From a virus: DNA of 60,985 bases. Shown piece after piece: positions 1 through 60,985 of this stretch. Under the pieces are notes generated by a model. It saw only the letters and a list, made by a program, of their open reading frames with translations. It did not search any database and was not told the origin of the DNA. Each line of letters starts with the position of its first letter. Within the stretch, counting starts at the first letter, position 1. Position numbers and translations under genes: made by a program. Where the stretch lies: the IMG/VR virus record IMGVR_UViG_3300049043_000348, positions 1 through 60,985 of that record, one strand, 5' to 3'.

Positions 1-237
1 ATGAAAAAAGAACAACTTCTAAACCTTGCAAAAATGAAAAGCGAACACTTAACGGCAAATTCAATGATCCGATTAACCGCCGAAAATAACTCTTTATGGC
101 TGTATAATTTTGGCGGGTTTATTTTTGTAGGTTACCAGATAGAAGAACCCGCAAATCTTTTATTTGATAAAAAAGAAATTTTTGAAATATCAGATAAAAG
201 AGGGAAGACCACCGCAATCGTTCAAAGATTATATTAA
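1..237 (+). CDS. Hypothetical protein, 78 aa
   Basis: The frame opens on the first base of the window and ends at a TAA just before a GC-rich hairpin. The protein is soluble and mixed alpha/beta in composition, with no motif I recognise. It is the first of a co-directional row of small genes that probably continues the + strand genes at the far right of the window if the genome is circular. Confidence 0.6.
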   Translation: MKKEQLLNLAKMKSEHLTANSMIRLTAENNSLWLYNFGGFIFVGYQIEEPANLLFDKKEIFEISDKRGKTTAIVQRLY

Positions 238-245
238 ACAATAAC

Positions 246-264
246 GCGGGGGCAACACCCCCGC
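246..264 (+). terminator. GC-rich hairpin after the first gene
   Basis: GCGGGGG and CCCCCGC form a perfect 7-bp stem around the loop CAACA, followed by ACATTTT. It lies between two small co-directional genes and could end or attenuate transcription. It shows the plain hairpin form without the dispersed motif. Confidence 0.5.
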
Positions 265-297
265 ACATTTTCCCCCAACACATAAAAACCCCAAACA

Positions 298-531
298 ATG
301 AACACACAACACACCACAGAAATTGATACCCAGACAATGAAGGAAACATTTTTGGAGTATATTAACGGCGATTTGACCATATCAGAAATGGCGAATAAAT
401 ACGGAATAAATACCGACTATTTAGAGGCACTAATCAAATACGGGGGAAGTCAATTTGAAGCCGAACAGATGACAAAAGTAAATACCCTTATCTGGGAAAA
501 AATTTCTCTTTTACAATTAGCAAAACATTAA
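298..531 (+). CDS. Small protein with a possible helix-turn-helix
   Basis: This is a 77-residue protein. Residues about 22-48 (YINGDLTISEMANKYGIN) resemble the recognition segment of transposase or sigma-like HTH regulators, in which a short helix is followed by 'ANKYGIN'. The start is preceded by an AAAAACCCC leader rather than a Shine-Dalgarno sequence. A regulatory role is inferred only from this segment. Confidence 0.6.
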   Translation: MNTQHTTEIDTQTMKETFLEYINGDLTISEMANKYGINTDYLEALIKYGGSQFEAEQMTKVNTLIWEKISLLQLAKH

Positions 532-544
532 CACCTATTTTATG

Positions 545-572
545 GCGCGGGGGAAGTCCTCGCGCTATTTTT
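545..572 (+). terminator. Hairpin containing the dispersed motif, followed by a T-run
   Basis: GCGCG at 545-549 pairs with CGCGC at 561-565, and GG/CC may extend the stem. The loop is made by GGGAAGT. The T-rich tail TATTTTT follows. It sits directly after a stop codon, so a terminator role is plausible. Confidence 0.5.
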
Positions 573-597
573 ACCACACACAAAAACCCCCTATTTT

Positions 598-1124
598 ATG
601 ACACACACACAAACCCCCGCAGATTTTCGCACACAATTACAGGAAGAAAGAAAAGCAAAAAGAGAGCAGAAGAAAAAGAAAGACAAGAGGCGAAAGAGTT
701 GGCAAAGGTTGAGGCAATGAAAAACCAAAAGCCTGTTAGCAAAATTGTGATATCTATTGAATGGAAAAAATCAAGAATGTGGGGAAGTAACCCACACGCA
801 GACGCGACAATTTACCACAAAGACGGATCAGTATCTTACGGCTTTGCCAAATGTTCGGGGTGCGGATATGACAAGGAAAGCACCGTCATTGCTGATATTT
901 TCAACAATTTTTTGAGATATAAACTATTCGGGCAACTGATACCCGTTGAAAGATTTGCGGACAATGGCACACCTTACGGGATATATTTGGACACTAAATA
1001 CCCGCACTATTCTGGCGGGATTGGTGCAGATTGTTACCGCGATATATCAAAAGCCATTGGCGGGAAATTTGAACACACCGCGCGGGGCAAGTCCTTTGAT
1101 GTGTTTACCTATACGGAAGAATAA
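598..1124 (+). CDS. Hypothetical protein with a charged N-terminus, frameshifted
   Basis: Reading from the ATG at 598 gives a Lys/Glu-rich start (MTHTQTPADFRTQLQEERKA). This runs out of frame near 672-680, in a poly-A stretch. The continuing frame (unbroken from about 699) runs to 1124 and holds a compact domain with CSGCGY. Joined, the two make about 175 residues with a smooth charged helix across the junction, so a one-base error is likely. I do not recognise the family. The alternative is an independent start at TTG 699. Confidence 0.55.
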
Positions 1125-1131
1125 TGATGAG

Positions 1132-1158
1132 GCGGGGGAAGTCATAAGACACCCCCGC
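1132..1158 (+). terminator. Hairpin with the dispersed motif in its left arm
   Basis: GCGGGGG at 1132-1138 pairs with CCCCCGC at 1152-1158. Inside it GTC pairs with GAC around the loop ATAA, leaving AA against A as an internal bulge. The left arm is a copy of the dispersed motif. It follows the stop codon of the preceding gene. Confidence 0.5.
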
Positions 1159-1194
1159 ACCTTTCACAAAGTTTTAACACCCTCTTTTATCTTT

Positions 1195-1211
1195 ATTAGT
1201 TGTCAATTAAC
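1195..1211 (+). repeat. 17-bp direct repeat ATTAGTTGTCAATTAAC, copy 1
   Basis: The same 17 bases occur at 3441-3457. Both copies lie in the gap after a stop codon, and both follow TTTTAACAC at a short distance. The 14-base core AGTTGTCAATTAAC occurs again at 7259-7272. A promoter or operator for early genes is possible, but the bases do not match the Bacteroidota TTTG/TAnnTTTG pair. Confidence 0.5.
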
Positions 1212-1221
1212 TACATTTACC

Positions 1222-1244
1222 AAACACTAAAACCCCTACCAATG
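1222..1244 (+). promoter_or_regulatory. Duplicated translation leader, copy 1
   Basis: The 23 bases ending in this gene's ATG (AAACACTAAAACCCC followed by TACCAATG) are identical to those at 1422-1444, exactly 200 bp downstream. Other left-end genes have a looser AAAACCCC leader (at about 285, 586, 1910 and 2128). There is no Shine-Dalgarno sequence, so this may be the translation-initiation context of these genes. Confidence 0.6.
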
Positions 1245-1418
1245 AAAAAGAAACTTGAAAAAAAGGCAATTCAATTATTCAATGACCTTGTAAAATTAGG
1301 TATTTATACAAATTATAGAAGTGTATTAAATACAATGTATGAAACAGCCACAGAGAAAAAAAACTACATAGAGGCGCACTATATTAACGAATTAATCGCG
1401 GAAGATATAAACGCATAA
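1242..1418 (+). CDS. Hypothetical helical protein, 58 aa
   Basis: The start at ATG 1242 is chosen because it follows the duplicated leader. An upstream in-frame TTG would lie inside the 17-bp repeat. The protein is Lys-rich and predicted all-helical, with no recognised domain. Its spacing from the RadC-like gene downstream is only the leader copy, so the two are probably co-expressed. Confidence 0.65.
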   Translation: MKKKLEKKAIQLFNDLVKLGIYTNYRSVLNTMYETATEKKNYIEAHYINELIAEDINA

Positions 1419-1421
1419 AAT

Positions 1422-1444
1422 AAACACTAAAACCCCTACCAATG
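1422..1444 (+). promoter_or_regulatory. Duplicated translation leader, copy 2
   Basis: It is identical over 23 bases to 1222-1244 and ends in the start codon of the RadC-like gene. Exact identity between leaders of two unrelated genes points to selection or recent duplication of the leader. Confidence 0.6.
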
Positions 1445-1909
1445 GACACCAAAAAACAAAAAACACCGAAAACGATTAAGCAGTACACCATTAAAAAGCT
1501 AACAGAGGCGGAAGGCATACCCCAAATAAAAATAACAAGTAGCGAAACCGCCTACAATGTTATCCGCCAATTTTGGCACGAAGATATTGAAATTTATGAG
1601 AGCTTTTTTATCTTGTTATTAAACCGCGCCAATGTAACAATAGGTTGGGCAAAAATCAGTCAAGGCGGAATAACGGGAACAGTTGCCGATCCTAAACTCA
1701 TTTTGAAATATGCAGTTGATAGCCTTGCGTCTGGCATAATTCTGGCGCACAATCACCCTTCAGGTACTTTACAGGTATCCCCCGCTGATAAGAGCATAAC
1801 CGAAAAAATAAAACAGGCAGTGAGCTATATTGACACCAATGTTATTGACCACCTTATATTGACACCAGATAATAAATTTTTATCCTTTGCTGATGAAGGA
1901 TTACTATAA
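1442..1909 (+). CDS. radC: RadC-like JAB domain protein
   Basis: This 155-residue protein ends in a RadC-family JAB/MPN domain. The metal-site signature HNHPSGTLQVSPAD is present at about residues 102-115 (H-x-H-x-n-S-x-D), preceded by GITGTVADPKL and SLASGIILA, which are typical of RadC. The N-terminal helix-hairpin-helix half of chromosomal RadC is missing, as in many phage and plasmid copies. The molecular role of RadC is unsettled (repair was once proposed), and JAB folds are often metallo-isopeptidases. The start follows the leader copy. Confidence 0.85.
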   Translation: MDTKKQKTPKTIKQYTIKKLTEAEGIPQIKITSSETAYNVIRQFWHEDIEIYESFFILLLNRANVTIGWAKISQGGITGTVADPKLILKYAVDSLASGIILAHNHPSGTLQVSPADKSITEKIKQAVSYIDTNVIDHLILTPDNKFLSFADEGLL

Positions 1910-1924
1910 AAACCCCATAACCCA

Positions 1925-2053
1925 ATGAAAAAGACACTACTTTTTGCCCTCTTTATTTGCTTATTGCTTACCTCTTGCGCTACTTATAGACAAGCGGGGA
2001 AGGGGGATGTTACTTTGCAAAGAGGAATTTTAATACAAGTAAATCAGTTGTGA
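1925..2053 (+). CDS. Small predicted lipoprotein, 42 aa
   Basis: It starts MKKTLLFALFICLLLTSC: positive N-terminus, hydrophobic core and a lipobox LTSC with Cys at residue 18. The mature part is only about 25 residues. Phage lipoproteins of this kind can act in superinfection exclusion or lysis, but that role is only a possibility here. A GGGGAAGG copy lies within the gene. Confidence 0.6.
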   Translation: MKKTLLFALFICLLLTSCATYRQAGKGDVTLQRGILIQVNQL

Positions 2054-2068
2054 GAATTAGATAATTAT

Positions 2069-2095
2069 GCGGGGGAAGTCCTGACACTCCCCCGT
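2069..2095 (+). terminator. Hairpin with the dispersed motif in its left arm
   Basis: GCGGGGGA pairs with TCCCCCGT (one G-T pair), and the inner GTC/GAC is part of the motif copy GGGAAGTCCTGAC. TATTTTCCCC follows. It lies between the lipoprotein gene and the next gene. A similar structure (GCGGGG/CCCCGC) is at 2709-2738. Confidence 0.45.
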
Positions 2096-2151
2096 ATTTT
2101 CCCCAAACATTAAAACAAAAAAAGTTATGGAAACCCCATAAACAAAACAAA

Positions 2152-2424
2152 ATGAAAAAGACACTAACACCACAAGAAACAAGAGAGGAAGTGAAATCAC
2201 TAAAAGAAATGATTGAGGCCTGTTATACCTATGGCGCAGCCGATAAGACCTCTTACAACTATCAAAGATATCTTTTGCCCTATGCTGAAAAGATTGGTAA
2301 AAGATTATTTAATAGGGTATACAAAGAGCATTTACAGGATCTAATGAAGAATTACACTATAAAATTTGATGTTTATACCGATTGTGAGGGACTTTCTTAC
2401 AATTCATTGGTTAAAAATCATTAA
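2152..2424 (+). CDS. Hypothetical protein, 90 aa
   Basis: This charged helical protein starts MKKTLTPQETREEVKSLKEM and is rich in Tyr. It has no family I recognise. The start follows an A-rich leader (AAACCCCATAAACAAAACAAA). The stop is followed by another motif copy at 2454. Confidence 0.55.
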   Translation: MKKTLTPQETREEVKSLKEMIEACYTYGAADKTSYNYQRYLLPYAEKIGKRLFNRVYKEHLQDLMKNYTIKFDVYTDCEGLSYNSLVKNH

Positions 2425-2497
2425 CAAAAGATTTGCTAAATTATTTTGGTGCGGGGAAGTCCTCACACTATTTTTACACCACACAAAACAAAACACA

Positions 2498-2686
2498 ATG
2501 ACACAGTATTACATTAAATGTTGGGAAACTGAAACAGAAAGAAAACAAGGTAACCCCTTTAAATATGGTCCATACACAGATAAAAATGAATGTTTAAAAG
2601 ACGCAGAACGTATGCACTATTCTGGGTATGCTTTTATTGAAGTTACTGATAAGGAAAATAACCTGTATTGCGAATACGAAAATTAA
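2498..2686 (+). CDS. Hypothetical protein, 62 aa
   Basis: ATG 2498 is chosen over an in-frame codon further upstream because the upstream part overlaps the previous gene and reads as low-quality sequence, while MTQYYIKCWETETERKQG begins after an A/C-rich leader. It is a small alpha/beta protein of unknown role. Confidence 0.55.
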   Translation: MTQYYIKCWETETERKQGNPFKYGPYTDKNECLKDAERMHYSGYAFIEVTDKENNLYCEYEN

Positions 2687-2771
2687 TAAGATCAAAGATA
2701 ACGAAGGCGCGGGGGAAGTTCTGGGGTTTATACCCCGCCCTTCATTTACCAAACCCCTAAAATTTAAACCA

Positions 2772-2954
2772 ATGGAAACAAGAATTAAATCTTTGGAATG
2801 GTGGAAGTCATTACCAAAAGAAAAGCAAATAGAAACAATAGACAAATGGAAATTAGTTACTGAGGATAGAAGAAAAAATTGGGAATTTGAATTGATCACT
2901 ACCTCATCAAGCACTATTGAATTTATTTGTAAAGAATTAAACATTTTCCCCTAA
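2772..2954 (+). CDS. Hypothetical protein, 60 aa
   Basis: METRIKSLEWWKSLPKEKQI opens a Trp- and Lys-rich helical protein. The sequence resembles short phage proteins that bind other proteins, but I cannot assign it. The start follows the leader CCCCTAAAATTTAAACC. Confidence 0.55.
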   Translation: METRIKSLEWWKSLPKEKQIETIDKWKLVTEDRRKNWEFELITTSSSTIEFICKELNIFP

Positions 2955-2970
2955 CATTAAAACAAAACAA

Positions 2971-3147
2971 ATGGAAACACAAACAATTTATTGTACTATT
3001 TGCGAACACGCGTGGATTGAAACCACCGAACAAAGAAAGGATATATTCTATTGTTGTAGTATGTGTAGAGACTTTGAGGAAGATAATGGGGTAGCAATAC
3101 ACGATAATACCTTTGAAGATGATAAAGTAATTGATAGCGGAAATTAA
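2971..3147 (+). CDS. Small zinc-binding protein
   Basis: This is a 58-residue protein with Cys pairs CTIC near residue 8 and CCSMC near residue 28, spaced as in zinc ribbons. The C-terminal half is acidic. It may be a regulatory or nucleic-acid-binding peptide, but nothing more specific can be seen. Confidence 0.6.
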   Translation: METQTIYCTICEHAWIETTEQRKDIFYCCSMCRDFEEDNGVAIHDNTFEDDKVIDSGN

Positions 3148-3169
3148 ATAACCTTTAAAACCTTTATTT

Positions 3170-3427
3170 ATGGCAACTTTTAGTTTTTACATTGATCAAA
3201 AATGTAGTGTTTGGCAACGGGGAATGTTTGATATTCAAGCAGAAACCTACGAACAGGCAAAAGAATTGGCTAAAAACCAAAAATTTGATATTGATGAAAT
3301 AAGTTGGGAAACCTTATGGGAAACCCTTACGGACATTGAATTTGATGATAATAACGGGCAACCAACAATGGAAATTTATAGTAATGATAATGCGGGGGAA
3401 CTTGTGATAACCAATGAACGTTTATGA
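3170..3427 (+). CDS. Hypothetical acidic protein, 85 aa
   Basis: MATFSFYIDQKCSVWQRGMF opens an acidic protein with the segment 'A-E-T-Y-E-Q-A-K-E-L-A', a pattern common in small phage proteins that pair a beta hairpin with a helix. It is unassigned. A variant of the dispersed motif (GGGGGAACTTGTG) lies near its end. Confidence 0.55.
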   Translation: MATFSFYIDQKCSVWQRGMFDIQAETYEQAKELAKNQKFDIDEISWETLWETLTDIEFDDNNGQPTMEIYSNDNAGELVITNERL

Positions 3428-3440
3428 TATTTTTAACACT

Positions 3441-3457
3441 ATTAGTTGTCAATTAAC
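3441..3457 (+). repeat. 17-bp direct repeat ATTAGTTGTCAATTAAC, copy 2
   Basis: It is identical to 1195-1211 and lies in a 119-bp gap between genes. The rest of this gap (3458-3546) holds only an 18-codon frame starting near 3480, which I do not support as a gene. Confidence 0.5.
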
Positions 3458-3546
3458 AATAATTCCCTTAACTTGCTGATGAAAAACATTAACCCTGTGT
3501 TTTATCCTTTATGGTTTTATACGGGTAATTTTTAAAAATATAAACT

Positions 3547-3666
3547 ATGATAACAGAAAGACAAATGATACACCTTGCCCTGCTTATGGATATTATTGCG
3601 GGGGAAGATACCACTAACACTTTACTTGCTGATTGGCTCGTTGATAACAAAATTCAAATTATCTAA
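3547..3666 (+). CDS. Hypothetical peptide, 39 aa
   Basis: MITERQMIHLALLMDIIAGE opens an acidic helical peptide ending NKIQII. A copy of the dispersed motif is inside the frame and encodes AGED. The spacing to neighbours supports a real gene, but the function is unknown. Confidence 0.45.
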   Translation: MITERQMIHLALLMDIIAGEDTTNTLLADWLVDNKIQII

Positions 3667-3687
3667 CCCACAAATTCCCCCTACATT

Positions 3688-3928
3688 ATGAAAACAACCT
3701 ACCCCCCAAACACCGCAACAAACTCGCAAGGATTGGGAACAACACGCGAAGAAAACAACAGATCAATGGTTCAACCACATAAGCACACAGAACATTGACT
3801 ATGACGCGTTAGAAAGGCAGTTATTCGCCCTTCGTAAAAGATTGGCTAATTGTAGGCAAGAGCATTATTACCCGCTTAAACAAAAGGTAATGAACATACA
3901 AAGGCTACTCGCCACAAGACAAAACTGA
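3688..3928 (+). CDS. Hypothetical helical protein, frameshifted
   Basis: From ATG 3688 the first frame is MKTTYPP. After the CCCCCC run the frame must change to continue KQTPQQTRKDWEQH and on to a TGA at 3928. The joined product is about 80 residues, basic and helical (DALERQLFALRKRLANCRQE). The break is at a homopolymer, so a base-count error is the simplest reading. Confidence 0.45.
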
Positions 3929-3968
3929 AGGTTGGAATAACTATTTAGCAAAATAAAATTTAAAACCT

Positions 3969-4184
3969 ATGCAAACCTATTACAGAGTATTTGACCACCA
4001 GAGGGGTATTTATTTCGCCACAGGATATAATGCCCGAAGTATGGAAGAATTGATTAGCGATTTTCGTTCCTATATGCAAGTGGAAGAAGATGAAAACAAC
4101 CGCACTTGGTCGCAAATTGCAGATAGCCTACAAGATATTACACTTGAAAAAAGTAATACACCTTTTGATGAATTTGATATTTAA
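3969..4184 (+). CDS. Hypothetical protein, 71 aa
   Basis: MQTYYRVFDHQRGIYFATGY opens a small alpha/beta protein with an acidic tail. It lies between two genes with similar A-rich leaders ('AAATTTAAAACCTATGCAAAC' type). The family is unknown. Confidence 0.55.
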   Translation: MQTYYRVFDHQRGIYFATGYNARSMEELISDFRSYMQVEEDENNRTWSQIADSLQDITLEKSNTPFDEFDI

Positions 4185-4205
4185 AACAAATAAAACTTTA
4201 AACCT

Positions 4206-4784
4206 ATGCAAACCACTAATTTATTCGCCAAGACCACAACAAAGACAAGCGCACCTAAGAAAGCCGACAAAAAGGTATTAACCGCCCACCAATTTAGGGG
4301 ATAAGGTAAAAAGGTATGCCGACCTCAAAAACCAGATTGATGCCCTTACAGGGGAATTAAAGATGATTGAGGGGGATATTAAACTAACAGGTAAGGAACT
4401 CTTTTTAGATCAATATAAGAAAGAAAAGAGGACACCCGATAACTTTAAGATACAAGATGAAACGGGGAGTAGTTGCCTATTTATTGTAATGGATAAATAC
4501 ACTTCTGTTGATGATGATAAGGCAGAACTACTGCGCAATTTTGACGGATTGTTGGGGGAAAATGTAGTGTACAAATTCAACACCGAACTCGTTGAAAAGT
4601 ATGGCGCAATTTTATCCGACCTTATCACTTCTTCCCCGACATTGAAGAAACAGACAAAGGCAACTTAATCAGCGGGGAAAAGACCTACTCCATAGCCAAA
4701 GGAAGTATTGACCGCTTATTGCAGTTTTCAAACCCCGAACAGGTATTGGAACTTATTAACCCTATTTGCTCACTTAAAAAATAA
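4206..4784 (+). CDS. Conserved-looking hypothetical protein, two frameshifts
   Basis: The gene starts MQTTNLFAKTTTKTSAPKKA. It shifts frame near 4290 and then reads through an unbroken 101-codon stretch (4363-4668) with GDKVKRYADLKNQIDALTGE-like coiled coil before and FKIQDETGSSCLFIVM after. It shifts again at TCTTCCCCGAC (4629-4640) into DIEETDKGNLISGEKTYSIA and stops at 4784. One extra C at the second site restores the frame. The repaired product is about 190 residues, function unknown. Confidence 0.5.
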
Positions 4785-4789
4785 TTATT

Positions 4790-5026
4790 ATGTCTTGGGA
4801 AGTCCTCGCAGACCTGCCCTGTGATATGGCAGTATCGTACAACAAAGAACGCATAACACAAATTGAGGAAGGACACGGAAGGCACGACCTATCCGGTATG
4901 TACTACACCCTCAACTATGTTAAGGTATATTTTGGCGATGAGCCGATTGACATTACCAAAATGCTAACCAAACAAATGGAAGATTTTATCTTTCAACAAA
5001 TAAAAGATATGGAAAATGAACTATAA
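4790..5026 (+). CDS. Hypothetical protein, 78 aa
   Basis: MSWEVLADLPCDMAVSYNKE begins five bases after the previous stop. A copy of the dispersed motif (TTGGGAAGTCCTCGCAG) covers codons 3-7. The C-terminus overlaps the start of the ligase-like gene by 11 bases, so the two are probably translationally coupled. The family is unknown. Confidence 0.6.
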   Translation: MSWEVLADLPCDMAVSYNKERITQIEEGHGRHDLSGMYYTLNYVKVYFGDEPIDITKMLTKQMEDFIFQQIKDMENEL

Positions 5027-5669
5027 TGAATTTAAGTATCTGTACCCGCCTCGCCCTCAGTATAAGATACCACCCGTAGATCTTGACCAGTACGAAGGGG
5101 AATTTGTAGCGCAACCAAAGTACAATGGGACTGCCTGTATAGTATTTACTAACGGGGACGAACTGAAAGTATTTAACAGGCACAAGCTACCCCTTGCAAA
5201 GTATTCGCCCTTTATTCAGTTTAGAGGACTTGCAAAGAGTAATAAATGGGTAGTGTACTGCGGGGAATATCTTAACAAAGGACAAAAGGGAGAGGCGGGA
5301 GAAGTAGAACGAGATAAGTTTATTATCTGGGATTTGCTTGTGTATGACGGGGAATATCTGATAGGGCAAACTCTTATTGATAGGGTTAAGATTGTAGACC
5401 AGAACTTCCCGTGCATACCCTCAAAAGTATCGGATAAAGGACTTGAAATATATGACTACCTCTGTTGCACAGACCTTGAAGGTATCTATAAAGCACCCCT
5501 GTATGGCGCGGGTTTTGAGTACCTCTATAAAGACCTTGTTAAAACACCCCTGTACGAAGGGATAGTCCTTAAAAAGCAGAACGCAAAACTATCGTATGGC
5601 TTTCAAGAGAAGAACAACTCTGAATGGCAACTAAAATGTAGAAAACAGAACGCCTTGTATAACTTTTAA
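5016..5669 (+). CDS. ATP-dependent DNA/RNA ligase-like nucleotidyltransferase
   Basis: This 217-residue protein has the ordered motifs of the covalent nucleotidyltransferase superfamily. Motif I is QPKYNGTA (residues about 34-41) with the adenylated Lys. Motif III is VVYCGEYL, motif IIIa FIIWDLLVY, motif IV YEGIVLKK and motif V EWQLKCRK near the C-terminus. It is shorter than replicative ligases and has no OB-fold extension, so it could seal nicks in DNA or RNA. The product would join 5'-phosphate and 3'-OH ends using ATP. Confidence 0.8.
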   Translation: MNYNEFKYLYPPRPQYKIPPVDLDQYEGEFVAQPKYNGTACIVFTNGDELKVFNRHKLPLAKYSPFIQFRGLAKSNKWVVYCGEYLNKGQKGEAGEVERDKFIIWDLLVYDGEYLIGQTLIDRVKIVDQNFPCIPSKVSDKGLEIYDYLCCTDLEGIYKAPLYGAGFEYLYKDLVKTPLYEGIVLKKQNAKLSYGFQEKNNSEWQLKCRKQNALYNF

Positions 5670-5679
5670 ATTAAAAACT

Positions 5680-5867
5680 ATGTTAATTGAACTAACAAAA
5701 GACAGAGCAGAATACTTCTGCCAAAGAACTAAATGTATGGAGTGTTGAAGCTAAAATCGTGGAGTCCACTGAAAATTGGGCAACGATTGAGATTGATGAT
5801 GACCCACGATCCGGAAGATATAATTGTCTATGCCTTTAATATGGGGGTACAATTTGGTAAACTATGA
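5680..5867 (+). CDS. Hypothetical protein, frameshifted
   Basis: MLIELTKDRAEYF begins 11 bases after the ligase-like gene. Two one-base shifts (near 5725 and 5805) are needed to keep a sensible reading: KELNVWSVEAKIVEST, then HDPEDIIVYAFNMGVQ. The repaired product is about 62 residues. The stop overlaps the next start as ATGA. Confidence 0.4.
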
Positions 5868-5956
5868 GGTATGTACTATTTGCCCTTACCAATATGATAA
5901 TACTTTTATATTGGGTATATCTTATATCGGAAATCTATTTAATTATTAAAAACTAA
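5864..5956 (+). CDS. Tiny membrane protein, 30 aa
   Basis: MRYVLFALTNMIILLYWVYL is one membrane-spanning helix with a short tail. The start overlaps the previous stop as ATGA, which favours a translated gene. It is one of four tiny membrane peptides in this stretch. Confidence 0.45.
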   Translation: MRYVLFALTNMIILLYWVYLISEIYLIIKN

Positions 5957-5961
5957 ACATT

Positions 5962-6445
5962 ATGAATTACACAATCTATTTAGACGACAACAGCAAGCAA
6001 GTATCTAACCAATGAACTGGATAGGGAGAATATCTCCTATGCCATAACAAAAGAAAAGTTAATCGAAGGGGAGATAAATTGTATATCCTTTGAGGATAAA
6101 CCCTTTGTACTTAACTCTGTATTTATTGCGGGAGTAGCCTATGCAAAAGGGATAGCGGAAAGGCAAGAGGCTGACCTAATTATTTCAAAGGCACTATCAG
6201 AACTTCCCAGACGCAAAGTAATTATCAAAGAAACTAACTCTATTGAAGGGGACGGATCATTTGTTGTATCTACTGCTGACGGGTATTTTATGAGATGTTT
6301 TTCTTTTAGGTTGGGGGAAAATGTGGAGGCAATATGGAGTAAAGAAAGAAACTACGAACTCGCTACCGAATATGCCAAGAGATTAGAAACCTTTTACAGA
6401 GAAGAAAAAACTATCTACGAAACCCCTGAAAATGACATTGTTTAA
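5962..6445 (+). CDS. Hypothetical protein, about 160 aa, frameshifted
   Basis: MNYTIYLDDNSKQVS runs out near 6012. The next frame continues NELDRENISYAITKEKLI and stays open to TAA 6445. It contains PRRKVIIKETNSIEGDG, FVVSTADGYFMRCFSF and a helical tail (YELATEYAKRLETFY). The break is between two short repeats (AACCAATG). I do not recognise the family. Confidence 0.5.
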
Positions 6446-6512
6446 ATTTATATTAGTATTACTACTTAATTGTACGATTTTATCTATTGTTAATTCAATG
6501 ATTAAAAGATGA
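6432..6512 (+). CDS. Tiny membrane protein, 26 aa
   Basis: MTLFKFILVLLLNCTILSIV is a single hydrophobic helix. It overlaps both the previous gene's end and the next gene's start (ATGA), as in a translational-coupling chain. Confidence 0.4.
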   Translation: MTLFKFILVLLLNCTILSIVNSMIKR

Positions 6513-6604
6513 CACTCAAGGAAAAACTATATCATTACCTATTTTGCGTACCCCTTGCCTATTCATTGTGGACGGCAGTATGTATCGCGTTTTATATTCT
6601 ATGA
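6509..6604 (+). CDS. Tiny membrane protein, 31 aa
   Basis: MTLKEKLYHYLFCVPLAYSL is followed by a hydrophobic helix to YIL. Start and stop both overlap neighbours by four bases (ATGA). The role is unknown. Confidence 0.4.
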   Translation: MTLKEKLYHYLFCVPLAYSLWTAVCIAFYIL

Positions 6605-6819
6605 TATCTATAAATTTTTTAAAAATGAAAAAGAAATGTAAGACTTGCGGGGAACTAAAACCCCTCAATGAATTTAAAAGGAACGTAACAATGGGACATT
6701 ACCATAATCATTGTCTGCCCTGTTTCCAAAAAAGGCAGAGTGAGAAGTATCAAGAAAAGAGAAGGGAAAAGAAGAAGATGAATGATATGTTTGGCTTTTT
6801 TTTATTTGGAGAGAAATGA
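6601..6819 (+). CDS. Zinc-finger protein resembling HNH-associated domains
   Basis: Starting at the ATGA overlap (or at a second ATG at 6625), the protein carries CKTCGELKPLNEF and HCLPCFQKR, two Cys pairs typical of the small zinc knuckle found in phage HNH proteins and their stand-alone relatives. The C-terminal half is very basic and then hydrophobic. No HNH catalytic residues follow, so nucleic-acid binding is the safer guess. Confidence 0.6.
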   Translation: MISINFLKMKKKCKTCGELKPLNEFKRNVTMGHYHNHCLPCFQKRQSEKYQEKRREKKKMNDMFGFFLFGEK

Positions 6820-6905
6820 CATTTATTTTAACGTGGCTTGGGGTGGCTATGCTTACCTCTATTATTAACTGGGTATTTAAACTATTAACCAATGACAACA
6901 ATTAA
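6816..6905 (+). CDS. Tiny membrane protein, 29 aa
   Basis: MTFILTWLGVAMLTSIINWV is one transmembrane helix. ATGA overlaps join it to the zinc-finger gene upstream, and its end overlaps the next gene by 14 bases. Confidence 0.4.
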   Translation: MTFILTWLGVAMLTSIINWVFKLLTNDNN

Positions 6906-7083
6906 AAAGGTCTTGATTAAATATATCAAGATGAAACCCGATGATTTTGCTGAATGGATTGGGCATAACGCAGAAGAACTCCTACAAATGGAGAAAGAGG
7001 AGATTGTTAATGCCTTTAATAGAGGACAAAAAGAAGAATGTCGGGGGAAATCGTGGCAAAGGGTGAACTATATTACAAGATAA
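6892..7083 (+). CDS. Hypothetical helical protein, 63 aa
   Basis: MTTIKKVLIKYIKMKPDDFA continues with an acidic helix (HNAEELLQMEKEE). It ends the overlapping chain. A motif variant, GGGGGAAATCGTGG, is near its end. No function is recognisable. Confidence 0.55.
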   Translation: MTTIKKVLIKYIKMKPDDFAEWIGHNAEELLQMEKEEIVNAFNRGQKEECRGKSWQRVNYITR

Positions 7084-7096
7084 TAACTAAAAGCAA

Positions 7097-7228
7097 ATGA
7101 AAAAGAAAAAGGATAGCGGAATATTTATTCCTAAAAAAGAATGGGACAAATGGAAAAAATTACACAAAGAAATAGAAAAGGTAAAATTTAAGATATTATG
7201 GAAATCTAAAACGGAACCCCGCCAATAA
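7097..7228 (+). CDS. Lys-rich peptide, 43 aa
   Basis: MKKKKDSGIFIPKKEWDKWK is a basic helical peptide. It is the last + strand gene of the left arm and overlaps the end of the convergent - strand gene by 23 bases. No separate terminator is visible at this convergence. Confidence 0.45.
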   Translation: MKKKKDSGIFIPKKEWDKWKKLHKEIEKVKFKILWKSKTEPRQ

Positions 7229-7532
7229 AGTCCGGCTTCCATTTATCGTCCATACCCAAGTTGTCAATTAACAAATGACAACCCTCTATATTTATTTGGA
7301 AGTATTTTTCTTTGTCGTGTCCAAAGTATTCGCAAGAGTCCTCTATTCGGCAGATGAGTGGTCTTGACTCGTATATCTTGCACTTGTTATCTTCTCCTAA
7401 GTTTTCACAAACTCCTTCTTTATGGGTGTAGGGGAAGTAATAGGGGTGTGTCGGATTGTCCCTGACAATAATATTATCAGCGTGGTGTATTACCCTACAA
7501 CAAGCACCGCAACCAGTACAAGGGAATGTCAT
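7206..7532 (-). CDS. YkgJ-family Cys-cluster protein
   Basis: This 108-residue protein begins MTFPCTGCGACCRV, with the CxxCxxCC cluster of the YkgJ/UPF0153 family, and carries further Cys at CKIYESRPLICR and CEYF. The family is thought to bind zinc or an iron-sulphur cluster; the reaction is unknown. It is the 3'-most gene of the long - strand operon and overlaps its upstream neighbour by four bases. Confidence 0.75.
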   Translation of the reverse strand: MTFPCTGCGACCRVIHHADNIIVRDNPTHPYYFPYTHKEGVCENLGEDNKCKIYESRPLICRIEDSCEYFGHDKEKYFQINIEGCHLLIDNLGMDDKWKPDFIGGVPF

Positions 7533-7984
7533 TTTTTTAATTCGTTTATTGGTCTTAACTCGCTATGCGGAACAAAGTAGCAGACGGGTAAGGTCTTTGT
7601 ATGTTTCCACTTCTCTTGCTTTGCGTCCTCTGCCCTTATCCAACCTTTTATTTCATAAGTGGGACAACTTCCCGTAACAGAAATAATAATACCCTTATCG
7701 TCTGGTCTGACCTTCAGGTCTTCCCTCGGCGACCACCTAATCTCAAAGTTAGTATTTACAATATCCTCAACGTGGAAGGTATTTACCCCAAACCCCCAGT
7801 ATACCCCAAGATATTTACATACCGCAAGTTCGGCGTGTGCGCTCTCAATATGCCTACCCCACAATTCTCCTACGTTTTTTTCCGGAAACCTTGCCTGTCT
7901 GCCCTTAAATAAAGCCTCTGCGTTACGTCTTGATCCAATGTAAGTGGCTACGAGAACCTCGTTAGCGTTTAATTCTACTATCAT
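7529..7984 (-). CDS. Hypothetical protein, possible PD-(D/E)XK-like nuclease
   Basis: MIVELNANEVLVATYIGSRR is the likely start (an in-frame codon lies eight residues upstream). The middle has the order E-x-A-H-A-E-L-A-V-C-K-Y-L, then FEIRW, then LKVRPDD, ending in YEIKGWI. This layout is shared by a set of phage proteins and would fit a restriction-endonuclease fold, with the acidic residues as metal ligands. That assignment is an inference from pattern only. Confidence 0.5.
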   Translation of the reverse strand: MIVELNANEVLVATYIGSRRNAEALFKGRQARFPEKNVGELWGRHIESAHAELAVCKYLGVYWGFGVNTFHVEDIVNTNFEIRWSPREDLKVRPDDKGIIISVTGSCPTYEIKGWIRAEDAKQEKWKHTKTLPVCYFVPHSELRPINELKK

Positions 7985-8079
7985 TTTGTTTGTGTGTTTA
8001 TGCCTCAACCAAAGGAGTCGCTTGGCGTCATAACAAAATTACAAAAGGCACATACACAGGAAAAAAATTTTTTTGTACA

Positions 8080-8337
8080 TCACTTCGCGCTATCGGTCAA
8101 GTGGTATCCTATCTTCCAGAGTATCTCTGATGTTTCTTTTGAGTACCGAAGGACTGCCTCTTCGGATAGGTCTGGTTGTTGGATATGGGCTATTTCGTGA
8201 AGGATTGTTTCGAGTAACTCAACACCTGTAAGCCTACTATCAATAATTATTTTTCTCTTATCGACATAGGCTAACCCATCAGCTTTGTACTGACCAAGTT
8301 TACTAAACTCAACTGTTATCGGTTTCTTTTTCTTCAT
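8080..8337 (-). CDS. Small HExxH metallopeptidase-like protein
   Basis: The 85-residue protein has LLETILHEIAHIQ at about residues 40-52, the HExxH zinc signature of SprT/WLM-type and related metallopeptidases. The domain is too short for most active peptidases, and the third ligand is not obvious. It could be a minimal protease or a zinc-binding remnant. Confidence 0.6.
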   Translation of the reverse strand: MKKKKPITVEFSKLGQYKADGLAYVDKRKIIIDSRLTGVELLETILHEIAHIQQPDLSEEAVLRYSKETSEILWKIGYHLTDSAK

Positions 8338-8544
8338 CGTAACAATTAGTTTCGTATATCTCTTTTATTCCGGTGTGTATTATTTTTAATGACATCTGAC
8401 GGATTTCCCTGATTAGTTGCTTCTCATCTTCCCCCAACATAACAAAATCAAAATCTTCTAATGCAGACAAGGCACTAAAACAAGCTGTTATGTCTTCGTG
8501 GGGGAAAGGTTGATAGGGATATTATCGTCAAGAAGGTCTTCCAT
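8309..8544 (-). CDS. Hypothetical protein, frameshifted
   Basis: MEDLLDDNIPINLSP overlaps the stop of the metallophosphoesterase gene (TAATG). It shifts at the C-run (8500-8504 on +) into HEDITACFSALSALEDFDFV and ends at 8309 with an acidic tail. One more C repairs the frame and gives about 78 residues. A second motif copy lies at 8428. Confidence 0.45.
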
Positions 8545-10292
8545 TAGTGTAATTTACCATTTATTATCGTAAAATTCTTGACTGTAAAGTCACCATTTTT
8601 TTCAACAGTTATATGTGCAAACCCGTGTAATGAATTGGAAATCAAGGGACTGTAGTTTGGTCGCAATTCACACAAACAAGAAGTCGACCAAGCTCCAACA
8701 ACTTCGCCATCCAAGTTTACTTCGGGATGAAAACTTGCACGATGTAAGTGACCTACTATTATGTTTTGCTTTGCCTTCATATAAGCACCTCTGGCCGGAG
8801 ACACAGGGGCAAATATGCCTTTGAAAATGTGGTGGCCGTGGGTAATAGATAACTTTCCCGCCTTCACCAGTACTTTATCATCAATTAGGTGTACTCTTTC
8901 CTCATTCAGTTTTAATCGTTCCTCTAAATGGAAATAAGGATCATCCCAAATCTCTTGCACTTTCTGAAGTAAGAATTTTTCCCAACGGACGCAGTTACCA
9001 CTAAAGGCAGACTTACCTTCATAGCGGGTTACAATGGTTCCGTTTGGCATTTCAAGACAATAAACAAAGCCGTCATAGTCTTGCGCCTTAATTGATTTAG
9101 TGTGATTAACGGAAAATGTTTTACGGAATTTAGCCTTGTATTGAATTTTCCCGTTTGCAAAACCGGACTTATTTATAAAAGCTCCATAAGAAATAAAGTA
9201 CAAATCATTTAAAATACACATCTGATGAATAACATCTATATCATTCTTAGAAGTAGTATCCCAAAATACTCCATTATCTTTTAAGCTCCCGTCTGTCATC
9301 ATTATCTGCTCATAAACTATTTCAGCTTGTCTCTTTGAAAGTTTGGCAAAGAATTGTGGGAACTCTTTTTTACAACCTAATAAATTGTAAACCTCTTGAG
9401 CTGGATTTCCGTAAAAACGGATATAGTAAGGCTGAAGTTTATTGATGCCAGACTTTTTGCAAATCTTAAACGAGTATTTATACCCTATTTTATCTAATAT
9501 CTCTTTCAGGTTTTCAATCTTCCTTTCCTTTGAAATCTTGAATTGCACCCGCATCTTGTTTGCCCCATACTTCTTATCAAGGACAAAGCAGCCGTCACAG
9601 ACCACGTTAACAAGTAGCTTCAGCATTTCATCTGATATGTCGTAGTCTGGGTTATTAACATTTCCCGTTACAGGAATATGTTTTAAGTCTGCTATGCTCA
9701 AGTCTTGTGCCTTTACCTTATGACTTCCCACGACAACATCGTGTTCATTTGTTACCACTTGTCTGGAAAAGCCAGTCTCAATATCATAAACCAAGCCTTG
9801 ATACTCTCTTTTTAGGAATGATAGTGGACGGGAAAATCTCACGTTCATAGCCTCGTCAAATTCAGCCACCTTATCGTCTGCCGTAAGTTCCCTGAAGTCA
9901 ATAAAACCTCTTTCCGTTAGCACCTCAGTACCTTCCACGTAGCAATGATTACCTTTTATCCAGTATATTTCCGCGTCTGGGAAAATCTGGCGCAACACTC
10001 GTAGGAACTGCTTAGTAGCGTCAAACTCCTGCTTAACACTTCTCTTATGCGGATCTCTCTCAAATCTGCTAACTTGATGATTATCAATGAGGTCGCCATT
10101 AATTATGATAGTATTAACCTTATGTTCTACTCCATACTCAAGGGCAATAGTTAAAGCATCTATATCGTGATAGGGTATGTGTAAGTCTGATATTAGGAGT
10201 ATGTTGTTGCACGTTAGGGGAAGTTGTAGTGGTTCCCGTTTCTCCTGATAGCTCTCAGGCAGATTGTAAGGGTTTTTAGGACGCTCTGGCAT
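8544..10292 (-). CDS. Calcineurin-like metallophosphoesterase interrupted by an intein
   Basis: The host protein is a phosphoesterase: ILLISDLHIPYHD (D-x-H), INGDLIDNHQVSRF (G-D), then IKGNH at residues 112-116, GHHIF and VGHLHRAS for metal binding. The GNH motif is cut at Cys117 by a 317-residue intein, and the protein resumes at CVRWEKFLLQKV. The exteins total about 265 residues. Substrates may be nucleic-acid ends or cyclic nucleotides. An N-terminal piece (10319-10483) is separated only by a one-base shift. The product is active only if splicing restores GNH-C. Confidence 0.85.
   Translation of the reverse strand: MPERPKNPYNLPESYQEKREPLQLPLTCNNILLISDLHIPYHDIDALTIALEYGVEHKVNTIIINGDLIDNHQVSRFERDPHKRSVKQEFDATKQFLRVLRQIFPDAEIYWIKGNHCYVEGTEVLTERGFIDFRELTADDKVAEFDEAMNVRFSRPLSFLKREYQGLVYDIETGFSRQVVTNEHDVVVGSHKVKAQDLSIADLKHIPVTGNVNNPDYDISDEMLKLLVNVVCDGCFVLDKKYGANKMRVQFKISKERKIENLKEILDKIGYKYSFKICKKSGINKLQPYYIRFYGNPAQEVYNLLGCKKEFPQFFAKLSKRQAEIVYEQIMMTDGSLKDNGVFWDTTSKNDIDVIHQMCILNDLYFISYGAFINKSGFANGKIQYKAKFRKTFSVNHTKSIKAQDYDGFVYCLEMPNGTIVTRYEGKSAFSGNCVRWEKFLLQKVQEIWDDPYFHLEERLKLNEERVHLIDDKVLVKAGKLSITHGHHIFKGIFAPVSPARGAYMKAKQNIIVGHLHRASFHPEVNLDGEVVGAWSTSCLCELRPNYSPLISNSLHGFAHITVEKNGDFTVKNFTIINGKLH
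8994..9944 (-). mobile_element. Intein with LAGLIDADG homing endonuclease
   Basis: Residues 117-433 of the phosphoesterase frame form the intein. It starts with Cys117 (CYVEGTEVLTERG, block A). Block B has TNEHDVVV with the Thr/His pair at 181-184. Two LAGLIDADG-type helices follow, LLVNVVCDGCF (226-236) and IVYEQIMMTDGS (325-336). Block F (DGFVYCLEMPNG) comes next, and the C-terminus ends SGN433 before a Cys+1. The usual penultimate His is Gly, as in some other phage inteins. The insertion point is a catalytic metal-binding motif, the type of conserved site inteins favour. Confidence 0.9.
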
Positions 10293-10318
10293 AGGATGAC
10301 TAACTTTATAGTCGTTTA

Positions 10319-10483
10319 TTATATTTTCTTGCCTTCTATGGCCCTTATAGCGTCTCTGCAGTCCTCTACGTTCCTAAATGACAAGCTCTCCTTTGCGTAC
10401 ATAATCCGGGCCAGTTTCAGGGAGGGCATTTCCATTCCGTACTCGTTCCTGTACCTTCGGGCTATGTCTGTTTTTGTCGTCAC
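10319..10483 (-). CDS. N-terminal segment of the metallophosphoesterase gene
   Basis: From a GTG overlapping the endolysin stop, the frame reads TTKTDIARRYRNEYGMEMPS and ends IEGKKI at a TAA. Adding one A to the AAAA run near 10325 lets it continue NIINDYKVSHP straight into the phosphoesterase start. This small helical domain before the phosphoesterase is probably part of one gene; as sequenced it is separate. Confidence 0.5.
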   Translation of the reverse strand: MTTKTDIARRYRNEYGMEMPSLKLARIMYAKESLSFRNVEDCRDAIRAIEGKKI

Positions 10484-10998
10484 AGATTGACGTACTTTAT
10501 TCCGTTGTCAATGAAGGTGTCTCCCTTATTCCACTTTTCTAATAACTGCTTTGTTGTGTAACCTAGTGTTTTTTGGATGTGGGGAAGTCCTTGAACTTCC
10601 AGTCTGCTCCCGACTCCCAGCCGTTCTCTTTAAAGATTGAGATGACCTCAAACCAGTCCGGCTTTCCGTCCTTGTCCATATCCTTTGTAACGTCCCACGT
10701 AGCCGTGCGCGACTCCATAATACAAAAGTCAAGGGCGAGCGCGTATTGGTGATAGCTCTGACCGCCTCTTGCCTTTGTAACGATTCCAAGTCTTCTGCCT
10801 TCCGCGTCTACGAGCTTTGTTCTGCCTATCTTGTAAAGCTCCTCTTGCTCTTCAAAGGTGCGTAGGGTATGCGTGAACCGGCAATAAACCCCACCCGTTA
10901 GTGCAGGGGCAATCTTCTCTACATAAATCTTCATCACTTCTTCCCTGACCTTCGGATGCAAGTAATTTTATCCTTGATATCGTGAGCTTATCAATCAT
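10480..10998 (-). CDS. M15-type endolysin (L-alanyl-D-glutamate peptidase family)
   Basis: The longest unbroken stretch is 10563-10961. It has HPKVREEV, THTLRTFEEQEELY and the zinc-site segment GGQSYHQYALALDF (H-x6-D type), as in VanY/T5-type peptidases that cut cell-wall peptides. Two one-base shifts are needed. One is near 10967, giving a start MIDKLTISRIKLL at an ATGA overlap. The other is at the motif copy near 10581, giving DFPHIQKTLGYTTKQL, which supplies the last zinc-binding His. It is next to the holin genes. As sequenced, the C-terminal His is lost. Confidence 0.75.
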
Positions 10999-11480
10999 AT
11001 CGGGAACTTGCTAATAATTCTTGCTACGGGTTTGCGAACAATATATCCGGCTAATGCACAAGCGACAAGCAGTAGCCAAAAGAATCTTTCTTTCCAGTAC
11101 TTACGCTCTGCGTTAGCAACCTCTAATTTCTGGTTTGCTTCGGCATATCTTCCCTGACACTCTACATAAAGTCTTCTTTGTTCTTCTATCTTTTGAGTAG
11201 GTTCTTTAACTACTTCTTTAATCTTATATACGGTTTTGTATATTGTCTTTGTGGGGGAAGTTATGGTAATGATAGTAGTATCATTTTTGTAAATCGTATC
11301 AATCTCAGTTGGGTTTATCTGCCAGATAGTATCGTACTTTATCTCTTCTTTAATAATCGTTGTATCCTTGCTAGGAAAGTTTGTACCACAGAACTGCGAA
11401 GCCTCTACAGGATGCTTTGCAAGTGTAACCATCGCACGTTGTACGCTATTACAAGCGAACAAAAAAAGACGCAAACCCAT
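10995..11480 (-). CDS. Membrane-anchored protein, possible spanin
   Basis: The protein has a Cys near the N-terminus (FACNSVQRA) and a periplasmic-looking middle with a coiled coil (about residues 95-130: EEQRRLYVECQGRYAEAN). A transmembrane helix near the C-terminus (FFWLLLVACALAGYIV) is followed by a basic tail. Its place between endolysin and holin suggests a lysis accessory or spanin, though the helix position is unusual. The start could also be a later Met (MVTLAKHPVEAS). Confidence 0.5.
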   Translation of the reverse strand: MGLRLFLFACNSVQRAMVTLAKHPVEASQFCGTNFPSKDTTIIKEEIKYDTIWQINPTEIDTIYKNDTTIITITSPTKTIYKTVYKIKEVVKEPTQKIEEQRRLYVECQGRYAEANQKLEVANAERKYWKERFFWLLLVACALAGYIVRKPVARIISKFPI

Positions 11481-11527
11481 AGGAGTCTGCGCCTAACTAA
11501 TAACCCATACGCCATAAACAAAATTTA

Positions 11528-11773
11528 TTACTCTACTACAGGTGGTTCTTTTGTAGCCATTTCACCTTGAGAGTTAGTAACTAGATTTTTTAATAAGTAT
11601 GCGAGGGAAGCAACGAGACCAGCAAGTGCGCCTGTCTTTACTTGCGCAAGTGTAGGAAGTTGTCCTGCGTCAAGAATCTGAATAATTGAAGTTAATCCAG
11701 TAGTCAAAAACGCAACAACCAATCCATTCACAAGATCGCGTACATTCAATTTTAAAAAGGGTGAATTATTCAT
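11528..11773 (-). CDS. Holin-like membrane protein
   Basis: This 81-residue protein has two hydrophobic helices (LVNGLVVAFLTTGLTSII and GALAGLVASLAYLL) joined by a short loop and ending in a polar tail, which is a class II holin layout. It lies within the lysis cassette. Holins form inner-membrane lesions that release the endolysin. Confidence 0.65.
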   Translation of the reverse strand: MNNSPFLKLNVRDLVNGLVVAFLTTGLTSIIQILDAGQLPTLAQVKTGALAGLVASLAYLLKNLVTNSQGEMATKEPPVVE

Positions 11774-11778
11774 AACAT

Positions 11779-11988
11779 TTATTTTTTAGATAACTCAAGA
11801 TAGAGTTCGTGAATTTGCTCGGCAATATTATCTAACTTCTTAAACAAGACATCATCCTTTTTTTCGTTCTGCTCTATGCGGAGTTCAAGTTCCCTCATCT
11901 TTACGGTTACCTGAACATAGATTTTAAAAAGAGCTATAACAAAAGCTACTGTTTGGGTGATGAGGAATAAGATAACTCCGTCTGTCAT
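11779..11988 (-). CDS. Membrane protein with coiled coil, lysis cassette
   Basis: MTDGVILFLITQTVAFVIAL gives one N-terminal helix. It is followed by a charged coiled coil (MRELELRIEQNEKKDD to the end). This layout fits an inner-membrane spanin subunit or a holin regulator. It is five bases upstream of the holin-like gene. Confidence 0.55.
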   Translation of the reverse strand: MTDGVILFLITQTVAFVIALFKIYVQVTVKMRELELRIEQNEKKDDVLFKKLDNIAEQIHELYLELSKK

Positions 11989-11994
11989 TTTCTG

Positions 11995-12246
11995 TTATTT
12001 TTTAGAGGTTGAGTCTATTGTTAAATTAGCTTGAATATCCTTTTGAAGACTATCAACACTCTGCAAAATGAACAAAACTTGGTTATGAGGAAGGGAGCTT
12101 TGATTTACTACTTGCTTCACGGCCTGTAAGTTTTGCCAATGATAGTTGATTTGGTCTTCTTTAAATTTTACCACAATAAACTTCTCCGCTACAAAGGATA
12201 GTAAGGTTACCGCTACAACTGCTAAGATTAATAGGTTTTTTTTCAT
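11995..12246 (-). CDS. Signal-anchored small protein, lysis cassette
   Basis: MKKNLLILAVVAVTLLSFVA is a signal anchor. The rest is polar and helical (QINYHWQNLQAVKQVV). It is probably exported. A TATATTTG sequence (12278-12285 on +, read on -) lies about 30 bases upstream and matches the Bacteroidota -7 element, though no -33 TTTG is at the right distance. Confidence 0.5.
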   Translation of the reverse strand: MKKNLLILAVVAVTLLSFVAEKFIVVKFKEDQINYHWQNLQAVKQVVNQSSLPHNQVLFILQSVDSLQKDIQANLTIDSTSKK

Positions 12247-12306
12247 AAATAAGTTTTTTGTTTTTTTGTTTGTATTACAAATATAATTAATTTTTTTAAA
12301 ATGTAA

Positions 12307-12334
12307 GGGGAAGTCCTGACTGCTAAGACTTCCC
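12307..12334. terminator. Inverted pair of dispersed-motif copies forming a hairpin
   Basis: GGGGAAGTC on + and GACTTCCC at 12327-12334 form an 8-bp perfect stem around an 11-base loop. On the - strand it follows the stop of the 12342 gene and leads into TTACATTTTAAAA. It resembles the way inverted uptake-sequence pairs act as terminators in other bacteria. Confidence 0.5.
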
Positions 12335-12341
12335 GAAACAC

Positions 12342-12702
12342 CTATAAATTAGAACTCGGAGCAGTCTGCCACGGCAAGGGGGGCGTAATTACGGGAGGCG
12401 TAACTTGATTCTGTAGCTGAGTGGCTATATTAGCGTCTATTGCATAGCCGGACATCATAGCCCTTCATGTCAACCAACCCTCTACTTGGGCCTGTGTCAA
12501 ACTCATGGGTAAGCTGTAAAGTCCTGTAGGAGAAGGAGAGGGGCAGTTGTAGGTGCTATACACCTCTGCCGTAGTAAGTCTTTGCCGTCTACTACTTCGG
12601 CACCTCTGCGGCGCCAATGTACTACTGAAACCACGTTAACTAACGTCCCCTCCTGCGGATCACATCTAAGGATTCTATAATCCACGAGTAAGTAATTGCC
12701 AT
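12342..12702 (-). CDS. Small phage protein of the MAxTYxWxI type, frameshifted
   Basis: The start reads MAITYSWIIESLDV and continues after a shift as PQEGTLVNVVSVVHWRRRGAE, then YSLP and MSLTQAQVEGWLT, and ends in a Pro-rich tail (QVTPPVITPPLPWQTAP). At least two one-base shifts are needed. The pattern 'TYxW-I..L', a beta hairpin with HWR, then 'QVxGWL', matches a common small protein found near tail and lysis genes of phages. Its role is unknown. Confidence 0.45.
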
Positions 12703-12735
12703 TTTGTTTTGATTTTTATTGTTAATTATTGATTT

Positions 12736-13434
12736 TTATTGTGTTAGGGGAAGTTGTGGGCAATCTTTTAAATATACCCATTTAAAACCATAGGCTTGTT
12801 TGTAAACGCCTTTACAAACCTTTGAAACTAAAGACCTGCCATAAATCGTGTCTCTTTGTATTTGATGGCCAGAATCCCAAATTTTTATAAAATCCCCATC
12901 CATAGATAATCTGCACTATTTTTTTTGAAAGCTTTGCGGCTACTATATGAGCAGGCCCTTTTAATCCCTTCTGAATTTCTTATTCTATTAAATTCAGGAT
13001 TTTGATATACGCTTTTTAAATTATTGCTTACAGCATTTTTTTTGTTCTTCAGACTGAATCACGTTTTGCATAGCCTTTTTAATGCTTATAGACATCTTTC
13101 TTATCGTTTCTGGAGATCTTTTTATGACACATACCTTTCCGTCACCCCCGTCTGTCATATTTACTAAAATAGCCTGTGCCTAAATTAATATCTACCATAC
13201 AATTTTATAAATTCCTTTTCCTTTTGCACAAGCCTGCTAACCAAGTTAAGTTATCCATCAAATATTTCTACCTCATACGCTGTTTTAGAGGCAACCCGTT
13301 TCCAAAATTCACTTCTTTGCGAAGCTTTGGTTTGTTGCTCTTTAATACCTTTCATGCCCGTAGCCAACCCCGATATAAAAGGGTTCGTTTTTATCAAGCC
13401 TAATGTGTCGATACACATACACATTGATTCTCAT
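12736..13434 (-). pseudogene. GIY-YIG homing endonuclease, broken by several frameshifts
   Basis: From an ATGA overlap at 13434 the reading is MRINVYVYRHIRLDKNEPFY then IGVGYGHER, a GIY-YIG core. Pieces in other frames give FWKRVASKTAYEVEIF, EKEFIKLYGR, VNMTDGGDG, RSPETIRKMS, and a NUMOD1-type end (FIKIWDSGHQIQRDT, CKGVYKQAYGFKW). At least five indels separate the pieces. The C-terminus (CPQLPLTQ) is encoded by a dispersed-motif copy. Either the gene is decayed or the consensus is poor here. Confidence 0.65.
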
Positions 13435-13856
13435 TGCGCTAAGGGAAGTCTTGTCACGACTTCCCCGAGGCATACTACTTTCTTTTTTTGTTCCATTAAA
13501 ACTTTCATCATTGCTTTTAATTCAGCAACTTCAGCTTCTAACTCTTTGATTTTTTGTGTGTTAGGGGAAGTCTTAACACTTGGTTCCTCAAATTTAGCTT
13601 TGTATGCACTACTTGGCCCTGATGCTGATTCAGGAGCTGGTTCTGGAAGGTATCCTGTCATCAAGTAGTACACCGTTCCGTCAATTTCAACAGGTATGGC
13701 ATAGCCCGTAGATCCACCGATTGCAGTTCCGTAAGTCCCCAATTTCCAGCTTCCGGCGCTTCCCCAGAAGGTGCTGCGGTTTTTATTGAGCCTGCCAAAA
13801 GTTGAATTTCCATCTCCAGTAATGGCTAAATAATGCTTTGGATGTATCTCCAGCAT
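13431..13856 (-). CDS. Hypothetical virion-associated protein with C-terminal coiled coil
   Basis: This 141-residue protein has a Gly/Thr-rich beta N-terminus (GDGNSTFGRLNKNRSTFWGS, TGYAIPVEIDGTVYYLMTGY), a Pro/Ser linker and a coiled coil at about residues 101-130 (KIKELEAEVAELKAMMKVLM). The last residues, LGEVVTRLPLAQ, are encoded by an inverted pair of motif copies. It follows the tail fibre gene and may assist it. Confidence 0.5.
   Translation of the reverse strand: MLEIHPKHYLAITGDGNSTFGRLNKNRSTFWGSAGSWKLGTYGTAIGGSTGYAIPVEIDGTVYYLMTGYLPEPAPESASGPSSAYKAKFEEPSVKTSPNTQKIKELEAEVAELKAMMKVLMEQKKKVVCLGEVVTRLPLAQ
13443..13465. repeat. Inverted pair of dispersed-motif copies
   Basis: GGGAAGTC (13443-13450) and GACTTCCC (13458-13465) form a perfect 8-bp stem with a 7-base loop (TTGTCAC). 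The pair overlaps the 3' end of the 13431-13856 gene on the - strand. A terminator role is possible. Confidence 0.5.
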
Positions 13857-13872
13857 AGTTTCTTAAATCTTA

Positions 13873-13992
13873 TCAGTCATAATCACTTGAATTTGTACCA
13901 TGCCTAAAACTTACTATTATACCATTAACTACTTCCAGATAAGGCTCAGATGCACCAATGTCGCTTTTATGCCATATGCTGACTGTTGTATC
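13873..13992 (-). CDS. Small hypothetical protein, start unclear
   Basis: The frame reads TTVSIWHKSDIGASEPYLEV then VNGIIVSFRHGTNSSDYD and stops. The true start codon seems damaged by a one-base loss near 13990. It is coherent and polar, and lies between the tail fibre and the next gene. The function is unknown. Confidence 0.35.
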   Translation of the reverse strand, partial: DTTVSIWHKSDIGASEPYLEVVNGIIVSFRHGTNSSDYD

Positions 13993-14003
13993 TCACGTAG
14001 CAA

Positions 14004-16418
14004 CTATAATTTTGTGCACAAATACCCTGCCCCATTCACTTGTAGCTTATAGTCTCCTGCATCGGAGGTTGTGTTTATTAGTAACTCTCCAGCACTTGTT
14101 ATTCTCATTCGCTCGGTAGCAGCAGTTCCAAATGCAAGAGGGAAGCTATTGTAATTCCAAACATAACTAACATCGCTTACTTGACCTACATAAAAACCAT
14201 CATTAGCACCTGTGCCTGAAGTTGGTGTTTGGTATAAAGTTGCAGCATTAGAATTGTAAACTGTTAGGATTCTCTGTGGGGAAGTCGTACCTATACCTAC
14301 GTTGCCAGAAGCTAAAAATGTTGCTACTGGAGTTGAAAACGTACTACCCCCGTTTGTTGTAGAAGGTGTAATCTCAAAAGCATTTGCGGTATTATATTGT
14401 GCAGCCGCTATCCAGCTTCTATATGATGAATTTACGCTATAATATAATGTGGTATTAGTTGTACCAATTGTAAGTCCGTTGGTTATGCGAGAACTTCCCG
14501 AAACATCCAGCTTATACCCTGCGTCTGTTGTTGTTCCCACAAGTACGTTGCCACCTGATGTGATACGCATTCTTTCGGAGCCATTAGTATAAAATCTTGT
14601 ATTATATGCTCCTTGTGTATTTATATATTGGTCAGTTCCAGTTGAATACATACCATCATAGATATATTCACTATATATAGAGCCACTTACTGCTTTAAAG
14701 TAACTTGCTGTTACACTACTTGAGAATGTAGCTGCACCTGTGGATGCAAGTGTAAAATAAATACTTGCACTTGCTCCTGCACCAAAACTTAATCCTCCAC
14801 TTGAATTACCTTCAATATATCCTCTAAAAGTATTACCACTTCTTAAAGTAATGTTTGGTTGTCCAGTTGTAGGATTAATGTCTAAACTGCTTGCTGAGCC
14901 ATTTATTGCAACATTCCCACTAAACCTACCTGTACCATTTACATCAAGTTTGTATGCTGGGGAAGAAGTGCCTATACCTAATCCAGTAGAGGTAAGACGC
15001 ATTGTTTCAAAGCCATCATTTTCAAATATCATATTTGAAGATGTGTCAACTGATAATTTACCCTTTTCTGTTGAGCCACTTCCAAATCTTAAAATCGCTG
15101 TTCCAGAAGAAGGATATATTCTAAACTCTCCAACATTTTTTGTCAATGATGTAATAGTAACAATGCTACCATCATCCGTTATTGCACTATTCCCTATTGT
15201 ACTTGTACCCGTAAACTTAGGTAGGTAGTTAGTAGTACCTGTGCCTGTTACAGGGTTAGTTAAAACACTTTGATATTGTGGAATGTTTAAAGTATTCCCT
15301 ACAAAGGTTGCAGCACCACTTGTTCCTGTTGTGGTAAGAGTGATTGTAGCTTGTTTGTTGTTAAAGGTATTCCAATCTGTACTACTTAGGTATCCATTAG
15401 AAGCTGTTCCTGCTTGAGATATTGATATTGTCGGGGAAGTCCCGCCACTTGAACTGATAGGAGATGTTCCCCCAACACTACTAACCTTTGTATTAGCAAG
15501 GGCAGCTACCGAATCAATACCTTTTTGTCTCCAAGCTCTTGTTGAAATAAGTAAGGTATCTATAGCGAGTGTCCCTGTAGTAGTGATAGTTCCCCCTGTT
15601 ATACCTGTTCCATTATTGGTAGCTACTGAAGTAACTGTTCCCCCAGCATCTATAAGAGTATCTGTTATACTAAGTCTTCCCGTAGCATCAATACGTAATT
15701 GTTTTGTGCCTGTGCCTGTGGGAAGTCCTGACATACGGACACCACGTTGAAAATAAGCCCCATTTGCTACTTGTAAAGCAGAATCAGGAGAGGAAGTTCC
15801 AATACCAACACTACCCCTTAAATAAGCATTAGCATTAGAATTAGAATATATCGAATACCTGTTTATACCTACATCAATAGAAGAATCAAGGTAAATTCCA
15901 TAAGAATTATTTATAGTTCCTGAGTTTCTCCAGTAATGCGTTCCGCCTGTAGTGGATATAAGGCCTTTACCCACAGAAATCCCGTACACAGCACCGATAG
16001 TAGAAGCTGCATTATTATTGTAAACACTTACTACTTGTCCAAAGGCTGTATCTATAGCACCCCCGTTATTATTCCAAACTTCGATTGTTTGCCCGTGTAG
16101 CTTATTAACTGTTCCTTGCTTGTTTTCAACGCCAGAAACAGAGCCGTAGGCATTAGTTACCGTTCCGGTTGTATTATTAGATACGATGTTATAACTTCCC
16201 CAAGCAATAGGCATTGTTCCAGATCCATTGTGATAGGTCCAAGCTTGCATAGATCGTAAACTTCCTGATGAGTTTTTTGCATTTGCGCTATCCGTACTTG
16301 CAGAAAACATTCCACCCATAGCTCTATTTGCAATAGAATCCCTGACTAAAGTAAGCCCTATGACACCTATAGTACGTGGATCAGCGGCGGCAGTTGTTGT
16401 AATAGCCTTTCTTCCCAT
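14004..16418 (-). CDS. Tail fibre, C-terminal part (GIGTSSP repeats)
   Basis: This 804-residue frame is the C-terminal half of one large fibre gene that starts at 19088. It carries repeated GIGTSSPDSALQV, GIGTSSPAYKLDV, VGTTTDAGYKLDV and GIGTTSPQRILTV units, each followed by a NG/SG turn. Between them are DAGGTVTSVATNNGTG and STDWNTFNNKQ blocks, typical of long Bacteroidota phage fibres. Such fibres form trimeric beta stalks that contact the cell surface. A one-base shift near 16565 joins it to the 16514-17290 frame. Confidence 0.75.
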   Translation of the reverse strand: MGRKAITTTAAADPRTIGVIGLTLVRDSIANRAMGGMFSASTDSANAKNSSGSLRSMQAWTYHNGSGTMPIAWGSYNIVSNNTTGTVTNAYGSVSGVENKQGTVNKLHGQTIEVWNNNGGAIDTAFGQVVSVYNNNAASTIGAVYGISVGKGLISTTGGTHYWRNSGTINNSYGIYLDSSIDVGINRYSIYSNSNANAYLRGSVGIGTSSPDSALQVANGAYFQRGVRMSGLPTGTGTKQLRIDATGRLSITDTLIDAGGTVTSVATNNGTGITGGTITTTGTLAIDTLLISTRAWRQKGIDSVAALANTKVSSVGGTSPISSSGGTSPTISISQAGTASNGYLSSTDWNTFNNKQATITLTTTGTSGAATFVGNTLNIPQYQSVLTNPVTGTGTTNYLPKFTGTSTIGNSAITDDGSIVTITSLTKNVGEFRIYPSSGTAILRFGSGSTEKGKLSVDTSSNMIFENDGFETMRLTSTGLGIGTSSPAYKLDVNGTGRFSGNVAINGSASSLDINPTTGQPNITLRSGNTFRGYIEGNSSGGLSFGAGASASIYFTLASTGAATFSSSVTASYFKAVSGSIYSEYIYDGMYSTGTDQYINTQGAYNTRFYTNGSERMRITSGGNVLVGTTTDAGYKLDVSGSSRITNGLTIGTTNTTLYYSVNSSYRSWIAAAQYNTANAFEITPSTTNGGSTFSTPVATFLASGNVGIGTTSPQRILTVYNSNAATLYQTPTSGTGANDGFYVGQVSDVSYVWNYNSFPLAFGTAATERMRITSAGELLINTTSDAGDYKLQVNGAGYLCTKL

Positions 16419-16513
16419 TACATAAGGGTAATAGCTTACAGATTGAAAATCATAAGTTCCGGGGATAGTATCGCCTGCTACAAAAAACCCATTATTAACA
16501 TACGTATTCCCAT

Positions 16514-17290
16514 TTATTTGTAGCTTGGATGTTGGGGAAGTAGTGCCAATGCCAATTCGCCCGAGTTTTGATAAATCTGTGACGTATCAATCGTTCCTGA
16601 TGCTGTCCATTTAGGGATATAGTTAGCAATACCACTTCCCCCTACCTTATTATTAAAGGTAGACCAGTCTGTACTTGATAGTTTACCTGTATTTGTAGCA
16701 GAAGCTACAGGTAGGTTAAAGGTATGTGTGTCTGTGAGGGAAGATATGTTAAAGTCAGTACCACTTGTTCCCGTAGTTAAATACTGAACCTGTGCTGTTA
16801 AGCTATTTAAGGCCGTGATGCCTGTAGTAAAGGTGGTAATAACTTGGCAAAGATGACTATTCTCGGTATGTAAGGTAATAGTTCTGCCTGAGTGAGTGAC
16901 ATAGATTCTTACTGCAAGTCGGTCTGTGAGTGTCAGGGAAGTCGCGGGTACGGCAAGAGCGGTAGTATAAATATCAATAGCCGTACCGCCTGTAATTACT
17001 TCAGGAGATGCACTACTTGAAGCAATTAAAGTAAAAGCTGTCCCATTATATTTATAAAGTTCCACATAAAAGCTGGGACTTCCCCCGCCCGATGAAGCAC
17101 TAAAATACATTTCAAAGTTCCAATTACCCGCAGGGATATTTAGAAGAGCCGGGTTCCCGGCATTGGTAATAAACTGAGTGATGTACCCATCTAGCGGCAA
17201 TACTAAAGTCTGTTCCCGCTCCAATGACAGGCGTATTTGCCATTTGGTAATAGGTGTTGCCAATAAAAGTTCCTTGATTAACAGAGCCAT
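16514..17290 (-). CDS. Tail fibre, middle part
   Basis: This frame reads DGYITQFITNAGNPALLNIP and then a jelly-roll-like stretch (WNFEMYFSASSGGGSPSFYV), ending STDWSTFNNKVGGSG and SQIYQNSG. The upstream frame ends near 17124 after GAGTDFSIA, and the downstream frame resumes with GIGTTSPTSKLQING. It is therefore the middle of a single fibre. Its apparent ATG at 17290 is an artefact of the shift near 17200. Confidence 0.65.
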   Translation of the reverse strand: MALLIKELLLATPITKWQIRLSLEREQTLVLPLDGYITQFITNAGNPALLNIPAGNWNFEMYFSASSGGGSPSFYVELYKYNGTAFTLIASSSASPEVITGGTAIDIYTTALAVPATSLTLTDRLAVRIYVTHSGRTITLHTENSHLCQVITTFTTGITALNSLTAQVQYLTTGTSGTDFNISSLTDTHTFNLPVASATNTGKLSSTDWSTFNNKVGGSGIANYIPKWTASGTIDTSQIYQNSGELALALLPQHPSYK

Positions 17291-19088
17291 TCAAGTAGTA
17301 AGAAACGGAAGAGCCGCCACCGCCTCCACCCCCGCCGGGGAAGTTAGCAAGGGTTCCATCTCCACTGATATACTGAGAGGCAAGACCTGCTCCCGTTACC
17401 GCAAGGGTTCCTGAGCTTGTGACAGGACTTCCCGCAACAGCAAAAGCAGCAGGCATAGTAAGTCCTACAGAGGTTACTGTTCCTCCTGCGTCTATGAGTG
17501 TATCTGCGTAGCTTATATTGCCAGATGCGTCTATGCGTAAAGCCTTGGTTCCGGGTGCTTGGGGAAGTGATGACATACGCACCCCGCGGTTAAAGTTAGC
17601 TCCGTTCTGAACGGTCAAAGAGGAGTCTGGAGAGGTTGTCTGAACACCAACATTACCTGCGCTACTAATGTATAAATTGGTAGCCAAGACATTGTTTACC
17701 CGATTTCTAATTGCTAAATCTGCACTAAAATTAGCCGCCGTAGAATCTTTTATTCTTGTTGTTAAGGCTGCTACATTTGAACTTGTCTTGTTGTCTTTTT
17801 GCATATTGATCAGAAGACCTGTACCCATATTTATTCTATTCGTGCTATCGGGAAGTCTTCGCTCAATAGTTAAGGGATAATTATTTGAAGCAGGCACAGT
17901 ATCTATTTGTAAGAATCTACCCGCTCCATTGTCGTAACCATAGGCTGTAGCATCAACAGCCCACCCTGTTGTGTAATTGTTTACAGCCTTAATAGTAGTT
18001 CCTGAATTTGCATAAGCATCTATCTTGGCTGCTGGGGAAGTTGTGCCTACTCCAACTAAGCCATTACTTTGATAGATTTGAGAAGTGTCGATAGTGTGAG
18101 TACCGCTGAACTTGGATACATAGCCACTAATTCCCGCAACATTATTATTAATCAAAGCCGCTACACTATCTACCCCCTTTTGTCTCCACGCCCTCGTAGA
18201 AATCAAAGTAGTATCTATAGCAAGCGTTCCTGTGGTTGTAATGGTTCCTCCCGTAATTCCAGAGCCGTTATTGGTAGCAACAGATGTTACCGTTCCTCCT
18301 GCGTCTATAAGTGTGTCTGTATAGGATATTTGCCCTTGTGCGTTGATGCGTAGTTGTTTTGTGCCGACTGCTTGGGGAAGTCCCGGCGCACGTATTCCTC
18401 CGCCAACATAAAATCCTCCATTAACACTTAAAAGACTATCAGGTGTTTCTGTTCCGATACCTACTTTACCTGTGTTTTTAAAGATTACGCGAGCATTTCC
18501 CCCGCCATTCACATTATCATAGAAACGTAAATCTCCTACTTCAAAGCCTACTGTTCCTGTTTTAATAGTCCAATCTCCGTCTGATGCAGTTTTTAATGTC
18601 AGGGAAGATGAGGCAGCGCCACCACTAGCAGTTCCCTCAACACTCAAGTCTCCAAATAAATTCTTTACATTAAATTGAGGTGTATTAAATAGTATACTAT
18701 CAGAAGTATTAACCACAAATTTACTTAAGCTATCAAAGGTTAATCTATAGCCAGCCCCTGTCAAAGTTCTATTTGTAAGAAGTGTTCCGTCAATCGTATA
18801 GATATTATTACCTGAACCCGATGCAATAGGAAGCCATTGGGTAGCCGCCGCATTACGTAGCCACAAGTTCCCTGACGCAGTAGTAATTAAAGCACCGGGA
18901 TACTGACTTATCCTTTGCGTATTAGCATTTGCCGTATCAGTAAATTGCCATACAACAAGGCGTCCCTTTAATCCTCCTTTGCTTAATACAAGGGTAGAAT
19001 CTGATCCCAAATTTTGGGAAATTGGGTACTGAGAGTACGACATCTTCCCCAGCACTAACAAAACAACTAATGCAAATATTTTCTTCAT
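17124..19088 (-). CDS. Tail fibre, N-terminal part with signal peptide
   Basis: The protein begins MKKIFALVVLLVLGKMSYSQ, a clear signal-peptide pattern of the kind Bacteroidota use for export, which is unexpected for a virion fibre. SQNLGSDSTLVLSKGGLKGR, long beta repeats, GIGTETPDSLLSV, GVGTTSPAAKIDA and GVQTTSPDSSLTV follow. Joined with the next two frames the fibre is about 1,690 residues. It lies at the end of the tail module. The motif copies at 17338, 17562, 18035, 18375 and 18602 are inside it, some within the GTTSP codons. Confidence 0.75.
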   Translation of the reverse strand: MKKIFALVVLLVLGKMSYSQYPISQNLGSDSTLVLSKGGLKGRLVVWQFTDTANANTQRISQYPGALITTASGNLWLRNAAATQWLPIASGSGNNIYTIDGTLLTNRTLTGAGYRLTFDSLSKFVVNTSDSILFNTPQFNVKNLFGDLSVEGTASGGAASSSLTLKTASDGDWTIKTGTVGFEVGDLRFYDNVNGGGNARVIFKNTGKVGIGTETPDSLLSVNGGFYVGGGIRAPGLPQAVGTKQLRINAQGQISYTDTLIDAGGTVTSVATNNGSGITGGTITTTGTLAIDTTLISTRAWRQKGVDSVAALINNNVAGISGYVSKFSGTHTIDTSQIYQSNGLVGVGTTSPAAKIDAYANSGTTIKAVNNYTTGWAVDATAYGYDNGAGRFLQIDTVPASNNYPLTIERRLPDSTNRINMGTGLLINMQKDNKTSSNVAALTTRIKDSTAANFSADLAIRNRVNNVLATNLYISSAGNVGVQTTSPDSSLTVQNGANFNRGVRMSSLPQAPGTKALRIDASGNISYADTLIDAGGTVTSVGLTMPAAFAVAGSPVTSSGTLAVTGAGLASQYISGDGTLANFPGGGGGGGGSSVSYYLNGSVNQGTFIGNTYYQMANTPVIGAGTDFSIAARWVHHSVYYQCREPGSSKYPCG

Positions 19089-19838
19089 ATATCTTTTTTG
19101 TATTTTAACGTTATGCTTAATTTTTTAGGGATGCCTATTCCTCTTAAATATCTTCTTACAGTATGCTCACTTACCCCAAAATACTTTCCAGCCTCATACA
19201 TAAACGAAAATTCTTTAATAATAGTTCCGTTTTCATCAAGTTGAACTATACTTTTACCAGCTTCTTCATTCATTCTTGCGGCTCGTTCTTTACATTTCTT
19301 TTTAAAACCTTCATCTCCCCTTGAATTTATGCGAGCTTGTCTTATTATCTCTTTATGTTCCTCGGTTAATTTTTTGCCACACCCATTTTTATTCCCAATT
19401 TTACCAAGAGCTATTCTTTTCTTGATTCTTCAGATTTTTTTTACCCGTATTTTTTCTTATTATCTCCAATCTGCTTTCTTCTGGTCTTTTCCAGCCAAGA
19501 TTTCCCTCACCCCCATCTGTAAGATTTAATCCATTTTGCTCTGGGAACTTATATATATTACACATATAAGATTTAATCCAAAACATCTCTTTCCCAGAAC
19601 AGTACTTTGAGTCAGAATGAAAAGTATCTATTACCTCTACTTTGTGATCTTCAAATCCATACTTACATAAAGAATGGTATAACATTCTTTGTTTGCTAAC
19701 TTGGTGACAGGTTTTGTAATTTTTGTAGTTATTGTGCCTGCCATACCAATTTGAAGTTTTGCCAATATATACCCTTCCCGATGGGTTTGTTATTTTGTAA
19801 ATAACCCAATCCCTTGTATCTAATTGATTTACAATCAT
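19085..19838 (-). mobile_element. GIY-YIG homing endonuclease with NUMOD and HTH, one frameshift
   Basis: The first part (19401-19838) has WVIYKITNPSGRVYIGKTSN, the GIY-YIG core, with later catalytic E in GKEMFWIKSYM and NLTDGGEGN. After a shift in an eight-A run (near 19438) it continues ISEESRKRIALGKI and NKNGCGKKLTEEH (NUMOD3-like). It ends in KYFGVSEHTVRRYLRGIG, a HTH (NUMOD1/IENR1-like). Its start overlaps the upstream tail gene as ATGA, and its stop overlaps the fibre start. Confidence 0.75.
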
Positions 19839-20359
19839 ATGGGATAAATCTGAAAAATTTCATTTTCAATCGCCGCAGGATGTATAGTTAATAATCCTAA
19901 GTTCTTATTCCAAGAGAAGTAACTATCTCCGTTTAGATTGAGTGTACTTTGTGGTATACCATTTCTTACAAATAAGATATTAAATCCTATGAAGGCTGGA
20001 ATAGTTGCATTTGTTGCGCCTGTGGGAACAAGTGACGTAGCACTTACTTCAAAGATGTAAGGGTTTGGTATTTGAGAAGGATTGACGGGACTAATCGTTC
20101 CGCCTGTTCCTGCAATCTGTTGTGCTTGTAAGTTATACCCTCTGCAAAGAGCATATAAATAATTTGATGTCTCTACTAATGACGGATCATTTGGATTAAG
20201 GTTATACCAATATTCAATACCAAATATTTCATTTGCTAATATCTGTGGCGTATCTGGCACTACTCTTTTGCCCATAAATCTGCCTTTCTCAATATCAAGC
20301 GTTGCTATGTACATTGAGATTTTAGCAATATCTAAAATATTAGCGGTTGTTAGTGGCAT
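19835..20359 (-). CDS. Hypothetical virion protein, 174 aa
   Basis: MPLTTANILDIAKISMYIAT is taken as the start because it follows the upstream stop closely; an upstream in-frame ATG would overlap that gene by 80 bases. The C-terminal half has a TIG/Ig-like pattern (IFEVSATSLVPTGATNATIP, FIGFNILFVRNGIPQS). It is probably a tail or fibre-attachment protein. Confidence 0.6.
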   Translation of the reverse strand: MPLTTANILDIAKISMYIATLDIEKGRFMGKRVVPDTPQILANEIFGIEYWYNLNPNDPSLVETSNYLYALCRGYNLQAQQIAGTGGTISPVNPSQIPNPYIFEVSATSLVPTGATNATIPAFIGFNILFVRNGIPQSTLNLNGDSYFSWNKNLGLLTIHPAAIENEIFQIYPI

Positions 20360-20360
20360 T

Positions 20361-20888
20361 TTAAAAAAGTAGATTTTGGTTCGTAACCATATATGTTGCA
20401 AGGTCGTAACACTCCTGAGCAGAAGTGATATCATACCCAAGTGTTATTGCGTTATTTCCTGAATCGATGAGAGTTTTCAACTTGCTTTTGTTCTGAAAGT
20501 ACGTTGTATCCTGTAGGATAAATGAAGGATTACTAATAGCAGCTTGTCCTTGAGTTAAAGAATAATAGAAGGTCAAATTGTATAGTGTGAAACCTGCGAG
20601 GGAAGTCTTGGTATACAAGGTCACCCCTGCGGAGTTTACCCAGTTTACTGTTACTGATAAGGCACTATCGGCTGTCAAGCAGTTAATAGAGATAGATGTT
20701 TGTGCAAGGGGCCATACGACATAGTTGGTAGTGGTTCCACTCGGTACCACATATTCCCCGGCATAATTAACTAAAAAAACTCTTCTCCCTGTTATGGCTA
20801 CATCTGATCCTGTAGAGGTATCTGTAACTATTACGTTAGAGGGAAGTCCTGCCTGTTGTGACGTACTAAAATTAGGAACAAGTGGCAT
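20361..20888 (-). CDS. Hypothetical virion protein, 175 aa
   Basis: MPLVPNFSTSQQAGLPSNVI opens a protein with an Ig-like N-terminal domain (VTDTSTGSDVAITGRRVFLV) and a helical C-terminus (SAQECYDLATYMVT). Genes of this form sit beside fibre genes in many Bacteroidota phages. Motif copies encode QAGLPSN and KTSLAGF. Confidence 0.6.
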   Translation of the reverse strand: MPLVPNFSTSQQAGLPSNVIVTDTSTGSDVAITGRRVFLVNYAGEYVVPSGTTTNYVVWPLAQTSISINCLTADSALSVTVNWVNSAGVTLYTKTSLAGFTLYNLTFYYSLTQGQAAISNPSFILQDTTYFQNKSKLKTLIDSGNNAITLGYDITSAQECYDLATYMVTNQNLLF

Positions 20889-20927
20889 CTCTTAATATAT
20901 TAAATTGTTAATCAAAGTTACTAAAAT

Positions 20928-21788
20928 TTACTTGTATTCTTGAAGGGTTTTAAATAAATCAAACTGCAATTCTTCAAGGAAATCTTTAGGCTTTTCCTTG
21001 GGTTTCAAGTCCTTGTATTGATTATAGAATTTCTTTACTCCATCAACTCTACCTTTTTCGTATAAATAATTTAAAACCTTCTTTTTGTTTTCTGGGTTTT
21101 TTAAGTCGCTATATAAAATATTATAGCCTTCTAGTTTTGCACTATCGTTAACAAATGGGGCTATCCTTGCCTTTCTAGCGGCCCCTACAAATTCTTGAAG
21201 GGTTCTTGTTTGATCTGCCGTCAATTGTTTGCCGTTAAGGGAAGAAGTGACGGCTGGAGGGAAGAAATTAATGTCGTTGTACTTTTTAGCATCATCATAT
21301 AAAGGTCTGGCAAACATATCTTTATTAACTCTTGTGATATTAAATAGCTTCTGAATAGTTCCTCCCTGCTTTTGGATAGGCTCTCCCCAAATACTGATTT
21401 TAGAAGGAGGATATTTCCCTGTCAATTCTCTCACAAAAGAAGACCTTGTAAGCATAGAATTTTCAAGCTCTTTTAGAAAAGTGTCTGCTTTTTGAGTAGT
21501 ATAATTGGGTATTTGCGCTCTTGATATTTGAGCAAAAGTGGCTGGGTGAACTATATTAGTAAACATATTCAACGTAGTCGTTAAATATCTATTTGGGTTA
21601 CCCGTGCTTAAATAAGATAACAAAGATGATGTATTAGCAAAAACCCCCTGCTCCAATTCCTGAAGAACGTCTGTCGCTAGTTCCCCAAGCATAAAATCAT
21701 AATAATCCGCTTCTGTCTTTTTTTGCTCGGGAGTCATATTTTCATACTTTCTAGCAATTGCATTTCCAACTGTTCCCCCATTGCCCAA
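20928..21788 (-). CDS. C-terminal part of the giant internal virion protein
   Basis: This frame reads GNAIARKYENMTPEQKKTEA and then a long helical domain. It begins where the 1,597-residue frame runs out. A one-base shift near 21795 turns NRWFGQWG into GLGNGGTVGN and joins the two. It is therefore the last roughly 280 residues of the giant protein. Confidence 0.6.
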   Translation of the reverse strand: MGNGGTVGNAIARKYENMTPEQKKTEADYYDFMLGELATDVLQELEQGVFANTSSLLSYLSTGNPNRYLTTTLNMFTNIVHPATFAQISRAQIPNYTTQKADTFLKELENSMLTRSSFVRELTGKYPPSKISIWGEPIQKQGGTIQKLFNITRVNKDMFARPLYDDAKKYNDINFFPPAVTSSLNGKQLTADQTRTLQEFVGAARKARIAPFVNDSAKLEGYNILYSDLKNPENKKKVLNYLYEKGRVDGVKKFYNQYKDLKPKEKPKDFLEELQFDLFKTLQEYK

Positions 21789-24700
21789 ACCACCTATTAG
21801 GAATTAAAAGACCAGTTGTGACTTTTGTTGGATCTTCCCCGCTCAGTACAGCATTTAATTTATCTATGTTAACGGTTCCTTGCCCCTCGTAAAACGCCTT
21901 ACCTTCTCTCTCTCTTTTACTTTCTTCTTCATCAGAGCCAGCATTATAAACGGCTGCCTTAACTAGAGCAATCACAACGGCTTTCATTGCAAATCCTACT
22001 ATAGAATGAGCTAGCCAATATCTTGATTCTCTAAGGGCGAGCTTAGCTTTATTTTCTTCCCCAATTCTATTTAAATAAAAGGCTCTTCCTCCGTGTGCAA
22101 AAGATTGTAAAAAGGCTATTTCTGGATTTACTAAATTGTAATAAGACCAGTATGCGTTAGTTGGAATTTTTATGTAAGGGGAAACTGTGGTAGTCTTAAT
22201 CAAGTTAGCTAATCCCGTTTCTTTTCCTTTCCCAAAAACGGTATTAAACACAGCTGATAAAGCAGTATTTACCAAATTATCTTGCTGGAAAGTAGCCCTT
22301 TGCCCTTCTTTTATAATTACATCTTTTATGTAATCTGCCTTTTTAGCTGCTTCGGCATCACTTAACCCTTTTGATTTATATATTCTATATGCTTCCTCTC
22401 TTGGAAATTCTATAAATATTTTATAATCCAAATCCTTTAACCCGAAAGACTTTGCAAACGCAGCCGCTTGCGCTCCTTCGGCAGCAAATCTTTGCGGTTT
22501 ATCACCAATATTAAGCGCTCTAGCAACAGCCTCAGCGGGTATACCTACTGAAGCCTGAATACGCTTATCCCATTTTTGAGCGGCTGTTAGCTTTTTCTTA
22601 CCTTTAAAAGAAGCCCATAAATCTTTCATAGCTTCTAATGGTTGTATTTGCTGACCGCCAACCTCTTTCTGAAGATAATCTTGCCTATTAAGGCCGGTTA
22701 CTAATTGTTCTACAGATTCTTTAACCCCAAAACCTAATTTTTTGAAGAACTCCTTTTGAGTGCCAATAGTATTATATTCTCTTTGATATTCAGTTCCTGT
22801 TGCTTGAGCGGCAAGAGTTATTCCCCTATCCACCAAATCATTAATTAAGCCAACAGGTAACCTTAAGGTAGCTTGGTTCCAAATGTTATATATTGGGTTA
22901 TTTACAAGGGCTGGGATACCAAGCGTACTCAATTGCATAATAGAAGTGAGTCGTTTTATAATATCAGGCTTATTCCAAACAAGTTTATTAAGCTCCCGAG
23001 CAGCTTTACCTGACTCTATTTCAGCATTTCTAAAATCTTTAAGGCTTTGCTCAGTTCTATCTTCTCTGACTTTTTCCGCCATCCTTTCAACAGCGTTTGT
23101 CTTCGTAACAAGCTCTATAAATCTAGCCTGTTCTTCCTCTGTGAGTTCCGGATACCCCGTAACTTCTGCTATTATTTTTCTAAAATCATCATATTCAAGA
23201 CCTCCCGATTCGATGATTTGGTTAAAAGATTTTCTTACAACCTCGTATTGTTTTTTCTTTGAAAGCTTTTTAAGTTTTTTCCTAATTTTATTAAGAACAG
23301 ATTTTCCTTTCTTTTCTTTAAATACTTTTCTAGCTTCGCCTTCAACTTGTTTCGCGGTTTCTTCGTCAATAGGTTTACCTATGGTATCTTTTAAATCTAA
23401 AAATATTCTTTGAATAATTACTTCAACATTTGCAACCCCCTCTTGAATGTATGTTACTACTAATTCCCCAACATACTCAATACCTTCTTTTGTCAAACCA
23501 CCAGTAGTAAGAGTTAAACCTCCACCTTTCCCTTTTTTATATTTCTCTTTTAAAGCCGCCCTCTTTTGCCTTGCTGCTAGGACTTTTGCCTCGGAAACAC
23601 TGATTGAAGGTTCCGCGTTTTTACCTTGTAATTCTTGCTTAAGAGCATCTAATTCAGTCTTTATAATATCAAACGCTTCTTTCCAAGATTGTTCTTGGTT
23701 TTTAGAAAACTTACTAAACTCTTCTTCTCTTTTCGTATTCTCCATTATTACAATACCTAATGGAGATTTTTCATAAAAGTAATTTATGGCAGCATTAAAC
23801 CTACCGCCGTACTGGCTCTTTTCTCCGTATTGTATTCCTACTTCGGCAAATTTTTTAGCAAGAGCTTGTTTCTCTTCTGAAGTTTTAGCACTTTTCTCCA
23901 TCTTAGCTAATCTATTTAAAGATTCTGCGTAGATCAAAGAGTTTACGTCTCCATCAAATTCAAAGGAATTAGCAAGATTTAAAGCTTCATCAATACCCAC
24001 TTCATCAATAACCCCTTTAGCTATTAATTCTGCCTCTTTTTGGCTCTTGGTTTGGTATCTTAAACCCTCTTTCTCAAAGCCAATTCTTGCTTCTTCTGGA
24101 ATATTCTTGGCCGTATAAAGCCTGTTTAGTAATGCTTTTTTCTTTTCTTTTGGGACATATTCTTCTTCTCCTTCGGTTTTGGTGGGTGTTGGGGGAACAG
24201 GTGGTACTACTTCTTTAAGCTTCGGGCCACCTTCTGCTGTAGGAGGGCGCCTTCTAACCGGAGGTACAGCCCCTCTTTCTGCTTCTCTGATAGCTTGTTC
24301 ACGCGTTGCAGCAGTCTCGGGTTCTTTTCCACCCTCTGCTTCAGGTTCTTCTGTAGTTGGTTCATATTCTTCTTTTTCAAATGATTGTTCATCAGCCATT
24401 TCCTCAACCCATTTCACAAGGTCTTTTTCTGGTAGCGTATCTAATTCCCTAGCAAGAGCAAGATCTAAATCTCTTTGCTTTGCCTCTTTTTCTAATTCTT
24501 GGAAATACTCATCTACGGAAACTCTTGTTACGTCTTGGCCAACTCTAACCTCTACGTAACCAGTCTCAGCCATATCCTCAAGTGAATTAAGAATAGCATT
24601 TGCTCCTTTGCTTGGGATTCCTTCGTTAAGGTCTTTTAGGGCATTTTTAATTTGCCTTGCATCCATCTTTCTCCCGTCAGCGCCGATTATGACGTTCGGC

Positions 24701-26544
24701 ATAAAAAATCCAAAATCATACCCATAAGCATCTGCTACTCCATTGATTCTATCAAATAAGTTATTTAGCTTTTCCCCTCTTTGTTTAAGTGGTACAAATT
24801 TTTTATCAATAGCCATATTGCTGTATGACTTATCAATAGCTTTAGCACCTTTCACTCTAATTCTGCCCTCTCTATCTACTCTTGTTTCAAAGCCAAGTCT
24901 TTTTGCCTCAATTAATAATTGATTTCTTTTTGCAAGACCTTCTGAAGATTTTAAGCCTAATCGACCCCTGCGTTGATTATTAAATTTAGAAACCTCATTA
25001 ACAAGCTTATTTACTTCGGTTTGCTTTCCTTCTGGAGCTGCGTAATTTCTAAGCCTTTTGTCTATTTCTTTTTGCGTAGCTTCAGCTTTACTTTTTTGGG
25101 CAGCCGCAATCCTTTCGACTGGCGGTTCCACTCCTCTACGTTCACCCCCTTCTTCTCTAACTCCTTCTTGTGCAGGTTGAAGTAAGCCCTCTGGGCCTTG
25201 CTCTGGTACGGCATATTCTTTAGTTTTAATTTCTTCTTCTGTTATGGGTGCTTCTTCTTTGTATTTGCCAGCTTTTATATCTTCAACTACCTTATCTAAT
25301 AAAACTGCTTCTGGAACTCCATTGGGGTAAAGCCTGCTTAATGTTTTACCAACCTCAACAGCTTCTTCTGGAGTATTAAATTCTATATTAGCAATTGTAC
25401 CAGTATCCCCAACTCCTGAAACATTTAATAAAGTTTTATCTTTAAAATCATTAACCCTATACTTATCTGTTTCAAAATAAACATTAGAGCCAGTTCCTAA
25501 TTGTCTTATCGGTTCAGCTTTTTCGGGTGCTGCGGGAACTTGTGGAATCGCTTTAGTCCCCTTGTTTAATGCCTCTACGGATAATTCTGGACCTTTAATA
25601 AAATTTATGTTTGGAAAAGCAAGTTTTAATTTATCGTACAAGTATATACTTCTACCATTTAAAACGACAGAAAATTCGTTTAGATTATTTCGGTCACCTT
25701 TAAGGGTTTTCCCGGGTTTAGCGATAAGCATAAAATCACCATCATTATAAGCGTCTACAATATGTGCGCCAGTTTCCATAGATCCGCTTAATAAGGCTTC
25801 ATCTCCGATTAATTTCCCTGTGCTTAAAATATTTAATAAAGCCTTTAATTGTTGTTTATGGCCTCCTCTTGTGATTCCGTGACCAGCCGTGCTTCTTAGT
25901 ATATCTTTTGGTAAATTATTGTACCCAATTCTGCCTATTATAAGATTTGGCTCAGTTTCATAAAAGTCAAATACTTCTGGGAATTCACCTCCGGTATCTA
26001 ATATGGGCTTTATCAATTCTTGATTTTCATCTACCCATTTTTTTATTTTTTCCTCAGATGCAAAATCTTCAATTTCTTTTATTAATTTTTTTTGTTCGGC
26101 TGCAGGTGCCACTTCTTCCCCGACCTCCTCAATCTTAATCTGTTCTCTTAATTGAGCTGCTCTTTCTTTAGGTATTCTAGGTGTAGGGGGAACTTGTGGT
26201 GCTTTACCTAATTCGTAATCCGCTAATGATTGAGCTACTCTAACCCTAACAGAAGGCTTACCATTTATAACCCCTTCTCCAACTATTTTATCTTTAAACA
26301 CTTCAGGCACTTCCTCTCTTGAGCTATATTCAAAAGAGGCTATTTTACCCTCTTTAATATCTTTTGCTTGTTGCTCTATGCTTGGTTTTTCTGTTGGGAG
26401 AACTTGTGGTGCAGCTTCTTCTCCAAAGGAAGGCTCTGTAGTTTCCTCAAAATAAGCCTTAACACCTTTTGATTTTTGCGCATCCGTAAGTTGTGACCAA
26501 AACGTATCTCCTTCTAATCTTGAATCAAAGTAAGAGTGAGTCAT
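21751..26544 (-). CDS. Giant internal virion / polyvalent-type protein, main part
   Basis: This is a 1,597-residue frame with Pro/Glu-rich linkers (PPVRRRPPTAEG, PPVPPTPTKTEG) separating globular pieces. One piece (HGITRGGHKQQLKALLNILS, AYNDGDFMLIAKPGKTL) resembles domains found in phage polyvalent proteins. The C-terminal 450 residues are helical with hydrophobic stretches (HSIVGFAMKAVVIALVKAAV). Such proteins are packed in the head and ejected with DNA in podoviruses. Repaired at two shifts (26703 and 21795) the gene exceeds 2,300 codons. No catalytic motif is certain. Confidence 0.65.
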   Translation of the reverse strand: MTHSYFDSRLEGDTFWSQLTDAQKSKGVKAYFEETTEPSFGEEAAPQVLPTEKPSIEQQAKDIKEGKIASFEYSSREEVPEVFKDKIVGEGVINGKPSVRVRVAQSLADYELGKAPQVPPTPRIPKERAAQLREQIKIEEVGEEVAPAAEQKKLIKEIEDFASEEKIKKWVDENQELIKPILDTGGEFPEVFDFYETEPNLIIGRIGYNNLPKDILRSTAGHGITRGGHKQQLKALLNILSTGKLIGDEALLSGSMETGAHIVDAYNDGDFMLIAKPGKTLKGDRNNLNEFSVVLNGRSIYLYDKLKLAFPNINFIKGPELSVEALNKGTKAIPQVPAAPEKAEPIRQLGTGSNVYFETDKYRVNDFKDKTLLNVSGVGDTGTIANIEFNTPEEAVEVGKTLSRLYPNGVPEAVLLDKVVEDIKAGKYKEEAPITEEEIKTKEYAVPEQGPEGLLQPAQEGVREEGGERRGVEPPVERIAAAQKSKAEATQKEIDKRLRNYAAPEGKQTEVNKLVNEVSKFNNQRRGRLGLKSSEGLAKRNQLLIEAKRLGFETRVDREGRIRVKGAKAIDKSYSNMAIDKKFVPLKQRGEKLNNLFDRINGVADAYGYDFGFFMPNVIIGADGRKMDARQIKNALKDLNEGIPSKGANAILNSLEDMAETGYVEVRVGQDVTRVSVDEYFQELEKEAKQRDLDLALARELDTLPEKDLVKWVEEMADEQSFEKEEYEPTTEEPEAEGGKEPETAATREQAIREAERGAVPPVRRRPPTAEGGPKLKEVVPPVPPTPTKTEGEEEYVPKEKKKALLNRLYTAKNIPEEARIGFEKEGLRYQTKSQKEAELIAKGVIDEVGIDEALNLANSFEFDGDVNSLIYAESLNRLAKMEKSAKTSEEKQALAKKFAEVGIQYGEKSQYGGRFNAAINYFYEKSPLGIVIMENTKREEEFSKFSKNQEQSWKEAFDIIKTELDALKQELQGKNAEPSISVSEAKVLAARQKRAALKEKYKKGKGGGLTLTTGGLTKEGIEYVGELVVTYIQEGVANVEVIIQRIFLDLKDTIGKPIDEETAKQVEGEARKVFKEKKGKSVLNKIRKKLKKLSKKKQYEVVRKSFNQIIESGGLEYDDFRKIIAEVTGYPELTEEEQARFIELVTKTNAVERMAEKVREDRTEQSLKDFRNAEIESGKAARELNKLVWNKPDIIKRLTSIMQLSTLGIPALVNNPIYNIWNQATLRLPVGLINDLVDRGITLAAQATGTEYQREYNTIGTQKEFFKKLGFGVKESVEQLVTGLNRQDYLQKEVGGQQIQPLEAMKDLWASFKGKKKLTAAQKWDKRIQASVGIPAEAVARALNIGDKPQRFAAEGAQAAAFAKSFGLKDLDYKIFIEFPREEAYRIYKSKGLSDAEAAKKADYIKDVIIKEGQRATFQQDNLVNTALSAVFNTVFGKGKETGLANLIKTTTVSPYIKIPTNAYWSYYNLVNPEIAFLQSFAHGGRAFYLNRIGEENKAKLALRESRYWLAHSIVGFAMKAVVIALVKAAVYNAGSDEEESKREREGKAFYEGQGTVNIDKLNAVLSGEDPTKVTTGLLIPNRWFGQWGNSWKCNC

Positions 26545-26702
26545 TTCACCTTTTTCAGGATCAAAGTATTCTACTCTATATTTTTCTTTTGCTTCAGGAA
26601 CTTGTGGCGTTTCGGTAGCTCTATCAATGATAGCATCTTGTTCGGCTATCTGAGCGTCTATTTTTTTAGCAAATACAGGATCTAACCCTTTCTTCTGTAG
26701 TT

Positions 26703-27953
26703 CTAATTCTTTTTCTTTTGTATAGCCTCGAGTACCTCTGCGTTCTTTTTGTATTGTTCGGGAACAACTGACCGTACTTCTTGAACTTTTGTGTATTCAT
26801 TTTTAATCTCATCGGCTTGCGCGTCAGTAAGTTCTCCAGTCGCTTCAGATACATCAAGCATATCTTGCAACTCTTCGGGTTTAATATCTAATTTAGCAAT
26901 CTCTTGAATGGTTGGTTTACCTTGTTTCTTATTTTCAATAGCTGTTCCAACAATAATATCAGGCGCACCACCACCAACTTCACCTACCATTTCAGCAAAA
27001 ACTGCTGTAGGATTAAACTTTTGTCCTGATACTTTCTGTGCCGTTGCTTCCCCTGCACCAGCAAGACCAGCTTGAATACCAACTTCTGCTGCACCTCTTC
27101 CAACCTTTTGTAGCATCGTTTTTGCTGGCTTGCCTAATAATTTACCGCCCATTCCTGCGGAAAACATATCAAATAAAGCAATTGGAATAGCTCTTTTATT
27201 AGCAAATTCTCTTGCTTTTCTTAATGTTTCTGGGTTATCAAATCCTTTTTGTAAAGATTTTTCATTAGAAATATCTACTCCAGCTTCTCTAAAAGAATCT
27301 AAAATAGATGAAGCCATTTCAAGATTATAACCCGCGACTCCACTTCCTGCAAGATATCCTAATCCAGCACCTGCTGCTGTACCAAATCCCGGAACTACAC
27401 TACCTAACGCAGCCCCCATACCAGCACCAGCACCAGCCCTTGTAGCACCGTGTCTAATTAAGGCGGAAAGACTTTCTCCTATTAATTGAGAGCTAATCTC
27501 AATAGGGTTTTTAATAAATTCTTTTACAGATGTACCTAAGTCAGGAGCGCTATTAAACTTATTATACGCATCAGACGCGGGAAGTGCTTGCTGTTCTCTT
27601 GTTAATCTTGCAATTTCTTTTAAATCCTCTCTGCTTGGCATTTGGCCTAACGCCATCATATCTGCAATAGCTCCCTGCTTTACACCTCTTTGTAAAGAGT
27701 TAAAAAATGCTTCTACTTCTCCTATTTCTTTTTTTGCCTTGGGAAGTTTTGGGGCAGCAGCTCTTTCAATAGCCTTTTCTTCTGCTAAATCAAGTCCAAC
27801 AACGGGTTTAACGGCTGTGCTTACTGCAACTTCTCTTTTGGGGCGACCAAGTCCCACATCTTCCCCAACACCCTTAACCTCTACAGGCTGTACTTTAGCT
27901 GGCTTTAGTCCCTCGAATCCCGATGGGACTTCTGATAGTACCAGCTTTGCCAC
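26703..27953 (-). CDS. N-terminal part of the giant internal virion protein
   Basis: This frame has Val/Lys-rich linkers and a Gly/Ala-rich hydrophobic segment (RAGAGAGMGAALGSVVPGFG, TAAGAGLGYLAGSGVAGYN) that could insert in membranes. Later come helical stretches ending EVLEAIQKKK. Adding one base in the A-run at 26703 continues ELELQKKGLDPVFAKKIDAQ into the main part. The beginning of the gene is lost in the indel-rich stretch upstream. Confidence 0.6.
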   Translation of the reverse strand: MAKLVLSEVPSGFEGLKPAKVQPVEVKGVGEDVGLGRPKREVAVSTAVKPVVGLDLAEEKAIERAAAPKLPKAKKEIGEVEAFFNSLQRGVKQGAIADMMALGQMPSREDLKEIARLTREQQALPASDAYNKFNSAPDLGTSVKEFIKNPIEISSQLIGESLSALIRHGATRAGAGAGMGAALGSVVPGFGTAAGAGLGYLAGSGVAGYNLEMASSILDSFREAGVDISNEKSLQKGFDNPETLRKAREFANKRAIPIALFDMFSAGMGGKLLGKPAKTMLQKVGRGAAEVGIQAGLAGAGEATAQKVSGQKFNPTAVFAEMVGEVGGGAPDIIVGTAIENKKQGKPTIQEIAKLDIKPEELQDMLDVSEATGELTDAQADEIKNEYTKVQEVRSVVPEQYKKNAEVLEAIQKKKN

Positions 27954-28636
27954 CAGTTTCTGAAATAGGTTCCGAAACTTCTTTTTTTAAACCAGGAACA
28001 GGTTCAAAATCCTTCTTTATCAATAGGTAAACCAGATGTTTGAGGTTATTTGGACAACGTCAAATATGTCTTTATCGGACTTTTACTGGAACTGCATACT
28101 TAATATCATGTTAATCCAAGAGCAATTTGCTAAATAATCTGCAACGACTCATATTATTCTTTAATTGCACCCGCCTCAATATTGACTTCATTGTAAAACT
28201 TTTACCTCCTATTGCTTAATACGTTTTTGCTCTTTTAGGAAGCAGGTAGTTTTAGGTTCAGGAGGTCGCTGTTCCCCCATAATGAAGGCTGTGGCCCTTT
28301 TAAGGCTTCGGTATTATGTTTTATTTGAGCATTAGCAACAGCTTGTCTATATAGTTATAGGTAGTCAGGCTTGAGGAACTCAAGCAATTTTACCATCTTG
28401 TAAAATATTATAAAGAATAGTTCGGGTTTGCTGTCCCGTTGGATTGCTATCGGAGTCTCTATTACACTCCATATCCGCAAGCGTTAATTTGCATGTCATA
28501 TCTTCATATTCGATATCAACATCACTTGTTCAGCAAGCATAGACTCTCCTTTAAGAACTCTGGTTACCATTAACTCCTTGAAATATGTCCAGACATAACA
28601 GTCTTTGCTTTCTCCTATATCGTCAATAGAGTGGCC
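27954..28636 (-). pseudogene. Indel-rich coding remnant between two virion genes
   Basis: No frame stays open here. Short readable fragments on the - strand include GQQTRTILYNILQDGKIA, NAQIKHNTEALKGPQPSLWG and KKEVSEPISETG. The stretch should hold the C-terminus of the 28637-29599 protein and the N-terminus of the giant protein. The sequence looks like poor consensus rather than a non-coding gap. Confidence 0.4.
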
Positions 28637-29599
28637 TTAAATCTGATATATTAGCTCGATCACCGCCGTAATCCATCCACCTCCTCCAAGATTCCAAGTA
28701 CTGCCTCTTGAGATAGCCCTCAAGTCAGTAGATATTCTTCTTTCTGCTTCTTCAATAGCTTCGGCCATAGCTAAACTTACTGGATTGTCATCATCTACTT
28801 CCATTTTAGGGAAGTATTTTTTTAATCGAATATTTTGTTCAGCTAATTTTTCTGGAGTTAAATTATTAAATCTTACTTTATAATAAGATTCTTTTTCGCC
28901 ATCAGCTTCTACATCCTTTGCAAAATTGGAAGCAATGCTTTTTATTGCCGATTCCCCAAATCCTTTCTTAATTTCATCGTATCCCTTAGTTTTACTTGGA
29001 CCAACACCTAATTCTGAAATTTCAATCCCGGGACCTTTTGCAGATTCATCAAAAGTTTTTTGAAAATCAAAAGGCTTAGGTATGTAATAATTTGGGTTAA
29101 ATTCTTTGTCTTCTCTAACAATTCCAAGATAAGGAGCATTAAAATCAAGAGGTAAATCGTGAATTTCTTTGTCAAGCATCAGCTTTTGAATGTCAACAGA
29201 TTTTCTTTTTTCAGGATTGGTAGAAATATCTAAAATAAAATTATTAAAAGATTTTGTTCCTTCTTTTGCTTCTTTACTTCTTGAAACAAATAATTTCAAC
29301 TGATCAGCAGCTTGTTCAAGCTGTAATCTTTTTTCTAAATTTTTTGGCGATTTTCTAAACTCATTACTTAATAACCTAAAATCGTCTACCTTTTTAGCAA
29401 ACTCTTTTTTGTCAATATTTCTCATCCCATAAGATTCTGGGATTTTTGACATTTCTTTTAAATAAGTATCAAGAGCTTCTTGTTCAGCAGCTTGCTTTTT
29501 TGCCCTTCTATCGGCAATTTTTTGTTGAAGGTCAAATAGTCCCTTATTATCAAAGACTACCGCCTCTGCGCTATATATGTTTGGGGAAATCGGAACCAT
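28637..29599 (-). CDS. Charged helical virion protein
   Basis: This 320-residue protein starts MVPISPNIYSAEAVVFDNKG, with long Lys/Glu helices (LQQKIADRRAKKQAAEQEAL, FRKSPKNLEKRLQLEQAADQ). It is between a small Ala-rich protein and the giant protein, the position of internal core proteins in podovirus-like genomes. The last residues (GGGGWITAVIELIYQI) are probably out of frame. Confidence 0.5.
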   Translation of the reverse strand: MVPISPNIYSAEAVVFDNKGLFDLQQKIADRRAKKQAAEQEALDTYLKEMSKIPESYGMRNIDKKEFAKKVDDFRLLSNEFRKSPKNLEKRLQLEQAADQLKLFVSRSKEAKEGTKSFNNFILDISTNPEKRKSVDIQKLMLDKEIHDLPLDFNAPYLGIVREDKEFNPNYYIPKPFDFQKTFDESAKGPGIEISELGVGPSKTKGYDEIKKGFGESAIKSIASNFAKDVEADGEKESYYKVRFNNLTPEKLAEQNIRLKKYFPKMEVDDDNPVSLAMAEAIEEAERRISTDLRAISRGSTWNLGGGGWITAVIELIYQI

Positions 29600-29657
29600 A
29601 TTATTAATTAGCTTTATTTATCCGTTTTTTTCTTGAGACATATACGCTTTTCCAATA

Positions 29658-30167
29658 TCAGTCAAGACCGCCATATATATTTGTTAATCCAGACCTTTTA
29701 ATTGCAGCTGTTCCAGCAGCCTTTGCAGCGGCGGCACTAATTTTTTGATTTTGTTTTGCAAGTTCGGCTTGTGTCTTCATTTGCGCAGCAGACGTATATT
29801 GCCCAAAACGACGATTCTTTTCTTCTTCAGCGCGACTCCTTGCGGCAAGAGATGACCTATTGGCAACATCTAAAATAGAAGGAATCCCGGCAAGAACATT
29901 GCCGGATTGTTGAAGCTTTCTTAATCCACTTGCTTGAGAGCGCTCAATATTTTGCATTTGTTCTTTATAAAAGGCAGACTGCTCTGGAGCTGCTCCATAT
30001 CTTCTTTTCGTTTCAGCATAGATATTAAGAAGACTTGGGAACTGGATAGCTTCAATTTCTTTACCTAAAGCTTTTTCTGCTTTTTTTTGACCGCTAAAAA
30101 TTGCTTGTCCTAATCCTCCTAACGCTTTAATCCCTCCGGCTAATGCCATTATAGTTGCTGGTTCCAT
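29658..30167 (-). CDS. Small internal virion protein
   Basis: MEPATIMALAGGIKALGGLG is an amphipathic, Gly/Ala-rich start. It is followed by a Gln/Ala-rich helical body (QSAFYKEQMQNIERSQASGL, AELAKQNQKISAAAAKAAGT). This composition and position resemble the small ejected core proteins of T7-like and crAss-like phages (gp14-type). Confidence 0.55.
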   Translation of the reverse strand: MEPATIMALAGGIKALGGLGQAIFSGQKKAEKALGKEIEAIQFPSLLNIYAETKRRYGAAPEQSAFYKEQMQNIERSQASGLRKLQQSGNVLAGIPSILDVANRSSLAARSRAEEEKNRRFGQYTSAAQMKTQAELAKQNQKISAAAAKAAGTAAIKRSGLTNIYGGLD

Positions 30168-30190
30168 ATTTTAATTTTACTATTTAAAAA

Positions 30191-33100
30191 TTAACTTTTT
30201 ATAGTAAGAGGACTATCGGTAAATCTTACACTTACCTCTGTCAAATTTACTAAATTATTTGCATTTGATTTTTGAAATTTTGCCACTAACCAGTTCCCCT
30301 TCATAAAGTTACCATTTATTTTACCTCCAGATGAATTGGCGTCCCTTTTTATGGCCGAAGAAGGGTTGCCCTCAAGTAACTTAAATTCAGCATCTACAAG
30401 ACTGCTTTGCTGTTTTGTTGTTCCGTAAGAATAGGTATTGGTATACATTGAAGGAACTGCCCAGATGGCGCTTGCGATTTCGGCTACACTATTCCAAGAC
30501 TTTTTAGCGTGAATAACAGAATTAAATACTACCGTAATTTCGGCGTTATAGTCATTTCCGTAAAACCGGCAATAGTAATTGGTATTATTATGCTTATAAA
30601 TATTTCCATTTAACCAAGTATAAACCATATCATTAGCTCCCGTTGCCCATTCTGGGTGATAGTCATAAAACGAACAAAATCCGTTTCGGCTTTCATTGAA
30701 ACTGAAATTATAAGCCCCTTCGGCTGCGTGTACTATCGTTGCGGTGTATACCGTAAAGGTGGCGTTAAACAATGAGTTGATTAAAATATATGGGTAGGGG
30801 GAAGATGCGAATACGTTTGCCGCAAAATATTGGCTTGTTAAAAATTGATTACTTATTCCGTTCAATACGTCTAGCGCCGATTCACCTGCGGTACAGGTAT
30901 ATGTGTAAGTTTCGGTATTTGATACATTATCGGTTACGGTTATAATAACCTGATCCCCTTCAGCAGCCGTTCCGCTTAAATAAATACTATACTCTTTCTC
31001 ATTAGGACTAAGTATCTGATCTTCAATAGTTAAAGAACTTTCAGTCCCTTGAAGAATGGTGTGGTATTGATTTTCAAAAAAATCAAAAAATCCCATTACT
31101 TTAGAATTATATCCTCCGGGGCCAATTATTGCTTGATTATAAGGGGTGACTAATTGAGAAAGATAGTACTGCCCTTTATAAATCAAACCAAGATCAGTTA
31201 ATCCATCCCTACTTAATCTAATAGCTCTTCCCGTAACAACATCAACAAAATAGTCTGCTGAAGCCGAAGACGCTAAATTTGTTGGATATCCCGAAACCCC
31301 ATATACGCCAGCATAATACTGAATGTTATTGGTTGTAATAATAGTATTGGTAGTAACAAGTTCTGATTGCCCTTGATTGTTCTGGATAAACCTTGCGTAT
31401 ATTCCATACTGCCCTGTGCCTCTATCCTGAAACACTCTTAGTATCCTGTCTCTCGCCTTAAATCTTCTAATATCCCCTTTTGCCAAGTCTATTGTATCTA
31501 TGTCTTGGGGGAAGAAGCGGTTTAGCTCATTAACATTACTATCTTGAAAATATCCACCTCCCCATCTAACCGTAACAGGCAAATATTTTCTTTTAGCATT
31601 AACATTTATCGGCCATCCTTTTGAATTACTATTAGCTTGGCTTGACTGAAAATCATTATAATTCCTATCTATTACGCCGCAAGAGCCAATGCCATAATTT
31701 TCATAGAGGGGGTAATTTCTTAATTTGCAATACAGATACCCTTCGTCAAAAGAAAACAAAGCGGGTTGAGATGCTGTCTGATTCTGTGTTTGACCAGCGT
31801 GATACTTTACTCCACTTATTTCATAAATATCATATTTTTTACCCCATTCATAAAATATAACCTCTTCATCTTTTACCACGGGTGCTGGCGTATAAAGTTC
31901 TATAAGGGTTGTCTTTGAGTAAGACGGGATAACAAAACTTGGCTTTTTTACTTTAATAAAAGAACCTTTAGTAAGCTTATTTGGCGCAGTCATATCCCTT
32001 TCCTCAACGCCTAGGACTTGAAAATCGTATTGATTTAAATAAGCTGTAACATTTCCGGAAGTAAGCATCCCCGTAGAGACAAACTCTCCTAATATCTTAA
32101 CTCTATCTCCGGGGCTAAATTCATAACTTGGTATAAAATTATTTGCCGTGTTGTTATAAACAAGACCTTCAATGCAAAAATATAAATATTGAGAATCTGT
32201 CTGATAGTCGCTTGTTACATACTGAAGAAAAAATTGCGGAGACGCATCTTGTCTTACCCACTGATAAGAAACAGCCCAGTCAGGAGGCAAGTGATTTATT
32301 GAAGCGGCTATTCTTGGGAATGGGAGGCTTCCACCAATTTGCCCGGGATATTGAGGAGAAAAAACATCAAAATTTGTATTATCTGTAGCATTATTTAAAT
32401 AAGATATGACGCCATTCGTTTTCCCATATTTATCGAAATAAATAAGTCCAAATCTTTCTATTTGATCCCATTTCCACACCTTAGATACAATAGGGAAAGA
32501 ACTAGCTCCTGCCTGAAGAGTTGAGGTTATTTGGACATCTACATCTTCCCTAGCAAGATTATCATACCCTTCTGTAATACCACCGTATATAATTACATTT
32601 CCATTTAATAGTTCCATCGTATTAGCAACATCTGGAAGATAATCAAACCTAAGACCTGATTCTGCTATACTTATTGGAGTGTATATAGCGTCATTGTAAA
32701 AATTAAAAGTTTGAGTATATGGCAATAAACCAGCCACTCTATCTAAGTTTGTAACAAGAAAAAAATCACCCCACGTTGTTCCATTATACTCTTGTCCGTA
32801 AACTTCTATAGATTTAAAGTCATTTGTAGATGGCGTAGATATATCAAATATTGATATATAATTCCCATTAACGGGAAATTGAGGATCTTGCGGCTGAGAG
32901 ACAGCTAAAACTGGGCAAATTGAACTTGGAGAAAATGTAGACTTCTCTCCATTCTCATACACCCATCGGTAAGCAAATCTAAAATACCTATTTACAACAT
33001 TATTATATGTAATGTTAATATCCGTTCCATAACCAGCTCCGGGAGGGGCAAGTGGTGGTATTTTTGCCGCATTAAGCATATCTTCTGTAAAGGGTGCGAG

Positions 33101-33568
33101 GGAAGATACGGTATCGACATTTAAATATCTTGGTCTATTATATGCGTCAGTCCAGTATAAAAGGTTTCCGTCTCCAGCCTCCCTATAAACCATAACCACA
33201 GAATGAACTGGATAATTTGGATCAAAATTTAAAACATCTGTCGCACTATCTGTTCCGCAGATAAATACAGGAGAGATGGCTTCCGTTTCCGTATCTAAGA
33301 CATAAATACCATTATCTCCGTTGCTATTCCAGTTAAACCAATAAATCTTACTATTTAACGAATCAAAAAATGAACCTATGCAAATATTGTCACCAGCAGG
33401 TAAATCTTGGTTATTAATGACATAATTTCCCCTAACATTCTCAGCAGTAAGACCATTACCTCCACCATAAAAACGTAAATTTTTTGCGTATATATGCTGT
33501 GGCGCAAGTACGTTTTCTGGCAGGTCGTCTGTATTTAAGACTCCTGAAAATCTTTTTACCTCAATCAT
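30191..33568 (-). CDS. Large beta-rich virion protein, stabilisation-protein-like
   Basis: This 1,125-residue protein opens MIEVKRFSGVLNTDDLPENV, then RGNYVINNQDLPAGDNICIG and SKIYWFNWNSNGDNGIYVL. This blade-like pattern of short strands continues for several hundred residues. The start 'F-x-G-G/V-L-N-T-D-D' is typical of the long protein between ring proteins and core proteins in crAss-like phages, thought to stabilise the head-tail junction. It is probably expressed with the neighbouring genes (4-base overlap). Confidence 0.65.
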   Translation of the reverse strand: MIEVKRFSGVLNTDDLPENVLAPQHIYAKNLRFYGGGNGLTAENVRGNYVINNQDLPAGDNICIGSFFDSLNSKIYWFNWNSNGDNGIYVLDTETEAISPVFICGTDSATDVLNFDPNYPVHSVVMVYREAGDGNLLYWTDAYNRPRYLNVDTVSSLAPFTEDMLNAAKIPPLAPPGAGYGTDINITYNNVVNRYFRFAYRWVYENGEKSTFSPSSICPVLAVSQPQDPQFPVNGNYISIFDISTPSTNDFKSIEVYGQEYNGTTWGDFFLVTNLDRVAGLLPYTQTFNFYNDAIYTPISIAESGLRFDYLPDVANTMELLNGNVIIYGGITEGYDNLAREDVDVQITSTLQAGASSFPIVSKVWKWDQIERFGLIYFDKYGKTNGVISYLNNATDNTNFDVFSPQYPGQIGGSLPFPRIAASINHLPPDWAVSYQWVRQDASPQFFLQYVTSDYQTDSQYLYFCIEGLVYNNTANNFIPSYEFSPGDRVKILGEFVSTGMLTSGNVTAYLNQYDFQVLGVEERDMTAPNKLTKGSFIKVKKPSFVIPSYSKTTLIELYTPAPVVKDEEVIFYEWGKKYDIYEISGVKYHAGQTQNQTASQPALFSFDEGYLYCKLRNYPLYENYGIGSCGVIDRNYNDFQSSQANSNSKGWPINVNAKRKYLPVTVRWGGGYFQDSNVNELNRFFPQDIDTIDLAKGDIRRFKARDRILRVFQDRGTGQYGIYARFIQNNQGQSELVTTNTIITTNNIQYYAGVYGVSGYPTNLASSASADYFVDVVTGRAIRLSRDGLTDLGLIYKGQYYLSQLVTPYNQAIIGPGGYNSKVMGFFDFFENQYHTILQGTESSLTIEDQILSPNEKEYSIYLSGTAAEGDQVIITVTDNVSNTETYTYTCTAGESALDVLNGISNQFLTSQYFAANVFASSPYPYILINSLFNATFTVYTATIVHAAEGAYNFSFNESRNGFCSFYDYHPEWATGANDMVYTWLNGNIYKHNNTNYYCRFYGNDYNAEITVVFNSVIHAKKSWNSVAEIASAIWAVPSMYTNTYSYGTTKQQSSLVDAEFKLLEGNPSSAIKRDANSSGGKINGNFMKGNWLVAKFQKSNANNLVNLTEVSVRFTDSPLTIKS

Positions 33569-33849
33569 AGCGCAGCGGATTCGGTTAATATAATTTTGGT
33601 TTCATCTAACAATGTATAAGTCCAATTTAAATAAGACACTCTAGAATTTACGGCTCCATTTGGAAACATTACAGAATCACCTATTGAGTAGGCGCTATAA
33701 ATACTTACTTGGTTAATCTCTCCAAAAAAGATATTTGGGCTTGTTAATAAGCCGCTAACCGTACTAACGCTGTCACCAGCCCCGTATATTGAGACTATGC
33801 CGCTTGCTAATGTTGCCGGAAGAGTAGGGTATGGCATTTCTTTATCCAT
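33565..33849 (-). CDS. Hypothetical virion protein, 94 aa
   Basis: MDKEMPYPTLPATLASGIVS opens a beta-rich small protein (VSIYGAGDSVSTVSGL, FGEINQVSIYSAYSIGDSVM). It overlaps both neighbours (43 and 4 bases). Short proteins of this type lie next to the stabilisation-like gene. The role is unknown. Confidence 0.5.
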   Translation of the reverse strand: MDKEMPYPTLPATLASGIVSIYGAGDSVSTVSGLLTSPNIFFGEINQVSIYSAYSIGDSVMFPNGAVNSRVSYLNWTYTLLDETKIILTESAAL

Positions 33850-34616
33850 TTATTCGCTAAGCCGCTGCGATTGCGAAGGTTCCATTCATACAAATCATTC
33901 AATCTAATAGGATCATATCTTGCGATAGCTACTCTACGTTCATTGTAGTATTCTACTCGTCTATCTCTTTTATCGCCAAGATTTCCCCTACGCGAAGAAG
34001 GGATTGATATCAAATCTTTCCAGCGTAAGTATGCGATGATAGCTTCTTTAAATTGTACGGGGAAGAAGTAGTCTTGTCCCTGCTGCGGAACAGAAACGTA
34101 TTCTAACATCACATATTCATATTCAAAATTTTCATCCAGTACAATAACGCCATTTGCATTATCAATCTTAAACGAACCTACAAATGGAGTTCCTGAAGGA
34201 AGACCGTATAAGTTAGAAAGTCCGTAGCCGTTCCAGTAATTCCACCACACAATACCTTGTGGGCTATAGCCTGTGAATACTGTTGGATCTTGTGTTTGAG
34301 AAAGACGGGTAGGCTGCATATCAAAAGCTGTAGTCAAGTTGTTGTTGACTGCAAGGGGTATGATTTCCCCCTGCGCATTTAAGATGCCTACTTTTGAATA
34401 GTTTAGGTAGTCTGCGGGAAGTGTTACCGTTAGGTTTGGATTAACAGGCAGCTTTATAGACTTAATAGCAAAAAAGAAATCAAGTCCTAATTCAGTTAAA
34501 GCTCGGTAAGCAAGATTCCACATCTTAAAATACTTGTGGTTGCCCTGCTCGGACTCATCCAGATAAGCGTAAATCGCTTCATCGAGGCTTACCCATTGTC
34601 TATTTTGCGTTGCCAT
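33807..34616 (-). CDS. Connector/ring-type virion protein, 269 aa
   Basis: MATQNRQWVSLDEAIYAYLD begins a protein with VNPNLTVTLPADYLNYSKVG, a common element of phage ring (tail tubular-type) proteins in which a helical N-terminus precedes 'LPxDYxNYxKVG'. The final residues (CHTLLFRQH) may be a short read-out of the wrong frame. It lies directly after the GroES-like gene. Confidence 0.6.
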   Translation of the reverse strand: MATQNRQWVSLDEAIYAYLDESEQGNHKYFKMWNLAYRALTELGLDFFFAIKSIKLPVNPNLTVTLPADYLNYSKVGILNAQGEIIPLAVNNNLTTAFDMQPTRLSQTQDPTVFTGYSPQGIVWWNYWNGYGLSNLYGLPSGTPFVGSFKIDNANGVIVLDENFEYEYVMLEYVSVPQQGQDYFFPVQFKEAIIAYLRWKDLISIPSSRRGNLGDKRDRRVEYYNERRVAIARYDPIRLNDLYEWNLRNRSGLANKWIKKCHTLLFRQH

Positions 34617-34617
34617 A

Positions 34618-34882
34618 TTACTCTTTTGCTATAATTGCGTTTTGATCCATTATGTAATGTCTGTCTCCGTGAACATCTACTGGAGTTCCCCATTCCTTTA
34701 CGCGGTACACCACATCTCCAGCTACGAAAGGCATTTTTCTATCTCTAGTTCCTCTTCCCACAGCAACCACAAGAAGCTTGTTGCTTTCTTTTCTTGCTGA
34801 TTCTGGTACGAATATTCCGCCTTCAGAAATTTCGTCTGCTGGGAAAAGGTTTAACGAGAATATTGTTACGTATGGGCTGCAT
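34618..34882 (-). CDS. GroES-like co-chaperonin, one frameshift
   Basis: From ATG 34882 the frame gives MQPIRNNILVKPFP. A one-base change at the TTTTCCC run continues ADEISEGGIFVPESARKESN, then LLVVAVGRGT, FVAGDVVYRVKEWGTPVDV and HYIMDQNAIIAKE. This matches GroES in order: the N-terminal 'I.P..N.ILVKP', the mobile loop region with GGI.VP, 'V.AVG.G', and the C-terminal 'I....I.A'. The length (about 88 aa) fits. It would replace or supplement host GroES for folding of phage proteins, as T4 gp31 does. One stop splits it here. Confidence 0.7.
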
Positions 34883-34886
34883 AGTA

Positions 34887-35072
34887 TTAGTTTACAGATA
34901 AATCTTGTCCGTCATTTGCCAAGTCTTTAGGCGTTGACTTCATTAATAGTAATTGTTTCTGAATGTACTCTAACATCACAGGAACATAATCACCCGGTAC
35001 ATTTAATGTGCTATTTAGGTCTGTAGAATCACCGCCTGAAACAAGTGTTACGCTAGCGGTATAGTTGCTCAA
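34887..35072 (-). CDS. C-terminal part of a connector protein
   Basis: This frame (NYTASVTLVSGGDSTDLNST to TPKDLANDGQDLSVN) is open upstream as PFKTLYYVEGSRAFIISS and connects, by one extra C at 35176, to the 35125-35520 gene. The repaired protein is about 211 residues. The TTG taken as its start is not real. Confidence 0.5.
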   Translation of the reverse strand: MSNYTASVTLVSGGDSTDLNSTLNVPGDYVPVMLEYIQKQLLLMKSTPKDLANDGQDLSVN

Positions 35073-35124
35073 TGCAAGAGAGCTTATAATAAAGGCACGA
35101 CTTCCCTCAACATAATAAAGAGTC

Positions 35125-35520
35125 TTAAAGGGAAGATTCTGTAATGATTGGAAATATGTTTTTTGGTTTTCTGTTAGGGGAATAAGTGGTTGTGATAAGT
35201 TTACCTTGACTATCTTTTAAAATAAAAGTAGATATACCTTCATTAGCTCCTATTCCTACAGGTATTTGCGGAAGGGTTACTTTCCATAATCCCGTTTCGT
35301 CATTAGAGATTGCAAGCCCCTTAAAAGTAGTGTAAAAGCTATTATTAACATAAGCAACACCATCTAATCTTAAATTGTCTGTATAGTTATTCTTTGCAGC
35401 AAAAGCAATAGCTTGGTCAATGTACTGATTAACAAGCATAGGCGTAATCGAAGAATCCTCTTGAACGTATCCTCCGTATACTTGCCTAAGAACCTGCTCT
35501 ATAAATTGCGATCTTAGCAT
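35125..35520 (-). CDS. Connector-type virion protein, N-terminal part
   Basis: MLRSQFIEQVLRQVYGGYVQ begins a helical protein. After TTTYS the frame is lost at TCCCCTAAC (35176, a variant motif copy). With C5 it continues PLTENQKTYFQSLQNLPFKT and the 34887-35072 segment. Its start overlaps the stop of the GIY-YIG gene. In crAss-like modules such a protein lies among head-tail connectors. Confidence 0.6.
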   Translation of the reverse strand: MLRSQFIEQVLRQVYGGYVQEDSSITPMLVNQYIDQAIAFAAKNNYTDNLRLDGVAYVNNSFYTTFKGLAISNDETGLWKVTLPQIPVGIGANEGISTFILKDSQGKLITTTYSPNRKPKNIFPIITESSL

Positions 35521-36152
35521 TTTACAAAATTATTTAATAATTGATTTTTTTGCCTAAATAATTTCCTGATATGGCTTATGCACATACCAAAATAATTCTC
35601 AATATCTCTTGTTGCGTAATAAATACCTGTATTAACATTTAAAAAATATACAGTATTAGGATTTCCCTCACCACTATACTTAATAGACCTATCCTTTTTA
35701 AACTTATCAGACATTTTTCTCCCCTTTTTTAAAGCAGACATTTTCATTCTTGTTTCTAAAGAAACTTTATGTCCTTTTAAACTAGAAGAAATTTTTTTAC
35801 TTAAATCATCTCTGTATTTATCGTCTGTTTTTATTTTTTTAATATGGCAAAGCGAAGCCTCTTTTCTTGCTCTGCTTGAATTTCCGCCTACTATAGTATT
35901 ATATTCATAACTACCCGTTTCGGTGCATTCTTCTTCTTTTTTAAGCAGATAATCCAAATCGCCAGTTTCTATTTCGGTAAAAACAAAAGATTTTTCTCCA
36001 TAAAGATTAAAATCGTCTTGAATAACTTGAGGAGCGCTATTTCTTCTTAGCTTATACAAGTGAACAGCTTTTCTTCGATAGAACTTGTCATCGGTTACTC
36101 CAATATACTTCTTATTATTAGCCTTATTTAATATTTGATATAGTATTGCCAT
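35514..36152 (-). mobile_element. GIY-YIG homing endonuclease
   Basis: This 212-residue protein starts MAILYQILNKANNKKYIGVT, the GIY-YIG signature. Arg and Lys follow in DKFYRRKAVHLYKLR, the catalytic Glu lies in EEECTETGSYEYN, and the C-terminal Lys-rich region (GHKVSLETRMKMSALKKGRK) resembles NUMOD3 repeats. It overlaps both flanking connector genes by one to seven bases, as expected for an inserted free-standing endonuclease. No dispersed-motif copy lies in it. Confidence 0.8.
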
Positions 36153-36856
36153 TATTGACCTTGAAATTCTATTTGATTTGCATAGTTATTTACAGCGTTA
36201 AAGTCCAAGTTAACTCCAATGATACGAAGCGCACGAACTATAATTTCTAAGATTGAAACAATATCCCAAACAGGTTGCACACTTGTCGCTGCATTATATA
36301 CAGGAACTCCGTTTCCATCAAGGGTATATCCCCATATCATATCTGGTGGTTCAATGACATAAGAAATTCTTGCTTGCCCAATATTAAAAGGAGCAAACTG
36401 AAATCCGTTGTTTCGAATCATATAAACAGGCCAGCTTGCTATAGGATCAATCTTGCTGTTGTAGATTGAGTAAAAATAATGCTGCTGCACTTCTCTAATT
36501 CTCTCGTAGCCATACGCACTCCACATCGCATCGGTCTGAAGATAGTCTCCGTTGCTTGGCAATTGAGACGCAGCACTTGGATAAGGAGAGTAGCCGTTTC
36601 CGTCTACAGATAAAAATGCTTCGTAAATAATAGGGGTAAGCCTCTGACGCAGGACAGAATTTTGTCCAAACTCTACTCTTGCGACAGGGCGTCCCGGTTG
36701 ATATTGTTGAAAGTTGCCTAATAAATAAGACACATAGCTTTTTTGAGCTATGTTCATCGTATTATTAAAGTCTTCTGGTGAGACATAGCCTTGTTGAAGA
36801 TTCTTCCCCGTTATGTAGAGGACTAAATTATATACATCATTTACATTGTAGGCCAT
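36152..36856 (-). CDS. Ring/connector protein of the crAss-like type
   Basis: The 234-residue protein begins MAYNVNDVYNLVLYITGKNL, then YVSPEDFN, YVSYLLGNFQQYQPGRPVAR and FGQNSVLRQRLTPIIYEAFL. This order is shared by Bacteroidota phage proteins between capsid and stabilisation genes. They probably form part of the dodecameric ring under the portal. Its stop abuts the inserted GIY-YIG gene. Confidence 0.6.
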   Translation of the reverse strand: MAYNVNDVYNLVLYITGKNLQQGYVSPEDFNNTMNIAQKSYVSYLLGNFQQYQPGRPVARVEFGQNSVLRQRLTPIIYEAFLSVDGNGYSPYPSAASQLPSNGDYLQTDAMWSAYGYERIREVQQHYFYSIYNSKIDPIASWPVYMIRNNGFQFAPFNIGQARISYVIEPPDMIWGYTLDGNGVPVYNAATSVQPVWDIVSILEIIVRALRIIGVNLDFNAVNNYANQIEFQGQ

Positions 36857-36873
36857 CTCTTTTTATTTAGTAA

Positions 36874-36903
36874 GGGGAAGATGCGGCTATCACATCTTCC
36901 CCC
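36874..36903. terminator. Inverted pair of dispersed-motif copies between genes
   Basis: GGGGAAGATG at 36874-36883 and CATCTTCCCC at 36894-36903 form a 10-bp perfect stem around a 10-base loop. On the - strand it lies between the stop of the 36913 gene and the start of the 36856 gene, and is followed by TTACTAAAT. A terminator or processing site is possible. Confidence 0.55.
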
Positions 36904-36912
36904 ACATTAAAA

Positions 36913-37803
36913 TTACGAAATTTGTTGCAGTCTTTCCTTGAATATTCTCCCCTCTTCACTATTAGTCAGCGCAAGGTCAAGCAAATACTTGTCCGCATTT
37001 TCCGATTTAGAGTAAGAACCAATAAGCCCTCCTCCATTTGCCCAGTACACCCTTCCCGGCTCACGACCAATTTCAATCTTTGCATCCAGAATAGCTCGCT
37101 TAATAAACCAAGCCAATTCTACTTCTTTTGACTCTACAGTCTTTTGGAAGTATTCTGGATATCTTTTCGCATAAACAATATATTCCCTTCTAATTCCATC
37201 ATCTGTTTTTGGCATCCCAAGATCATCTATGAGTCTAAGACCAAGGAAGGCTGCGTGCTTGCGCATCTTTTCAGCATCCATTCCTTTAGCGATAATCGCC
37301 ATTTCAATCTCCATCTCCTCACGCTTCAGCGCATCTTCTTGCTCGCGTGCTGGATTGTACTCGTAAAACTCAAAGTGGCTTCCTGTCTTATTAGAAGGAG
37401 AACCAATATTATGTCTTGTGATACGCGCGAACTCAAGTGCAGTTGTATCCCACTCTGGAATCCGCAATATCTTTGTTCCACGAACAAAACTTAAAGAACG
37501 GAGGTTGTTCTTCGCGTATTCTGGCGTAACATCTTTTTGCTCCTTGAGCCATATTGTGTCAACGCCAGAAAGAAGTCTTACCCTTTCCATTCTTTTTGTT
37601 TCTGGATTAATTACGTCATCAATTCCCGGAACGTGAACACCACCTTTTCTTGTATTACTTACGAGTTTAAAGATGTGATACTTTACTCCTTGGTTAACTG
37701 GAGCTTCAAGTACTGGTCTCTGAACTTCGTGTTTTTGACGGTGTTGAGGGACTGCCGGATTTTCCCCCTGCAAACTAAATTGGACATCTGATAATTTTGC
37801 CAT
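36913..37803 (-). CDS. Hypothetical virion-module protein, 296 aa
   Basis: MAKLSDVQFSLQGENPAVPQ opens a mostly soluble protein. The first part is beta-rich (YHIFKLVSNTRKGGVHVPGI) and the last part helical (EIEMAIIAKGMDAEKMRKHA). It follows the capsid gene after the GIY-YIG insert. Position alone suggests a head-completion or decoration role. Confidence 0.55.
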   Translation of the reverse strand: MAKLSDVQFSLQGENPAVPQHRQKHEVQRPVLEAPVNQGVKYHIFKLVSNTRKGGVHVPGIDDVINPETKRMERVRLLSGVDTIWLKEQKDVTPEYAKNNLRSLSFVRGTKILRIPEWDTTALEFARITRHNIGSPSNKTGSHFEFYEYNPAREQEDALKREEMEIEMAIIAKGMDAEKMRKHAAFLGLRLIDDLGMPKTDDGIRREYIVYAKRYPEYFQKTVESKEVELAWFIKRAILDAKIEIGREPGRVYWANGGGLIGSYSKSENADKYLLDLALTNSEEGRIFKERLQQIS

Positions 37804-37863
37804 TGTTTTAATTTTTAATTGTTATTTTACCATTTAAGCTCAAAGGCCCCATTGTGGGCGGTT

Positions 37864-38730
37864 TTAATTTAGAGAATCTTTATAAACGAATCTGTACCCG
37901 TTACGCAAGGGTTTTCCGAGGTTAGCTGCATCCTTAATGGTTTGGTGCCACAATCCGAGAGCCGCTGCCGCCTCATTAGGATTTGAATACTCTACCACAT
38001 CTTCCCCAACATAACAAAGAACAGCACGTTTTTTAAGTAATAATTTAACTCCTGATATATCAATCTTCATTGGATAACCTTCTTCTCTTCTTCTAAAGAA
38101 ATAACCTTTGGTATGCTTTTGAACGCCATTAACAGTATCGTTTACGCATTTACGATCTAAGCCAAGAGCATCTGCCGCTGCCTTTATGTAAGGATATTCT
38201 CCTATAAAATCGCCATTTCGATCATAAGCAACAACTGGCACATATTGAGCTTCTTTCGCTTTTTTGTGACATTCGGCAGATGGTTTAACCCCATTAGCTT
38301 TATTGTACTCGCTTACACTTTTTGCAATTTTACGTTTTGTTTCCTCTAACAGCTTCTTACCCCAATTCGGAGCTTTTTCTCCTCGTCTTTGTTTGGCCCT
38401 TTCTACCCTGTTTTTATCATTCTTCCAAGACTCACGATAATCGCCTCCTCTTGTAAGATTCATACCTTCAAGGCTATCCTCAACGTAAGTTTTAAATTTA
38501 GCAACCCAATAAATTTCTTTTTCATTTAAAAGTTCTTTTGGAATATTATCCTCAACCACTTCAAAAACGTGGGCATCCCATCCGTATTTACGAATACTTC
38601 TTAGTATAAGACTTTTACCATCTCTTTTTCGTAAACTACGATACTGACGCTGCCTCCCTTTGGAGGTTTGAGCCGTTTGCCCTATATAAATTCTTCCAGT
38701 TGGACTTGTTATTTTATAAATTAATCCCAT
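37864..38730 (-). mobile_element. GIY-YIG homing endonuclease with two NUMOD1-type domains
   Basis: MGLIYKITSPTGRIYIGQTA carries the GIY-YIG core, with the catalytic Glu in LLNEKEIYWVAKF and MNLTRGGDY after it. The C-terminal half has two DNA-binding units: VVAYDRNGDFIGEYPYIKAA to CVNDTVNGVQKHTKGYFF, and VEYSNPNEAAAALGLWHQTI to GYRFVYK. It sits alone between capsid and the next structural gene, bounded by hairpins. It has one motif copy (38001). Confidence 0.85.
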
Positions 38731-38745
38731 ATATTTTTTTTAAAT

Positions 38746-38771
38746 AAGGAGGTGAGTTTCCCCACCTCCTT
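38746..38771. terminator. Hairpin after the capsid gene
   Basis: AAGGAGGTG and CACCTCCTT form a 9-bp stem around an 8-base loop. In the - direction it follows the capsid stop and precedes the homing endonuclease; in the + direction it is followed by TTTTT. It probably limits read-through from the strongly expressed capsid gene. Confidence 0.65.
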
Positions 38772-38795
38772 TTTCGCTATCTCAAAAACACATTA

Positions 38796-40232
38796 TTAAG
38801 AAGCTTGAACTATAACGAATTGATTTGCAGCACATACGCGACTTCCTCGGTATGTAATCATCTCAACATTATCGTTCATTGTTCCAGTTGTGGGGTTCTG
38901 AGAACCGCCACCCCATTGCCATACGCGGATTCCATTACCTATGGTACCTCCCTTAGGTGGTTGTTGCATCATAATGGTAATGTTCTTGTAAAGCTTGCTC
39001 GCATCTTTTGCATCGCGAGTTTCTCCTTGAGGACAGATTAATCCGAAGTTACGGAAGAAGTCTGTAGTTGGAGTAACGCCAGATAAGAACTCGGTATTGA
39101 ACGGACGGTACTTCTTCACCTTAAAGTGGTAGCCATCGATAGAGATTGACTTACAACCGTAGTTGATAGCAGCCTCTTCAGACTTTTCGTTGTTACCCCA
39201 AACCCAAGCACCAGCAGGGAAAGCGGAGAACAATCCATCAGAGAAGTTTTGATTCTGATAGATGTCTTGCAACCACATATTCTCTGAAGTACATCCATTA
39301 ACGTCCATAATACGAGTGATTTCGTGCAACTTAGCAATATCCAAGTTACCCGGAGTGTAACCTACTGTTTCGCCATCAGCAAGTACTTTAGGGATGATAC
39401 CCTCAGAACCTACTGAAGTAGTAGTTGTTAATCCAGAGTTGTTTACGATATTACCACGCATTAACTTCATTTCTACATCATCCTTGAAACGGATATTAGA
39501 CTTTACAAGTCCTTTTAATGTAAATAAAGAAGTTCCAGCTTGCGCTCCACCTGCAGGAACGTCACCAGAGAAACCACCAGTATAGTATACTTCAGTCATC
39601 TCAGCAAGGTCAGTTGCAGAGAAAGTCTCACGCATCTCGGTAATGCTGTTAGTGTACTTCTCATCCAACTGAATCATTGGAGCGTTAGTAGAAGAAGCCT
39701 CACCAGCATCCATAATACCACCAAAGATTAAAACATCAGAAGCAAGGAAGCTTGCGCTACCAGCAGATGCTAAACTTTGAGTAGAGATTTTTGGACGAAC
39801 TGTGAATGTGAAAGCAGAAGGAACTGTGCTGTTGATTGTAAGGATTTCACCTTCTACGTTAGTAGAGGCAACACGTACAGTTTCACCTACGCGAAGTGGA
39901 GACTGAGTTCCGCTATTGTAGTGGAAACCAGCAGCCAAAGTCAACGTGATAGTGTTACCAGCGGTAGCAGCTACGTTAGCAGCAGCCTGTACACCAGTAA
40001 TCAATTTACCACGGTTTTCAAACCAGAAGTAATCACGGTTTTTAACTTCTTCCATTCCTGCGTAAGTAGCTAACCACCAAGTGAAGTCTTCGCTACCATA
40101 CTTTTCAACGTAGTTTTTGTAGTACTGAGGTGTCAATAGTTGAAGATCGGACACCAATTGTCTCGTAACACCACCGGTTAAACTTATATTACCCGGCTGA
40201 AGGATGTTCGAGGTAGGGATTCCAAGAGCCAT
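38796..40232 (-). CDS. Major capsid protein (HK97-fold candidate)
   Basis: This 478-residue protein follows the scaffold gene in the head operon. It has the helix-rich N-terminus (VSDLQLLTPQYYKNYVEKYG), a long beta middle domain and the C-terminal block (GIRVWQWGGGSQNPTTGTMN) seen in capsid proteins of large Bacteroidota phages. Length, position between scaffold and connectors, and its lone hairpin terminator support the call. It contains no copy of the dispersed motif. The fold itself is inferred. Confidence 0.75.
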   Translation of the reverse strand: MALGIPTSNILQPGNISLTGGVTRQLVSDLQLLTPQYYKNYVEKYGSEDFTWWLATYAGMEEVKNRDYFWFENRGKLITGVQAAANVAATAGNTITLTLAAGFHYNSGTQSPLRVGETVRVASTNVEGEILTINSTVPSAFTFTVRPKISTQSLASAGSASFLASDVLIFGGIMDAGEASSTNAPMIQLDEKYTNSITEMRETFSATDLAEMTEVYYTGGFSGDVPAGGAQAGTSLFTLKGLVKSNIRFKDDVEMKLMRGNIVNNSGLTTTTSVGSEGIIPKVLADGETVGYTPGNLDIAKLHEITRIMDVNGCTSENMWLQDIYQNQNFSDGLFSAFPAGAWVWGNNEKSEEAAINYGCKSISIDGYHFKVKKYRPFNTEFLSGVTPTTDFFRNFGLICPQGETRDAKDASKLYKNITIMMQQPPKGGTIGNGIRVWQWGGGSQNPTTGTMNDNVEMITYRGSRVCAANQFVIVQAS

Positions 40233-40268
40233 TTTTTTTAATTTTTAATTGTTCTGAAAATTGGTTTT

Positions 40269-41504
40269 TTAGCCATTTTTCCAAATAAACTCGATTTGCT
40301 TTTCCCTATCTGACTTTTGCTCTGGACTGAAGGTTTGTTGGGGTGTCCGGGAAGATACGGTAACGTTACTTGTTTTTTTAATATGCTCGGCAAGCCTTTT
40401 TGCTGCCGCATCATTTACAAACTTTTGATTGATTCTTCCTTCACTTTGAAGGAGCGCGAGGTCGCGCACAATCTGGTTTGTATTAAGTTCGTAACCACCT
40501 CTCCCATCTTCCTTTAACCACCTTTCAGCAAGTACTGCATTAGCGTCAAAGTTCGAATCAGCAAATCTTTCCAATTGTGAAGCCACGACATTCCTCTCTT
40601 CGTCAGACACGGAATAAGATAGCGGTATTTCAACTTCCTCGTCTTTTACCGAAACCGAAAAACCATCAAACGATTTCAACGCCGACTCCACATTTTTCTT
40701 GAACCCGTCAATCATAGCCACTTGAGCATCCAATTCTTCTTGGGTTGGCCCTTGTGCCTGATTTTGTGATTCAAATTGTATATCTGGTAAAACTAGCTCA
40801 CTTTTAAATCTCTCTAATTCGGGCTTTGCAAGCTTTGCCTCAATCATTAGTTCTGTCTCAACATCTCTTGCTCTGCTCTCCCAATTAGAAAGTCTGTCCT
40901 GATATTCCTCGTCTGTCTCGATGTCTTTTTGTACGGGACGATTTGGGATACCAAATTGTTTATTAAACTTATACTCTATTTCATCTCTTGTCAAGTCCTT
41001 ATACTTCTGCGCCATATTCAGCTTAATGATTTCGGCGGCAGTTGTATTATTAAGGTCTGTAGACGTAAGACGGTCTATTTTCTTTTTGTTCTCTAAGAAT
41101 GAGTATAAGTCATCTTCTTTTCCTTCTTGCAAGAGTTTGAAAAACTTCGCGCTCTGCTCGTTGGCAAATTCTATTTCTGATTGGGAAGATGCGGTTTCAC
41201 GTAACTTACGCAGTTCTTCTATTTCTGCTTTTGCTGCGTCTGCGCTTTCCCAATTAAATTCTCTTTTTAACCATTCGTCTGCGTCTACTATTTCTTCTTC
41301 GTATTCTTGTGTGTCGGGGGAAGATGTGGTAGTCGCTTGTTCTGGTTGTTGTTCTGTTGTTTGTTCAGACTGTGAAAGATCAGGTCTTTGCTCCGACCAG
41401 CTGTTATCAGAGAAAGGATTAAACGTCTGTACATTTTCTTGTACAGATTCTTGTACGTTTTCTTGTACTTCTGGTTGTTGTTGTGTGTTTGTTGTTTCTG
41501 ACAT
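40269..41504 (-). CDS. Scaffold-like head protein
   Basis: This 411-residue acidic protein has a Gln/Glu/Thr-rich N-terminus with a short repeat (EVQENVQESVQENVQ) and long charged helices. It lies directly before the capsid gene, the usual place of a scaffold. No protease triad is visible. Confidence 0.6.
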   Translation of the reverse strand: MSETTNTQQQPEVQENVQESVQENVQTFNPFSDNSWSEQRPDLSQSEQTTEQQPEQATTTSSPDTQEYEEEIVDADEWLKREFNWESADAAKAEIEELRKLRETASSQSEIEFANEQSAKFFKLLQEGKEDDLYSFLENKKKIDRLTSTDLNNTTAAEIIKLNMAQKYKDLTRDEIEYKFNKQFGIPNRPVQKDIETDEEYQDRLSNWESRARDVETELMIEAKLAKPELERFKSELVLPDIQFESQNQAQGPTQEELDAQVAMIDGFKKNVESALKSFDGFSVSVKDEEVEIPLSYSVSDEERNVVASQLERFADSNFDANAVLAERWLKEDGRGGYELNTNQIVRDLALLQSEGRINQKFVNDAAAKRLAEHIKKTSNVTVSSRTPQQTFSPEQKSDREKQIEFIWKNG

Positions 41505-41525
41505 AACGTCTATTTATATTAACAA

Positions 41526-41957
41526 TTAGCTTAATGTTAAGCGGTAGATTGTCTTTGCACCAAGTCCACTTAGGTCTTGTGCTTTATTTTCAATGCTACA
41601 AAAATGCTTTTCTCCGCCATACTCGTATAGCTCGTAAGCAAAGTCCATAAGGTCTTTAACAAGCTTTACGGATGATTCGTGGCCGCCATACTTAGGTACA
41701 GGGATTCTAGTAAGTCCTGCAAGGCGTTTACCATCTAAATAACCCATTAGCTCTTCGGTAATATCATCAGCAAATTCGTCAAGTGCTTCGTACAACTTAC
41801 CGAGTGCATCGTGTTCCCATCCACCTTTAGTTTGATGATGGAAGTCGTGCGCAGCATCGCGGAAATAGAATAATCTGTCACGGATTTCTTCGGGTGTGAG
41901 GGAAGTCTTGGCCTTCACATCTTCCCCAGACATTCTAATTTTAGCAGTAATAGCCAT
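41526..41957 (-). CDS. Helical head-module protein, ferritin-like pattern
   Basis: Starting MAITAKIRMSGEDVKAKTSL, it carries RDRLFYFRDAAHDFHHQTKG, ALGKLYEALDEFADDITEEL and a later His/Glu segment. The H/E spacing in four helices resembles the Dps/ferritin-like DUF5856 proteins of crAss-like phages. The function in the head is not known. It overlaps the upstream gene as TGATG. Confidence 0.55.
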   Translation of the reverse strand: MAITAKIRMSGEDVKAKTSLTPEEIRDRLFYFRDAAHDFHHQTKGGWEHDALGKLYEALDEFADDITEELMGYLDGKRLAGLTRIPVPKYGGHESSVKLVKDLMDFAYELYEYGGEKHFCSIENKAQDLSGLGAKTIYRLTLS

Positions 41958-42360
41958 CACTTTTTCTTTTTAGTTTTTAACTTAATTCTTTTTTCTTGCT
42001 TGAGCATCGCTTGAGTAGGAGCTTCTGGCGTAGCGCCTGTGCGTTTATTCTCTGCCGCCTTTCTTCTCAAATTATCCCAAAGTCCCCTTTCTGAGAATAG
42101 CTTCCGTCAGCTCTTTTAATCATTTCTTTCATTTCTATTGGATTTTCTTTATGCCATTTTTTAGTAGCCGCCACACCTTCTTTTACCGTCTTTGCTCCTG
42201 ACTTTTCAGTAAGATCTATTGTATCCCATTTCCCTTTGTCGGTAGTTGGATGATTGACCATAATATGGCCTTTTACTCCTTTACCGAGTCCGGTAGGACT
42301 TGTTTTTTTATAAACAACGTGGTTTTCGCCACCTGACTTAAATCTTACTTTAACTTTCAT
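41957..42360 (-). CDS. Basic protein, one frameshift
   Basis: The unbroken part (42067-42360) is MKVKVRFKSGGENHVVYKKT to KRADGSYSQKG. At GGGGAC near 42087 the frame should gain a G to continue LWDNLRRKAAENKRTGATPE and QAMLKQEKRIKLKTKKKK, ending at 41957. The very basic tail fits nucleic-acid or scaffold contact. The family name is unknown. Confidence 0.55.
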
Positions 42361-42713
42361 TAACAGATTTTGTAAAGTCTTACTAATACTTTTGTTGCAG
42401 TTACAGAAGTCCCTGAAAGTTTCAGATAACGTCCGTAATAAGAAAAACGAACAAGACCTGAAGCGCCCAAAGATGTTACACCTGATCCGCTAGCCAGATT
42501 TGTCCCTTGTAAAGTTACAAAATTTGTAGAAGAAACGGCTGAACCATCAGACACGCTCTGAATATCACCAGAATCGTTTGAGTGTTCGAAGTTTACTGTT
42601 CCGCTTGGGCTAACAAGTTGCACTACGGTATAGTCAAAACCGCCTGTATCAATTTTTACAGCAGAATCCGCATTAAAATCTGCGGTTACGTCTAATACTA
42701 TTTGAACTGACAT
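42360..42713 (-). CDS. Small beta-rich protein, possible decoration protein
   Basis: MSVQIVLDVTADFNADSAVK is followed by a Ser/Gly/Thr-rich beta sequence to VLVRLYKIC. Its length, composition and place between portal and scaffold genes fit a capsid decoration or head-fibre protein. It overlaps the downstream gene by one base. Confidence 0.5.
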   Translation of the reverse strand: MSVQIVLDVTADFNADSAVKIDTGGFDYTVVQLVSPSGTVNFEHSNDSGDIQSVSDGSAVSSTNFVTLQGTNLASGSGVTSLGASGLVRFSYYGRYLKLSGTSVTATKVLVRLYKIC

Positions 42714-42723
42714 ATTTTTATTT

Positions 42724-42997
42724 TTAGGTTGTTACGATTACTGTTTGGCTTGCGGCAAGATAACCCGGTGTAGATTCAAAAGCCTTGTCGGGTTGAATAG
42801 GAGCCACTTCAAAAGTTGTTCCATAGCTATCTACGCGAGATACGGTTCCGTATACAGCAAGACCAGAAATTTGACAAGCTTGGCCTACTTGTAAAGAAGC
42901 AAGGTTGCTTTGCTTGAGCCGAGCTTAAAGTCACAATAACATCTTCCCCTCTTAGGGCTTGAGATGCTACTTGATTAGTGAGAGATAATGTTGGCAT
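42724..42997 (-). CDS. Small beta-rich protein, frameshifted
   Basis: MPTLSLTNQVASQALRGEDV is followed by a shift near 42908. The continuing frame reads SNLASLQVGQACQISGLAVY, then GTVSRVDSYGTTFEVAPIQP, ending SQTVIVTT. The repaired length is about 91 residues. It is a beta-barrel-like protein next to the portal gene. A motif copy encodes RGED. Confidence 0.5.
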
Positions 42998-43008
42998 ATT
43001 TTATTTTT

Positions 43009-43749
43009 TTATTGTTGTTCGGGAAGTTGTGGTTGTTGCTCTTCAGGCATTTCTTCGGGAGGCATTTGTCCTTCTTGTGGCACTTGTTCCCCCGCACCCT
43101 GCATCATAGCCTGTTGCTGTGCTGCTTGCATTTGGGCTGCAATAGCCTGTCTTTGTTCATCTGTAGATACTACAGCAGCAAGACCTACGTTTTCCATTAC
43201 TGCACTAATGAGAGGCTTAATTTCGGCTGGAATAGGTATGCCTGTTTCCATAGACTTCAAGTATGCCTGTGCCGCCATTTGTAAAACAGCGGTTCTATTT
43301 TGAGCTTCTGCTGTCATCTGAGCGCGCTTGATATCCATTAATCCTTCTTGCTCCTTGGTAGCTCTTTTTTCTTGTTCCGCAACCTGAGCAGATTGGATTT
43401 GACCTTGGATAGTAGCCTCCTGATTTTGAGCAGCAGTTGTCTGATTATAGATAATCATCTTCTTTTGCGCTCTTCTAAATAATGCTTCTGCAAGCTTCAC
43501 GTCTTCTTTTGCTACACGCATTAATTGGAAAGGATCTACAAATAGTACAAGGTCTGGGGAAGTCGCGAGAGCCTGTTGCAGCATCGCGTCAAATCTCGAT
43601 AACTCGTACTGGTCAGGAAGCATCTGGATTCTTGCATTAAACATACGACCAGCAATATCATCGGATTTCAAGATATTTCTATAAACACTCGCTCCGTATG
43701 TTACAGATGTCTTAAGAAGGCAAGATACCTTTTTAGCAGTATCTGCCAT
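43009..43749 (-). CDS. Portal protein, C-terminal part
   Basis: This frame begins inside the portal gene. At the motif copy near 43868 one missing G separates it from the larger frame. Repaired, DELGEDPNLIAAAIQPRVAV runs on into CMADTAKKVSCLLKTSVTYG and a helical barrel-like tail ending in Gln/Pro-rich residues. The apparent Met start at 43749 is internal. Confidence 0.6.
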   Translation of the reverse strand: MADTAKKVSCLLKTSVTYGASVYRNILKSDDIAGRMFNARIQMLPDQYELSRFDAMLQQALATSPDLVLFVDPFQLMRVAKEDVKLAEALFRRAQKKMIIYNQTTAAQNQEATIQGQIQSAQVAEQEKRATKEQEGLMDIKRAQMTAEAQNRTAVLQMAAQAYLKSMETGIPIPAEIKPLISAVMENVGLAAVVSTDEQRQAIAAQMQAAQQQAMMQGAGEQVPQEGQMPPEEMPEEQQPQLPEQQ

Positions 43750-43811
43750 ACAGGCTGTGTAAGCGCTATAAAAATAATCGGTAGCGTTTTGCGCTACCTG
43801 CTCTGCGGTAT

Positions 43812-45446
43812 TTATATTAGATACAGCAACGCGGGGCTGGATAGCTGCCGCGATGAGGTTCGGATCTTCCCTAACTCATCCTTTAAAATCTGGTAATGCT
43901 TATCGTAAAGTAAAATCAAGCCCTGAAGCTGGGACAAAAAGCCAGAATTTGATAATTCTGTGATCGGTACAGGAACAGGATTCCCTTCGGCGTCACGTCC
44001 ACGATAATAAATGTCTCCAGTTTGATCGTATAATTTTTTGACATCTATTCCTTTATTAGCGTCTCCAAGACCGAAGTCTATATTTTGTAGGGCATCCCAG
44101 TTTACTGCGGAACCCGTTGGACGCATCTTTGCCACTAATTGCTGCATCTTAAGACGAGCAATAATCATTTGGTCTACTGGTTCTTGAATTTTTTCTGGTA
44201 CTGCGAGGGAAGTCATATCATAGTTCTGTACCATATAAAATGTATACGAGAACTCTGCGTTTCCGATTTCCTTTGGATCTTGAGGGCGAATCATATTTTT
44301 CTTAATCCCCCACTCAAGCATTGTATTTGTAGGACGACAAAAAACGCCACGATAAATATTCCACTTGGTATCAGAAACAATCTCTTCGTTTTCTCCAAGC
44401 TTTTCAGGCTTTCCTCTTTTAACGATTGTTGACTTATTTTTCTTTGTTGTAACAACCGTATACGGATCGCTATCTACTGTCTTTAATTCAAATTCTAAAA
44501 CGTCAATATTCCATTCATCATAAGGACGAAGGAAAGTTACATTCCATTCTGTAAGCCAAGTAATGTTATCGTAAAGTTGGAACTCTTTTGAAAACTGAGC
44601 CATCTTCCATATCTCCTCTTCGCTAATCTTTCCTCCAAATTCAACTCCATATTTTCTACGAAGCTCACTAATCTTATAAGTACGAATAACACCACGCCAA
44701 GTGGTATCTCTAAAGTCAGGATAGTTGGAATAAGAATAAAAACAGTTTTCTGGTTTCAGCCACTCTACGTGAATCACTCCGTTATCATCCATCCAAGTAT
44801 ACGTTGCTACAAATCCTGTTTCGGCAGAATCGTGCAACATCTTTTCTTTTAGAACATCGAACCATCCGTTAGCAGCAAGAACATCATTACAGCCAAGCTC
44901 ATACTGAATTTCTTCAGGAAGACGCTGAAATTGTGACTGCCAAAGTTTTAGTTCTTCTTTATCTTCTGGAAGCTCTTGATTCTGTGGAAGAATTTGAACT
45001 CCTGATTCTGCTTGAAGTGTTTCAAGTAGTTGTCTGTTCTCTAAAATAAATTCAAGGTTTTCGTACTCTTCTTGTTTTTGTTTTGTGCTGAGGGAATCTG
45101 TGGCTGTCACTTTAATCTTTTCTCCGCGCTGCATCCAGCGACCAACAAGACCAGAGACAATTCTATTGACGATATTAATAGATTGCCAGTTAATATTTAA
45201 ATAATTAACTTTCCCATTAAATTCAAGAAGGTCTTGAAATTTACTCATTGGAACACGACCATTTGCATAACCGCGATTTGTTCTCCAACGAGCATTTCGA
45301 ACCCAGAAATAACTTGATATACCTCCGGTAATAGTTCCGTTGATATGCTGCGCTAATTGTTTTCCGTATGACCAATCAGACTTTTCTTTGATACTTAACT
45401 TATCAAGTTGAAACGTCTTTAATGGTTGAGCAGAGTAATCCTGCAT
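43812..45446 (-). CDS. Portal protein, N-terminal part
   Basis: This frame of 544 residues opens MQDYSAQPLKTFQLDKLSIK, with INWQSINIVNRIVSGLVGRW typical of portal wing helices and long portal-like segments (YIELGCNDVLAANGWFDVLK-type, MIRPQDPKEIGNAEFSYTFY). With the 43009-43749 part, the portal is about 810 residues, the size seen in crAss-like phages. Portals form the 12-fold DNA gate of the head. A TATATTTG (-7-like) lies about 20 bases upstream. Confidence 0.75.
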   Translation of the reverse strand: MQDYSAQPLKTFQLDKLSIKEKSDWSYGKQLAQHINGTITGGISSYFWVRNARWRTNRGYANGRVPMSKFQDLLEFNGKVNYLNINWQSINIVNRIVSGLVGRWMQRGEKIKVTATDSLSTKQKQEEYENLEFILENRQLLETLQAESGVQILPQNQELPEDKEELKLWQSQFQRLPEEIQYELGCNDVLAANGWFDVLKEKMLHDSAETGFVATYTWMDDNGVIHVEWLKPENCFYSYSNYPDFRDTTWRGVIRTYKISELRRKYGVEFGGKISEEEIWKMAQFSKEFQLYDNITWLTEWNVTFLRPYDEWNIDVLEFELKTVDSDPYTVVTTKKNKSTIVKRGKPEKLGENEEIVSDTKWNIYRGVFCRPTNTMLEWGIKKNMIRPQDPKEIGNAEFSYTFYMVQNYDMTSLAVPEKIQEPVDQMIIARLKMQQLVAKMRPTGSAVNWDALQNIDFGLGDANKGIDVKKLYDQTGDIYYRGRDAEGNPVPVPITELSNSGFLSQLQGLILLYDKHYQILKDELGKIRTSSRQLSSPALLYLI

Positions 45447-45495
45447 TGTTGCATTTTTATCTACAACAAATATACTTAATTTTTCACAATTTTTT

Positions 45496-45732
45496 TTATC
45501 TTGCTAATACCCCGCTATTTGGGTAAATTTTTACGAGCGGTGTTTGGGGAGGAGCTGGCTTGTAAATTGGTTCAAGACCGCCAACAAGAGCAATCATAGC
45601 GCTTACACTTCGGTCAAATGCGGTACGCTTATTGGGATCAAAATTCTTCAGGTCTTCTAGTAGTTCAATGAAGTATATTTTTTCGCAGTAATGCTCGATA
45701 TAGCTAATCATCGCATCGTTCTGTTTGGTCAT
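45496..45732 (-). CDS. Terminase large subunit, C-terminal tail
   Basis: MTKQNDAMISYIEHYCEKIY to VKIYPNSGVLAR is in the frame that continues the terminase if one A is removed near 45770 (KRE-KDVERHYGFPVTDFA). It is therefore the end of the terminase rather than a separate gene. Confidence 0.5.
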   Translation of the reverse strand: MTKQNDAMISYIEHYCEKIYFIELLEDLKNFDPNKRTAFDRSVSAMIALVGGLEPIYKPAPPQTPLVKIYPNSGVLAR

Positions 45733-45767
45733 CGCAAAGTCGGTGACGGGGAATCCGTAATGCCTTT

Positions 45768-47477
45768 CTACATCCTTTTTCTCTTGGTTGGATCTATTGC
45801 GTTGAGGGGAAAACGTGCCAGATAGCCGAGCTTGCCCCTATTCTTAAAATAGGTGTAGTAGTCGTCTGATACAAACTCGTAATAGACCTGATAACCAAGG
45901 TATTCTGCGGCAAGCATTATCTGGTTATGCAAGTCCTCTTTCTCGCTTGGTCGCCCGTAAAGATGCCCTGTAAATAGGCCCGTATTCTCCGGATCACGAA
46001 TATCGTACTTTACAAAAACCCAAGCCGAAGCCTTTGAGCCGTATCTTTTACCGCCTTGCGAGTTAGAGTATCCGTCCACCCCAATTACTCCAATGTCTGT
46101 TCTGGATGGCTTTTTTAATCCCGTGTCGTAGTAGTGCTTATTTGTTTCCCCTTTAAGGTTTAGGTCGCCTACGAACTGCCAGCAAAATGACTCTTCATTA
46201 CTGCTTATATCTCGCCACCTAACGAGCTGCGTCATCTCGTCTCTGTAGAAAAGAACCTTTCTTTTATAGACGTCCTGCTCTTTTAATTTTTCTATCTGGT
46301 CGTTAATATTAACCACGTTAAAGATGCAGTCAGCGTTTGCCGACATAAAGGCTTCCACCTCCGTACAGGGGTTCATACGGATTTCTTCCTCTAGGTCATC
46401 ACCAGTTCTTCCCTCACGCCTCTTTAATATATACGCCTTTGCACCAAGTTCAATGTCTTCTTCACTAATCTCTGATATGGTGTTTCCTTCTTCGTCTTTT
46501 ACTACCCACTTATCTACAAGGTATTGCTTTTGTTCGGGTGTCGGGGAAGACATAACACTAAACCCGTACTTGTCAATAAAACCTTCGTACCCGTCATAGG
46601 CAGGAGCAAAATATCTTACGAGGCGGTTTATCGTTGGGCTTCTTTTATTGAGATCCGCGTTTTCCCACAACAACTTAAACTCAGCACCTCCCTTAGTCAT
46701 CTTATTACAAGTAGAAGGCATTTCCACGAAACCGACTCTCTTAACACCCTTTACAAGTGTCTTGGAGATAATCGCAAATAATTGTGAAGCCTGAATTTCT
46801 TTTTCTAATTTACCAAACTCATCCAGTAGTAGCCTACTCATACGACCTCGGTCATAGGCGTTTAGAACAGGAGCGCGGTAATTGATTTTAGACCTATTAC
46901 CTTCATCCTCTTTTTGACCAGCCGCACTACCTTCTTTCACGCTTGCCGCCTTTTGAGCAAAGACAAGCTCAGTTACGGTATCCTCTCTATTTAACTGCTT
47001 TGGTTTTAGGAAAGCTGGAAGCTGTCTATATCCATAGGCGACCATCTCCGTAAAGGTGGAACGCCCGTCCTCATTAGACTTAGATACAAGACCGCAGTTA
47101 GAATTTTTAAAGAATATTGCCTCGTAGACAAGATTTGATGTTGCTTGGGAAGACGCACCCTCACGGCGCTTCTTACTTCTTATGATTCCCAAACTCCACG
47201 GCACATTTTCCCAATGCTCCAAGAAAGTAAAATATCTCCTATCGGTATCTCGATATTCTGGACGTGAGCCATCCTCTAGTGTCCACCATTGAAGATAGAA
47301 GTAATACTTCTTGGTAATGTAATAAGGATTGCCATTTATGTAAATCCAAAGACCTTTCTTACATCTTTGAAGTTCTCTAATTGCGAACTCTTCTTGTTCT
47401 TCTGTAAGTATTAAATCTCCAGCCTTTGTATATTGAACCTTATCAAAAAATTCGGGCAGTTCTTCCCGAACCCACAT
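45768..47477 (-). CDS. terL: Terminase large subunit (TerL)
   Basis: This is the packaging ATPase-nuclease. The N-terminal ATPase domain has IRSKKRREGASSQATSNLVY (Walker A region) and SRLLLDEFGKLEKE (Walker B). The C-terminal nuclease domain has IGVIGVDGYSNSQGGKRYG, with the first catalytic Asp, and FVSDDYYTYFKNRG with the later acidic pair. Upstream in another frame lie MPNTEIIYGTNCRLPELPRI and KQILNWNKPKEEQ, so the true start is probably ATG 47575. The real end is at 45496. The start given is the first Met of the unbroken frame. Confidence 0.85.
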   Translation of the reverse strand: MWVREELPEFFDKVQYTKAGDLILTEEQEEFAIRELQRCKKGLWIYINGNPYYITKKYYFYLQWWTLEDGSRPEYRDTDRRYFTFLEHWENVPWSLGIIRSKKRREGASSQATSNLVYEAIFFKNSNCGLVSKSNEDGRSTFTEMVAYGYRQLPAFLKPKQLNREDTVTELVFAQKAASVKEGSAAGQKEDEGNRSKINYRAPVLNAYDRGRMSRLLLDEFGKLEKEIQASQLFAIISKTLVKGVKRVGFVEMPSTCNKMTKGGAEFKLLWENADLNKRSPTINRLVRYFAPAYDGYEGFIDKYGFSVMSSPTPEQKQYLVDKWVVKDEEGNTISEISEEDIELGAKAYILKRREGRTGDDLEEEIRMNPCTEVEAFMSANADCIFNVVNINDQIEKLKEQDVYKRKVLFYRDEMTQLVRWRDISSNEESFCWQFVGDLNLKGETNKHYYDTGLKKPSRTDIGVIGVDGYSNSQGGKRYGSKASAWVFVKYDIRDPENTGLFTGHLYGRPSEKEDLHNQIMLAAEYLGYQVYYEFVSDDYYTYFKNRGKLGYLARFPLNAIDPTKRKRM

Positions 47478-47576
47478 CTGCTCTTCTTTTGGTTTATTCC
47501 AATTAAGAATTTGTTTATGCGGGGAAGTTCTGGTAGCCTACAATTTGTCCCGTATATTATTTCGGTATTGGGCATA

Positions 47577-47711
47577 TTATTTCTTACCGCCTTGTCCTCT
47601 ACTTATCACAGACCTTTTGTCTCTTTTGTTTCTGGACTTCTGCGCTTTGCCTCCTTTTGTCTTAAAGAAGACAACTTTTCTTGCGTCTGACGCTCCTTTT
47701 GATTTTGCCAT
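47577..47711 (-). CDS. Very basic peptide, 44 aa
   Basis: MAKSKGASDARKVVFFKTKG continues with QKSRNKRDKRS and ends GQGGKK. It lies two bases before the terminase ATG at 47575. Such basic peptides accompany terminases in related phages. The role is unknown. Confidence 0.5.
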   Translation of the reverse strand: MAKSKGASDARKVVFFKTKGGKAQKSRNKRDKRSVISRGQGGKK

Positions 47712-47713
47712 AA

Positions 47714-48040
47714 CTAATCTCTTATATCTGCAATTCTATCTAAGAATGGTTTTTTTTCTTCTTTCTTTGTTCCGGGTATACTTTCACTTAATGACCTTAT
47801 AGAGTCACTAACTGCGCTACTCTTTTCAAGAATCTTAAAGATACGCTCAAAGCTTTTATCTTTTGCGTCATCGATGTTTACATTCTTGAGGTTAACACTA
47901 TTAAGAAGGTCGGCCATTTCATTAGCTTTACGCTGTAGGCTAAAATATAGCTTACCAACCCCGCTTTCTCTATACCCTTCTAATTCTTTTTCAAGTTCTG
48001 CAATTCTGTTCTCAAGGATTTTTTTTGCTGCATCTGTCAT
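47714..48040 (-). CDS. Coiled-coil protein upstream of terminase
   Basis: This 108-residue charged helical protein starts MTDAAKKILENRIAELEKEL. The position fits a small terminase subunit or a packaging helper, but it lacks a visible DNA-binding helix-turn-helix. It overlaps the upstream gene by four bases. Confidence 0.5.
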   Translation of the reverse strand: MTDAAKKILENRIAELEKELEGYRESGVGKLYFSLQRKANEMADLLNSVNLKNVNIDDAKDKSFERIFKILEKSSAVSDSIRSLSESIPGTKKEEKKPFLDRIADIRD

Positions 48041-48695
48041 ACAATAGTTTTTGCGTTTAAGGGGGTAAGTCCGACAAGTAGTTTGCCTTCGTTAACTAGG
48101 TCTGTTAAGTATCCGTCTATGGCTATTACTTCTTCCCTTTCATTGTCTTCGTCTGGGAAGTGTCGAAACCTAATTAATCTTTCTTCTCTCCCTTGTAAGC
48201 CTTGAAACACTATTTCGTAGTCACAGGCTTTTAGTGTTCTCACTACATTTCCTTTCATACTTCCTGTTGTTACATATAATACATCAGGAACAAGCTTGGG
48301 TTCAATACCTTCAAGCATACCCTCATAAGGTCTATAAACGCGAAGCCCAAACTCAAAATTCTTTAATGGCTTCCATTCTTCCTCGTCAAGCCAAGCGAAA
48401 CATTGCTCAATAGGACAAGAATAAATTTTGATATCACTTCCCTCAACACTACCAGAAAGAGGCTTATAGTTTAAAACTTTATAACTTTCGTGTATGATAT
48501 TAGGATGAATAAGAATCTCTGCTCCATCTTTAATACCTTCTCCGTCAATTACAATAGCATTAACAGGTTGGGTTTCTCTTCTGTTAAGGTTATTCCAATC
48601 CCTTTCTAATCTAATGGTAGTGCCATCCTCAAAAGTGTGGCTATTCTTTTTTCGTGGTCTACACTAATAATAACTCTGCCTTCTACAGCTCTCAT
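48037..48695 (-). CDS. Conserved phage protein next to terminase, one frameshift
   Basis: The unbroken end is 48037-48318. Reading from ATG 48695 gives MRAVEGRVIISVDHEKK. One extra A near 48646 continues NSHTFEDGTTIRLERDWNN, PVNAIVIDGEGIKDGAEILI, IEQCFAWLDEEEWKPL and RPYEGMLEGIEPKLVPDVLY. The repaired length is about 219. The first 90 residues have a GroES-like beta pattern (GRVIISVD, VIDGEGIKDGAEILIHPN). The role is unknown, but the gene type commonly flanks terminase. Confidence 0.55.
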
Positions 48696-48724
48696 AGTGT
48701 TTGTTTGTGTGTGTTCCGTAAAAA

Positions 48725-49051
48725 TTACTTCTTCTTATATCGCATCATTGGTATATTACTTTTGATACGATTAACGATATCTTCTGATCTCTTGTTTTCA
48801 ATAACTTCTTTAATTCTTTTATCTTCAGCAGGTGTTGTTTTTTTGGGCTTTGTTCCGTAAAAATCTTCTTTCTCAAGAGCCTCAATCATTGCACTTTCTC
48901 TTTGCTTATCTGTTAAAGGCTTTTCTGTTTTCTTTATAATAATCGCCTTTTTAACAACTGGCTTTTTACCATAAAAATCTTCTTTCTTTAAGGCATTTAC
49001 CATACCTTTCTCAAGGTCTTTATCTTGTTTTGTAACTCTATCTGGTCTCAT
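48725..49051 (-). CDS. Hypothetical protein with an internal repeat
   Basis: The 108-residue protein contains two copies of a unit like M-x-x-A-L-x-K-E-D-F-Y-G-x-K-P (near residues 18-30 and 55-69). It is Lys-rich. Its start overlaps the upstream gene by one base. No family is recognised. Confidence 0.55.
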   Translation of the reverse strand: MRPDRVTKQDKDLEKGMVNALKKEDFYGKKPVVKKAIIIKKTEKPLTDKQRESAMIEALEKEDFYGTKPKKTTPAEDKRIKEVIENKRSEDIVNRIKSNIPMMRYKKK

Positions 49052-49368
49052 TATTTTTTATTTTTGTTACGTTCAGAAATGTTTTTAGCTTTTGCTTTAG
49101 CATCTGCCTTTGATGATGCTCCCCACGCTCTCAGGGAAAGAAGAAGGCGTGTTGGTTTCCCGTCTTTATATTCAGGCCCCGGCATACCGCCCATACGAGC
49201 AAGGAAACTTGCTCTACGAGGGTTATCTCCAGACTTAACGGGAGCCTTTAAGGTTCCGCCTGTTTCTGCTTTATAAGAAGCTCGGCCTTTCTGATTCAAG
49301 CCACCGCCTGTTAAGTTCTTACCCTCTTTGCGAGACCAAGCGGCTGTTTTAAATCTTAACTTAGGCAT
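49051..49368 (-). CDS. DUF6321-like protein
   Basis: The 105-residue protein has AAWSRKEGKNLTGGGLNQKG then RASYKAETGGTLKAPVKSGD and NPRRASFLARMGGMPGPEYK. This ordered set matches the small basic DUF6321-type proteins of Bacteroidota and marine phages. The role is unknown. The start overlaps the HNH gene stop. Confidence 0.65.
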   Translation of the reverse strand: MPKLRFKTAAWSRKEGKNLTGGGLNQKGRASYKAETGGTLKAPVKSGDNPRRASFLARMGGMPGPEYKDGKPTRLLLSLRAWGASSKADAKAKAKNISERNKNKK

Positions 49369-50089
49369 TTTGCTTATTTTGGCTGTAATTTACGATTTTT
49401 TCTGCAAAATATATTAATTCTTCAGCAGTAAACACACTTTTTATAATATTTGCAAAATAACAAACTAATTGCACATTTCCTTTCAAATAGCCCTTAGAAT
49501 TATTAATTCTATCAATACTAATATTAGTTGCTTTTTTGCCATATTCGTATGTCATCTTAACTCCAGATAAGTTGCATAACCCGTTTTGTTTTTCATACAA
49601 ATCAAGCAAATACCCTATATCTAAATTACACTCTTTGTTTTTTCTTTTAGAACAATGATTAAGTAAAGAAGAGATATAATTTTTAAATGAAGAATGTTTT
49701 TTTCTTATTTTATCGGCATAAGTTTCCGGTTGCCTTTCTTTTGAAATCATCAAAATACAATCTTTACATCTGCTTCTGTATTTTTTCAAACCATCTGAAA
49801 AACAACCATTTGCGTAAAACTGATCTAAAGTTTTTACAATATTACAATATTTACATAATTGCTTTCCTTCAAATATTATTTTTTCATATACGGGTTTTGG
49901 TCTATTTCTTTTTTCTTTTTTTCGGCAAAATTTACATATTTGACGATACCTAATGTAACCATCTCCCCTAACAGAATGTTTGTGGTATTCCGTTGGGATT
50001 CTATCTTGATTACACTTTATACATTTTGCTGTAGTATCATCGCCTTCTTTTCTTAAAATATAAGGCGCGTAAGCAACTCTGTCTTTCAT
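49361..50089 (-). mobile_element. HNH homing endonuclease with zinc-finger repeats
   Basis: The 242-residue protein has two Cys-rich knuckles, CIKCNQDRIPTEY with CKFCRKKEKR, and CKYCNIVKTLDQF with CKDC. The HNH domain follows: LCNLSGVKMTYE, ATNISIDRINNSKGYLKGNV and QLVCYFANIIKS. A TATATTTG -7 element (50107-50114) lies just upstream. No dispersed-motif copy lies in the gene, in contrast to its surroundings. It nests between DUF6321-like and methyltransferase genes. Confidence 0.75.
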
Positions 50090-50143
50090 AAAAGGGAAAT
50101 TTTATACAAATATAAATATTTTTCCCTTATAATAAGCCCAAAG

Positions 50144-50665
50144 TTAAAGTTTTTTTGCCACCAAATAAAATGAATACCGATTTTCCCCGACATCCAAGCC
50201 GCTTTCTATAACCTCAAAATAGGGCAGAAAATAAGCGTGGCCTGTAAAGTTTAATGCTTTGCCACAAAATGTTTGCTTGAACCAGAACATAAAGTCCTCA
50301 TATTTTGTATCGTGGAAATGCTCTGGGTTTTGCTTGTTTGGGTAGTAGTCTCCGTCTGGTAGGTATAAAATGAAGTACCCTCCTTGTTTTAGGAGCTTTG
50401 ACCATTCAAGGATAGCTCTAAAGTGATCAGGGAGATGTTCTAAGACGTGAGAGCTGAAGCAGCAATCAAAGGCTTCTACTAATTCAGGGTATTTTGTATC
50501 AAGGTCGTATAATGAAGGGGTTAGTATGCTTACGTGGGGGAAGTTACGGCCATCAATCCCCACAACGCCGTCTTTAACTGGTTCGTCTCCGCAACCGATA
50601 TCCACGACTTCCCCGACCAAATACTTCTCTATCTTGGGTAATATCTTTTTACTTTCTGATGCCAT
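50144..50665 (-). CDS. SAM-dependent methyltransferase (class I)
   Basis: This 173-residue protein has GEVVDIGCGDEPVKDGVVG (motif I, SAM-binding Gly-rich loop), then GIDGR, and FSSHVLEHLPDHFRAILEWS, as in small-molecule methyltransferases. It groups with the glycosyltransferases upstream, so a sugar or glycan substrate is likely. A motif copy encodes GEVVDIG. Confidence 0.75.
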   Translation of the reverse strand: MASESKKILPKIEKYLVGEVVDIGCGDEPVKDGVVGIDGRNFPHVSILTPSLYDLDTKYPELVEAFDCCFSSHVLEHLPDHFRAILEWSKLLKQGGYFILYLPDGDYYPNKQNPEHFHDTKYEDFMFWFKQTFCGKALNFTGHAYFLPYFEVIESGLDVGENRYSFYLVAKKL

Positions 50666-50679
50666 TTGTCATAGCTTTT

Positions 50680-50820
50680 CTATTTCTTTTTTAAATCATT
50701 AAATATGTTACGCCAATAAAATCTTTCATAATTTCTATAAAATTCAATACCACATATAGTATACAAAAAAAATTCTTTAATCCTATACATACTTACATTT
50801 ATAAATTCTAATAATCTCAT
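50680..50820 (-). CDS. Small basic/aromatic protein, 46 aa
   Basis: MRLLEFINVSMYRIKEFFLY is chosen as start because ATGA overlaps the upstream stop. It is Tyr/Phe-rich with several basic residues. The role is unknown. Confidence 0.4.
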   Translation of the reverse strand: MRLLEFINVSMYRIKEFFLYTICGIEFYRNYERFYWRNIFNDLKKK

Positions 50821-52253
50821 AGCTTTTCTATTTCGTTTATTGCGTTTAGGACTTGACTTGTTGTGTATTTTGCGCAAGGGGGAAGTTCTGAGTCAATATA
50901 ACAAGGCTCACTTTCCACACCAATTTGCTGATGCCAACAAAATGGTTTCATACAGATTGGGTTGTCGGTGGAGTGATTTGTAAGGATAACTTTATCCAAT
51001 AGGTCAGGATGTACCACTTCGGGGTTTGTGTTGCCAAAAAATAGGATTGACGGCACACCAAAGGCTGATGCTACGTGGCTCACGCCTGAATCAATACCTA
51101 TAAATAGGTCAGCACTTCCCACAACATAACAAAGAAAGTTTTCGTTTTGTGTATTAATGTAAATAGCGTTCTTTATTAGAGGTACGTTTCTTTTTCCTAC
51201 TTGAAATACCGAATAACCTTTTGCTTGCAGGCTCGCTACCACATTTTCCCAGTCCACCCCAAATACTCCTCTACCAGACTGCCTAATGCCCTCTAAGTGT
51301 ATTACACAGCTCTTTTTAAACAGCTTGGTAGTTTCCATAATTGGAAACCCTACTGATAGCTTAGGATTACGCATTTCCCCGTCCTTGATACCGCAGAATT
51401 GATAGTAGCTCTTTAATCTGTTCTGTAATGGGAAGGCTTCGTAAGCCATATCAAGGTTATATCTTTCTGCTCTTGGTAGTAGTCTTCCGTCTATTTGTTT
51501 TATGTGGTGTACGGGGAAGTAGTGGTTCACAAAAAGCATATAAAAGTTCTCAGGGGTATCAAGCACCACTCTATAACCCTTTTTATGAAAGTAATGTAGA
51601 ACGGGTTCAACCATTATTACGTCACCCATAGCTGCACTTCTTTTGATAATAACCGTAGGCTGATAAGGCTTATGGAATCTTCCGTGAAATCCAAATGTAT
51701 CGTAAATGGGCGCTCTTAATTCATAAGAAAATTTATCTGCTAAATCCTCTGGGGCGTATGTTATTTTATAAAACTTTATTAAGTAATCTCTATAAAGCCT
51801 CCCAATTGCTTGGTCTTCCGGATCGGTAGCAACAATAAAATCATCAAGAGTAAGCGCCGATTGAAGTTTTTTAGACCTAATAGAAAATCCTCCATTACCG
51901 ACATTTTTGCCGTCTGGATAAGTCCAAGGCGCGCCTATGTAATCATAATGCAAAAATTCTGGCAGCCACGACTTCCCGTTCAGCACATACCCATCTGCTT
52001 GAATAACCAATACAAAGTCTGTATCAAAATACTTGTATAGCTCTTTAATCATAAAGTAGCTGTACTCTTCTTTTGACCTAATAGTAGGGATATTTATTAC
52101 CTCAATTCCCTCAAATTCAAAAGGCTTGTCTGTAATAAATTTAACGGCAGCAAAGTCACATTCGGCCATACTTTTTCGTATAGCCGCTACTGCTTCTCCG
52201 TGATTAACACAGTCTACACAGATTAGGGTTACATTACTTAGACTTGTTTTCAT
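50817..52253 (-). CDS. Two-domain glycosyltransferase (DUF5672 plus GT9-like)
   Basis: The first 190 residues have VLVIQADGYVLNGKSWLPEF and YIGAPWTYPDGKNVGNGGFS, hallmark segments of DUF5672 transferases. The second half is like heptosyltransferases (GT9): KRSAAMGDVIMVEPVLHYFH at its start, VIHLEGIRQSG, VVGSADLFIGIDSGVSHVAS and a C-terminal donor-site segment. The fusion is uncommon. The likely substrates are activated heptose-type sugars, given the biosynthetic genes nearby. Such enzymes can decorate host surface or virion glycans. Confidence 0.75.
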   Translation of the reverse strand: MKTSLSNVTLICVDCVNHGEAVAAIRKSMAECDFAAVKFITDKPFEFEGIEVINIPTIRSKEEYSYFMIKELYKYFDTDFVLVIQADGYVLNGKSWLPEFLHYDYIGAPWTYPDGKNVGNGGFSIRSKKLQSALTLDDFIVATDPEDQAIGRLYRDYLIKFYKITYAPEDLADKFSYELRAPIYDTFGFHGRFHKPYQPTVIIKRSAAMGDVIMVEPVLHYFHKKGYRVVLDTPENFYMLFVNHYFPVHHIKQIDGRLLPRAERYNLDMAYEAFPLQNRLKSYYQFCGIKDGEMRNPKLSVGFPIMETTKLFKKSCVIHLEGIRQSGRGVFGVDWENVVASLQAKGYSVFQVGKRNVPLIKNAIYINTQNENFLCYVVGSADLFIGIDSGVSHVASAFGVPSILFFGNTNPEVVHPDLLDKVILTNHSTDNPICMKPFCWHQQIGVESEPCYIDSELPPCAKYTTSQVLNAINEIEKL

Positions 52254-52359
52254 TCCAAGTTTTCTTGAGTCTTTTGTATACTTTTTTCATTGTGTCGGGG
52301 GAAGACGCCGTGATGATTTGCGCTAATTTGCGTAGCTTCTTTGCTCTTGTTTTTCTCAT
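52234..52359 (-). CDS. Small basic protein, 41 aa
   Basis: MRKTRAKKLRKLAQIITASS is followed by PDTMKKVYKRLKKTWNENKS. It overlaps both neighbours (20 and 3 bases). A motif copy encodes ASSPDT. The role is unknown. Confidence 0.45.
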   Translation of the reverse strand: MRKTRAKKLRKLAQIITASSPDTMKKVYKRLKKTWNENKSK

Positions 52360-52574
52360 TGTTTCCAATTTATAGGTACTTGAATATTTTCTCCATTCAT
52401 TCTATTTGGATAAACTCTTATCTCGTCATCGTAAAAATTACGAACTGAACCATCTTCATAAAATACAACCTTCCAAACTGTATTTACATCTGGGCCGTAA
52501 TCTATCCACGCTATAGCCTTTCCGTAACCAAGTGGGGTATGAACGTCTATTCCTGCTTTTAATTCGTGTATCAT
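52356..52574 (-). CDS. Hypothetical SH3-like small protein
   Basis: MIHELKAGIDVHTPLGYGKA is followed by a beta-rich sequence (VWKVVFYEDGSVRNFYDDEI). This pattern resembles SH3 or KOW-like folds. It overlaps its neighbours by four bases on both sides. The function is unknown. Confidence 0.5.
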   Translation of the reverse strand: MIHELKAGIDVHTPLGYGKAIAWIDYGPDVNTVWKVVFYEDGSVRNFYDDEIRVYPNRMNGENIQVPINWKQ

Positions 52575-53365
52575 TGTGTATTCAGTTTACCAAAGTAATA
52601 GTCAAGACTTCCCTGATGATAAAAATCATACCCATTTGGCCCTACTGGTATGCAGTTGGGAAGTTGTGGGCATATTTCCAAGATACGAGGAACTTTCAGA
52701 GCTTCGGCTATCTGATAGCAAAAACTTTGATTGCCAAGAAAAAATTTACACCCCTTAATCCATTGAGCAAGTTCATAAAAGTCATCAACCTGAAGAAGCT
52801 CAAGGTCAAGATCCCACGTCTTGCAAAAGAGATCTCTTTCGGATTGAAGTCCCGCAAAGACAATGTTTTCCTGATGAGCTTTTAAAAAGAAGTAATTGGT
52901 TAGATAGTTTCTGTACCGCTGGGTAAAGTTGATTATGATTTTATTATTCTCTCTTGCCTTAACATCTAAATAAGGAACAGATAGGTCTGATGCCATTTGA
53001 GGGAAAACATAGTTAAACCACCTATTGAGGCTTCCTCTTGGTTGATTGGTATATCTTTCCTGACGTATTAAGTCAAAGTCTATATCTGCTTCTTCCCCCT
53101 TGAATACTAAAAAATCTTCTATGTAGTCTTGGGAAGATATGAGCCTGTGTAAATTATCAAACATATACTGCGACATACAGATAGGCTCGTCATATTCATT
53201 CTTAAACGGATGGATGCTATCAGGAGTTCCCGCACCCTGCATACCTATCCTCTGGTAAACGATTCCCTTGCGTCCCGTATCTTCCCACATCTTCTTAATA
53301 CCAGCCATAAAGCTAATCAGGTCTCCAGAAGGGGAAGAAGTCTTATATTTTAAAGGATTTTGCAT
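52571..53365 (-). CDS. Glycosyltransferase-like protein
   Basis: The 264-residue protein has SPSGDLISFMAGIKKMWEDT, IIINFTQRYRNYLTNYFFLK and FFLGNQSFCYQIAEALKVPR. The G-N-Q-S followed by E-A-L-K-V-P-R is the acceptor/donor-site pattern of GT9-type enzymes. It probably works with the fused transferase downstream. Its start is close to the palindrome at 53383. Confidence 0.65.
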   Translation of the reverse strand: MQNPLKYKTSSPSGDLISFMAGIKKMWEDTGRKGIVYQRIGMQGAGTPDSIHPFKNEYDEPICMSQYMFDNLHRLISSQDYIEDFLVFKGEEADIDFDLIRQERYTNQPRGSLNRWFNYVFPQMASDLSVPYLDVKARENNKIIINFTQRYRNYLTNYFFLKAHQENIVFAGLQSERDLFCKTWDLDLELLQVDDFYELAQWIKGCKFFLGNQSFCYQIAEALKVPRILEICPQLPNCIPVGPNGYDFYHQGSLDYYFGKLNTQ

Positions 53366-53382
53366 ATCTTTGATACGATATT

Positions 53383-53399
53383 TTCGCAGCGTTTGCGAA
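53383..53399. promoter_or_regulatory. Palindrome between divergent genes, possible operator
   Basis: TTCGCA-GCGTT-TGCGAA is a perfect 6-bp inverted repeat. The 64-bp gap also holds TTTG at 53392-53395 and TAAATTGT at 53416-53423 with 20 bases between them. This is close to the Bacteroidota promoter form and would drive the + strand gene at 53430 with almost no leader. Confidence 0.45.
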
Positions 53400-53429
53400 G
53401 AGTTTTCTTCACAGCTAAATTGTTAAACA

Positions 53430-53690
53430 ATGCCTAATTTGTTTTTGGTGCAGGTTTACGGAATTGATGCTCCCGGTGGTGCAACTGAAATTGCTGCCGC
53501 TGGTGGACAAGCAAATCTTTTTGCTGGTCAAAGCCCAATCCACGTTTACCCCACTACTCAGACACGTGGTGTAGCTCAAGTACAATGTAACGCTGTTGTA
53601 GAAGTGCTTCCTCAAGGATTGAATCAAATCTCTACGAAGTACTTTACCGACAGAACTGTTGCTCAAGTACAAGCTTTGGCTAACGCGTAA
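53430..53690 (+). CDS. Isolated small gene with its own terminator
   Basis: MPNLFLVQVYGIDAPGGATE opens an 86-residue protein: a Gly/Ala-rich region followed by YPTTQTRGVAQVQCNAVVEV and LNQISTKYFTDRTVAQVQAL. Its codons look well used, and it lies alone on the + strand between two - strand genes, bounded by a palindrome and a strong terminator. This suggests a highly expressed virion or early protein. I do not recognise the family. It has no dispersed motif. Confidence 0.65.
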   Translation: MPNLFLVQVYGIDAPGGATEIAAAGGQANLFAGQSPIHVYPTTQTRGVAQVQCNAVVEVLPQGLNQISTKYFTDRTVAQVQALANA

Positions 53691-53713
53691 TCGAATTTTT
53701 TCGATTAAAGAAG

Positions 53714-53740
53714 TCCGATCCATAGTGGTCGGATTTTTTT
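53714..53740 (+). terminator. Strong intrinsic terminator
   Basis: TCCGATC pairs with GGTCGGA (one T-G pair) around CATAGT, followed by seven T. Just upstream TAATCGAA pairs with TTCGATTA around TTTT, overlapping the stop of the + strand gene. This is the clearest rho-independent terminator of the window. Confidence 0.8.
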
Positions 53741-53894
53741 ATGCCAATTTGTTTCTGAGTTCTTCCAGCTCATTTTTAAGCTGGTCTAAGGATTGTTCCA
53801 CGTGGAGCTTTAAGGCAGCCAATATTTTAACTTGGTCTACCACGTCAGACTTGGAAAGTTCCTTGATAATCTTTTCAATGTTTGCTTTTGCCAT
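53739..53894 (-). CDS. Short coiled-coil protein, 51 aa
   Basis: MAKANIEKIIKELSKSDVVD is followed by a Leu/Glu/Lys heptad region (LHVEQSLDQLKNELEELRNK). The start overlaps the upstream gene as TAATG. It is probably co-transcribed with the HTH gene from the promoter at 54114-54144. Confidence 0.55.
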   Translation of the reverse strand: MAKANIEKIIKELSKSDVVDQVKILAALKLHVEQSLDQLKNELEELRNKLA

Positions 53895-54109
53895 TAGTCT
53901 ATGTATTTGTTTGTGATAAAATAGGATACGAGCTGTGTGGTGTTCTTGCAATTAAACTTTGCTCTTACAAGTTGTAGTTTGTAGGCAAATGTATTTTTGT
54001 TAAGACCGACCTTTTCAGCTACCCCTTTTGCTTTCTCGCCACTCGCCAAGAGGCGAACCCAAAGGATTTCTTCCTCTGTCGGAATGGGCGGTGTGTAGTT
54101 TTCTTCCAT
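53894..54109 (-). CDS. LuxR-type helix-turn-helix regulator
   Basis: Starting MEENYTPPIPTEEEILWVRL, the 71-residue protein has LASGEKAKGVAEKVGLNKNT and YKLQLVRAKFNCKNTTQLVS, the DNA-binding four-helix GerE/LuxR pattern. There is no sensor domain. An upstream in-frame Met lies before the promoter, so the start at 54109 is preferred. It may regulate the divergent gene pair. The mRNA would be nearly leaderless. Confidence 0.7.
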   Translation of the reverse strand: MEENYTPPIPTEEEILWVRLLASGEKAKGVAEKVGLNKNTFAYKLQLVRAKFNCKNTTQLVSYFITNKYID

Positions 54110-54113
54110 ACTG

Positions 54114-54144
54114 CAAAGATAAGCACCTAAAAGAAATTTACAAA
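54114..54144 (-). promoter_or_regulatory. Bacteroidota promoter for the HTH regulator (- strand)
   Basis: On the - strand TTTG (54144-54141), 19 bases, then TATCTTTG (54121-54114) match the TTTG-N19-TAnnTTTG consensus exactly. Transcription would start at or very near the ATG at 54109. Confidence 0.7.
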
Positions 54145-54159
54145 AAAATTTATATTTTA

Positions 54160-54190
54160 TTTGGTAGTCCAATTTTAATTTATATTTTTG
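54160..54190 (+). promoter_or_regulatory. Bacteroidota promoter for the HNH gene (+ strand)
   Basis: TTTG at 54160-54163, 19 bases, then TATTTTTG at 54183-54190 match the Bacteroidota consensus. It drives the gene at 54232 with a leader of about 35 bases. It is back to back with the - strand promoter and the spacing is 15 bases between their -33 elements. Confidence 0.7.
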
Positions 54191-54231
54191 TTTAGAAATT
54201 ATTTGAATACGATAAATGATTAATTTACGGT

Positions 54232-54723
54232 ATGGGTATTGAACAGATAAGAGAATTAAAGAAACAGGCAGGACTTCCCAAGACGCCTAAAAAATATACT
54301 ATTCCCAAGAAGTCAAAGAAGAAACTTAAAGAAGAAAAGGAAGAAAGAAAAGAAAGAGCAGGTGATGATACACAGCTTGTAAAATGGTACAAGCATTGTC
54401 AAAGAGAAATGAGTGGTAATTGTTCAGAGTGTGGAAAGCCGACCAATATTAAAGTATACGAGTTGGCCATTCATTCTATTTGCCACTTATTAGCAAAAAG
54501 AAAAACAGTAGCTCCAAGTGTAGCGTGTAATGTAAATAACTGGATAGAGCTGTGTCCTGATTGTCACTATAAGTTTGATAATAGTGCGTGGGAAGATATA
54601 GCGAAGTGGGGATGCTGGCCGGAGATACAAGATAGATTGATTCAGGTTTACCCCGCGATTGCAGAAGATGAGCTTCGTCACTTCCCCGACATCGTACTAA
54701 ACTATATGAATGAAAACTCTTGA
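54232..54723 (+). CDS. HNH endonuclease-like protein
   Basis: The 163-residue protein has a Lys-rich N-terminus, then CSECGKPTNIK, HSICHLLAKRK, NNWIELCPDCHYKFDN. This gives the H...N...H layout with a four-Cys zinc site as in phage HNH nucleases. It may be a homing or packaging-associated nuclease. It is the first gene after the + strand promoter. Confidence 0.7.
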   Translation: MGIEQIRELKKQAGLPKTPKKYTIPKKSKKKLKEEKEERKERAGDDTQLVKWYKHCQREMSGNCSECGKPTNIKVYELAIHSICHLLAKRKTVAPSVACNVNNWIELCPDCHYKFDNSAWEDIAKWGCWPEIQDRLIQVYPAIAEDELRHFPDIVLNYMNENS

Positions 54724-54805
54724 CATTATAGCAACGATAGTCGGCATTATCTTTTTATATTTGGTATATAAAGCATTTGTTTATTCATTCTTTGATGATA
54801 AATAA
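54710..54805 (+). CDS. Tiny membrane protein, 31 aa
   Basis: MKTLDIIATIVGIIFLYLVY has one transmembrane helix and an acidic end. It overlaps the HNH gene end by 14 bases and lies two bases before the nucleotidyltransferase gene. The role is unknown. Confidence 0.45.
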   Translation: MKTLDIIATIVGIIFLYLVYKAFVYSFFDDK

Positions 54806-54807
54806 TT

Positions 54808-55209
54808 ATGATACGAAAAAAATTGGTCTGGGTAAATGGATGCTTTGATATACTGCATCCGGGCCACTTTGAACTTTTTAGATTTGCCTCTGAATTAGGC
54901 AATCTTCACGTTGGAATAGACGCTGACGTGCGAATTAGAAAGATGAAGGGGCCGGGCCGACCAATTAATGACGAAGGGTTTAGAGCCGATATGCTATCTT
55001 CCCTGACATTCGTAGAAAAGGTTTACATTTTTGAAACAGATCAAGACCTAAGAGCAATAACCAAAAGACTCAAACCTGATATAATGGTTATAGGTGAAGA
55101 ATATAAAGACAAGACTATTATAGGAGCCGAAAATGTAAAAGAGATTATATTCTTTAAAAAGACATTAGACTCTACAACTGAAATTATTAATAAGATTAAG
55201 AATGGATAA
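54808..55209 (+). CDS. Sugar-phosphate nucleotidyltransferase (HldE C-domain-like)
   Basis: The 133-residue protein has VNGCFDILHPGHFELF (the H-x-G-H site of the cytidylyltransferase-like family), then KMKGPGRPIND, ADMLSSLTFVEKVYIF and PDIMVIGEEYKD. This matches the adenylyltransferase domain of HldE (RfaE), which joins ATP and heptose-1-phosphate. It is followed by a phosphatase and a sugar kinase, so a nucleotide-activated heptose is the expected product. The specific sugar is inferred. Confidence 0.75.
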   Translation: MIRKKLVWVNGCFDILHPGHFELFRFASELGNLHVGIDADVRIRKMKGPGRPINDEGFRADMLSSLTFVEKVYIFETDQDLRAITKRLKPDIMVIGEEYKDKTIIGAENVKEIIFFKKTLDSTTEIINKIKNG

Positions 55210-55567
55210 AAAGCCTATTTGTACAGACGGATGCCATATAAAAAAAGGCTGGGGCAAAGAAATCGTTATCATAAACAACGAGCTTTATTGTGGTAAGATT
55301 CTTGTTTTTAAGTCTGGCTATCAATTTTCGATGCACTTCCATATTATCAAACAAGAAACGTGGTATGTAAATAAAGGCAAGTTTCAATTTAGATGGATTA
55401 ATACTGAAGACGCAAGCATACATTCTATGGAATTGAATGTCGGGGAAGTCGTGACTATCCCTCGCGGTATGCCGCATCAATTAGAAGCACTTGAAGACGG
55501 AGAAATCTTTGAAATATCAACACAACACTTTGATTCAGACTCGTACCGCGTATGGAAAGGAAATTAA
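55202..55567 (+). CDS. Cupin protein, sugar-isomerase-like
   Basis: The 121-residue protein has a cupin barrel: FSMHFHIIKQETWYVNKGKF (first metal motif with His/His/Glu-type ligands) and GEVVTIPRGMPHQLEAL (second motif with His). The form resembles the cupin domain of mannose-6-phosphate isomerases. It overlaps the nucleotidyltransferase by eight bases. A motif copy encodes GEVVT. The substrate is unknown. Confidence 0.65.
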   Translation: MDKKPICTDGCHIKKGWGKEIVIINNELYCGKILVFKSGYQFSMHFHIIKQETWYVNKGKFQFRWINTEDASIHSMELNVGEVVTIPRGMPHQLEALEDGEIFEISTQHFDSDSYRVWKGN

Positions 55568-55743
55568 CCCCTAGCTTAAAAGCTAAAGACCTTACAGTAA
55601 GAGAACACATAGCGATTAACCTATTGCCTATGATGCTTGCTACCGCTTCAGACCTTGATGATCCGAAGGATGTCTGTGATGAGGCTATATCTATTGCTAA
55701 CCTTTTAATTGATAGGCTAAATGATGAAGAAAATATACGTTGA
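55552..55743 (+). CDS. Hypothetical helical protein, 63 aa
   Basis: MERKLTPSLKAKDLTVREHI continues with helical ATASDLDDPKDVCDEAISIA. It overlaps both the cupin and the phosphatase. In this operon it may be a small partner of the sugar enzymes. The family is unknown. Confidence 0.5.
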   Translation: MERKLTPSLKAKDLTVREHIAINLLPMMLATASDLDDPKDVCDEAISIANLLIDRLNDEENIR

Positions 55744-56014
55744 TATTGATGGAACTATTTGTAATACTGTTGAGGGAAAATATGAGGATAGTACCCCCAT
55801 TCAGGAACACATAGATAAAATTAATAATATGTATGACGCTGGTTGTTACATAGTTTACTATACAGCCAGAGGTCAGCGTAGCGGCAAAGACTATTGGATG
55901 CTTACAAACGACCAACTTGAAAAATGGGGTTGTAAGTTTCATAAGCTTAATATGGGTAAACCTGATTATGATTTAATGATTTGTGATAAAACTAAACGTA
56001 TCGAAGAAATATGA
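55721..56014 (+). CDS. HAD-family phosphatase (GmhB-like candidate)
   Basis: The 97-residue protein begins MMKKIYVDIDGTICN, the catalytic DxDGT of HAD phosphatases, and has YIVYYTARGQRSGKDY and KLNMGKPDYDLMICDK for the later motifs. It is short and lacks a large cap, like C0 sugar phosphatases. In the ADP-heptose route GmhB removes the 7-phosphate between kinase and nucleotidyltransferase; position supports that role, but it is not proved. Confidence 0.7.
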   Translation: MMKKIYVDIDGTICNTVEGKYEDSTPIQEHIDKINNMYDAGCYIVYYTARGQRSGKDYWMLTNDQLEKWGCKFHKLNMGKPDYDLMICDKTKRIEEI

Positions 56015-56759
56015 ACTTCTTAATTATTGGGGAAAAATGTAAAGATGTATTTGTGTACGGGGAAGTCACAAGGCTCAGTCCTGAAGCTCCTGTGCCTGTA
56101 TTCAATCCTACTCGTAAAGTAGAAAATTTAGGAATGGCTGCCAATGTTTACAATAACTTATTTAATCTTATAGAAAAGAAAGCATCTTTAATCGGTCATT
56201 TTTCCAATGATAATATCATAAAAACAAGATACGTTGACGATAAGTCAAACCATTACTTTTTACGCATAGACGAAAACGACAAAACAGAGAGTATCAGGAT
56301 TTCCCCAGCCTAACAAAAGTTATCCATAGTTCAGATTGTATTATTATATCAGACTACGATAAAGGTTTTATATCACTAAACGACATTTGGTCAATTTGCC
56401 AAGAAGCAAAAGAAAGTGCAGTAATTTTCTTAGACACAAAGAAGAAGTTAACACCTGTCATCTTTGATCAGGTTGATTTCGTAAAGTTCAACGAATCAGA
56501 ATACAATCTCAACATAAAAAATTCAGAAGAATTTTCAAATAAGATAATAGTAACGAAAGGAGGAAACGGAGCATACTACGATGGCGAGGACTTCCCCAGC
56601 GAGAAGAAATTAACCATTGATGTATCAGGAGCAGGAGATACGTTTTTAGCCGCATTAGCTTTCTATTTTATGACTTCCCGCGACATAAAAATAGCCATAC
56701 AAGAAGCCAATAAAGCAGCCTGCAAAGTAGTATCAGAAAGAGGAGTTTCGGTTATCTAA
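56011..56759 (+). CDS. PfkB-family sugar kinase (HldE N-domain-like), one frameshift
   Basis: The first part (to 56313) has LIIGEKCKDVFVYGEVTRLS, then PEAPVPVF and the substrate-site segment GMAANVYNNL, as in HldE/RfaE kinases. At TTTCCCCAGCC (56293) one base is missing; the frame continues SLTKVIHSSDCIIISDYDKG, then IVTKGGNGAYYDGEDFPSEK and TIDVSGAGDTFLAALAFYFM, the PfkB signature with the catalytic GAGD. It starts within the phosphatase end. It probably phosphorylates a heptose-7-phosphate-like sugar. Confidence 0.7.
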
Positions 56760-56934
56760 AAATATTTTTTTGGAAATAGAAAATTGGCGATGTATATTCG
56801 TGTCGCTTAATCTGAATTTAATGAAATCAATTAAAAACATATTTCAAAATACTGGCTCGTCCTGTGACGTTTCCTTCTCTTCATTGAGTTCGGATTAAGC
56901 AGCGTTATAGGCGAGCCTACTTAATTTTTATTTT
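56760..56934 (+). other. Gap with interleaved inverted repeats, possible structured RNA
   Basis: GCTTAATC (56805-56812) pairs with GATTAAGC (56893-56900), and GGCTCG (56854-56859) pairs with CGAGCC (56912-56917). The order is A-B-A'-B', as in a pseudoknot. A 25-codon frame starts at 56821 (MKSIKNIFQNTGSSCDVSFS), too weak to call a gene. I could not fit a tRNA. Confidence 0.35.
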
Positions 56935-57106
56935 ATGATACACGAAACAATTTTATTAATTAGGCAAGAAGTGGTTAGAGGTAGAAATTACCTTAAAAGA
57001 TGGTTACATTAATTTCAAACAAGATGAAAAATTAATTTACATCAACCAAATACAATGGGAAACATTAAAAACCTTTATTGACAAAGAAATTGAAAAAAAT
57101 GGCTAA
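56935..57106 (+). CDS. Small hypothetical protein, frameshifted
   Basis: MIHETILLIRQ is followed, after a one-base shift near 56969, by KWLEVEITLKDGYINFKQDE and ends DKEIEKNG. The repaired length is about 57 residues. The stop overlaps the ATG of the replication-type gene. The role is unknown. Confidence 0.4.
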
Positions 57107-57715
57107 GAGATTTATTGCAACTGTAATTTGGGACGAGGACTGGTTTTCTCAAAATGCCGGCAGAATACAAACTTTTTTGGTTTTATATGTTATCAAGTTG
57201 CGACCACGCAGGACTATTTAAGGTCAATTTGAGGTCATTTTCTAGTCTAAATGATAAATTGAGAAACAAGAAGAAGCTTTAAAGTATTTTAATAATGGCA
57301 AAGATAAAATCATGCTTGAAAATCAATCAGTTTGGCTTATTGAAGACTTTTTTGCCTTTCAGTATGGAACTACTTTAACCCGAAAAACAGAGTTCACCAA
57401 AGCATAGAAGACCTCTATATTTTATATGGTAACCATCAATTAGACTCAAATTAGAGGTCTAAAAGACACTAAGGAAAGGGTTAAGGATAAGGATAAGGAT
57501 CTCGATAGTAATCTAATGGATTATCAATCACTTGGAAAAGGGGGTATGGGGAAAAACTTTAAAACAGGGTTATGTTTTGGATTTAGGCAACAACAGGGTT
57601 TATTTCGATCCTGAAAAAACAATTTGGCAAGAACTTGGGCCTGAACAAAAAAAACTTTCGATTTCAAGAGAAATGAAAGTTACCGCGAATCATCGAAGGA
57701 AAAATTTTTTAAAAA
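57099..57715 (+). CDS. Replication-initiation-like protein, several frameshifts
   Basis: Pieces in alternating frames read MAKRFIATVIWDEDWFSQ, MPAEYKLFWFYMLSSCDHAG, NGKDKIMLENQSVWLIEDFF and KERVKDKDKDLDSN, then VLDLGNNRVYFDPEKTIW. The W-x-D-x-W-F and C-D-H-A-G pattern matches replisome-organiser or DnaD-type proteins found next to primase-helicases in phages. At least four indels break the frame. Confidence 0.5.
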
Positions 57716-59624
57716 ATGTATTTCGACCAACTCACAAAATTAGGATATCGCAGATTGCGCAAGCGCGGCGCGTCAAGAAAAACAACTTGTCCTCAATGCT
57801 CTGCTGGAAGAAAAAAGAAGACCGATCCGTGTTCTTTCGGTGAACATTAACGAGGGAAGTTACAATCGTTTTAATTGACAAACTGGCAGGGTAATGTTAG
57901 GATCTTTTATCCCAAGAGAAACGATAAAAAAATTTGAAAAACCAAGTGAGGTATATGCTGAAAAGCATTGACTTAAACGAAAAAATTAAAAAGTTTTTTA
58001 GCGACCGAGCAATTTCTGAAAAAACTTTAAAAAAATTTTTTATTCACGGCAAAGAAGAGTGGCTGCCTCAGACAAACGAAAAGGTCGCTGCATTGTCTTC
58101 CCTTACATTCGTAATAGTGAAATTGTTAATGCAAAGTATCGGCGACGGTAATAAAAATTTTAAACTTGTAAAGGGAGCAGAATTGGTTTTTTTTGGAATG
58201 CAAACCCTTGAGGGCCGTAGGTGCGCAATTATCGTGGAAGGAGAAATTGATGCTCTTCCTGCCTATGAAGCCGGTTTTGGTCAAGTACTATGAACCAACC
58301 TGTAATCAAGACGGGGAAGTTGTGGAACACGAACTTGGTAGGTTTGCGGTTTTGTCGGTTCCAAATGGCGCAAGTGCAGGGAACAACAGGTTGGAGTATT
58401 TGGATAACTGTGCAGAGTATCTAATCGACATCGAAGAGTTTGTGATAGCAACCGATAACGATACGGTCAAGCCCTTCGGGATGAGTTAATACGCCGTTTC
58501 GGCGTGGAAAAGTGCCGAACTGTCAGGTGGGAAATCCTAAAATCGCACCAGACGCACGGAAACGGCCCAAAAATCGCACCAAAAGATTTCAATGAGGTAT
58601 TGTGCCACTTTGGAAAGAGGGCCTTAAATCGCTTGTATTGAGTTCGCAGGAAGTTCCGGTGGATGGAATTTTTTATGTGGAAGACCTGGAGGATACAATG
58701 TTGAGAAAAAATTCAATAAAAGGTGTTCAGCTCGGGGATACGACTTCGTTTCCAAGAACTCGATACGATTTTTAGATGGAGAAAAGGTGATATAAATGTG
58801 TTTATAGGTTATGCGAATGGGGTAAAACTTTTTTTGCTCTTCAATTAATGTTAATTAAAAAAACTATTTCGGGATGGGTGGAGGTGGGCGGTATTTAGTC
58901 CAGAAAATTATCCCAGCAGATGATTTTTATGACGATATGGTAGAAATGTATGTTGGCAAGTGGATTAAAAATATGTCAAGAGAAGAATATATAGAAGCGA
59001 TTGATTTTATAAATAATCACATTTACTTTATTTACCCAAGTGATGAACATTCCATAGAAAATATACACGAAAAATTCAAGTATCTTATTATGAAAAAAGG
59101 ATTAAATGATGATTCAATAAATTTAATCAATTAGATAAAACACAAAGAGCATACGAAAGGGATGACCAATATATGAGTGTTGTATTTAAGGATATAAAAG
59201 GTTTGCGCTTATGAATAGAGTTTGCTATAACGTAGTTATGCATCCTAAAAATCCACCAGCTCCAAATGGTAATGCTTTACCAGTTGTTGGCCCTTATGAT
59301 ATTGCTCAGGGTGCTATGACAAATAATAAAGCAGACCAAATATTATCTTACTATAGACCAAACTATCACATAAATCCAGATGATACAAGAGTGGAACTAT
59401 ACTAAAAAAGTGAAAAGACGTAAAACTGGCGGGAAAATAGGAATGGTAGAATTGAATCTTAATTGGAACATAAAAAGATTCTTTGATCCTATTACTCAAA
59501 TGCCTTTCAACCAAAAAGAGGCTAAGAGAACCACATCTTCCCACAACCCAATAACATAACACAAGGAGAGATATCCAATAACTGGCTACCCTCTAAAGAT
59601 GATAGTACTGAAGCACCTTTTTAA
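57716..59624 (+). CDS. Primase-helicase (T7 gp4-like), broken by frameshifts
   Basis: Fragments in order: zinc-finger CPQCSAGRKKTDPC; KNFKLVKGAELVFFGMQTLE and the TOPRIM core IVEGEIDALPAYEAGFGQ; EYLIDIEEFVIATDND. The helicase part follows, with NVFIGYANG before the ATP loop, WAVFSPENYPADDFYDDMVE, VVMHPKNPPAPNGNALPVVG, and a C-terminus TEAPF from another frame. This fits a primase fused to a DnaB-type helicase. At least six indels separate the fragments, and the Walker A sequence is damaged as sequenced. Confidence 0.7.
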
Positions 59625-60325
59625 TGTAGGGGAAGATATCACACAGTAAAAATTTATTATGGTTACTATTATAAACAAAGATTTTCAGAGAGTGTGTTTT
59701 ACCCGACGGCTTGGTTATTACCGATACCTCCGTATAATCAAGGTTATTCTTATAACTCTTACAAGGATAGAATTAGCGAAGAATCTTATATAGAATTATT
59801 TGTCAAAAATACCAAAGCCTTTGCGTTATTGTTCATTATCCAGAAGAAACCATAAACTTATCTACCTAAAGCGTTAAATATAAAATGCGAACAAAGCCTG
59901 TTTCTTGGGTTTATGATCGGGATATGCAGGCGAACAAAGTGGCGATTTAATTGGTTTGGTGAGGACTGTGAGCCGGATCCGAGAAAAGTTAGACAAGAGT
60001 CTAAAAATTTAAAAGACAAAAGAATACAAGCTAGAATTGCTGCTGGTAACTCGGGGTGCTACGCTTTATGATTGGTGGGAAATTAATCAAGTGAAAAATG
60101 TAAGCAAAGAAAAAACAAGTCACCCTTTGTCAAATACCGGAAGAGATAATTAAAAGAATTATATTAACAACGGCTAATAAAGGTCAAATTCTTATTGATA
60201 CCATTCTGGGGGAAGTGGGACAACGGCAAAGAGTTGCAAATGATTTAGGGTTTAATAGTTTCATCTATGAAGTCGATGAAAAGTATATTCAAATAATAAA
60301 CAATAGAATAAACACTAACCAATGA
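59625..60325 (+). CDS. DNA methyltransferase (N4/N6 type), frameshifted
   Basis: Pieces read KIYYGDYYYKQRFSESV, ITDT-PYNQGYSYNSYKDRIS (DPPY-type motif IV), RFNWFGEDCEPDPRKVRQES and QIPEEIIKRIILTTANKGQI. The end carries LIDT, GTTAK- and ANDLGFNSFIYEVDEKYIQI. In an intact enzyme the last segment would contain DPFxGSGTT; here a GGGGGAAGT copy lies exactly at that point and the reading is disturbed. It would methylate adenine or cytosine at a specific site. The site is unknown. Confidence 0.55.
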
Positions 60326-60791
60326 TAATTCACAAAAACACACACGCACCTAAGACTTCCCCGACTACTAATTAAACCCAAGCTATTAGCTTATAGAGTA
60401 GGATTTACAGAATCTTGTAGGTATGATTTAGGAATGAGAGACCAAGGAGATATTAATAAACTATTTGGAGTAGGATATTTTCCCTCACACCACGAAAACT
60501 CTGTACGAGTAGGATGGAACTATGACATAGTATCAGGAAGGATGAACATCCTTGCTTATTGGTATGTAGGGGGAAAACGCGACTGGCAATACCTAAGAAA
60601 GCGTAGATGTTGGAGTAATGTATTATTTTAAAATGTATATTGACGATGAGTATGCACAGATTAGATATTGCAGGGAAGAAACTACCCATTAGATGTCGAC
60701 AGTACACCTGTTTGCTTTTTATTAAGACCTTACTTTGGGTGGGAATAGAACTGCGCCACACGATATTATAATTGACTTAAATAAATTATGA
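60322..60791 (+). CDS. Conserved phage protein, frameshifted
   Basis: MIIHKNTHAPK begins by ATGA overlap. After a shift at ACTTCCCCGACT (60356) it reads RLLIKPKLLAYRVGFTESCR and MRDQGDINKLFGVGYFPSHH (open 60434-60631), SGRMNILAYWYVGGKRDWQY, then after another shift MYIDDEYAQIRYC and RPYFGGNRTAPHDIIIDLNK. The order matches a family of small phage proteins of unknown role. It is likely co-transcribed with the next gene (ATGA). Confidence 0.5.
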
Positions 60792-60985
60792 AACCACTAC
60801 AAAGATCTGTAACAGGAGAATTTAAAGAAGTTAAAAGAGTACTTGCGTCTGGCGTTAGTATTCGCGAAGCTGCGAGACTATGCAAGGTGAGTTATTATTT
60901 AGCTTGGCACGTCCGTAAGGGAAGTTATGACGGAGTAGCTATCTGTCTGAAACATTTAAAAAAAAGGAAAATGAAAAATATTTAG
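60788..60985 (+). CDS. Helix-turn-helix protein, 65 aa
   Basis: MKPLQRSVTGEFKEVKRVLA is followed by GVSIREAARLCKVSYYLAWH, a homeodomain-like HTH of the kind found in small phage regulators and NUMOD-type binding domains. A motif copy (60919) lies in the gene. It ends on the last base of the window. Confidence 0.6.
   Translation: MKPLQRSVTGEFKEVKRVLASGVSIREAARLCKVSYYLAWHVRKGSYDGVAICLKHLKKRKMKNI

Follow-up and report, generated by a model that had tools for sequence, protein, structure and literature searches.

Dense genome signals that are under selection and form dialects have been described chiefly in naturally competent bacteria and at recombination hotspots. Uptake signals (USS) combine a core with an A/T-rich tract and show inverted pairs and dialects; HIP1 of cyanobacteria is a palindromic, dense, genome-wide word for which we know of no function; and KOPS and SRS are polar signals with strand skew along the replicon. 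Among phages, those of Pasteurellaceae gather USS at up to about 750 per Mb, and USS mark phages of many kinds, the large and likely lytic phages all being USS-poor (PMC6776037, accessible part). Chi is over-represented, at 0.2 per kb, in E. coli phages without recombinases, T5-like and P1-like phages included (PMC3784561, accessible part), and cluster A mycobacteriophages carry 20–30 repressor sites, mostly stoperators, that follow transcription (PMC6550527, accessible part). These reports qualify a statement made in a sequence-only reading of the DNA studied here, that a motif of this density had not been seen described in such a phage; no description of the present motif was found in the accessible text of open-licence papers.

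The window, i.e., the whole stretch of 60,985 nucleotides that was analysed, is an IMG/VR virus record and carries the following array:

202–60924, both strands: 131 copies of GGGAAG, in coding sequence and between genes

The exact count is 76 copies on the + strand and 55 on the − strand, from a first copy at 202 to the end of the last at 60924, in agreement with the hand count of about 76 and 54 in the sequence-only reading. Base composition predicts 15.3 copies on both strands together (about 15 in that reading), and the excess holds against a null model of 500 codon-preserving shuffles of the window (30.7 ± 5.1, maximum 47). It grows for longer forms of the word: GGGAAGW occurs 123 times vs. 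20.4 in the shuffles, GGGAAGWNNYG 64 times vs. 2.2 (maximum 6), and GGGAAGWHNYGR 48 times vs. 1.3 (maximum 5). The control words GAAGGG (36 vs. 26.7, maximum 42), GGGATG (15 vs. 19.7), and GGGTAG (21 vs. 16.2) all lie inside the shuffle range. A or T directly follows GGGAAG in 123 of the 131 copies, close to the 95% or so claimed for the + strand, and the variants that had been placed near 26185 and 7041 exist, at 26186 and 7043. Plain expectation–maximization (EM) was caught by codon periodicity in many records, and the full motif was therefore modeled with a codon-phase-aware background. This model gives 161 sites in the window (88 on +; 2.64 per kb, or about 2,640 per Mb, against 2,150 per Mb for exact GGGAAG); for several non-A records it did not yield a motif that could be used. 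Weight matrices built from other records (threshold 13 bits, 100 shuffles as control) also recognize the window: that of G005 finds 131 sites vs. a mean of 7.9 in shuffles, and that of the clade B record G031 finds 79 vs. 6.7.

Relatives were sought with the terminase, which lies among the following genes:

43812–45446, − strand: portal protein (PHROG 6547)
45768–47477, − strand: terminase large subunit (PHROG 6681), the query for finding relatives
57716–59621, + strand: T7-like primase-helicase, broken into several frames, located by tblastn with the intact 635-aa protein of G005, which has Pfam Toprim and DnaB_C matches

Frameshifts occur in the early region of the window, where sequencing quality may be imperfect. 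Judged by the terminase from cultured relatives, the hosts are probably Bacteroidota; searches of genome contigs with TerL and RadC found no relatives. Among the records examined, the motif is restricted to two clades, A and B, and relatives placed between them are largely without it. Of the 118 loci listed in a pattern sample of IMG/VR, 16 are motif-rich, with both words above what any shuffle reached. Each of the 16 is similar to clade A or B, in the case of L301 weakly. Some further loci pass the maximum for one word alone (e.g., L226, L297, and L250), and 48 of the 118 were assessed by GGGAAG count alone and lie near the shuffle mean. L206 and L211 have shared ligase or phosphoesterase genes, yet are without the motif. 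Four cultured cousins (elemo, phi38:1, Gundel_1, and a Manatee Spring podovirus) show no GGGAAG excess in one 25-kb stretch each.

The motif had been described as roughly 11 bases long. The full motif is longer, asymmetric, and about 35 bp in extent, with a T-rich, C-poor tract at −17 to −8 followed by GGGAAGWNNTGR; the core in the flank table across clade groups is GGGAANNNNTGR (for A2 the table omits G012, whose sites are dominated by a GT-rich run). The tract has a T fraction of 0.42–0.46 and a C fraction of 0.10–0.14 in all five groups, and the T-rich upstream flank is also returned by the phase-aware model in the window. Motif discovery on related phages, proposed as a check in the sequence-only reading, recovers the same GGGAA core in clades A1, A2, and the distant B, with differing flanks; this core outweighs the sixth base, which is G in about 70% of A1 sites. 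The A1 dialect has A or T at +6 and Y at +7, where A2 has T and G (p = 7.7e-36 and 7.9e-48, related sites being treated as independent), and B1 has TGT at −5 to −3.

IHF sites are also about 35 bp long and asymmetric, and the upstream A/T tract is present in the phage motif as well; the AA-N4-T-N-R layout behind the tract is the same in both (PMC8421141, accessible part), a likeness noticed post hoc. The IHF core WATCARNNNNTTR, in contrast, is absent, with GGGAA in place of ATCAR and TG instead of TT, and the tract is T-rich on the motif strand, whereas IHF has an upstream A-tract. No DNABII gene over cut-off was found in the phages; among 36 records, the Pfam search for HU/IHF-family genes gave one sub-threshold match, in G029, with an internal stop.

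With a simple open reading frame caller, 98 GGGAAG copies are coding, in all six frames, and 33 lie between genes, which bears out the earlier observation of varied frames and intergenic copies. Instead of the single orientation to transcription of stoperators, the window shows 59 cases in the same orientation as the gene and 63 in the opposite one; across nine tabulated records the sums are 487 and 616, with a weak opposite-strand bias in nine of nine. This near-even use disfavors promoter, terminator, pause, or RNA roles, including an RNA polymerase pause signal, whose elemental consensus is similar in spacing to the motif. Both strands are intermixed along all nine records, without a KOPS/SRS-type skew. 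Gaps between model sites in the window are Poisson-like (CV 1.0) and not even; this spacing counts against the binding factor proposed below, as does the opposite-strand bias, by which orientation is not wholly free. Local arrangements are as follows:

202–3607, + strand: ten consecutive + copies, with no − copy within 1–4000 (direct reading)
12308–12334, both strands: convergent motif pair, 27 bases, 8-base perfect inverted arms
13443–13465, both strands: convergent motif pair, 23 bases, 8-base perfect inverted arms
36875–36901, both strands: convergent motif pair, 27 bases, 9-base perfect inverted arms
41900–41926, both strands: convergent motif pair, 27 bases, arms perfect over 6 bases

Seven of the ten leading + copies stand in a GCGGGG(G)AAG context, and those at 1136 and 2073 may form a hairpin, GCGGGGG...CCCCCG, as read by eye.

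Natural selection maintains the motif, in several versions that differ between clades, at about 2–3 sites per kb. In five pairwise comparisons the GGGAA core is wholly conserved at 66–82% of aligned sites, vs. 29–39% for any 5-mer. At fourfold-degenerate sites, four A1 pairs show conservation of 79–87% in the core and of 47–56% outside it. Two A2 pairs give 91% vs. 81% and 81% vs. 58%, and two A1–A2 pairs 57–60% vs. 42–45%; no gain was seen at +7 to +12 in the A2 pairs or in the left flank between A1 and A2. Sites appear to arise in place: G010 and the motif-less G019 have 15 and 3 aligned sites in 5.7 kb, none shared, and in blocks aligned to G019, 14 of 16, 14 of 15, and 11 of 13 sites are ungapped, the unshared ones differing by substitutions, with one or two gapped sites in each comparison.

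The explanation we favor, at somewhat less than even confidence, is that the copies are distributed sites of about 35 bp, recognized by an asymmetric, sequence-specific DNA-binding factor whose role would be to mark or organize the phage genome. Such a factor would act on phage DNA itself and not on transcripts; selection would maintain some 2–3 sites per kb across the genome, the sites would mostly be made by point changes in pre-existing sequence, and clade-specific dialects would form around a fixed GGGAA core. The excess over codon shuffles, the conservation of the core, the dialects, the origin of sites by substitution, the likeness of all 16 motif-rich loci to clades A or B (one weakly), and the IHF-like layout speak for it, and the conserved extent is long for a short nuclease signal. 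Against it stand, besides the points on spacing and strand, the flank positions that gain no conservation, the HU/IHF-family search of 36 records with no gene over cut-off, and the comparison of 71 gene families given below, none of which tracks the motif through both clades. By the mechanism we prefer, the bound factor would mark and organize the phage genome as a nucleoprotein during infection, and may bend or compact it, set it apart from host DNA, or guard it. We infer that a protein binds the sites; that the factor comes from the phage lineage and not from the host is our guess, as is what binding does.

The strongest alternative, though an unlikely one, is a signal of the uptake type that the host reads, the phages having adopted their host's self-marking sequence as with Pasteurellaceae USS. 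The layout is USS-like, with a short core, an A/T-rich tract roughly one turn of the helix away, use of both strands and of coding and intergenic sequence, and dialects; genome-wide spread and inverted pairs are likewise shared with the USS and DUS of Pasteurellaceae, Neisseriaceae, and their phages. The window and clade B also have early genes in common (e.g., DNA ligase at 55–58% identity), as phages of related hosts might. However, the motif exceeds the USS density of Pasteurellaceae phages, being at about 3.5 times the frequency at which Hin-USS saturate in phages, with the reservation that site definitions differ (PMC6776037, accessible part). USS mark phages of many kinds, whereas the present motif is confined to one phage family among the loci sampled, which all 16 motif-rich loci resemble, one of them weakly. 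No integrase occurs among the families listed (25 per list); the large, likely lytic phages of the USS study were all USS-poor.

It is rather doubtful that the motif is stoperator-like, with a clade A protein binding all sites and shutting down or tuning the phage genome. The candidate reader is encoded at the point of divergence between leftward and rightward genes:

53894–54109, − strand: 71-aa stand-alone LuxR/GerE-type HTH protein (Pfam GerE)

In one scan, the GerE cut-off was passed by 12 of 14 clade A records and by none of 15 others, and two exact profile peptides searched against IMG/VR hit 14 loci, all clade A contigs. The recognition helix differs between A1, NKNTFAY(K/R)LQ, and A2, NRNTFAYHLR, as does the motif. 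The AlphaFold2 model has pLDDT 89, with VraR, LiaR, GerE, and NarL as Foldseek neighbors, all at E > 0.001. In clade B, G032 scores borderline for GerE (23.4 bits, or 23.9 with neighbors, against a cut-off of 23.5), but a search with the clade A profile did not find this protein. The motif is also present in four further clade B records, G029, G030, G031, and G033, in which GerE has no match, although these records may be incomplete. Homologs, with recognition helices unlike those of clade A, occur in the motif-less G039 (clear, 34.2 bits; E = 3e-9 with the clade A profile) and G017 (weak). A universal reader role is rejected, on the homolog in G039 and the lack of a match in four of five clade B records, and presence in clade A is confounded with common descent. 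As in stoperators, there are many asymmetric sites with a clade-specific consensus, and a phage HTH protein accompanies the motif in clade A; unlike them, the motif is mostly in coding sequence, its 161 sites follow no transcription rule, against 20–30 stoperators, and the HTH protein is unmatched to the motif outside clade A. Among 71 families, each in at least three clade A records, none is common to clade B yet absent from motif-less relatives. Early window genes at 3170, 4363, and 5016 recur in clade B and on some short contigs of clade A, but the remaining eight clade A records in the comparison gave no match; two of the three genes also occur in the motif-less L206. Within the binding-factor explanation, a more specific form appears improbable: a genome-wide nucleoprotein on dedicated 35-bp sites of altered IHF-like layout, acting as a self-tag made by point mutation and read by a protein of clade-divergent specificity, namely the LuxR-type protein in clade A and a different reader in clade B.

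That the motif is Chi-like, stopping or redirecting a host nuclease of RecBCD/AddAB type so that many copies aid survival and recombination, is also improbable. The motif is, like Chi, G-rich, asymmetric, and enriched in phage, with words that vary by clade, and no annealing recombinase occurs among the early-gene families listed (25 per list). Other G-rich words are over-represented in sister lineages (CGGGT, 64 vs. 17.3 in G018 and 56 vs. 16.4 in G022; GGCGG, 108 vs. 34.9 in G014), and by extension their hosts might have other Chi sequences. These are just short words without the long T-rich flank, and a same-type motif in sister clades is rejected. Against Chi's 8 bp, moreover, the conserved context is about 35 bp: in the window, deviation from shuffled copies of the word spans −14 to +21 rather than being confined to about 5–8 bp. 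The density of 2.6 per kb is more than tenfold that of Chi, Chi enrichment crosses families whereas the motif-rich loci resemble one, and the phages encode recombination-type enzymes of their own (phrog_5715 exonuclease and NinG/Rap endonuclease). The likeness in layout to uptake and Chi sites drawn in the sequence-only reading stands; that to HIP1, also a dense genome-wide word, is weak because HIP1 is palindromic and the phage motif is not. Despite the early-region frameshifts and the few gapped sites, there is next to no likelihood of the basecalling or assembly error feared in that reading, because independent relatives carry the motif and synonymous sites are conserved, of codon or amino-acid bias, given the codon shuffles and the use of six frames, or of a mobile repeat (REP/MITE-like), because most sites differ from the motif-less G019 by ungapped substitutions and not insertion.

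When a phage family keeps a motif about every 400 bases and selection is visible even at synonymous sites, the implied need for it extends over the entire genome. A reader belonging to the phage would mean that viruses have a further, new means of marking or organizing their DNA. A reader belonging to the host would make the motif a possible guide to which hosts uncultured phages infect, and would reveal in those hosts a DNA-processing signal not known before. Whichever side reads the motif, its dialects constitute a natural experiment in the co-evolution of recognition.

The word GGGAAG occurs 76 times on the + strand and 55 times on the − strand of the window, an entire virus record of 60,985 bases, compared with 15.3 expected from composition, in agreement with the sequence-only reading (about 76, 54, and 15, respectively). 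When synonymous codons were permuted among predicted genes, and 3-base blocks were permuted between genes (n = 500), the mean total was 30.7 ± 5.1 (maximum 47); the excess thus persists under the codon-shuffle control that the reading had proposed. The extended word GGGAAGWNNYG is present 64 times vs. 2.2 in the shuffles (maximum 6), and the control words (GGGAAG reversed and two versions changed at one base) fall within their own shuffle ranges. A or T directly follows GGGAAG in 123 of 131 copies, close to the earlier estimate of about 95% for the + strand.

The dispersed word described previously as an approximately 11-base motif is therefore real, but its extent is longer: positions −14 to +21 (with the GGGAA core at 0 to 4) deviate in the window when shuffled copies of that word are taken as reference. 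EM modelling over a background that allows for codon phase identified 161 sites in the window, with Poisson-like gaps between them. For clade A1 (the window and its close kin), the pattern was derived from 744 sites, with identical 40-mers collapsed. It comprises a T-rich, C-poor stretch at −17 to −8 (T 0.46, C 0.10); G/T at −5 and −4; a nearly invariant GGGAA; G at +5 (0.69); A/T at +6; T or C at +9; G at +10 (0.77); and a purine at +11. The motif is not palindromic; at four places two copies converge within 30 bases, and three of these pairs are 27 bases long. By a simple ORF caller, 98 GGGAAG copies are coding (all six frames are used) and 33 intergenic. Model sites in the window lie on the same strand as the gene in 59 cases and on the opposite strand in 63; the opposite strand is somewhat commoner in all nine tabulated records (sums of 487 same and 616 opposite). 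Within window positions 1–4000, all ten GGGAAG copies are on the + strand, seven within GCGGGG(G)AAG and two within possible hairpins.

Relatives were retrieved via the terminase. In 23 of 24 loci with terminase identity of at least 79%, no 6-mer is more enriched by composition than GGGAAG; locus L015 has 8 copies vs. 1.7 expected from composition. Across five aligned pairs of relatives, the core is intact at 66–82% of sites, vs. 29–39% for any 5-mer, and 53–75% of sites have a counterpart at the same position on the same strand. Fourfold-degenerate positions are better conserved inside the core than outside it in four A1 pairs (79–87% vs. 47–56%), in two pairs of the sister clade A2 (91% vs. 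81%, and 81% vs. 58%), and in two A1–A2 pairs (57–60% vs. 42–45%). The flanks gain less than the core at these positions: +7 to +12 reaches 63–76% in A1 pairs, shows no clear gain in A2 pairs (67% vs. 81%, and 60% vs. 58%); to the left of the core, A1–A2 comparisons reveal no gain.

The motif-less record G019 aligns over 5.7 kb at 71% identity, in blocks that, judged by position, cover primase, terminase, portal, and coat genes. Counting only sites with every base aligned, the relaxed sites number 15 in G010 vs. 3 in G019 (none shared), 14 in G009 vs. 2 (none shared), and 11 in G005 vs. 4 (two shared). Most sites in these blocks are gap-free (14 of 16, 14 of 15, and 11 of 13), which indicates that sites are gained or lost mostly by substitution. 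A mobile repeat is ruled out by these ungapped, substituted sites, and the earlier concern about basecalling or assembly errors is dispelled by the enrichment of the same word in relatives and the conservation of fourfold sites in the core. The motif is very probably a selected DNA-level recognition site.

Clades A1 and A2 (the latter with terminase identity of about 80%) carry 1.7 to 3.3 sites per kb, G012 excluded. Among 14 records with terminase identity of 35–71%, GGGAAG is within the codon-shuffle range in 12 and slightly above it in G019 (20 vs. 11.2, maximum 17) and G023 (34 vs. 24.9, maximum 32); in a wider set of 20-kb loci, L133, L136, L137, L146, and L165 reach 1.5- to 1.8-fold enrichment over the shuffle mean. 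Clear enrichment recurs in the distant clade B (terminase identity 43–45%): L169 (59 vs. 10.8), L161 (32 vs. 8.0), L154 (31 vs. 7.2), L166 (32 vs. 9.6), L160 (16 vs. 6.4), and L167 (12 vs. 2.7), with 60 to 143 model sites per record in five records. Applied to the window, a weight matrix from clade B detects 79 sites vs. 6.7 in shuffles, indicating that the signals of clades A and B are the same in kind. Dialects are nonetheless apparent, with T/G at +6/+7 in A2, TGT at −5 to −3 in B1, and A at −2 in B2.

Clade B also has in common with the window three early genes (44–68% identity):

1442–1909 (+), RadC-like gene
4363–4668 (+), 101-aa gene
5016–5669 (+), DNA ligase

None of these was found in the other eight clade A records compared, and they are present in short clade A-like contigs; because of this patchy distribution, early genes have probably been exchanged. 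Further genes of the window are as follows:

8544–10292 (−), metallophosphoesterase of 582 aa (366 aa in G005)
50817–52253 (−), one protein with domain matches to DUF5672 and glycosyltransferase family 9
57716–60788 (+), primase-helicase and the next gene, split over several frames vs. intact relatives

The metallophosphoesterase may contain an intein, as suggested by a Pfam match for intein splicing that stays below threshold (22 bits; cut-off 35.8), and the frame breaks suggest sequencing errors or decay in that stretch.

An IMG/VR scan with a motif pattern of 14 specified bases returned at least 118 loci. Of the 118 listed, 16 (12 of 80 and 4 of 38) are above the maximum of their shuffles by both words, GGGAAG and the relaxed one, and 48, for which the result covers the GGGAAG count alone, are near the shuffle mean; a few others exceed the maximum by one word only, such as L226 (7 GGGAAG vs. 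1.8), L297 (25 vs. 13.9, maximum 20), and, by the relaxed word, L250 (23 vs. 10.6, maximum 18). Four cultured cousins, each represented by one 25-kb stretch, show no GGGAAG excess. All 16 motif-rich loci are protein-similar to clades A or B (L301, of 1.7 kb, weakly), several on a shared contig; in this sample, such lineage restriction would speak against a signal common to all phages of one host. In other lineages of the phage family, different short G-rich words are in excess and lack the long flank (e.g., L081, L083, L111, and L073): CGGGT in G018 (64 vs. 17.3), G022 (56 vs. 16.4), and G021 (36 vs. 13.4), and GGCGG in G014 (108 vs. 34.9). The motif-less G039 over-represents CTGCGC/CCTGCG.

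An uptake-type signal has a precedent in Pasteurellaceae phages, where uptake sequences accumulate to as many as about 750 per Mb (PMC6776037); we consider this explanation unlikely here. Stoperator-type sites, slightly less probable again, have as their model the cluster A mycobacteriophages, whose 20–30 repressor sites follow transcription and vary together with their repressors (PMC6550527); these repressors bind as monomers to asymmetric sites (PMC9283540). The candidate reader in clade A is:

53894–54109 (−), LuxR-type helix-turn-helix (HTH) protein of 71 aa

In clade A, this LuxR/GerE-type protein is 71–74 aa long. Of 14 clade A records, 12 have a Pfam GerE match above cut-off; none of 15 others does (in G017 it stays below). 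Both clade A records that lack a match (G003 and G007) are short contigs; comparison with L131 shows that G007 breaks off within the gene. In its predicted fold (pLDDT 89) the protein is similar to the DNA-binding domains of VraR, LiaR, GerE, and NarL (Foldseek, every E-value >0.001), and sequence matches to RhlR and VpsT are weak. Favoring a stoperator-type role, the recognition helix differs between A1 and A2, as does the motif. Against the HTH protein as the general reader, motif-less G039 (L180) encodes a clear homologue (G039:C1:48698-48862, 34.2 bits) with another recognition helix, and among the five clade B records a GerE match is confined to G032 (23.4 bits, or 23.9 with neighbors; cut-off 23.5), in a protein that the clade A HTH profile did not recover. 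Moreover, among families in at least three clade A records, none is common to clade B yet absent from motif-less kin; on these grounds the HTH protein was rejected as a general reader. Because the G039 and G032 matches pull in opposite ways, they leave the odds for the HTH reading unchanged. By eye, G031 (L187:855-1148) encodes a small putative XRE-like HTH protein at a divergence of leftward and rightward genes, a location comparable to that of the clade A gene.

A Chi-type signal is the most doubtful of the three; recombinase-less lambdoid phages have about 0.2 Chi per kb (PMC3784561). Neither Chi, stoperators, nor phage uptake sequences match the motif in density, extent, and restriction together, and the motif is best classed as a genome-wide recognition signal belonging to none of these families.

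IHF sites have AA-N4-T-N-R spacing, an upstream A/T tract, and a 35 bp span (PMC8421141); the motif has the same spacing and upstream tract, although the bases differ. This likeness was noticed after the fact and may serve as a lead only; no DNABII gene above cut-off was found in 36 of the phage records. That the motif uses both strands, extends far and asymmetrically, and carries an A/T tract suggests a protein that would grip double-stranded DNA at its sites. We tentatively favor, at somewhat below even odds, the reading that the copies are distributed binding sites, which, when bound, would mark or organize the phage genome.
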